Of a DNA stretch of 33,846 nucleotides, positions 1-33,846 are shown piece by piece. This stretch comes from a virus. Position 1 is the stretch's first letter, and each line of letters opens with the position of its first letter. The notes beneath the pieces were generated by a model that had not been told where the DNA came from, made no database searches, and saw nothing but the letters and a program-made list of their open reading frames with translations. The stretch lies in IMG/VR virus record IMGVR_UViG_3300008050_000149, positions 1 to 33,846 of that record, one strand, 5' to 3'. Both the position numbers and the translations under genes were made by a program.

Positions 1-488
1 GGAATTTTATATCTATTCCTGAGTTGGAAGCAGATGACTTAGTTTCTGTATATCACGATCCTTTAAAAACAATAATATGCAGTCCAGATAAAGATGTATT
101 ATATCAAAATAGAGGTATTCATTATAACTATGGAAAAGCTGAAACAGTTATAGTAGATGATATAGAAGCAAATACATTTTTATGGAAACAAATGCTTATG
201 GGAGATTCTACAGACGGTATTCAAGGTATACCAAAAGTAGGACCAAAAACAGCAGATATATGGTTAAAAGACTTACTCCCAAATGAAATGCCTGAATTTG
301 TTTTAAATAAATACATAGAAAAGTTTGGTATTTTCGCAGGAGTTTCTAACTTTGCTGAAACATTTAAACTTGTATATATGTTAAAATCTAAAGAAGACGC
401 TTTAAAAGAAACAGGTATAGAGTTATCTGATTTAAACCAAGTTTTACATGAAGTTAAACCTATAAATTCTGATGATCTATGGCAATAA
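1..488 (+). CDS. 5'-3' exonuclease (FEN/T7 gp6-like), 5'-truncated by the window edge
   Basis: C-terminal part of a flap-endonuclease-type 5'-3' exonuclease, which in phages removes RNA primers and trims DNA 5' ends during replication. The frame is open from base 3, before any start codon, so the gene begins outside the window and the N-terminal metal-binding half is missing. Visible motifs are PELEADD, matching the family's acidic E-x-E-A-D-D metal site, then SPDKD, matching S-x-D-K-D. These are followed by GDSTDGIQGIPKVGPKTA, the helix-hairpin-helix (H3TH) region, typically GDxxDNIPGVPGIGxKTA, that grips DNA. The next gene starts inside its last codons (ATGGCAATAA, 10-base overlap), so the two are translationally coupled. 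The family call is firm. Whether this is a stand-alone exonuclease or part of a larger protein cannot be judged from the fragment. Confidence 0.88.
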   Translation, partial: NFISIPELEADDLVSVYHDPLKTIICSPDKDVLYQNRGIHYNYGKAETVIVDDIEANTFLWKQMLMGDSTDGIQGIPKVGPKTADIWLKDLLPNEMPEFVLNKYIEKFGIFAGVSNFAETFKLVYMLKSKEDALKETGIELSDLNQVLHEVKPINSDDLWQ

Positions 489-1240
489 AATGCAAACAAT
501 TGATATACACCCCTATAAATGCTTTAACAGTAAGATTGTCTGGAGGAACATCTTCTTTGATACCACACACAGTAGATAATAAGATAGTTTCTTTAGAGGG
601 TTCTGAAAAAATAAATATTTTTGTAGGATTTATTACAGAAGTTAATAAATTTAAATATAAAATAAATACTATTACTAAAGTAATAAAAGATGATGTTTTA
701 TATTATGATTTATCAACAGCTAAAAGAACCAGAAGTTCTACTTTTATTCTACCTATGTTAGGAGGAGAACGAAGATTATTTTTCTGGAATAAATTATTTA
801 TGAATGCATTTGTTGGTATTGAAGATAAAAAAGATTGTATTGTACTTTTATATAAATTTTCTATAGATCCTTTGTTTCTTAAATTTGAAAAAGCCTTACA
901 AAAATTTAAATCTTTTTCTGAAAAAATAGATGTAGATCCATATCATGTATTATTTATATTTAATATTCCTGATGAGCATATAAAAAATTATAATAAATTA
1001 AAAAAAGGAAAATATTCAGAATTATCTGAAAATTATAAATTTCAAATATTAGAATTTCATAACCTTGACGTAAAAGATCAAGTTGCACAGGTATTGTGGA
1101 AATCAGATAAAAGAAGAAAAGCAATGGAAAAAAAATTAGATGCAGAAATTGATTCTAATTCTGAATTATTAACAGCTATAGATTTTGATACAGAAATTTA
1201 TGATATAGAAACTTATGAAATTAAAACCCAACTACTATGA
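479..1240 (+). CDS. hypothetical protein of the replication operon, function unknown
   Basis: A 253-residue protein I do not recognise. It has no signal peptide or membrane helix. The N-terminal half alternates beta-type hydrophobic stretches. The middle (about 150-200) contains a helix pair with a K/Y/N-rich segment (NYNKLKKGKYSELSENYK), and the C-terminus is acidic after a basic helix (SDKRRKAMEKKL). Its start overlaps the exonuclease stop by 10 bases and its stop overlaps the next start as ATGA, so it sits in a tightly coupled operon with nucleic-acid-processing genes. A DNA replication or repair accessory role is only an inference from this position. Codon use is as A/T-rich as its neighbours and the reading frame is intact. 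Confidence 0.85.
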   Translation: MAIKCKQLIYTPINALTVRLSGGTSSLIPHTVDNKIVSLEGSEKINIFVGFITEVNKFKYKINTITKVIKDDVLYYDLSTAKRTRSSTFILPMLGGERRLFFWNKLFMNAFVGIEDKKDCIVLLYKFSIDPLFLKFEKALQKFKSFSEKIDVDPYHVLFIFNIPDEHIKNYNKLKKGKYSELSENYKFQILEFHNLDVKDQVAQVLWKSDKRRKAMEKKLDAEIDSNSELLTAIDFDTEIYDIETYEIKTQLL

Positions 1241-1626
1241 CAAAAAAAGATAAAAAAGTAAAAATGTCTGTTCCAGAAGGAATAGAATTTGGTACACCAT
1301 ATACTATGAACACTACACTACATAATAAACATTATTGGGATACAGATAGAAACGGCAAAGACACTGTTAAGGGAATGAAATTTTCAGAACGTTTAGATGT
1401 ACAAGCTAAATATATAACAGATTTATTAAAACAAAAGAACAAAGCATATGGAAATACTGCACTTAATCCTACTAATATATTTAGTAAATTAAATGCTACA
1501 GAAGCTATATGTGCTAGAATCGATGATAAACTAGCTAGAATAAATAATAAAGGAATTAATGATTTAACTGAAGATACAATTGATGATTTAATTGGATATT
1601 TATTGTTGCTTAAGATGTCGATGTAA
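1237..1626 (+). CDS. nucleotide modification-associated domain 1 (DUF1599)-like protein
   Basis: A 129-residue soluble protein, last gene of the + strand operon, starting in an ATGA overlap with the previous stop. The core KNKAYGNTALNPTNIFSKL, then ICARIDDKLARI and EDTIDDLIGYLLLLKM, resembles DUF1599/Nmad1, a small all-helical domain often seen in phages near base-modification or nucleotide-metabolism genes: a YGN segment, a K-L-x-R-I helix and an acidic E-D-x-x-D-D-L-x-x-Y helix. Comparative genomics links the family to DNA base modification, but its biochemical activity is not established. The family assignment comes from motif memory and is moderately certain. A relation to MazG-like helical NTP pyrophosphatases is an alternative. 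A strong hairpin terminator follows directly. Confidence 0.6.
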   Translation: MTKKDKKVKMSVPEGIEFGTPYTMNTTLHNKHYWDTDRNGKDTVKGMKFSERLDVQAKYITDLLKQKNKAYGNTALNPTNIFSKLNATEAICARIDDKLARINNKGINDLTEDTIDDLIGYLLLLKMSM

Positions 1627-1630
1627 AAAT

Positions 1631-1653
1631 AAAGGGGGATTACCCCCCTTTTT
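1631..1653. terminator. bidirectional intrinsic terminator between convergent operons
   Basis: The stem AAAGGGGG (1631-1638) pairs with CCCCCTTT (1644-1651) around the five-base loop ATTAC. A-rich sequence precedes it and a T run follows (to 1653), so on either strand the hairpin is followed by a U tract. It occupies the only gap (35 bases) between the converging + strand operon, which stops at 1626, and the - strand virion operon, which stops at 1662. It therefore most likely ends transcription from both sides. Confidence 0.85.
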
Positions 1654-1661
1654 ACCCTAAT

Positions 1662-4600
1662 CTACATGTTAAACCATTTAATAGCTTCTCCTGGAGTTTT
1701 ACTATTTGTTATTCCTTTTAATGCAGGGACAGCTTTATATAATTTATTGTCCCATTTAAGTTCACCTTTTTTATTAGCTCCAGATTTTCTTTGATAGTAA
1801 ATATCTTTATCAGCTACTAATCCCCCTAAATTTCCTGTTCCAAAATAATATATATTTTCTAAAGTAGATAATGCAAATGCAAAAATATTTTCTACAGGTC
1901 TAACTGTTGCGGTAGGAGACTTAGTTAATCTCCAGGTTTCTTCAGGATTTAGATAAAACATAAGTTCAGATTGTAATCTTCTATTTTGATATAATAAAAA
2001 GTTTAACGCCCATGAATTAGGTTCGTCATCATCAGGATCTGCTAGTGCTACTAATCCAATTCCAAGTAATAAAGTCCCTGCTAAAGCGTATATTTCTGTT
2101 GCCACTCTCCTAATATTTTGTTTTTCTAATTCAGACATATTTTTATATTGACTACTTTGTGTTTTCATTGAGTCTCTAAGCATTTTATAAAAAGTAATAT
2201 AAGTTCCTTGAGTTAAAGCTCCTAATTCATGATCTGCATGCCAAGTTTCATAGTGCCCAAATCTTCTTCTATATCCAGGAGCCATCCAACCTCTAAATAG
2301 CATTACTAGTTTACCATACCAATGTCTTTTTAAATGAGCGGAATCAAAGTCATTATAAACACCATTAGTACGTTTATTTATACCATGAAGTCTATTTATA
2401 AATTGCATTTTATTAAAGTTAGCAACTCTGTCATCTATTTTTAATCTACCATTAACTTGACTATGAGCATCTAACATTGTCATATCAGAACCGTCAGGAT
2501 TTTTAAGCTGATTCCCATCTTTATCTTTAGCTTTCATGAACTCTAACATTCCTAGTCCTCTACTGACTTGAACCTCATGTTCTGCTCCGTGTTGTAAAAA
2601 GAACAAAGCATCTGATGAAAATAATTTTTTAGCAGCAGATCCTGTTTTATTTTTACCTACATTATCTTTAAAGTTTCCTTGAATCATATCATACTCATCA
2701 TTTAACTGTCCAACAAATGAAGTTGGTGCCATCTTACCTAAATCTGAAATTGCTCCTCCCTCAGCCCAATATTTTTGTTTTCCTTTTATTGCAGACTTTC
2801 TATCTATAAATTGTCCTGCAGCAGCCTCACTCCACCCTATTATATTATCAAGTACATTTTGGTTAAATCCTTGTAAAAGGTTAAATGATAAAGCATTCAT
2901 AGCTGTATATCCAGCTAATTTACCTGCTACTTTATTAGCTTCAAACTGCTTTCCTAAAAATGTAATTTGCTTTTTAATTGTTTTTTGATCATAATAATTT
3001 TGATCTAAAAATGATACTAAATGTTTAAAAGCATTACTTTCCTGCCCTTCTTTAGATCTAGGCATTTCTACTCCAAGGCCTTTTGCTAATTGATTCATAA
3101 TTTTAACACCATAAGGAGAAGTTAAATCTGTTTTTCTTGATTCAATTATATCTACCATTGTTTGCACTTGTCCTTGTATACTAGCTTTAGCTTCGTAAGT
3201 ATTAGCCATTGCTGCAAATTGTAGTATACTAGCTGTTAAATCTAAACTTACATCTTTGGCGTCTATAGGATTAGTAAATAATGCAGGAACAATTTTACGC
3301 TCTTTCCCTCCAATAGTTTCCCACTCTTGCCCATAAATATGTTTATCTGTTTCAGTTACATCTAAGCCATCTATCCACCATTCTTTTACTGTGGATTTAA
3401 CTCCTTGCTCTATAGTCCTATCTTTATCGATTTTTCTTATTGAAGGTAACATATACGACATATTATCAAAACTATTTTTACCTAATTGACTTGCTGCAGT
3501 TCCTAACCTATCTTGACTTTCTTTATATATTTTCTTTATACCATTATAAAACTTTTTCTTTCTAGGATCATTCATAATAGCAGCATACTTTGGATTACTA
3601 TAATCTACTCTTTTTCTATTTCCTGACATTTTTTCTCCTTGAGATGGCTTTATTAAGGATCCTTTAGGAGTTAAACTATCTGGATATCTAGGATTAACAT
3701 AATAATTAGTTTTTCTCCAATTTTCTAAATTACTTAATTCTATTTCTAAAGAGTTTAGTTCATCTAGTTCTAAGTCTGTAATTGTTTCAGCATCAACTTT
3801 CTTTTTTAAAGGGGATATTTTTTTATATACAGCTGCAATTTTACTCTCATGTTTACTCATAATAGCTTGAGCTTCAGGTATAGGCACAGTATTTTTTTGT
3901 CTCCATGCTCCCATAGCTTGTCCAAAAGCTTTTCTTGTTAAGTTATATAATTCTTTTCTTGTCTGAGCTTTATATACAACTTTACCGTCTTTCCCTGTGT
4001 AACTATCAATACTATTTAAATATTGTTCAAATAATTCTTCACTTTCAAAATCCTTTCTCTCTCTAAAATATGTTTCATTTTTTGCTTTTTCTACGGCTTC
4101 TTGTTTACTTTTTTGGTACCTATTCATATCTATTTCTTGAATAAGAGCTGCTCTTTCTATTTGTCTATATGTCCCATTTTCATCTCTTACCCATGAAGGA
4201 ACAACCTCTGTCATCTCGCTATATAACTTTTGAACATTATTTACTCCGCTTACACCTGTAGTAAAGTCATTATATAATTCTTGCATTTCATATGTATAGT
4301 CTCTACTTATTTCATCTCCTTTGTATAATGCATCTTTAACCGCTAATGCAAATAATTGTATAGCATTATCATTAGAGTATACTAAAGGGTCTACCCAGTA
4401 AGAAAGAGAAGTTGTATCTTTATGTGCTCTAGTTAATATTTCTACTAACTTATCTTTATGCAATTTTGATTTTTCTAACTGAGTAATAACTAAATTTACT
4501 AAATCTTGGTTATATTCATCTTCAGTTATTCTATCTTCTTTTAAAGCTTTTTTTAAAGCTATATATTCAAGATCTTTAGTATCTAAATGTCTATTTGCAG

Positions 4601-6200
4601 CTAACACCTGCGCATCAAGATCTTCTTGATCTTCAATATTTTTAATTAAACTATCTATATCATCATTTACTTCTTGTGATATATATGGAGTTAAAAAGTC
4701 TGCTTGTGCAGGTATTATAATTCTTATATATTGCTGTTCTAAAGACTTTCTTTGCTTAACTACAGCACCTAGTTTATCATAAGTAGAATTAAAAGCAGTT
4801 GTACGTTTAACCATTGTTGCTGCTTCGTCATAAAAAAGAGTTTCTAGTCCTCCTAATATATCAAATCCTCTAATATATTGATTTAACTCAGAAACATCCG
4901 CCATATCTTTAGAGCTTAACTTTTCTCCAGCTTTTAATTTTTTTTCTAGTAAATTATATTTATTTGCAATGTTACTAGTTATTTTAGCAGATATATCTAC
5001 AAAAGCTGTAAAGTCTTCTAAAGACTTTATATTTTCTAAAGTTTCTTCTAACGATTCAGCCCTAGCTCTACTTGCAGAATCATCACGATCTTCCGCTATT
5101 TTTTTTAATTGTCTAGCATATACTCTAACTTCATCAATTTTCTTTTGTAATCTACTTTCATCTTTAGACTCTTGTGTAAAGCCACTTATATTTCCTACAA
5201 AATGTTCTGAATTCATTTCTCCAGCAAACATTTGTTCAGCTAATTTTGCTGCAGCATTTTGTTGTATGCCTAATAATTTTCCAATAGCTCTAAATATTTT
5301 ATTAAAAATAATTTGTAGTTTAGAAGGATTTTTATTCTCTATCTTAGCTCCTTCTACACCTATAGCAGTTGCTAATATTTCTTTTTTTAATTTATCACCT
5401 TTTAAGTTAGGATAGTTTTCAAGAACTTTTGACTCAATAAAAGACCCTTTAAGTTGTTTAAGTGCTTCTTTAACTAAAGGATTATTCATACCAAGAAGAT
5501 CTACATAAGCATGTCCAAACTCATGATAAATGTCGTCTTCTTGAAAATAGCTATTATTTACTCTTATATCTGCAGATCTAGGGCCTGTACCGGTTATATC
5601 TGCTGACACATTAGGAGCTAAGTCATTAGTATACTCTACTCTGACAGTTACACCTACATTTTTAAAATTTCTTTTTAATTTTTCTGCTTTTTTCTGTGAT
5701 TCACTTTTAGTTTCCTCTTTTGCAAATCTATTTTTATTTTCTGAGGTATTTTCTCTTCTAACATTTTCTGAAAGAGATTGATCCGCAATTTTCATATCTC
5801 TCTGCTCTCTCGCTTCAGCAGCGGAAGCTTCTTCAGTATATATTTCCTGTATATCTTCAGGAAAAGTCATATTTTTTATACTATTAAGAACAGAATTATT
5901 TATTTTAAATGTATATTTTTCATTTAATCCTTTTCCAAATCTATTTGTAGTTTGTCCTTTATACTCATATTCAATAAGATTGGGATATCTTCTATTTATT
6001 CTTCTAGCATGATTTAAAGCTATACTAGAGTCCTCACCTTGATAAAGAAACATTTTACCATTATATTGTTGAATTACATCATATTCTTTAAGGATATCTT
6101 GTATCATACCTAAATTAGGATTTCTTTCTTCTAAAGCTCCATATAAATCTGTTAAGAATTGGCTTGGTCTCCCGTGTAAGTAAAATCTACATCTTTTCAT
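1662..6200 (-). CDS. giant virion cargo protein with zinc-peptidase motif and C-terminal membrane segment
   Basis: A 1,512-residue protein, last gene of the late operon, starting only 4 bases after the RNA polymerase stop and ending in the operon's only TAG. An N-terminal region (1-110) of unknown fold leads to a charged E/K/R-rich linker (about 120-180). A zincin-type motif follows, HEFGH at 226-230, with a plausible third ligand E274 in KKEILATAIG. Long helical, probably coiled-coil stretches fill about 350-1000. A hydrophobic helix lies near 1370-1390 (ALAGTLLLGIGLVAL), after a basic, aromatic segment. The same position beside the polymerase is taken by large capsid-internal proteins in crAss-like phages, so ejection into the host with the DNA is the likely role. 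Proteolysis is suggested only by the motif. The substrate is unknown and could be virion proteins or itself. Its only cysteine is C4. Confidence 0.72.
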   Translation of the reverse strand: MKRCRFYLHGRPSQFLTDLYGALEERNPNLGMIQDILKEYDVIQQYNGKMFLYQGEDSSIALNHARRINRRYPNLIEYEYKGQTTNRFGKGLNEKYTFKINNSVLNSIKNMTFPEDIQEIYTEEASAAEAREQRDMKIADQSLSENVRRENTSENKNRFAKEETKSESQKKAEKLKRNFKNVGVTVRVEYTNDLAPNVSADITGTGPRSADIRVNNSYFQEDDIYHEFGHAYVDLLGMNNPLVKEALKQLKGSFIESKVLENYPNLKGDKLKKEILATAIGVEGAKIENKNPSKLQIIFNKIFRAIGKLLGIQQNAAAKLAEQMFAGEMNSEHFVGNISGFTQESKDESRLQKKIDEVRVYARQLKKIAEDRDDSASRARAESLEETLENIKSLEDFTAFVDISAKITSNIANKYNLLEKKLKAGEKLSSKDMADVSELNQYIRGFDILGGLETLFYDEAATMVKRTTAFNSTYDKLGAVVKQRKSLEQQYIRIIIPAQADFLTPYISQEVNDDIDSLIKNIEDQEDLDAQVLAANRHLDTKDLEYIALKKALKEDRITEDEYNQDLVNLVITQLEKSKLHKDKLVEILTRAHKDTTSLSYWVDPLVYSNDNAIQLFALAVKDALYKGDEISRDYTYEMQELYNDFTTGVSGVNNVQKLYSEMTEVVPSWVRDENGTYRQIERAALIQEIDMNRYQKSKQEAVEKAKNETYFRERKDFESEELFEQYLNSIDSYTGKDGKVVYKAQTRKELYNLTRKAFGQAMGAWRQKNTVPIPEAQAIMSKHESKIAAVYKKISPLKKKVDAETITDLELDELNSLEIELSNLENWRKTNYYVNPRYPDSLTPKGSLIKPSQGEKMSGNRKRVDYSNPKYAAIMNDPRKKKFYNGIKKIYKESQDRLGTAASQLGKNSFDNMSYMLPSIRKIDKDRTIEQGVKSTVKEWWIDGLDVTETDKHIYGQEWETIGGKERKIVPALFTNPIDAKDVSLDLTASILQFAAMANTYEAKASIQGQVQTMVDIIESRKTDLTSPYGVKIMNQLAKGLGVEMPRSKEGQESNAFKHLVSFLDQNYYDQKTIKKQITFLGKQFEANKVAGKLAGYTAMNALSFNLLQGFNQNVLDNIIGWSEAAAGQFIDRKSAIKGKQKYWAEGGAISDLGKMAPTSFVGQLNDEYDMIQGNFKDNVGKNKTGSAAKKLFSSDALFFLQHGAEHEVQVSRGLGMLEFMKAKDKDGNQLKNPDGSDMTMLDAHSQVNGRLKIDDRVANFNKMQFINRLHGINKRTNGVYNDFDSAHLKRHWYGKLVMLFRGWMAPGYRRRFGHYETWHADHELGALTQGTYITFYKMLRDSMKTQSSQYKNMSELEKQNIRRVATEIYALAGTLLLGIGLVALADPDDDEPNSWALNFLLYQNRRLQSELMFYLNPEETWRLTKSPTATVRPVENIFAFALSTLENIYYFGTGNLGGLVADKDIYYQRKSGANKKGELKWDNKLYKAVPALKGITNSKTPGEAIKWFNM

Positions 6201-6204
6201 AATA

Positions 6205-9200
6205 TTATCTTATATTTATACATCTTTTAACAGCATCTTGTTCATCTTGAATAAATTCAGATTCTTCTTTTTCGTGTATTATAGGTAATCCAGGTTTAGT
6301 TTTGCTTTTACCTGCATTATTTATTTGAAGTACAGATTTATTTAATGGAGATCCTTCTATATCAGTTATATTAAATTCTTGCAATGCAAAAGGAACTCCT
6401 CTAGTAGTAGATTCTGAATAAGTTACATTAGCTGGTGTTTCAGATATTTTAACAAATAATTTAGAACCTGTTTTAGAAGACACAGTAAAATAATCTATAT
6501 TTTTTAGCAATTCTGGAGAATAAATTCTTTTATCTTTAGATTTAATAGTAAATGATTTTGCTCCAATTTTAGATTTACTAACTTTAATTGTAGGAACTAT
6601 CTCAGTATAATAAAAATTACGTATAAATTCATGTGCAAAATCTTCACCAAAATATTCTATATTGTCTAGTAAGTCATACTGTTCATAGAAATAATTAGAA
6701 GACCTTTTTAATGCTTCTACAGGTATTGTGTCTATAAAACTGTCATGTCCAGGAGTAAACCCATTAGATAGCACTGATACTCCTATAAAATCTAAAGCTA
6801 ACTGTCTTATCTCAAGCTCAGGATCTGTCATTAAGTTTCCAAATGCTCTTGTAAAAGAATCTTTTTCAGTTTTAGTAAATGAATATATATTTTGAAATTT
6901 AATTCTCGTTAATAATGATCCTTCTTTTATATTATTTGGGTGTTCTATTATATTTTTTATAAACGAATTATCTTCTAGTCTAGGAAATTCTAATTTTAAT
7001 CTTTGTAACTTAGATAATATATTAGTTTTAGGTCTTCTAAATAACTCATTTATTTTTTCATCTGTAAACATAGACTTTAAAGGACTATTTTCCCTAGACA
7101 TAACATATAATAACATAGCATCTTCTATTTGTCTGTGGTCTTTATCAGTTAAATTGTCTTTATTTAGCAGTCTTTGTATATCAGATTTACTTTTAATTAC
7201 TGCTCTTTTATTATGTATAAAAAATTCACCTCCAAAATCTAACATTTTATCAATTGCATTTTTATAGGCTTTTTGTAATGGATATGATCTACCTTCTAAT
7301 ATACTACTAACTCCTTTTACAATATTATTTTGTGCCAAAACGTTTCTTCTATTTTTAAATGATAATAGACCACCAAAAGTAGCTTGATCAGCACCTTTAT
7401 CTTGACTAATTACTGTATATGCAGCTGCTAATTCTCTACCTGTTTTATGGAAAGATAAAAAATTATTAAGATATCCAAGTTGATCTTCATGATTTATATT
7501 TTCTTCTGATATATTACTTAGTTTTTCAGTAAACATATCTGAAAATCCAAAATCTGTAAGTTCTGAAAATGGCATATCTAAATGCTGTCCAACAGTATAT
7601 TGTGATTTATATTGATCCCAAGTTTTACTTACAGCTTCATATAGCATATTAGGTGTATATTCCCCGTCTTGATATACTTGAGTTAACATCCTAATAATAG
7701 GTTGATTTAAATAATCATGTGTAGTAAATTCATTAATACCTACAGAATCAAATAAAGTATTTACAGGAGCTGTTAAAAGATTATCATTTCTAAAAAACAT
7801 ATCAGGAGCTTTTGCATTATCTACTGCAGAACTTAGTCGTTTAGATATAATATATTCTATAAATTCACTTTCTCTGTTTTCTATAGACTCAGATTTATCA
7901 TCTACTATTCTTTGTAGATTATTATACTCAACCCCATCAATAATAGGCGATAGTCCTGCATTTAAATACATTTCTGAATAAGATGCAACATTATTACCTG
8001 TTAAGCTATTTGCATAAATACTAATTCCAGTTTTACCATCTTTATTCATTCTTTCTAACAATACTTCTGAAAAAGAATCATTATGGTCAAGTTCTTGAGT
8101 TAAACCTAAAGTTTCTTTTATATTTTCTGCTATATTTTTAAGGTCTGGAGAATCTAATGGTTGTACAACTTCTTTAAAGTGTTTTTTAGATCTTAAAATA
8201 GCTTCTGATAAATCTATAATTACATTTTCTAATTCTTCTCTACCTAACTTTTCTAAAGCAATATAGTTTATATTTCCATTTATAAATAAATCATTATAAT
8301 TTACTTGTATTTTTTCTGGTCTTCCAGTTAGTTCATTTTTCCTTGTATTAGGCTGCATTAAATATAATGTATCAATATCAAAATCAGATCCCATTTGAGT
8401 TGTAATACCTGCTGGAACTACAATTGCTTGATCATAATTTCTAGGTAATACATATTTTATAATCATAGGTAACATTAAATTTTTACCTGCATTAGGTATA
8501 CGATATCCTATAAAAGTTCTTAAGCTCTCAGGAATTTGATTTAAATCATCTCCTGGTTTTAATCCGTATTGAGCAGCAATATCTGCACGTATAGCTACTT
8601 CTGCGTGTTTTATAGATCCATTTTCATTTCTAAGAAATTTTAATTCTGTCCAGTTACTTGGAAGATTAGTTGCTTTATTCCAAGTTACATGTCCTCCTAA
8701 TTCTCCTATTTGTTTTGCACTTCCTCCATTAATTCTTTGCTTAACTATATCATTTTTAAGCATCCCCATTACTAGACTTTCAGTTTTACGTTTTAAGAAA
8801 GGAAAGGATAGTGGAGTTTTAAATCTATAATTACCTTTTTCTGTTTTTTCTAATTCTAAGGCATTTAAATAATTATTAGATAAATCTTTATCTTTTATTT
8901 CTTCTTGTATTTTATTTCTTACCTTTTTAAGTAATTGTAATTGAGCATCAATTCTTTCTTCATGGCTTGCAGCATTCAATAGTTGTTTATATCCTACGTC
9001 AGTAATAAATTTATCATAACTTTTATCAATCATAGTTACTATAGTATTTTGATATAAATCAAAAACTTGCTGTGCGTTTAAAGCTATATTATTTCCACGA
9101 CCCTCATTTACACCATAATCTAAATTTGGAGAAGATAAATCCATATTAGCTATTATATTTATCATAAATTGTCTACTAAATAATCCAGAATCCTTACTTT

Positions 9201-12200
9201 TTTCTGGTACTATTTGGGGAATTCTAAGACCACTTCCTGGTAAAGTTGTTAAAGACATATTTGTTAATTTTTCTAACACTTCTTCTGCATTATTTAAATC
9301 TTCTACACCAGTATAAGCTAGTTTTTTAGTACTAACAGTATTTAATACATGCATTTCAGGTAAATTATAAAAATTACTTTCACCCTCCATTCGTTGTCTT
9401 ATCATTTCAGTAGTAGGATTAGTTTTAGTAAATTCTTCTAATAATACCATATATGAATTTTTAGTATTACTAGGAATCATAATACCATTTTTAAGAACCA
9501 TAGCATCAAAATATGTTTTAATAGGAGCTACTCTCCTACGTCTACCACTATTATCTCTGTAAACTTTATTTCCCGGTCTTCCTTTTTTATAATTTTGAAA
9601 CGCTTCTTCATCTTCAGGCAACCATTCTCCTTTTCCTTGTTGAAATGCTCTATGAAAATCTATAGATACAACTCCAAAAGCGTCTGATTTATTAGATTGT
9701 CCTCCTTTATATAAGTTACCTATACTTTCAGCTGCAGGATCTCCTTGTTGCTGTAATGTAGCTGTAATAGACTCTCCAATTGCATCATACACTAAACTAC
9801 TAGTAAAGAAGTCTTCCATCAATCCTTCATTAAAAGTTTTGTAAAATCCTACTCCTGGATCTTTTAAATCTCCTTTTAATAACATCTTATATCCAGGCGT
9901 TTCCATATTACCAAACCTTTTAGAAAAATCTGTATAGCTTTTGTTAAATGCAACACCCCCTCTAGTAAATTTTTGAAGTTCTATCTTATGTATCATATTA
10001 TTTAACTCAAACTGTATAAATAACTCTCTTACATTTGAATAAGGATTACTCATAGATTTATTAATTTTAGACATTAATCCTTTATTAACATAATATTGCA
10101 TATTTTTTGTAGCAGCATCGTTCATAGCTTTAACAACCTTTTCTACTTCTGTGTTTAAAGTGTCGTCTATAGCTTTTCTATTAAGAGTCATTATATTTCC
10201 AGCAAGATAGTCTCCCCAATTCACATCGCTTAAGTATCTTTCTACTTTTGTCCCAAATAATTCTGAATTTTCAGCTGCGGTAAACTGAGTTAATTGAAAA
10301 GCTGTACCTAAACCGTCTCCAGGAGTTTCTAAATAATGAAATCCGGGTATTAATTGATTTACTGGCAATCCTCCGTCTTCTACTAATTCTGTGTCTCGTT
10401 CAGCTTGTTGATACCTCATTAAATCTTGAATTATAATACCTTTTATTATGTCTTTTTTAGACAAATTTAATTTCTTTGTTATAGTATCTATAGAAGGAAC
10501 TGTATATGCTTTTAGTTTAGATCTATCAGAAAGATTAGGAACAAATAATTTAACATACCCCTTTTTACCTGACCTATCCATAAAAGCTGTGAGTCTAAAA
10601 TACGCAGACTGCAATTCATTCATTTCTCCAAAGTCAAATCCATGCCCACTAATTTTTCTATACCCATCAACTATATCTGTTCTTAAATTTGCCCTAGCTT
10701 CAGTAGAAAATTTACCTTCAAATCCTCCATATATTGATAACCATAATGATCTAGCAGCTTTATTAGAATCTAGGGGGTTATAAAAACCATCATTTAAATA
10801 AGGTGTAAAAAAATCTGAATTATTACCTTTAAGATTTAAAATAAGATCATCCATAACTGTAGGCATACTTATAGGAAATATAGAATTATTTTTAATATTT
10901 ATAAAAGATGTAAATATATCTACATCATTTTTCATAGTTATATTAGAAAATCTTGATAATATTCCTGTATACTTAGTATATATATTTTCACCTTTATTAA
11001 GACCTTTCATAAGTCTATTTAATTCACTAGATGTGCCGTTATCTAACATTGCTTTATATAAAGCTACTCCTTTTAACAATTGCCCAGTTTGAGAAAAGTC
11101 TGCAGATCCTTCATTAAAATAAGTAGTTAATAAATTTCTAGATTCTTGTGGAGAAGTAGAAAGATCTATTCCAAGCATATATAAAAAATTAATTAAATCT
11201 TCAATTCTTTTTTCAGGAACAGGTAATGTTGGATTAGCATCATATATTTTATTAATAGAATTAAAAACTGAATTTAATTTTTTTACTCTATTTTTATTGG
11301 GAGTATATATTAGATTATTTTCAACTTGTCTTATTTTATATAAGTGTCTTTCATTTGGAAAACCTGCATGCTCTGTTGCATTAGTTCTCCATCTGTCTAA
11401 TAATCTAGTTTGAATAGAATTACGATCAGAATTTATAAACTGCAAACCTTCTGCTGTTTCTTTACCTAAAAAGAAATTATTTTTACTTTGCATAAATGTG
11501 AAAGTAAATGCTGCACGTAAATTATCATCTGTATTTTCTTTTAATCTTTTATACACCTCAGCTATGTGGGGTTTTACTTTACTAGCTTTTTCTAGTTTAT
11601 TTAGTATTATAGGAAAAGACGTAGAATCTGCAAGAATATTTTGTAAATCTTTATAAAGATTATCAAATTCCATAAAAGTTTCATACCCTAAATAAGAAGC
11701 TTCTTGTGTAGGAATAGACGATAAGAAATCTTTAACAATAGATCCTGTTTTTTTCAACATGTCTTCTTCTACTCTAGATCTAGAATAAATTCTTTCGTAT
11801 GCTGAACCCTCTTCTGTTTCTTCTAAAATAACTTCTCCTAATTTTAACTTTAATCCAATATTATCTATACTATCTCTCATCAAACTCTCAAATCCAATAC
11901 GTCTTAGATTTTCAGTTTCAGAGTTATCAACTAAGTCATTCCAATTTTCATAAATATTTATTAAATATGCATGATTATTTTGTGCAGGATACGCTTGAGT
12001 TTTTAGTTCTCCTTCTATAGGTTGTGGTGATGATTTAACAATTCCATTATCTTTTAATAATCCGTCAAATCTTGACTCCATCCATTGTTTTAATACTTCT
12101 AAATCTTTAGGTCCTTCTATAGGTAACCCTTCTTTAGTAGAAAAAGCTTCTCTTAGTACAGAATTTTTTATTTTATTATTTAAACTCTTATAAGGGACTT

Positions 12201-14595
12201 TTTTACCTTTATCTTTATAGCTTTTTATAGTGTTTCTATACCTAGCTGATAAATAATCTAATACTTCTCTTATATTTTTATCGGTATATCCTTCTATAGA
12301 ATTAACGGTATCTCCTGAAAATCTTTGAATATTTCTTCTAAATGTTACAGGAACTACATTAGACTCAAGCATTTCATATGCCTGTCTAATACTCATATTA
12401 TCAGTAAACATAGATTTAATAAAATTCCATATATCTCTAAAGAATTTACCTATTTTACCTCCTGGAGAAGAGTTTCCATCAGTAAGCATATGCTCTCTAA
12501 AGTCTTCAGCCATTTTCTCTTCTAAAACTAATTCTTCAGCTTCTTTTATAGACAGTCTTTCTAGTCCCAGTTTTTCTCTAGTATCATTTAATTCTTTTAT
12601 TTCTCTATCTGTAGGTATTCCCCATTTTTTTCTAGCTTCATTATATAAATATTCTCTTTGCTTATCATTAAGCCACATTCTAAACATACCGTGAAAAGCT
12701 TCATGAAATTCTGTTCCTGTTCTAGCATTTTGATATAAATAAAAAGCCATATTTTCAAAATATCCATGTCTTGTTATATTACCTATTTTATTAACTCCTT
12801 GTAGTATTGTAGTAGATCCTTTTCCAAATCTTTCTTCTAGCCATATCTTTGCTCTTTCAGTATCTAATGGAAGTGATTTTTTATTACCTACAGTAACACT
12901 AAAAGCTGTTAAGTCTTCTAAATCTGAAGGTTTAATTTTTGGACCTTTATTTATATTAGGCCCTGCAGATACTACTTTTGGGGTTCCTCTTAAATTAGGA
13001 GCTATTGCAGGATTTAATCCTCCTTCAGGCATAAAAGAAGGATCAGTTAATATAGATTTACCGTCAATTAGTACATCATTAAAATTTAAACGTGTATTAT
13101 AATAAACAGAACCGTTTATATTTTTTATATCTGTATTTAAAATAGCTCCATTATTTTTAATAGGTATATTATACACATACGGATCTCCATGTGCTTCTTC
13201 GCTAAAAAGATACTCTTGATATGTATTATATCCTGAAGGTTTGGTAAACCCAGGTATAGAAAATTGTTCTTGACTTGATAATAAATCTATATTTATTTGA
13301 TGTTTTTTCTTTTTAAGAACTTCTAAAAATTCATTTATTACTTCATTTACATTATCAGAAGGTGATACTTTTATAGTTTTTGCTGTTTGCCATTTAAAAT
13401 TTGGAACTGCTCCTTCAAAAGAAGTCTGAACGAACTTTCCAATGTTAAAAGTAAAACCTTCTTTATTAAGACCTTTATTAAACTCTTCAGAAGTTATTCT
13501 TACAGCTTTATCGTGTTTAGGACTATAAAAATTTATAAATGTAAGATCTTTATCCTCTTCTGGTTTAAAAACATCAGTTATAGTTGGGACAGTTTCAATA
13601 GATAAAAATTTAGGGTCTTTATGCGCAAATTCTCGAAAAGTACTATTACCTACAATGTGATGAATATTTTCACTTCTATTATTTTTTAACTCATTTAAAA
13701 CATATTCATAAGCTTTGTTAGATAAACTTCTTGTACTTAATTTAATATAAGAATATTTACCTTCTGGAGTAAGACTTAGAGAAAATATTTGTCCTCTATG
13801 ATCAAGTTGAGGTAATCTTTTAGGTTCTCCTAAATCTCCAATAATAGCTTCTTGTATTTTAGGATCTAAATAACTTAAGTCTCCAGGAGTCCATTTAAGT
13901 GGTGCAGCTTCATTACCAACTCCTGTAGCAACAAGTAATATAGGTCTAGACTCTTCAGGACTAGCTGTAATAAAATTACCATCAATATCTCTAAAAGTGT
14001 GCATCTTTAATTGCTCTTCTACACTAAAAAATACCGGCATACCCCCAATTCTAATATTATTAAAATTAGGCATTTTAGATTCTACTTGTAATTCAACCTT
14101 TTTTCCTTCTTGTAAAGCTTCGTATATTGCTTTTCTAGCATGTGTATCTATATTAGTTTCTTTGTAAGCTTCAAGTAAATCTACCCTAGTACCATCTTTA
14201 TCTACAAGATATAAAGGAGCTTCCATCCAAGCTTCTTCTACTTTGTCTTTATTATTAGCCCAATAATCATTCTCTATAAATTGAACTTCTACAAAATCTC
14301 CAGGTAATACTTTGGGGGTATTTAAACTATTTGAATCTAGTTCATCTAAAACATTATTTATAGTATTAGGATTGTTTTTAATCGGTATAATCTCATCTCC
14401 TTGAATTGCTACAGCTCTTCTAACTTTACCTTCAACAATAGCAATTTTATTTTCATACTGAGCATTAGAAATATTAATAGTACTAGTATCTACTTCTTTA
14501 TTTGCTTGCATGCGTTCCTCTATAGCAGCCTTAAGTTTAGCAATTTTATTTAACCTTGCTTCAAAACTTTCTATTTTATTTACATTACATCCCAT
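6205..14595 (-). CDS. virion DNA-dependent RNA polymerase of crAss-like phages, fused to zincin-like domain
   Basis: A 2,796-residue protein. The segment GYRIPNAG (2030-2037), then IVVP, then QMGSDFDIDTLYLMQP with DFDID at 2071-2075, matches the crAss-like virion RNA polymerases. It corresponds in layout to beta' NRAPTLHR...NADFDGD of cellular enzymes, with 41 residues between the two motifs here. D2071, D2073 and D2075 should bind the catalytic Mg2+. The enzyme is thought to be packaged, injected and used to transcribe early genes without host polymerase. Separately, a zincin-type motif HEAFH (631-635) with a likely third ligand E697 (KMAEDF) lies far upstream. Residues 1-550 and the part beyond about 2300 have no assigned function. 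The characterised phi14:2 enzyme is, as I recall, nearer 2,200 residues, so this one is long. Its only cysteines are C3 and C2792. The downstream gene follows after 4 bases. The polymerase call is strong; protease activity is unproven. Confidence 0.9.
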   Translation of the reverse strand: MGCNVNKIESFEARLNKIAKLKAAIEERMQANKEVDTSTINISNAQYENKIAIVEGKVRRAVAIQGDEIIPIKNNPNTINNVLDELDSNSLNTPKVLPGDFVEVQFIENDYWANNKDKVEEAWMEAPLYLVDKDGTRVDLLEAYKETNIDTHARKAIYEALQEGKKVELQVESKMPNFNNIRIGGMPVFFSVEEQLKMHTFRDIDGNFITASPEESRPILLVATGVGNEAAPLKWTPGDLSYLDPKIQEAIIGDLGEPKRLPQLDHRGQIFSLSLTPEGKYSYIKLSTRSLSNKAYEYVLNELKNNRSENIHHIVGNSTFREFAHKDPKFLSIETVPTITDVFKPEEDKDLTFINFYSPKHDKAVRITSEEFNKGLNKEGFTFNIGKFVQTSFEGAVPNFKWQTAKTIKVSPSDNVNEVINEFLEVLKKKKHQINIDLLSSQEQFSIPGFTKPSGYNTYQEYLFSEEAHGDPYVYNIPIKNNGAILNTDIKNINGSVYYNTRLNFNDVLIDGKSILTDPSFMPEGGLNPAIAPNLRGTPKVVSAGPNINKGPKIKPSDLEDLTAFSVTVGNKKSLPLDTERAKIWLEERFGKGSTTILQGVNKIGNITRHGYFENMAFYLYQNARTGTEFHEAFHGMFRMWLNDKQREYLYNEARKKWGIPTDREIKELNDTREKLGLERLSIKEAEELVLEEKMAEDFREHMLTDGNSSPGGKIGKFFRDIWNFIKSMFTDNMSIRQAYEMLESNVVPVTFRRNIQRFSGDTVNSIEGYTDKNIREVLDYLSARYRNTIKSYKDKGKKVPYKSLNNKIKNSVLREAFSTKEGLPIEGPKDLEVLKQWMESRFDGLLKDNGIVKSSPQPIEGELKTQAYPAQNNHAYLINIYENWNDLVDNSETENLRRIGFESLMRDSIDNIGLKLKLGEVILEETEEGSAYERIYSRSRVEEDMLKKTGSIVKDFLSSIPTQEASYLGYETFMEFDNLYKDLQNILADSTSFPIILNKLEKASKVKPHIAEVYKRLKENTDDNLRAAFTFTFMQSKNNFFLGKETAEGLQFINSDRNSIQTRLLDRWRTNATEHAGFPNERHLYKIRQVENNLIYTPNKNRVKKLNSVFNSINKIYDANPTLPVPEKRIEDLINFLYMLGIDLSTSPQESRNLLTTYFNEGSADFSQTGQLLKGVALYKAMLDNGTSSELNRLMKGLNKGENIYTKYTGILSRFSNITMKNDVDIFTSFINIKNNSIFPISMPTVMDDLILNLKGNNSDFFTPYLNDGFYNPLDSNKAARSLWLSIYGGFEGKFSTEARANLRTDIVDGYRKISGHGFDFGEMNELQSAYFRLTAFMDRSGKKGYVKLFVPNLSDRSKLKAYTVPSIDTITKKLNLSKKDIIKGIIIQDLMRYQQAERDTELVEDGGLPVNQLIPGFHYLETPGDGLGTAFQLTQFTAAENSELFGTKVERYLSDVNWGDYLAGNIMTLNRKAIDDTLNTEVEKVVKAMNDAATKNMQYYVNKGLMSKINKSMSNPYSNVRELFIQFELNNMIHKIELQKFTRGGVAFNKSYTDFSKRFGNMETPGYKMLLKGDLKDPGVGFYKTFNEGLMEDFFTSSLVYDAIGESITATLQQQGDPAAESIGNLYKGGQSNKSDAFGVVSIDFHRAFQQGKGEWLPEDEEAFQNYKKGRPGNKVYRDNSGRRRRVAPIKTYFDAMVLKNGIMIPSNTKNSYMVLLEEFTKTNPTTEMIRQRMEGESNFYNLPEMHVLNTVSTKKLAYTGVEDLNNAEEVLEKLTNMSLTTLPGSGLRIPQIVPEKSKDSGLFSRQFMINIIANMDLSSPNLDYGVNEGRGNNIALNAQQVFDLYQNTIVTMIDKSYDKFITDVGYKQLLNAASHEERIDAQLQLLKKVRNKIQEEIKDKDLSNNYLNALELEKTEKGNYRFKTPLSFPFLKRKTESLVMGMLKNDIVKQRINGGSAKQIGELGGHVTWNKATNLPSNWTELKFLRNENGSIKHAEVAIRADIAAQYGLKPGDDLNQIPESLRTFIGYRIPNAGKNLMLPMIIKYVLPRNYDQAIVVPAGITTQMGSDFDIDTLYLMQPNTRKNELTGRPEKIQVNYNDLFINGNINYIALEKLGREELENVIIDLSEAILRSKKHFKEVVQPLDSPDLKNIAENIKETLGLTQELDHNDSFSEVLLERMNKDGKTGISIYANSLTGNNVASYSEMYLNAGLSPIIDGVEYNNLQRIVDDKSESIENRESEFIEYIISKRLSSAVDNAKAPDMFFRNDNLLTAPVNTLFDSVGINEFTTHDYLNQPIIRMLTQVYQDGEYTPNMLYEAVSKTWDQYKSQYTVGQHLDMPFSELTDFGFSDMFTEKLSNISEENINHEDQLGYLNNFLSFHKTGRELAAAYTVISQDKGADQATFGGLLSFKNRRNVLAQNNIVKGVSSILEGRSYPLQKAYKNAIDKMLDFGGEFFIHNKRAVIKSKSDIQRLLNKDNLTDKDHRQIEDAMLLYVMSRENSPLKSMFTDEKINELFRRPKTNILSKLQRLKLEFPRLEDNSFIKNIIEHPNNIKEGSLLTRIKFQNIYSFTKTEKDSFTRAFGNLMTDPELEIRQLALDFIGVSVLSNGFTPGHDSFIDTIPVEALKRSSNYFYEQYDLLDNIEYFGEDFAHEFIRNFYYTEIVPTIKVSKSKIGAKSFTIKSKDKRIYSPELLKNIDYFTVSSKTGSKLFVKISETPANVTYSESTTRGVPFALQEFNITDIEGSPLNKSVLQINNAGKSKTKPGLPIIHEKEESEFIQDEQDAVKRCINIR
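8371..8385 (-). other. RNA polymerase catalytic triad DFDID
   Basis: These five codons encode D2071-F-D2073-I-D2075 of the giant polymerase, the metal-chelating loop of the beta'-like double-psi beta-barrel. Cellular enzymes have DFDGD here; isoleucine in the fourth place is the variant I associate with crAss-like phage polymerases. Confidence 0.88.
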
Positions 14596-14599
14596 TTAA

Positions 14600-17500
14600 T
14601 TAGTTTTTACAGTCTTCATCTTCTTTCCTTACTCTTTTTTTCAATTCTTCTTCTTCTGCTAAAAGTTCTTGGTAATAACCTTCCATATCTCCAATAGGTA
14701 TTTGAGAAATCTCAGACAATTCAGACGATACATCTTTATACATTTCAGTTTCTAATTCACTTTTTAATCTATCTTCTTCTATTGTATTTAAATCTGTTTT
14801 TACAAGCACATCTTCTGTAGAAGTGTCTTCTTCTTCGACTGTTTCTGTATTTCTAGTAGGAGTAGCAGTTTCTTTCATATCTAATTTTTCAATCTGTTGT
14901 CTTGCGTTATTATCAAAACTACTACTACTTCTAGTGGCCTGTATTTCAGCGTTCAAATTTAGTAAATTTTCTTTAACTTCCTCTAAAGTTCGAGAAGTAT
15001 TTTTATCAAATACCATTCCAATACTAACTCCTCCCATTCTACCTGAACTATCTGTAACTGTTCTATCTGTTAATATAAATATTTTATTGTTTTCTGTTTC
15101 CATTTCTGAGAATGTTACTGATCCAGGAGCTTTGTTTCTTCCATCTCCTAACTCTATTCCTGGTATAGATAACTCCTTATATACTGACCACCCTTTTCCT
15201 GGTATACCCCAATTACCTTCTAAGTGAATTTCGTATTCAGCTTTATCTATAGGAGCAACTTCAGTTTCAGTAGAAATTATTGCTTCTTCACTTGCTAAAT
15301 CAGCAAGATTAAAAGGATTTTGAAATTGATTATCAAACTCACTAAGAGCTTTTTTAGTTTCTTTTATTGCAGTTAATTTCTTTTTCCCTGTTCCTGGTAT
15401 ATCTTCAGCTTTATTAGCAGCTTCAACTAAAGCAGGTCTTTCAGTTCCTTCTTTAAATCCTCGTCTTACTACTATCTTTGCTGTTTTACTTACTTTTCCA
15501 TCTTTCATAATACCTGGACTATTTACCCTTTCTATTATCGTAACTCCTTCTGGTAAAGTATCATCTGGTATCCATCTATTTACTATTACCCTCATACCAT
15601 CAACATATTTATTCCCAGGTTGTGTCTCCATTTGTAGTTCAAATCCTTCTTTTTTAAGAGCTTCTATTTCACTGTTAAAAAAATCTATCTCTTCTTGAGT
15701 AGCTTCAGCGCCTTGATATACATTATTAATAAAATCCTGTATTAAACCTAATTTTTCTTGAGGCTGTTTTGCATCTTCATATTTCTTTTTTATTCTATCA
15801 ATTTGTTTTCTTCCCTTCCCTGTCTTTTCAACTTCAACTTCTTCTTCAACTTCTTCTGTCGTTTCAGTACGTTTTTTATCTTCTTCTGCTTTTACTACAG
15901 TTTCTGCTTCTAATTTTACACCTTTAATAGTTTCTAATACTTTAATTTTAAAATTTAAATCTTTAACTTTTCTAGGTTCATCTTTAGTTTCTGCTACTTG
16001 TTGTCTAAATCTCTCTAATTGTCGATCAATTTCTTCTATAGACATTTCAGGATTTCCATACTTATTCAGTAGTGCTAACTCTTCTTTCTTCATTCTTTTA
16101 GCTTCCTCTTCTATTTCAGCTTTTTTTGCTTTACTAGCATTAGGAGGAATATTATCCATTGCAGCATTAGGATCAGACTCATTATCTAAAACCTCATCAG
16201 CTCTTCTATTATTAGCATCTTTTATACTTTGTTCTCCCTCTATTAAAGCGGCTCTTATATAGTTATCTCTACCTTCATTAGTTTGAAGTCTATTCCAATT
16301 TTCCATTGTATCTTGTAAATTTCTATGTAACATATAATACTCTTGAAGCTGTTGAGACATTGCATCTTTATCTAAAGGATGAGTTAAATTTACATTTTTA
16401 ACAGATTCTGCTACCCCCCGAGTAAAACTAGAATAAGCTTGATTATGCATAGCTAAAAGATCATCTTTAGGAATTTGACTTTCATTTGTTATAGGGTTAC
16501 TATTTTCATCTACTTGGTTAGTTGCTTCAGCATTTCTAATATATTGTTCTACTAAAAGATCATATTGTTCAGTAGCTAAATCTGCCTGTTCTTCTAGAGT
16601 ACTTAGAGTTACACCTGGGAATAACCCATCTATTTCTTTTGCTTTCTCTTTTTTAAAATTGTCTATTTGATCTAAGAATACAGCACTATGTAACATCTGT
16701 GCTTTAAGAATTCCTGTTTCTTTATTTCTTAATTCCTCTTCTTCTCTACCCTTTTTACCTAAAAGTACTGCAGGTAAACCTCTTGTTTCTTCTTCTGCAA
16801 ACATTAAATCTAATGCATTCTTTCTTTTAACTATGTTTTTAGTTTCTTCTAACATGTTATCAATAATTTCATTTTTATTGATTTCAATATCTTCAGCTAT
16901 ACCAAACAATTGTTTAAATTCTGTATCTGATAAAGATTTAAAATCCTCTAACCTCTCTGTAAAGAACTCTAAAGATCCTGCATTATCTAGTGTTGAAATT
17001 TCACTTATAAAAGCTTGAGTCATAGCTTGATCTGCTAGTTTATCTTTTCCTTCTGCTCTATATTTATCAGCTTTTTCTAAAAAATGTGAAGTACGTGCAT
17101 TATCTTGTGTTCTTTCCATGATGTTCATAAAAGCATCATCATTAACAATCTCTTGCACTCTTGCTGCTAATTTATTTCTTTGTTTAGTCTGTTTAATTCC
17201 AGATACTCCTCCTGACACACCCCCAACTATAGCTCCTATCATCATAGATTCTAAACCGTCAGTTTCACCAAAGGTTCTAGACACACCTTCATTAAGAGCC
17301 TGCATCATAGTTATACCACCTTTATTATCAAATCTAGAAGTATAGTATTCTGTAGAAGCTATATTAATAGCATACTGACCTCCTTCTTGAAGACTTTCTA
17401 TTAACATACCTCTCCTTAAAGGTTTTGTCCATTTCCTAACTCTTCCAAGTACAGAAGCAGATCCTTTATCTACTACAGTTTTAGCTCCAGTTTTTGTTAA

Positions 17501-18574
17501 TCCTCCACCTGTAACTCCACTCTTTAAGCTTTGTTTTGTTACATTTCCAGCTAAAAATTTATTAAACATTGCTATATTAGATAAAGACAATACGGTCATA
17601 TTACCTATAAATGAAGCATTTCCTGCAGATTGAGATAATGATTCAATTTCTGTCATTACAGATGCAGGTATTCCGTCAGGATACTTTTCTTTAGCTTCTT
17701 CTAATAAACTTTGTTTTATATGTTTTTGAGTTTCTCTAGCTTCAACAGAAGATTCTGCTAAAGACATCATTGCTCCAGCTTCTAATGTTAAAAGACCGTT
17801 TTTAAGATATGTTCCTCCTTTTGTTTTATTATACATTGCTAACAATCTTTCTCCCCTTTTTGTACCTTGAGCTGTTTTATATAATTTATATATCTTGTTA
17901 GCCTTAGATATTGTAGCAGCTTTACTCCCAAGATTTAAAGCTTTACCACTTAAACCTATGAGACCATATCCTCCTGTTGCATACATAGTAGCTAATGATC
18001 CTATTGTATATCCAAAACCATTAGCAACTTTATCAGCCCAAAAATTAGCAGTCCCCATTCTACCATAAAGTCCCATATTTTGTTCTTTCTCAGTATAATA
18101 ATTAGGCATTTCTTTTCTAGCCCAATCATTCCATCCATCTACCATTTTACCTACTTCATTATTATGATATTGTCCTCCTTGCAGTAACTCACCTACACCT
18201 GCTATTATACCTAAAGTATTTTCTACAATAGCTCCTCCAGTAGTTATAGCAGCTTTCTTTAAACCATGATTCCATTTTTCACCTGTAGATTGTCCACTTG
18301 CTCTTTGCTCTTGCCAAGAAGGCCCATAATTACTAAATGTAACTCCATATTTACTAAACTTTGAAATATCTTCATATTCTCCAAGTTCTGGATTCCAAGT
18401 TTTATATGACAAATCTCTATGGTTGTGTATAGCAGAAGATGAAGTTATTCTGTCGCTTCCTGGACCATATATAAGGGGAGTATTAGGATCTACCCATTTA
18501 GGATCATTAAGTGGATTTCCATCAGGCTTTTTTGAAACAGGTAAATTTATTGTAGGGTCTACTTGTATTGGCAT
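14600..18574 (-). CDS. large internal virion (cargo) protein with hydrophobic glycine-rich segments
   Basis: A 1,324-residue protein directly upstream of the polymerase gene (4-base gap). Hydrophobic, glycine-rich stretches that could insert in membranes lie at about 108-135 (GGAIVENTLGIIAGVGELL), 188-225 (FGYTIGSLATMYATGGYGL) and 443-459 (IGAIVGGVSGGVSG). From about 480 to 1000 the chain is highly charged and helical, with an E/V/K repeat tract (TTEEVEEEVEVEKTGKG) near 860-900. A compact beta-rich domain at about 1110-1210 (GNWGIPGKGW to SGRMGGVSIG) is followed by an acidic tail. I recognise no enzyme. Size, composition and place between transglycosylase and polymerase fit the capsid-stored, ejected proteins of crAss-like phages. 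Its single cysteine is C1322, three residues from the end. Confidence 0.7.
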   Translation of the reverse strand: MPIQVDPTINLPVSKKPDGNPLNDPKWVDPNTPLIYGPGSDRITSSSAIHNHRDLSYKTWNPELGEYEDISKFSKYGVTFSNYGPSWQEQRASGQSTGEKWNHGLKKAAITTGGAIVENTLGIIAGVGELLQGGQYHNNEVGKMVDGWNDWARKEMPNYYTEKEQNMGLYGRMGTANFWADKVANGFGYTIGSLATMYATGGYGLIGLSGKALNLGSKAATISKANKIYKLYKTAQGTKRGERLLAMYNKTKGGTYLKNGLLTLEAGAMMSLAESSVEARETQKHIKQSLLEEAKEKYPDGIPASVMTEIESLSQSAGNASFIGNMTVLSLSNIAMFNKFLAGNVTKQSLKSGVTGGGLTKTGAKTVVDKGSASVLGRVRKWTKPLRRGMLIESLQEGGQYAINIASTEYYTSRFDNKGGITMMQALNEGVSRTFGETDGLESMMIGAIVGGVSGGVSGIKQTKQRNKLAARVQEIVNDDAFMNIMERTQDNARTSHFLEKADKYRAEGKDKLADQAMTQAFISEISTLDNAGSLEFFTERLEDFKSLSDTEFKQLFGIAEDIEINKNEIIDNMLEETKNIVKRKNALDLMFAEEETRGLPAVLLGKKGREEEELRNKETGILKAQMLHSAVFLDQIDNFKKEKAKEIDGLFPGVTLSTLEEQADLATEQYDLLVEQYIRNAEATNQVDENSNPITNESQIPKDDLLAMHNQAYSSFTRGVAESVKNVNLTHPLDKDAMSQQLQEYYMLHRNLQDTMENWNRLQTNEGRDNYIRAALIEGEQSIKDANNRRADEVLDNESDPNAAMDNIPPNASKAKKAEIEEEAKRMKKEELALLNKYGNPEMSIEEIDRQLERFRQQVAETKDEPRKVKDLNFKIKVLETIKGVKLEAETVVKAEEDKKRTETTEEVEEEVEVEKTGKGRKQIDRIKKKYEDAKQPQEKLGLIQDFINNVYQGAEATQEEIDFFNSEIEALKKEGFELQMETQPGNKYVDGMRVIVNRWIPDDTLPEGVTIIERVNSPGIMKDGKVSKTAKIVVRRGFKEGTERPALVEAANKAEDIPGTGKKKLTAIKETKKALSEFDNQFQNPFNLADLASEEAIISTETEVAPIDKAEYEIHLEGNWGIPGKGWSVYKELSIPGIELGDGRNKAPGSVTFSEMETENNKIFILTDRTVTDSSGRMGGVSIGMVFDKNTSRTLEEVKENLLNLNAEIQATRSSSSFDNNARQQIEKLDMKETATPTRNTETVEEEDTSTEDVLVKTDLNTIEEDRLKSELETEMYKDVSSELSEISQIPIGDMEGYYQELLAEEEELKKRVRKEDEDCKN

Positions 18575-18590
18575 ATGTGATCTATTTTAA

Positions 18591-21380
18591 TTATCTATTT
18601 GCATTGTTAATTTTGGTTTGTACTAAAATTGACAATCCTTTTTCTTTACTATGAGATTCTCCATTAATAATAATTTTATCTTTTCCTCCACCACTTCTAT
18701 CATATTTAAATGTTACATTTGAATATTGACTTGGAGACCACTCATCTAGCCTATTCAGAACACCTGTATTCCATTGTGTATTAACTTCCATTTCTGGACT
18801 ATTAACATACTCACTTAAAGCAGGTAAATCAAAATAATGAGCAGGTATTAAATAACTAAATACTTTACCTTTATGTGGATTATAAGTAGGATCTGTTGGT
18901 TTACTAGAACCATTTGTAATTTTTATAGGAACGTAAATCATTGCACCATCATCACCTAGTTCTAAATTTAATACTCCCATTTGATCTTCTATAATATCAT
19001 ATTCTACAATCTTGTTAAAATGATTATTTTCATTATCTGTCTTACTGTTTAAAAATCCTTCTTCCCATTCCATATTAGGACTTTCACCTTGAGCATCTCT
19101 CATTGCAAAATTTGAAGGAATTACATTATCTTTAAAGAAGTCTTGTAATTGATCATTAACAATACTAGTAGTTTCAAATTTAGATCCAAAATTAGTAATA
19201 ACTGCAGCTTCAAAAGATATTGGAGTTCCACTAAAGTGTGAAGCAAACTCTTTATCTAAATATGATTTATCTTCGTTTAATTGCTTAATAAACATTTCTA
19301 CTCCCATATTAAAAGACTGTTGCTGATTGTTATTATCATATCTATATCCATCATCTACTCCTGCCCATGTATATTCTCCTGTACCTCTTTGATAAGTTCC
19401 ACTAACTGTATGTCCTTGCTTTTGTTTAACCTTAGCTATACCTTGGATTAAATCATGAATATTTTCATTTCTATTACCGGCAAATGCAAAGCTTTCAAAT
19501 ACATTTCCTTGATAAAATTCTTCCGGTAATTCCGTTAAATTAGATATTGATGAAGGCATATTATGTTTTTTAACAGCTTCTGGATCTTGTGCTGCAAGCC
19601 AATTATATCCATCTACAATATCTTGTCCTGTAATCTGTAAATCAGAATCTCCATGTCCCAGCTCTGTTTTTAATAATTGATCACCTCTAGCTTCTGCATA
19701 TTCTGAATATGTTAAATTATTACCATATCCTTCAGAGTTAGGGAGAGAAAGACCTAAACCTGACGTAAGTTTGGCATTAGTTGCATCATACTTTTGAGCT
19801 TGAGAACTAAGTGTGTACATAGTACTATTAAATTTACCTATATCTAACTCATTATGTGCTGCAACATTAGTTAAATAACTCATTCCTTTCTGTCGTTTCT
19901 GCATTATACTATTTTCATAAGCTAAATACGCATCATCAAGACGTGCTAAGTATGTAGCTTGATCTTCAATAACATTTCCTTTACCATCTTCTAAAGGTTG
20001 TAACGTATTTATAGTATTTCTCCATGGAATATAATCTAGCTTTTTAGTATTAGCTTGTATAGTTGCAGTTCTCCAGCCATCAACTAACGCTTCTGTATTT
20101 TGAATAATTTCAGTATTAGTCATTTCTTCAAGATTTAACCCTTGTCCTCCTGATCCAAAAATTACATTACCATCATCATCTTTTTCAATTTTATCTGGAT
20201 CTACATTAAGTTGACCACTGACTAAAGCAATATTACCTTTTATTAAATCAATTGTCTCTTTTTGATTATTTACAGCATCTTCATAACTTGTACTTTCTGG
20301 TTTTATTTGGACTAATGTATTATATGATAAATTATCATCATCAACTTTTGTTTTCTTAGCACTTTCTGTTTTAGCTTTTGCATTTATTTTATACATTTCA
20401 TCGTATGATATAGTTTGACCATATGAACTTTCTCTAACTCCTCCAAATGCACCTATTGCTAATTGAGTTTCTCTATTTATAGAATCTTGATACATTAGAT
20501 TTTGTAATGTATTTAAAGGTCCATTTGTTTCTAACATCGACTCCCCCTGTTCATTAATAAGGTCTTCTTCTTTTAGATCTCCTGATGCAAATAATTTATT
20601 AATATGTTCCATAGCACCTTCATCACCAAGATGATAAGTATTTATATCTACCTCTTGAGCTAAAGATGCTGAAACATCAGGATCAGCCATTACATCATTA
20701 ACAACCATTTGTATTATATTAGAAGGAAGTTCTACTGTTTTACTCTTAGTTGTAACCCAATACTTAGGTTCTCCCCTAGCATTTGTAGTACTAGTAACTT
20801 CCATATTTTCATTATAAGGAATAGAAGTACCTAAATTTTGACGAATAAAAGGTTCAATTTCTTTTAGTCTTTCATTAATCTTTTCTGTAATATCTACATC
20901 ATGATAAAATTCTTTACCGGAATATACAGAGTTATTTACTAAAGATCCATCTTCTCCATATTGAATACCTTGATACATAGCATCTGATTGAGCTGCTCTA
21001 CCTTGATATGTATTTGCATTAATATTACCTTTTTCATAAGCGTCTTTTAGTCTTGTTAAATATTCATTTCTATTTGTAACGCTTTGTTGTATAGGAGAAT
21101 AGTCTTTAACAAATTGATTAGCACCTTTATTTATTGCTATTCCTAAAGTTTCATAATCTCCACGAGACGACCAACCATCTAGCATTCCTGTGTATTCTTC
21201 AGAAAGTCTATTTTTTATGTGTTGATCTTTTTCTAAAGCTTGCATATTACTCACAGAGTTTGAAAACTCATCAGCTGCACTATACCCTTCGATATACTGA
21301 TTTCTTGCTAATTTAGCTAATTCTACTGTCCCTAAATCTTTATAGGTTGAAATTGGTTTTGGTATGTCTATTCTTGCCAT
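18591..21380 (-). CDS. internal virion (cargo) protein, function unknown
   Basis: A 929-residue soluble-looking protein with no membrane helix, no recognised catalytic motif and no cysteine. The first 120 residues are helical and charged, resembling the N-termini of other crAss-like cargo proteins (SAADEFSNSVSNMQALEKDQ). The remainder is acidic and N/D/Q-rich. The last 150 residues look beta-rich, with hydrophobic strands such as AMIYVPIKITNGSS and FSYLIPAHYFDL. It lies 10 bases after the transglycosylase gene and 16 bases before the next cargo gene, so it is co-expressed with both. A role in the ejected complex, like that of T7 gp15, is inferred from order only. Confidence 0.68.
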   Translation of the reverse strand: MARIDIPKPISTYKDLGTVELAKLARNQYIEGYSAADEFSNSVSNMQALEKDQHIKNRLSEEYTGMLDGWSSRGDYETLGIAINKGANQFVKDYSPIQQSVTNRNEYLTRLKDAYEKGNINANTYQGRAAQSDAMYQGIQYGEDGSLVNNSVYSGKEFYHDVDITEKINERLKEIEPFIRQNLGTSIPYNENMEVTSTTNARGEPKYWVTTKSKTVELPSNIIQMVVNDVMADPDVSASLAQEVDINTYHLGDEGAMEHINKLFASGDLKEEDLINEQGESMLETNGPLNTLQNLMYQDSINRETQLAIGAFGGVRESSYGQTISYDEMYKINAKAKTESAKKTKVDDDNLSYNTLVQIKPESTSYEDAVNNQKETIDLIKGNIALVSGQLNVDPDKIEKDDDGNVIFGSGGQGLNLEEMTNTEIIQNTEALVDGWRTATIQANTKKLDYIPWRNTINTLQPLEDGKGNVIEDQATYLARLDDAYLAYENSIMQKRQKGMSYLTNVAAHNELDIGKFNSTMYTLSSQAQKYDATNAKLTSGLGLSLPNSEGYGNNLTYSEYAEARGDQLLKTELGHGDSDLQITGQDIVDGYNWLAAQDPEAVKKHNMPSSISNLTELPEEFYQGNVFESFAFAGNRNENIHDLIQGIAKVKQKQGHTVSGTYQRGTGEYTWAGVDDGYRYDNNNQQQSFNMGVEMFIKQLNEDKSYLDKEFASHFSGTPISFEAAVITNFGSKFETTSIVNDQLQDFFKDNVIPSNFAMRDAQGESPNMEWEEGFLNSKTDNENNHFNKIVEYDIIEDQMGVLNLELGDDGAMIYVPIKITNGSSKPTDPTYNPHKGKVFSYLIPAHYFDLPALSEYVNSPEMEVNTQWNTGVLNRLDEWSPSQYSNVTFKYDRSGGGKDKIIINGESHSKEKGLSILVQTKINNANR

Positions 21381-21390
21381 ATTTTATGTA

Positions 21391-24321
21391 TTAATAATAT
21401 TTACTTGCTTGTCTGCTATAAGTTTTTGTATAATTAGCTATGTCTTCTTGAGAACATTCTTCACAAAACACAGCTCCATCTGGAGTATATAAAGTTCTAC
21501 CTAAATGTCTTCTTAATAACATACGATCTGTAGTACCCTCTATATCATAACCTCGAGCTCTATACATATCTCCTTTATAAGCTAGCATATCACTAAACAT
21601 AGATCCTACGCCTTGTGCTGCAGATATAACTCCTGCATATTTCATATACTCTTCGTCATCTTTAATTTTATTTCTAGCCGCAGTATTAATTGCATTTACT
21701 TCATTAAGACGTTGCGCTTCAGACATTTGCATTTGAGCGTTACCTAAAGCTGCTTCTTGTTCCATTTTTACATTATGTAAATTTGTTTGATTTTCAATAG
21801 CAACATTTTGATTTTCTATACCTATATTAGCTTGCTTTTCTGCAGCTGCAATTTGCATATCACCTTCATGTTTTTTACCCCAAGCAGCCATTCTATTAAC
21901 CATACTTGCAGGACCTAATCCTGCAGTATCTATATATTGATTCATCTCCCTAAGACGTGCATCATTAGCTGATCTTTGTTGATTCATATTAATATGACTT
22001 AGCTTTTTAGCTCTAAGCCTTCCTGGTACTATAGGACTTGTAACTCCAGATTCAAATGGAACTTGTTCAGGAGCAGGTTGTTTATGAGTCATTGCATATA
22101 TAGCAGGAATAGTTTGAGCTAATCCTGAAGCAATAGCTAGTCCTGGAACTGTTCGGTCCTCAAATCCAAACAATCTTTTTTTTGTCTCTCCCTCTTTGTC
22201 TAACTCTTCTTTTTTCTTTTCTTCCATAGCTTCTTCAAAAGTCTTAGTAGATTTACTTGGATCCTCTATAATCATATTATCACTAGGAGGTGTAAATGTA
22301 CCTGTAGTAACAAATCCTTTATTCTCTATTGCATCTCTTATTTCGCCTAAAGCATTCTCATGTTGTTCTCCCCAATGTGTAACATTTTTCCAATTATAAG
22401 ATTCATCTACTAATCTTTCATGATCTGCTCTAAATTCATCATGACTACTATATCCTAAATCATTTAACTCTTTTTCTGTAGGTTGAGTATAATCTCCGTA
22501 GTTTTTCATTTCTGAATATACAGGATTAATATCTCCTTGTGAATATTTAAAAGGAATTTTTTCTAGTAAACCTTTTTCAACTAAATCTTTTCTTACATCT
22601 TTTGAAAACTTTTTTGTTTCTTCTCCATCTTCGATATTAACAAGTTTACCTTTTACAGTTTTAGTTCCAGAAACAAACTTATTATCCTTAAATATTCCTA
22701 TAGATACACCAAGGTCTTCTCCATAATCTCGAGTTCCAGAAACAAGTTCAGGATGACCTGTATTATCTATTGTAAATTCCCCTTCATCAGAATAAATCCA
22801 TGGCACAAACGGCATACCGTCTGCTAAAGAAGCATCTATATCATTCCATGTAAACTTTCCTTGACCTACAGGTTTACCATCTTTAAATTCTCCTTCATAC
22901 ATACCAATAACTATTCCATCTTCTATTCCTGCATCGTTTTCATCTGGATTCTCTTTATAATAAGTATACATAACTCCTGTACCATCTTGACAATTACCAG
23001 ATTGGCAAATAGTATAGCCATCCCCAAAATCTGCTCTATATCCATATGCTCCTGGAAGATCTTGTCTAAGTCCTATAGTTTCTACTGGACCGCTATCTAC
23101 TTCTTCTTCAACAGAGTCACTCGTCCAAGGTAATATGTTACTATAATAACCTTCTAATACTTTAAGAGCAGCTTCTTCTTCAAATGGATTTTCTTTGTTC
23201 CATTTTCTAAATGAAAGAGTTCCTCCTTGTTCTGTGTAGATTCTATGTAACTCTTTTTGAAATTGTTTTATTTCTTTTTTAGGTCGTTTTTTTTCTCCTC
23301 CTTCTTGGTATTGCATTACTCCTCCTAATTTAGCTATTTTATTAGGACTTCTTTTAGCAGCTTTTTCTTGCATAGCAGCTAAATAATTAATTTCTTTTTG
23401 ACTTCCTCCTTTTGCAAGTATTTCTTTATGCATATCAGCATAAGATTGACCACCTTTTTTTAAATACGAAGAAAAGAAATAATCTTTTTTACCTCCTTTT
23501 TTCATAATTACTTTGTCCATTGTTTCTCCATCTTCAACTTCTGTTTGTGCATCCATCAAAATACCTCCTTGATTATGAGTTTGTCCTATAAACTCTACTG
23601 CGTCTGATCCTGGTATTTGCTGCATAACACCTCCAGGAAGTTGTTTACCTCCCATTTGAAATTGGTTCATTTGATTATATATTCCACCTTTTTGTTTTTG
23701 TTCTTGCATTTTATTTGTTTTATTTAATCGTTTTTGTCCTTCTTCGCTCTCCCAATATTCATCATGCGCTTCTCCAGAACTTAAATAATTTTTATAACTT
23801 TTATAATTAAACTCATCAGCTGCTTTATTAAAATAGTCTCCAGTACCATCTGGATCTGCAGCAGTATTATAATAACGAGTCCAATAATCTCCTATACCTT
23901 CATTATTTCTATCTCCAGTAGCCCTAACACTTGTAGGAGCTGGATCTGGATCAAGCATATAATATAATCTAGCAGCTAAAACATTAGCTAAAGGATTAGA
24001 CCTAACTTCATCTAGAGTCATAGTTTCAAAGTCTACTCCAAACTTATCTTTTACTTGTTGTAACTTTTTTTTATTTTTAGGATGAGATTTAAAATCTCTA
24101 ATAGCATCATATGCAGGTGGCATTATTTGCATATAATTTTGACCTGCTCTAGGATTCCATCCTCCAGTAGATTCTGCTATAGCTGTATATGTTAATAAAT
24201 CTTTACCTCCATAAACTGCATCAACTTGATTAATAGCATTAATTAAATCAGGATGTAAATCTCTATGTTGAATACCTTTATGTGTAAATTTACCACCATT
24301 TTGATATTTTTTTCTAAACAT
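21391..24321 (-). CDS. virion lytic transglycosylase-like cargo protein with MORN-like repeats
   Basis: A 976-residue protein. Residues about 22-165 resemble an SLT/goose-lysozyme transglycosylase: candidate catalytic E50 in TAIAESTGG, then NYMQIMPPAYDAI (62-74), matching the family's G/N-Y-x-Q-I-x-P signature. Such domains in virion proteins (T7 gp16 is the model) cut peptidoglycan during DNA entry. Residues about 205-345 are rich in K/Q-x-G-G motifs and include HNQGGILMDAQTEVEDGETM, a pattern I associate with other large phage virion proteins. Residues about 435-560 hold MORN-like repeats. Residues about 750-900 are A/Q/N-rich with heptads (IGIENQN, VAIENQT). It has four cysteines: C439 and C444 in the MORN part and a C-x-x-C near the C-terminus (FCEECS). 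Upstream leader ACTTTTAAAAAATAAAAATT has no Shine-Dalgarno. Confidence 0.78.
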   Translation of the reverse strand: MFRKKYQNGGKFTHKGIQHRDLHPDLINAINQVDAVYGGKDLLTYTAIAESTGGWNPRAGQNYMQIMPPAYDAIRDFKSHPKNKKKLQQVKDKFGVDFETMTLDEVRSNPLANVLAARLYYMLDPDPAPTSVRATGDRNNEGIGDYWTRYYNTAADPDGTGDYFNKAADEFNYKSYKNYLSSGEAHDEYWESEEGQKRLNKTNKMQEQKQKGGIYNQMNQFQMGGKQLPGGVMQQIPGSDAVEFIGQTHNQGGILMDAQTEVEDGETMDKVIMKKGGKKDYFFSSYLKKGGQSYADMHKEILAKGGSQKEINYLAAMQEKAAKRSPNKIAKLGGVMQYQEGGEKKRPKKEIKQFQKELHRIYTEQGGTLSFRKWNKENPFEEEAALKVLEGYYSNILPWTSDSVEEEVDSGPVETIGLRQDLPGAYGYRADFGDGYTICQSGNCQDGTGVMYTYYKENPDENDAGIEDGIVIGMYEGEFKDGKPVGQGKFTWNDIDASLADGMPFVPWIYSDEGEFTIDNTGHPELVSGTRDYGEDLGVSIGIFKDNKFVSGTKTVKGKLVNIEDGEETKKFSKDVRKDLVEKGLLEKIPFKYSQGDINPVYSEMKNYGDYTQPTEKELNDLGYSSHDEFRADHERLVDESYNWKNVTHWGEQHENALGEIRDAIENKGFVTTGTFTPPSDNMIIEDPSKSTKTFEEAMEEKKKEELDKEGETKKRLFGFEDRTVPGLAIASGLAQTIPAIYAMTHKQPAPEQVPFESGVTSPIVPGRLRAKKLSHINMNQQRSANDARLREMNQYIDTAGLGPASMVNRMAAWGKKHEGDMQIAAAEKQANIGIENQNVAIENQTNLHNVKMEQEAALGNAQMQMSEAQRLNEVNAINTAARNKIKDDEEYMKYAGVISAAQGVGSMFSDMLAYKGDMYRARGYDIEGTTDRMLLRRHLGRTLYTPDGAVFCEECSQEDIANYTKTYSRQASKYY
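22642..23019 (-). repeat. MORN-like repeat region inside the transglycosylase-like protein
   Basis: Residues about 435-560 of the 976-residue protein. The clearest unit is YEGEFKDGKPVGQGKFTW (475-492), an almost canonical MORN repeat. It is preceded by ICQSGNCQDGTGVMYTYY (C439, C444), which looks like the cysteine-bearing opening unit of bacterial MORN proteins. Weaker units follow (DEGEFTIDNTG and SIGIFKDNKFVSGTK). The boundaries are approximate because the outer units are degenerate. Confidence 0.7.
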
Positions 24322-24333
24322 AATTTTTATTTT

Positions 24334-25770
24334 TTAAAAGTTATAGCCATATCTTGGCATTTCCATCATCATTCCTCCATGTTTATACATTACATTTCTA
24401 CCAAGGTTTTGACCAGATACTGTTTTCTGTGCTAAATTACCTGCTCTAACACCACTCATATGACTACCATATAAACTACCTACTCTTTTGTTTAAATCTC
24501 TAATTCCTGTATTTCTTCTAACTCTTGCTTCTCCTTCAGCTTCAGTTTGAGCTTTCTTTGCTTTTTTAGTTCCAAAATATTGCTTACCTGCTCCAATTAC
24601 TGCTCCAATACCTGCACCAATTGCTGTACCAGGACCAGGAAAGAAAGATCCAATAGTAGCTCCAGTACCAGCAGATTGTAATATTTGGCCTGAATATTCC
24701 CCAACATTAGATTTAGTAGGATCATCATCATCAGATAGTGCACTTATACCTCGACCTGCTAAATTAGCTATTGTTCCTATACCTGCCCCAGATGTAGCAA
24801 AACTTTTTAATCCAGTTCCAACAGCACTCCCTGTCTTCATTACTTCTCCTGCAGCATTTACAACCTGCCCTGCCTCATTAACTGTACCTCCAATATCTGC
24901 TGCTATTTTTGCAGCTTCAATTCCTGCTTGAGCTTGTTGCGCGGTTTGAACTCCAAGTTGTGTTCCTTCAGCAGCTTGACCTGCAAGATTAGCTGCCTTT
25001 GTATATTTAGCGGCAGTTTGAGCTGCTTTTACAGCTGAACCCAATCCACCACCTTGATTAGGATAAAGATTCTGTCCAATTGTTTGTGCAGTTCTACCTG
25101 CTATTCCTTCTAATGCACTTGTTTGTTGTTGAGATTGTTGTTCTGCTTTCATAGCTTCTACTTCAGCTTGTTGCTGATCTATAGACTCTTGGTGTCTTGT
25201 TTGGCTTATAAGGCCTTGAGCATTTTCTCCCAATGTTGATGTAGATTGTTGTAATCCTTGTAGTCTAGCTTGCTGAATAGCTGGGTCTGTTTCTTGTCCT
25301 ACAATTGTAGAGCTAACTCCTAATTGAGGACCTCCCTGTCCTGCAGCTGATACAGTATTATCATACATTCCACCAGTCTCTCTACGACTAGGACTTCCTG
25401 CAGAATAATAACCTAATCCTGCTCCAACTTGTCCATATGCAATTGGCCTTGTGTTTTGCATCGCATTAACACCAGCTTGTTGATACATTTTAGGTCCTCC
25501 ATACTTATATTGCATGACACCGCCTAATTTTTTAGTATTTTGTCTAGGAACCGTTCCTTTAACAGGAGGGAATCCTAATACTTTAGTTCCGTCACTTTTT
25601 ATATAATATACTCCTATTGAAACTTTATTTTCTCCGAGTCCTGTTTTAGTAGTATTTATTAATTTTCCACCAACTTGTTTATAATTTTTTGGTATTCCAT
25701 TTGTAACGTTTATTAAGTTACTGAAATCATTGTCTTTTTGTCCAGCTGTTTGATATAATTTTTTATTCAT
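24334..25770 (-). CDS. Gly/Ala/Gln-rich internal virion protein with glycine-zipper membrane segment
   Basis: A 478-residue, cysteine-free protein. The N-terminal 150 residues carry short GG motifs: QVGGKL (32-37), KLGGVMQYKYGG (81-92), ETGGMY. The middle (about 185-330) is A/Q/G/T-rich helix of low complexity (QTAQQAQAGIEAAKIAADIG). Near 365-402 lies a hydrophobic glycine-zipper segment (FFPGPGTAIGAGIGAVIGAG) flanked by a basic helix (YFGTKKAKKAQ). The C-terminus repeats the GG theme (YKHGGMMMEMPRYGYNF). Together with its place before the transglycosylase gene this recalls T7 gp14, the small membrane-active ejection protein, as an analogy of order and composition rather than homology. It starts 12 bases before the transglycosylase gene's leader and ends the run of small cargo genes next to the tail gene. 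Confidence 0.68.
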   Translation of the reverse strand: MNKKLYQTAGQKDNDFSNLINVTNGIPKNYKQVGGKLINTTKTGLGENKVSIGVYYIKSDGTKVLGFPPVKGTVPRQNTKKLGGVMQYKYGGPKMYQQAGVNAMQNTRPIAYGQVGAGLGYYSAGSPSRRETGGMYDNTVSAAGQGGPQLGVSSTIVGQETDPAIQQARLQGLQQSTSTLGENAQGLISQTRHQESIDQQQAEVEAMKAEQQSQQQTSALEGIAGRTAQTIGQNLYPNQGGGLGSAVKAAQTAAKYTKAANLAGQAAEGTQLGVQTAQQAQAGIEAAKIAADIGGTVNEAGQVVNAAGEVMKTGSAVGTGLKSFATSGAGIGTIANLAGRGISALSDDDDPTKSNVGEYSGQILQSAGTGATIGSFFPGPGTAIGAGIGAVIGAGKQYFGTKKAKKAQTEAEGEARVRRNTGIRDLNKRVGSLYGSHMSGVRAGNLAQKTVSGQNLGRNVMYKHGGMMMEMPRYGYNF

Positions 25771-25771
25771 G

Positions 25772-28700
25772 TTATTTGTATATTTTACGTACTACTGCCG
25801 CAGCAGTGTACAAATTTAGTAAATTATTTTGACTATTGTCACAGATTAAACGAATTCCTTGCCATTTATCTATAAATTTTCTTTGTGTGTTCCATGTTTT
25901 AGTAATATCTATATAAGATGTGTTTAGAATTTCACTCATTCCATCAACAGTAAACATAGAGTCTATAGAAGAAGTTGTTACAGTTCCTATATTAGCTCCT
26001 CCTATAATGTTGGTTCCAGCAGCAGTATAATAAGCACTTGTATTTACTCCTGCTGTTCCTGCTTGATTTACTAATGCAGCCATATCTCTAAAATTATGCA
26101 CCTTCCAACTATTACCTACACGTCTAGTATTAATTAAATATTCTAAAACAGTTTGTCCAGATATTTGCATAGTATTATAAATAAAGAAAGATGTAAACCC
26201 ATGTTCTAATACACTAATATTATTAGTATTAAATGTTTCTAATGTATAATTAAAACTACTTAGTAAAGTATCTTCTTCTCTATATTCATTATGTATATAT
26301 TCAATTTCAAAAGGATAAAGAACAGTATAAAAAGTACCTTTAGTATCTGAATCATGTCTATAAATATCTCCTATACTAGTACCAATAGCAATACTACCAC
26401 TATCTGGAATAGAATAAAAATTATCAGATGTATTAAAATAGATATATGGAGTATAATCATGAAATCCACACCACATATTAAATTCTGGATAATACGATAT
26501 AGTCCAATCTGCTTTTGTAAACCAGTTAGTTTCATCCCATGCTAAAATATTATAAGTATATGTTTGAGGAGTACCAGGAGGAGCGGCTCCCATATCATCT
26601 ACAGTTACTTTTACGTAATGTCCCATATCACAACTATAATATATTTCCCCTCCATTCCAAGGAGCTGCCGTATTACTAGTTATATAATCTATATATTTAT
26701 TATAACCGGTTATAAAATCTTCTGTAGGTACAAGATCTTTTTTAGTTAATATAATTCTTTTAAATTTAGGATCATATATTGAAGTAAGTCCTAATCCTAT
26801 TAAAGGATTATCAAATACTTCAGAAATACAAGGTGTATTATATCCAAAATTTTCTAAAGCAAAAGGTAAATTAGCTTTAAACCAATTTTCTAAACCTGCA
26901 ATACCAATATCAATTAGTTTATCTTTCATTAAAAATACTTTTCTAGAATTTACATCTACAAAAAAGTATCCTTGAGGACAAGTTAACGCTGCCCATTGAG
27001 ATTGTGTTCCTCCATACCCTTTATCTGCTTGTAAAATTTCATCAGGTTCTTGTGCAAATATATCCCCGCTTCCTACAAAAGCCTCACTACCATCTTTCAT
27101 TTGCATTTGTTGTTTACCTTTTGTAACATACAAACTTTCTTCCATATGAAAATATAACAGATTATTAAATGTAGATAGTTTCCAAAGTTCTCCTCTATTT
27201 TTTGGTAAGTCTTTAAATTGATTTGCTAAAAATATTCTATAGTTATCTGTTAAACTAGTTGTATCTCTCTTAGCACTTCTATGTGCTCTTGTAGGAAAAT
27301 TAGTTTGTTCAACCTCCGTTAAAGGTAATGGAAAAGCAGGCCTTAAATCATTTTCAGCTGAAAAACTATCATCATAATTTAAATTATCTTGATGTGTAAA
27401 ATCTTTATCTCCTTCTGCACCTAATACTCGTTTTGCTATTGATCCTGGAAAATATAAATCAGAATCATTTTCTGAATGTCTGAAATTAATATTATCTACG
27501 CTTTCTACGATTTGATAGTTTATTACTCTTACTGGTCTACTATCCTTATCTACATTATTATGATTTATAGAAGATCTATATCCATATCTACATATGTATG
27601 TGTCTCCTCCAAATATTCCTTCAGGATGAATAGAGCTAGTTTTAAAATCTCCTATAGTACTTCCGGTATCATCATCAAATATAAAGTTGTCCATATCATC
27701 TCCTAATACTTCAAATCCTGTCCACACTAATTCTTGATTATCTATAGACTTATACATATCAGTTTTAAATGCATGTAAATTAACCATCATTTGTTGACTT
27801 CTTCGCTGGTTTTCTGTAAAAGCATGCGCGTTTCCATAATTAACATAAGGATCAGCTTGTATTAATTGAGAATTTACTAGTATAGATGGAGTATTAGCAT
27901 GGTATCTTGCGTAAGTAGCAAATGCACCGGTAGACAGTCCACTACCACCCATTGTTCCTCCTCTGTTTGAAATTAAATCATCAGCCCTAAATTCATGTTT
28001 ATCTTCTAATGAAAATATTAAAGAACTTTCTCCAAATTCATTAGCTATTTTACCTCCAAATCCTAGAGCTGTTGCTTGAAATATACTATCTCCTGGAATA
28101 TATGATATTGCTTTTTGTCCAATAAGTCTTGGAGCTGCACGTCTATCTCGTATTTCATTTGTAGCTGGATCACCATAAGCTAAAGAATTTGAAGCTTTAT
28201 ACCAACATCCTGCAAATATAGCAGATACAATCTCTTTACTGTGGCAATTAAAAGCAGTGTCCCACCCCCAAAACTGTTCTATCTTTCTTATAGGTTCACT
28301 AAGACCACCACTATCATCTAAAACAATTTTAGATAACATTTTTTTAGGTTGATTAGAAGTAGGTCCATTCCATACAAAATTTTGTACATAGTATTCTGGT
28401 TTTATATGTGTCGCTCCTGCTAAAGTGTTTTGAGTTCTAAGTAAATTAAAATCATTAAAAGAAAACGATTTATATCCTCTTTCATCCACTCTAGTAGACC
28501 AAACATCAGTAGTTACATTATAAGAATACATTATAGGATATGTAGGAAAATCCCATCGTGATTCTGCATAAGGACTTTTACTATAAATGAGTTCACGTAA
28601 ACTAAGAGCACTAGACATTATTTCTTGTGCATCTATATTCACAAAACTTTCTGAGCATTGACCTAAAACTGTATGCTCTTGTATCATAGGAGTCATAACA

Positions 28701-31237
28701 CCTTGCCCTAATATTCTTTTATCTTCATGCTTTCTTTTAGCTCTGTATATTCTAAATCCTTGTACTTTATCTGCAATAGCTTGTGGTATTTTCACATCAT
28801 CTAATTCAAATCCTAATGCTTTTACATTATGTGATAGTTTAACATCATTTAAATCATTAGCCTGTAGCATATTTTGTGCAGTATATACTTCAAAAGCAAT
28901 ATTACCTCCTTGAAGACCCTGACATCTAACCCAATACCCACAATCAGAAGTTCCTGATCCTCCGTTAGGTTCGTCTGTTGTTTGTATTGCTTCTAAATAA
29001 ATTCTATCTCCCATATCTAAAGTTTGTACAGGACAGTCTGTAAAAGCTCTAGATACATTTACATCGCTTCCATTACCTGGAGTATTTAAAGACCATATTT
29101 GTTCATTAATTATTGTCTTTGTCCCAGTACTTGTTTCTTTTACTAAGCGTACTCTTCCAAAATGCCCTTCATTACCATCACATGATATCCATGTATTCCA
29201 TGAAACTCTAACATCCATTGGTTGATCTGCTACAAAGTATCTTTGATTTTTCCATAATACATCGTGTATATTAGGGAATGGAACAGGAAAAGCAGGAGTA
29301 GCATAAATAATATCTGTACCAAGAACCCCTTGACCAAATCTAACTGTTTTCCATATATCGCATCCTAAGTTATGTGTAGCTGAAGAACCTAAAATACTAC
29401 CATTAACCCAATTAGGATCATTATAAAGTACTGAAAAATCTTGTACACCACTAGTCCCATCATCTGAATCCCAAGGCTCTGCACCAAAATCAATACCTTT
29501 AGATATAACAACCTCTGTATCATTTGTAAGATCTCCTGTAAAATTAGCATGGATAGTTTTGTAATCTGGATTTCCATTTGATGGAAAATGATGATGTCTA
29601 ACAGGTTTACCTTTTATATCAGCTAATTGAGTTATATCATCCCATACTTCAAAATTATCTGTATTTGGATACTTTTCTGTAGCGTTCTCCCAGTAATTCA
29701 TATTTCTACTAAGTAGTGTTCCTGTAATTAAATTAGCACCTATAGCAATATCACTAAAATCATGTAAATGAAATTTCTTAATAATTGTAGGATTTAAGTC
29801 TTTAAACTCTTTAAACCATCCGTTATCTTCTAAAGGGAGTATATCACCAACACTACCACTTTTTTGCATACTCTCTCTCCCAGGTATATGATAAGCATAT
29901 GACATACTTCCATCATTCAGAATAAATGCAATATAAAAAGCATATACTTCATCTCTCATATATCCTTTATATTTAAATATATTAGGAGTATATCTATATG
30001 ATTTACTATGATCTACTTCTACATCTATTTCACTACCAGCAGCACCCATTTGATCTACTGGATAAGAATTAAATCCAGTTTCTAAATTATCGACTGTTAA
30101 TACATTTACATCAAAATCTTCAAATGTTTTTGTAACAGCATTTAATTTTATATTATTAGCATATTTTTGATATCCTAAATCTTCTATACCTGTTGTATTT
30201 CCTATATATAATACTCCATCTAATTGATTAATTGTTTTAGCTGTTTCATAAGAAATTGTATCTATGATAACATCTTCTAAAGAAGTCTTAGTAAATCCTT
30301 CTATACCACTAAATACTACTTCTAATGTAGATGCAGCTGAAATATCCATATCATTTAATCTATAGGCATCAACAGCTGCTCCCATCTTCCTAATAACAAC
30401 AGGCCGTATAAATTTATAATCATTATTTAAATTAGTAACTTGCCAAGTAATAGATTTAGATGTTTGACTAGCTTCTGGAGCTCCATCTTTTTTAGTAGTA
30501 GGTCTAGTATGATCTCCTTCATCTACAATAGATACAGGATTAGCCATTGTTAAAAAATTAGTAGCTGTATAAGAATCATCAACATAAGCTAAAGATAAAT
30601 AATAAACTCCTGTTAATAATCCTCCGCCTTCTTTAGTTGCAAGTTGAAGTGTATCTCCTAATAGTGTTATTTCTAATAAATCTATATGTGGAACTGGTCC
30701 AGAATTTGGAAAAAGATTTAATAGATCTATATGATTAGCATGAGAAGTAGTAGGATTTATATTATATATAAGAGCAGGATTACCTGCTAATTGTAAAGTT
30801 ACATTAATTACTCTAGGTGGATTTAAATCATCTGTCCAATATACAAGCAATTCGCCTTTAGGATTAACATTGAAAGTACCCTCAATAGGATTATTTTGAT
30901 TAAATTTTAAATCTACTCTATCTCCATGTAGTAAAACATTAGGATTATATATGTGTTGAAAAACATCAGCCTCCCATTTACCTATAACTGAATTTCCTGA
31001 AACATCTAGATAAAATATAATTGCTTTATCATTAGTAACTTCTACTATACCTACGATAACATCTAAATTAGGAATTCTAGCTGAAAATTCATTTCCATTT
31101 TCATTAGATAAAGATCCTTTTTTTTCATTAAGAATAGTATTCCTAGCATATCTCCAAGTTCCTTCTGGTTGATCGATATGTGCGGTATCTTTAAATAGTC
31201 CTTTTAAAAATCTTTTTTGTGGTTGTTGTTTTGCCAT
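25772..31237 (-). CDS. tail stabilisation-like (P22 gp10-like) large tail hub protein
   Basis: A 1,821-residue, beta-rich protein with 14 cysteines and many aromatics. The N-terminus, KRFLKGLFKDTAHIDQPEGT followed by WRYARNTILNEKKGSLSNE, resembles the conserved start of the crAss-like 'tail stabilisation' family and, more distantly, P22 gp10. A propeller-like series of strands then begins (DVIVGIVEVTNDKAIIFYLD). Residues about 560-785 look like an inserted jelly-roll or carbohydrate-binding-type module (ISCDGNEGHFGRVRL; SDCGYWVRCQG). The C-terminal third continues as beta-strands with YNILAWDETNW-type segments. It should form part of the tail hub or nozzle outside the capsid. Its ATG overlaps the previous gene's stop as TAATG, giving translational coupling. 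The exact name within the family is uncertain, and the length is large for it. Confidence 0.7.
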   Translation of the reverse strand: MAKQQPQKRFLKGLFKDTAHIDQPEGTWRYARNTILNEKKGSLSNENGNEFSARIPNLDVIVGIVEVTNDKAIIFYLDVSGNSVIGKWEADVFQHIYNPNVLLHGDRVDLKFNQNNPIEGTFNVNPKGELLVYWTDDLNPPRVINVTLQLAGNPALIYNINPTTSHANHIDLLNLFPNSGPVPHIDLLEITLLGDTLQLATKEGGGLLTGVYYLSLAYVDDSYTATNFLTMANPVSIVDEGDHTRPTTKKDGAPEASQTSKSITWQVTNLNNDYKFIRPVVIRKMGAAVDAYRLNDMDISAASTLEVVFSGIEGFTKTSLEDVIIDTISYETAKTINQLDGVLYIGNTTGIEDLGYQKYANNIKLNAVTKTFEDFDVNVLTVDNLETGFNSYPVDQMGAAGSEIDVEVDHSKSYRYTPNIFKYKGYMRDEVYAFYIAFILNDGSMSYAYHIPGRESMQKSGSVGDILPLEDNGWFKEFKDLNPTIIKKFHLHDFSDIAIGANLITGTLLSRNMNYWENATEKYPNTDNFEVWDDITQLADIKGKPVRHHHFPSNGNPDYKTIHANFTGDLTNDTEVVISKGIDFGAEPWDSDDGTSGVQDFSVLYNDPNWVNGSILGSSATHNLGCDIWKTVRFGQGVLGTDIIYATPAFPVPFPNIHDVLWKNQRYFVADQPMDVRVSWNTWISCDGNEGHFGRVRLVKETSTGTKTIINEQIWSLNTPGNGSDVNVSRAFTDCPVQTLDMGDRIYLEAIQTTDEPNGGSGTSDCGYWVRCQGLQGGNIAFEVYTAQNMLQANDLNDVKLSHNVKALGFELDDVKIPQAIADKVQGFRIYRAKRKHEDKRILGQGVMTPMIQEHTVLGQCSESFVNIDAQEIMSSALSLRELIYSKSPYAESRWDFPTYPIMYSYNVTTDVWSTRVDERGYKSFSFNDFNLLRTQNTLAGATHIKPEYYVQNFVWNGPTSNQPKKMLSKIVLDDSGGLSEPIRKIEQFWGWDTAFNCHSKEIVSAIFAGCWYKASNSLAYGDPATNEIRDRRAAPRLIGQKAISYIPGDSIFQATALGFGGKIANEFGESSLIFSLEDKHEFRADDLISNRGGTMGGSGLSTGAFATYARYHANTPSILVNSQLIQADPYVNYGNAHAFTENQRRSQQMMVNLHAFKTDMYKSIDNQELVWTGFEVLGDDMDNFIFDDDTGSTIGDFKTSSIHPEGIFGGDTYICRYGYRSSINHNNVDKDSRPVRVINYQIVESVDNINFRHSENDSDLYFPGSIAKRVLGAEGDKDFTHQDNLNYDDSFSAENDLRPAFPLPLTEVEQTNFPTRAHRSAKRDTTSLTDNYRIFLANQFKDLPKNRGELWKLSTFNNLLYFHMEESLYVTKGKQQMQMKDGSEAFVGSGDIFAQEPDEILQADKGYGGTQSQWAALTCPQGYFFVDVNSRKVFLMKDKLIDIGIAGLENWFKANLPFALENFGYNTPCISEVFDNPLIGLGLTSIYDPKFKRIILTKKDLVPTEDFITGYNKYIDYITSNTAAPWNGGEIYYSCDMGHYVKVTVDDMGAAPPGTPQTYTYNILAWDETNWFTKADWTISYYPEFNMWCGFHDYTPYIYFNTSDNFYSIPDSGSIAIGTSIGDIYRHDSDTKGTFYTVLYPFEIEYIHNEYREEDTLLSSFNYTLETFNTNNISVLEHGFTSFFIYNTMQISGQTVLEYLINTRRVGNSWKVHNFRDMAALVNQAGTAGVNTSAYYTAAGTNIIGGANIGTVTTSSIDSMFTVDGMSEILNTSYIDITKTWNTQRKFIDKWQGIRLICDNSQNNLLNLYTAAAVVRKIYK

Positions 31238-32121
31238 TAATTTCTATATAAATCTTCTCTTGTATTCATTTGTTCAAATCCTAAATCATGTCTATTTAAA
31301 CTAGGTATAAGTCTAACCCATTGATTCATAAATGATTCATACCTATCTATATCTGGGTAATTTGCTGCGTTTCTTGCTTGTGTGCAATAATACTTCCATT
31401 GTTGTTCTGCAAAATCATATTTAATTCCATTAACTTTAAATGTTGGATTAAATAATAAAATCTTTTTATATATATACCAAAACATTGCTTCTTTAAAACT
31501 GACATCATCTGGTACTAAAGGATAACAATCTTCATCAGTTGGAAATGCCATATAACTTAAACATATTTTTCCACTTACAAATGATGTTTTTATATACCCA
31601 TCGTCTATAATATAAGTATCTTCATAGCTAGCACTTTCATTAACACATCCTTCACAGTGCATACTTCTATGAAAATTACTTGCTCCATATTGCAAAGGTT
31701 GTAATCTATTACCATCTGAAAAATAAACATTTTCTAATATTACAATTCTACTGTTTATTTCATGTAAGACTGAAGCGGTATCAGAGTACTCTAAACTATT
31801 AGCTTGAGCATCTACAATAGCAGCTTTTAACTCTTTTACTTTAGTAGTTAAAGTATCTAATTCAGAAGATGCTGTAGGAGATACAGAATTATTAATAGCT
31901 ACTTGATTAATGTAATATAAATCTGCAGGTAACAAAACTTTATGATTATCAACTGTTAAAATACATTGTTTTTTTACTAATTGAGATGCAGATCCTATAT
32001 GCTCTAAAGCTTCACCTATCCATTCAATTGCATCATCAATCCAATTATCATCAGACGGTTTAAGATCTCTAAAGATCTTTCTTATTATTTCTTTACTTGA
32101 TATTGTTTTATATACTGCCAT
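31237..32121 (-). CDS. head-tail connector / tail tubular-like ring protein
   Basis: A 294-residue protein. The N-terminal helices (SSKEIIRKIFRDL, DDAIEWIGEALEHIG) followed by the strand-turn CILTVDNHKVLLPADLYYI match the organisation of the crAss-like tail tubular/adaptor proteins, which have P22 gp4 / T7 gp11-type folds. A helical heptad segment (about 85-125, TLTTKVKELKAAIVDAQ) looks like an insertion in that fold. Residues about 165-190 carry a cysteine pair, CEGC, that may bind metal. The C-terminal half is helical and aromatic (KEAMFWYIYKKILLF). It is probably a multimeric ring below the portal. The start follows a 24-base A/T-rich gap. Its TAA overlaps the tail protein's ATG. The family placement is good; which ring it forms is unknown. 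Confidence 0.65.
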   Translation of the reverse strand: MAVYKTISSKEIIRKIFRDLKPSDDNWIDDAIEWIGEALEHIGSASQLVKKQCILTVDNHKVLLPADLYYINQVAINNSVSPTASSELDTLTTKVKELKAAIVDAQANSLEYSDTASVLHEINSRIVILENVYFSDGNRLQPLQYGASNFHRSMHCEGCVNESASYEDTYIIDDGYIKTSFVSGKICLSYMAFPTDEDCYPLVPDDVSFKEAMFWYIYKKILLFNPTFKVNGIKYDFAEQQWKYYCTQARNAANYPDIDRYESFMNQWVRLIPSLNRHDLGFEQMNTREDLYRN

Positions 32122-32145
32122 ATTATTATTTTATATTTCTTCATA

Positions 32146-32619
32146 TTAATATTTTTTAAACTTCAAATAAGCTAAATCATCTTCCTTTAAAAGATTAATT
32201 AACTTTTCTTTATTTCCCTTTAAGCCTCTAGTAGCGTCAAATCTATACACTGATTTATTTGTTATTTTGCATTTACCTTTCCTCCAATAATATTTGCAAT
32301 AAAACTCATCAGTGTGATAGATATGCCACTTTACTCCTGAACCTGTTTCCGAGTTATATAGTTTTTGACCTTCTTCTAGGAGTTCTTTTTTATATTTGTT
32401 ACTTTCACCCCAATCTAATCTTGGTGATCTTGGATCTCTATCTCGTCTTATAATAGATAGTGTTGATAAATTATTCCCCATATTGAATTCTTTACCATCA
32501 AGTATATAATCCATAATCATTATATTAAATTCTTCACATATATCTCTAAATATAAGTTTATCTATTTCTCCGTATTCTTCTACGTAGTTAGCATATATAT
32601 TTTTAAGAGTATGATTCAT
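32146..32619 (-). CDS. HU/IHF-like small structural-cluster protein
   Basis: A 157-residue protein. Residues about 15-75 follow the HU/IHF plan: two N-terminal helices (KLIFRDICEEFNIMIMDYIL), then G-x-x-F-x-M-G, then the strand LSTLSIIRRDRD, leading to an extended basic arm with prolines (DRDPRSPRLDWG). The C-terminal half (YHTDEFYCKYYWRKGKCKI, then KSVYRFDATRGLKGNKEKL) is basic, aromatic and typical of crAss-like phage versions. IHF-like subunits are a known feature of the crAss-like structural gene cluster. Here the gene lies between two connector genes, 2 bases after the preceding stop. It would bind or bend DNA at the portal, or serve as a structural ring; which one is not shown by sequence. 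The fold assignment is moderately supported. Confidence 0.55.
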   Translation of the reverse strand: MNHTLKNIYANYVEEYGEIDKLIFRDICEEFNIMIMDYILDGKEFNMGNNLSTLSIIRRDRDPRSPRLDWGESNKYKKELLEEGQKLYNSETGSGVKWHIYHTDEFYCKYYWRKGKCKITNKSVYRFDATRGLKGNKEKLINLLKEDDLAYLKFKKY

Positions 32620-32621
32620 AT

Positions 32622-33335
32622 TTACTGTTGTTGTTCTTTATTAGGTTTTGTTTGAGGAGTTGCTCCTCTCATATCTTGCATTCTATCATTCTCAACATCA
32701 GAAAAAGTACCTGCAAGTAATCTTAACTCTCCTGATAATACTCCATTGTTAATTAATTGTAGCATATCCATAGGAATAGGAAAATCTGTACTAGAATCAT
32801 CATAACACTTCTCTCCCCCACAATTTGTAAACTTTTCTATTTCTCTAGGATCTTCAAATACACCCCTAACATTTATCATTTCTAATCCATTTGCATTATA
32901 AATATATAAATAGTCTTGAATCATATAAGCTTTATAATTTTTATTTGTATATTTATCATAAGGTAACCATTGAATAGTATTTGAATTTACTATAGGTATA
33001 GTTCCTGTTCCAGTAATATCTCCTACGTGTGTTAACGCTTCTTTAAAATTATATCTTATTGTTTTAGGAATAGACCTTATTGTTCTATACACAGAGCATG
33101 TTGAAGGTAATTGACAACATCTACTTGCATCTACTTTTTTCAATTCTAAACATCCTAAATCTTGTTCTATATGTCTACTAGTAAATCCATTCTTTGCAAA
33201 ATCTCTTCTAATAAACATAGCTCTATAATGTTTAATATTAAATTTAATTTGATCTAAAGATATAGACTCTTCTTGATGGGATTTACCTCCTCTAACTAGA
33301 TTTAATAAATTATATGCTATTTCGTCTAATGTCAT
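32622..33335 (-). CDS. head-tail connector / tail hub protein of the crAss-like structural cluster
   Basis: A 237-residue soluble protein. The N-terminus is helical (TLDEIAYNLLNLVRGGKSH, then SLDQIKFNIKHYRAMFIRRD). A cysteine-rich stretch follows (LGCLELKKVDASRCCQLP, then STCSVYRT). After it come beta strands around IPKTIRYNF, VGDITG and YLYIYNANGLEMINVRGVFEDP, and a CGGEKC pair near 172-177. The combination of a helical RGG start, a paired-cysteine segment and a VRGVFEDP strand is what I recall from conserved crAss-like connector or ring proteins. It probably assembles as a ring at the portal or upper tail. It ends 2 bases before the HU/IHF-like gene. No enzyme motif is visible. Confidence 0.62.
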   Translation of the reverse strand: MTLDEIAYNLLNLVRGGKSHQEESISLDQIKFNIKHYRAMFIRRDFAKNGFTSRHIEQDLGCLELKKVDASRCCQLPSTCSVYRTIRSIPKTIRYNFKEALTHVGDITGTGTIPIVNSNTIQWLPYDKYTNKNYKAYMIQDYLYIYNANGLEMINVRGVFEDPREIEKFTNCGGEKCYDDSSTDFPIPMDMLQLINNGVLSGELRLLAGTFSDVENDRMQDMRGATPQTKPNKEQQQ

Positions 33336-33340
33336 TTTAA

Positions 33341-33733
33341 TTAATATGTGTTAGTATTGTTTCCATTATTTCTAGGTTTAGTTTTTATTATTACATCTAG
33401 TGTGTTATCAGTTTTAATATATAAACTGTGTTTTACATTATTATACTCTATACAAATATCACTACCTTCTAAATGCAATGTTACTCCTTTAGGAATTATA
33501 AGATTTTTAAATAAATAATATGATTCTTGTGTGCGAGTTTCATTGTCATAATCATGTCCACTATCAGGCATAAAATTACCATATGTTCTGTATAAATATA
33601 AATCTATAGTACAATCGTTAGTATTATCAGTATTACATAAAACTATACTTGATATAACACTGCTTGATAAATCTGTTTTATTTATCAATGGTTCACCAGT
33701 AGTTGTAGTTATATTTTTATATGTATATATCAT
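33341..33733 (-). CDS. small beta-sandwich structural protein (decoration or tail accessory)
   Basis: A 130-residue, beta-rich protein. Strands such as SSVISSIVLCNTDN, CTIDLYLYRTY, YYLFKNLIIPKGVTLHLEG and HSLYIKTDNTLDVIIKTKP form the pattern of a small beta-sandwich found in phage head or tail accessory proteins, in which a 'cytokine-like' IVLCNT strand precedes a VDLYL strand and a turn at I-P-x-G. It ends 5 bases before the next gene. The leader TTAAGTAACAAGTAAATAATAATAA has no Shine-Dalgarno. The virion role is inferred from fold type and location; whether it is on head or tail is unknown. Confidence 0.6.
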   Translation of the reverse strand: MIYTYKNITTTTGEPLINKTDLSSSVISSIVLCNTDNTNDCTIDLYLYRTYGNFMPDSGHDYDNETRTQESYYLFKNLIIPKGVTLHLEGSDICIEYNNVKHSLYIKTDNTLDVIIKTKPRNNGNNTNTY

Positions 33734-33754
33734 TTATTATTATTTACTTGTTAC

Positions 33755-33846
33755 TTAAAATTCTATTTCTAACGTACTGCTAAAGTAAGTTGTTTTGTTT
33801 TCTTCACATTTAATACCAGTAACAACAATATCTCCAGCTGCAACAC
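33755..33846 (-). CDS. C-terminal end of a cut-off virion-operon gene
   Basis: Only the last 29 codons are inside the window: an open frame on the - strand reading VAAGDIVVTGIKCEENKT and then TYFSSTLEIEF, ending at TAA (33755-33757). It lies 21 bases before the start of the 130-residue gene and in the same direction, so it belongs to the same operon. The residues look like closing beta strands. Too little remains to name it; a head or head-fibre gene would be expected at this place in a crAss-like genome. Confidence 0.55.
   Translation of the reverse strand, partial: VAAGDIVVTGIKCEENKTTYFSSTLEIEF

Follow-up and report, generated by a model that had tools for sequence, protein, structure and literature searches.

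Why do the large cargo proteins of a crass-like phage contain almost no cysteine, and why do the few cysteines that remain lie where they do? The question is raised by a 33.8-kb crass-like phage fragment from IMG/VR (the window, meaning the whole stretch of DNA analyzed), in which the cargo and tail genes are all located on the minus strand (Table 1). In the order of transcription, genes for a 130-aa protein, ring 2, a 157-aa protein, ring 1, and the muzzle are followed by a cargo block encoding proteins of 478, 976, 929, 1,324, 2,796, and 1,512 aa. Matches above the cut-offs to PF25731 (muzzle), PF24228 (ring 1), and PF25702 (ring 2) place these genes among those of Crassvirales virions. The 2,796-aa protein matches 6VR4 (phi14:2 gp66; phmmer, 5.2e−16), is a homologue of crAss001 gp50, and belongs to the two-barrel crass virion RNA polymerases (vRNAPs) of the phi14:2 gp66 type; its DxDxD catalytic motif (D2071, D2073, and D2075) is invariant in an alignment with relatives. 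The flanking 1,324- and 1,512-aa proteins are referred to as sub1 and sub3, respectively. Profile matches identified crAss001 gp47 and phi14:2 gp67 as homologues of sub1, and crAss001 gp49 and phi14:2 gp65 as homologues of sub3. The crAss001 cargo proteins were detected in the virion by mass spectrometry and are ejected (PMC10172136); by homology, the window cargo would likewise be packed in the virion and ejected.

Table 1. Features of the window, with the cysteine content of each product
Feature	Position	Strand	Role or basis
sub1, 1324 aa, 1 Cys	14600..18574	-	RNAP-associated cargo; profile match; phrog_32390
Catalytic virion RNA polymerase, 2796 aa, 2 Cys (both terminal)	6205..14595	-	6VR4 match
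sub3, 1512 aa, 1 Cys	1662..6200	-	RNAP-associated cargo; profile match
929-aa cargo protein, 0 Cys	18591..21380	-	Reading frame and count
478-aa cargo protein, 0 Cys	24334..25770	-	Reading frame and count
976-aa transglycosylase/MORN-like protein, 4 Cys (two close pairs)	21391..24321	-	
Muzzle, 14 Cys	25772..31237	-	Control (not ejected); PF25731
Ring 1, 157-aa protein, ring 2, 130-aa protein, 18 Cys	31237..33733	-	Controls; PF24228, PF25702
Cys codon C1322, sub1	14609..14611	-	C-terminal half of first junction pair
Cys codon C3, catalytic chain	14587..14589	-	N-terminal half of first junction pair
Cys codon C2792, catalytic chain	6220..6222	-	C-terminal half of second junction pair
Cys codon C4, sub3	6189..6191	-	N-terminal half of second junction pair

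The cargo proteins of 478, 929, 1,324, 1,512, and 2,796 aa contain 4 Cys in 7,039 residues (0, 0, 1, 1, and 2, respectively), compared with 32 in 2,639 residues for the tail and connector proteins of 1,821, 294, 157, 237, and 130 aa (14, 6, 3, 6, and 3; Fisher p = 1.3e−14, a value that ignores kinship). These counts and all reading frames agree exactly with those of a first-pass annotation of the window, which also held that base composition could not explain the difference. This was borne out: the position-specific base composition of each gene predicts ∼92 Cys across the five proteins, and TGT or TGC, present at 4 in-frame positions, appears 114 and 313 times when the other two frames are read. 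Cys is the most extreme of the 20 amino acids, with a log2 cargo/tail ratio of −4.27 (a 19-fold depletion), followed by Trp at −1.06 (twofold). Thus, Cys depletion in the window cargo is real and specific. The 4 Cys noted earlier in the 976-aa protein were confirmed at positions 439/444 and 953/956.

Cargo free of Cys was also found in T7 (gp15 and gp16; 2,065 aa), P22 (gp7, gp16, and gp20; 1,309 aa), lambda (tape measure H; 853 aa), and N4 (gp50, gp51, and gp52; 4,294 aa). Crass-like loci were taken from IMG/VR, and a main set of 65 representatives was found with an alignment of window-type polymerases. Internal Cys in the polymerase module of the main set amounted to 0.041%, versus 1.14% in control open reading frames (ORFs), and 40 of the 65 representatives had none whatever. 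The corresponding means were 0.23% for Intestiviridae-type and 0.29% for Suoliviridae-type loci; control ORFs contained 1.1 to 1.4% Cys in the main and Intestiviridae-type sets and 0.56% in the Suoliviridae-type set, the latter from few ORFs. Many crass-like polymerases carry 0.1 to 0.6% internal Cys, with a single-locus maximum of 0.64% (L087), and the phiKZ vRNAP (5/1451 and 2/490) is not Cys-free.

Cys exclusion is therefore real, selective, and common to T7, P22, lambda, N4, and crass cargo, but it is not a general law, which fails on L087, on the Intestiviridae-type mean, on phiKZ, and on Cys-free proteins that are not ejected. Cargo homologues with normal Cys content, named by the first-pass annotation as what would overturn its view, were thus encountered in part. 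Its proposal that depletion might predict ejected proteins from sequence gives false positives, since scaffolds and some capsid and tail proteins are Cys-poor yet not ejected, and phiKZ gp181 was also flagged wrongly. Selection against free thiols in chains threaded through the tail and across the periplasm, its suggested cause, is not new; for N4-like vRNAPs, both the absence of Cys and this explanation have been published (PMC3715699, PMC3915230, and PMC2784036), the last citing Kazmierczak 2002. Absence of Cys has also been used to identify a vRNAP (PMC10747016). Overall, Cys exclusion from ejected cargo is known in kind and is not universal. Internal Cys was zero in 6/6 genomes carrying an oxygen-dependent ribonucleotide reductase small subunit and 0.08 to 0.35% in 3/3 genomes carrying the oxygen-sensitive NrdD, a small comparison uncorrected for kinship, and this pattern fits an oxidation-linked pressure on internal Cys.

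All 4 Cys of the window cargo lie within 5 residues of a chain end (C1322 of 1,324 in sub1, C3 and C2792 of 2,796 in the catalytic chain, and C4 of 1,512 in sub3), for which the probability under uniform placement is 6e−10. Within the virion RNA polymerase module (sub1, catalytic chain, and sub3), they mark both junctions, C1322 and C3 the first and C2792 and C4 the second, such that Cys is found near both facing ends and at none of the outer ends. Cys was found at the corresponding sites in crAss001 (gp47, C-3; gp50, N5 and C-9; gp49, N5) and phi14:2 (gp67, C-1; gp66, N3 and C-2; gp65, N3), and equivalent terminal Cys were identified in cr85_1, cr111_1, Dulem41, cr106_1, and the window relatives G001 and G002. 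Phages in which sub1 is fused to the polymerase (Fpv3, Fpv1, cr52_1, and cr4_1) carry Cys at the remaining junction only, and those in which the polymerase is fused to sub3 (CrAssphage ZA, cr3_1, and cr271_1) carry Cys at the sub1 junction only. Single-chain giants of 5,472 to 5,711 aa (L045, L047, L049, L051, L052, and L053) contain 0 Cys.

This arrangement was examined in 91 representative loci with polymerase cores <60% identical; ends were not counted in five loci, which had an intron, in-frame stop, or frameshift or a break that could not be placed. Architecture was assigned by sub3 homology together with a table of consecutive ORFs, as a length cut-off misfiled some loci. Cys was located ≤10 residues from the terminus at 221/225 facing ends (those opposite another module chain) and at 0/145 outer or fused ends, against a background of ∼9.5% of ends in control ORFs. 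The four misses comprise two wrongly assigned starts (L085, MASC; L147, MKSC) and two Cys at 18 and ∼21 residues (L115 and L145, respectively); at ≤22 residues the counts become 225/225 and 0/145, and they are unchanged at 30. When consecutive large ORFs were paired without classification, 110 pairs had Cys at both facing ends, 97 at neither, and 8 were discordant. Five of the discordant pairs came from three loci with a foreign ORF in the junction, and the others from L145, L147, and L077, the last of which involves another protein class.

On the polymerase tree, changes between split and fused states occurred at least 10 times at the first junction and at least 7 times at the second, and the Cys follows. 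With curated labels, Cys followed the break in 9/9 independent tree pairs at the first junction and 6/6 at the second; before curation the figures were 9:1:1 and 6:0. Curation consisted of correcting the start codon of L085, removing the frameshifted L127, accepting the Cys near C-21 in L145, and reassigning L101 and L113, in which the break falls inside the sub1 region; as these two were reassigned after their Cys were known, the uncurated figures are also given. Unusual breaks carry the pair as well, as in L039, where an extra 585-aa chain has Cys at N3 and C3, and in L146, where the break lies inside the catalytic domain. Breaks without the pair were found at a group I intron (L142, identified with Rfam, and L141 at the identical site), an in-frame stop (L054), and frameshifts (L127 and L090), and the chains at these pairless breaks are probably not truly separate. 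In the genomes surveyed, a Cys pair is present wherever the peptide bond between module chains is missing.

Could the pattern be an artefact, caused by AT-rich composition, by a general scarcity of Cys in helical or coiled-coil proteins, or by a DNA signal at gene junctions? Glu, Lys, and Gln are abundant in the cargo, whose genes abut within a few bases, as such an account would have it. However, TGY is common out of frame, Trp as the runner-up is depleted only twofold, and the rule applies equally to partner genes that lie kilobases from each other on opposite strands. In genomes of the crAss001 type, sub1 lies on the opposite strand and its C-terminal Cys is nonetheless kept (7/7), which rules out a junction signal in the DNA. 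An artefact of this kind is given next to no credence. At the level of sequence, the rule itself, its independence of gene adjacency and order, and its co-variation with chain breaks and fusion can be regarded as established.

Conservation bears on a further reading, in which the depletion alone is real and the terminal Cys are leftovers that flexible ends tolerate without harm. Among 15 sub1 proteins that are 10 to 16% identical to that of the window and were chosen regardless of Cys, alignment of the final 500 residues shows the terminal Cys as the sole invariant column. For sub3, 24 proteins selected for the N-terminal Cys have M1 and C4 as the sole invariant columns over their initial 500 residues, and an alignment of nine catalytic chains contains ∼60 invariant columns out of 3,500, C3 and C2792 included. 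The residues beside the terminal Cys are unconserved. In predicted structures, the Cys lie at the extreme ends, in a short tail or at a helix end (pLDDT of 68 for the sub3 N-terminus and 51 for the sub1 C-terminus). Strong depletion and poorly conserved chain ends are what leftovers would lead one to expect, but outer ends should be equally tolerant and all are without Cys, whereas every facing end has one, far more than the ∼9.5% background. With the lone invariant column of sub1 added, the leftover reading is already contradicted, save for a bias in the choice of loci, and it appears very improbable. In summary, base composition, a junction DNA signal, and tolerance at chain ends were each rejected by controls (out-of-frame TGY, opposite strands, and control ORFs, respectively). 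The first-pass annotation missed the placement of the residual Cys and took them as noise, although no feature is more conserved.

What the paired ends might do can be framed as a two-layer mechanism. In the first layer, internal Cys would be selected against, so that no wrong disulfides form during storage, threading, and crossing of the periplasm; this pressure is seemingly strongest where oxygen is present. In the second, one Cys would be kept at each polypeptide end facing another chain of the polymerase module. C1322 of sub1 would bond with C3 of the catalytic chain, and C2792 of the catalytic chain with C4 of sub3, turning three chains into one head-to-tail covalent string of ∼5,600 residues. 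Single-file exit of the string through the narrow tail would fix the order of the chains and their ratio at 1:1:1 (copy numbers of proteins of the sub1, RNAP, and sub3 types are estimates in the literature), and the string would fall apart once the reducing host cytoplasm reduces the bonds. Where the genes are fused, the peptide bond would serve instead, and no Cys pair is seen there. Any internal Cys would be harmful by competing for pairing or giving branched or looped chains. Tail constrictions in crAss001 are narrower than the folded cargo, and partial unfolding is said to be required (PMC10172136). Inter-subunit disulfides were built into the crAss001 tail model (PMC10172136), which indicates that the particle can hold such bonds, although it may have been purified in air.

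The facing ends probably meet, and on balance an interchain disulfide or another direct link that staples the ejected polymerase head to tail is the reading we favor. The fuller proposal, that a multichain RNA polymerase is injected as one covalent, disulfide-stapled string in which a Cys pair replaces the peptide bond until release in the cytoplasm, goes further, and we hold it evenly balanced between right and wrong. Threading through the tail would presumably be the purpose of such a bond. Two observations speak against a staple. N4, T7, P22, and phiKZ each eject more than one chain, yet none has a pair of this kind. In addition, the pair persists in phages that encode the oxygen-sensitive reductase (L074, L082, and L109) and in gut lineages, there alongside as many as 26 internal Cys; this conservation in phages whose hosts are probably anaerobic, a setting that may disfavor disulfides, is the main doubt on the disulfide itself.

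The same doubt favors a different link, in which the facing ends are joined through their Cys by a shared metal ion or a modification that assembles the polymerase in the virion or after delivery. Such a link would account for pairs in likely anaerobes, and the both-or-neither pattern demands only that the two ends act together. However, each end offers one Cys, and in alignments of the chain ends no conserved His or second Cys was seen near it, which leaves fewer ligands than zinc or iron-sulfur sites usually have; a metal site built by one end alone is disfavored by the lack of any conserved neighbor or His. This link is considered unlikely, if the most credible of the alternatives. Less probable still is that the terminal Cys join like chains to one another, or link an end to a third partner such as the portal, DNA, or cargo 1, with junction pairing arising indirectly. 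Each cargo protein is thought to be present in the virion in several copies (PMC10172136), which would permit such contacts, but the absence of Cys at all outer ends and its presence on both sides of new breaks would be left unexplained.

The direct link between facing ends, if correct, bears on a question posed for crAss001 (PMC10172136) and N4 (PMC12633501), namely, how megadalton complexes get through a tail too narrow for the folded proteins while keeping their order and ratio. Across ∼90 distinct lineages, every break has a Cys pair and no fused junction does, which suggests a simple chemical answer that, if true, would be a new way to deliver a protein complex through a narrow channel. 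The rule also gives the order of the ejected chains from sequence (sub1, catalytic chain, and sub3) and makes predictions as to which products of separate genes are linked in the virion. It is a new and stronger finding than the depletion; literature searches, covering few subscription papers, identified no report of terminal Cys in crass cargo, and the description of crAss001 assigns no role to them (PMC10172136).

Among known systems, N4 gp50 (3500 aa; Schitoviridae) is, like the window polymerase, an ejected polymerase, and it has no Cys at all. The window chain is not Cys-free in this sense, as it carries 2 Cys, both terminal. The N4 enzyme is one chain, with no internal chain junction and no terminal Cys pair. 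According to the literature, the fold of gp50 is T7-like, as opposed to the two-barrel type of the window polymerase. The phiKZ vRNAP is likewise multichain and packed in the head, but has no terminal Cys pairs, and phiKZ gp149, gp178, and gp180 contain 0.3 to 1.3% internal Cys. A search of T7, P22, lambda, N4, and phiKZ for staple-type Cys pairs found none. T7 gp14 and gp6.7 each have a Cys at position 2, with no partner end. The closest counterparts are gp47, gp50, and gp49 of crAss001 and gp67, gp66, and gp65 of phi14:2, which form the same module from homologous chains that differ in length and carry the same terminal Cys. In crAss001, these chains have masses of 262.5 (gp47), 276.9 (gp50), and 154.5 kDa (gp49) (PMC10172136), ∼694 kDa in sum, and gp47 ends in CNS; phi14:2 is grown on Cellulophaga baltica in the laboratory. 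Interchain disulfides occur in the tail of phage Milano (PMC10811340) and in the tail and portal vertex of crAss001 (PMC10172136), where they hold together a stationary shell or tail; unlike these, the bonds proposed for the window would join ejected chains end to end.

The junction rule, by which cysteines lie near both facing ends of each chain break in the ejected RNA polymerase module (sub1, catalytic RNA polymerase and sub3) and are absent from its outer ends, was valid under two altered genetic codes: that of the crass-like contig L069, in which TGA is read as an amino acid (table 4), and that of the Suoliviridae-type loci L141 to L145, in which TAG is read as Gln. Leptolyngbya phage Lbo-JY46 (L150 and L152), whose listed host is cyanobacterial, carries a muzzle of the crass type, and its large chains have the sub1/RNA polymerase terminal cysteine pattern, C-1/N4 (counted from the C and N termini, respectively). 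Group I introns were identified in two loci, and the polymerase gene of bajarodcaudo virus 1, like that of L142, is interrupted, there by an endonuclease ORF.

Internal cysteines were compared with reductase type in a small set of phages, kinship uncorrected. The polymerase module lacked them in phages with the oxygen-dependent NrdB (n = 6; L072, L075, L080, L083, L099, and L104) and contained them in those with the oxygen-sensitive NrdD (n = 3; L074, L082, and L109).

Features with coordinates
Feature	Location	Remark
976-aa transglycosylase/MORN protein and relatives	window 21391-24321; G001 26515-30324; G002 56760-60020	Cys in close pairs
Cargo protein 1, Steigviridae	L019 1988-4516; L030 6120-8348; L032 35867-38233	CX7C
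Cys-rich long ORFs	G001 1528-5871, 9979-12477, 977-1510; G003 30291-34901, 39757-41964	4-6% Cys
764-aa ORF	G001 77876-80170	adjoins presumed portal gene; 0 Cys
Group I intron (RF00028, Rfam)	L142 6078-6380	within virion RNA polymerase gene
Group I intron (RF00028, Rfam)	L029 (bajarodcaudo virus 1) 4058-4350	outside polymerase gene
Cargo proteins close to the muzzle, MKKKC/MKKRC start	L026 24913-26709; L150 25762-27786; L077	Cys at residue 5
T7 gp14 and gp6.7, ejected	L020 27728-28318 and 18864-19130	one Cys each

At the opposite extreme to cargo, long ORFs in the related genomes G001 and G003 reach 62 cysteines in 1,447 residues and 47 in 832, the latter with a start resembling a signal peptide; these are possibly virion or surface proteins. 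The cysteine-free ORF of G001 could encode a scaffold or additional cargo.

Outside the polymerase module, the cysteine at residue 5 is the only one in the cargo proteins close to the muzzle of Fpv3, Lbo-JY46, and L077, and is replaced by Ser in the Fpv1 (L151) counterpart. Both T7 proteins have theirs at position 2. Steigviridae cargo protein 1 retains a pair and no further cysteine (residues 390/398 in crAss001 gp45, 224/232 in cr111_1, and 259/267 in cr106_1), and since cysteine numbers are even, a local disulfide is suggested. The transglycosylase/MORN protein combines a mid-chain CX4C with a CxxC ∼21 to 24 residues before the C terminus, in the window and both relatives; its cysteines form close pairs, whereas those of the polymerase chains are single and terminal.
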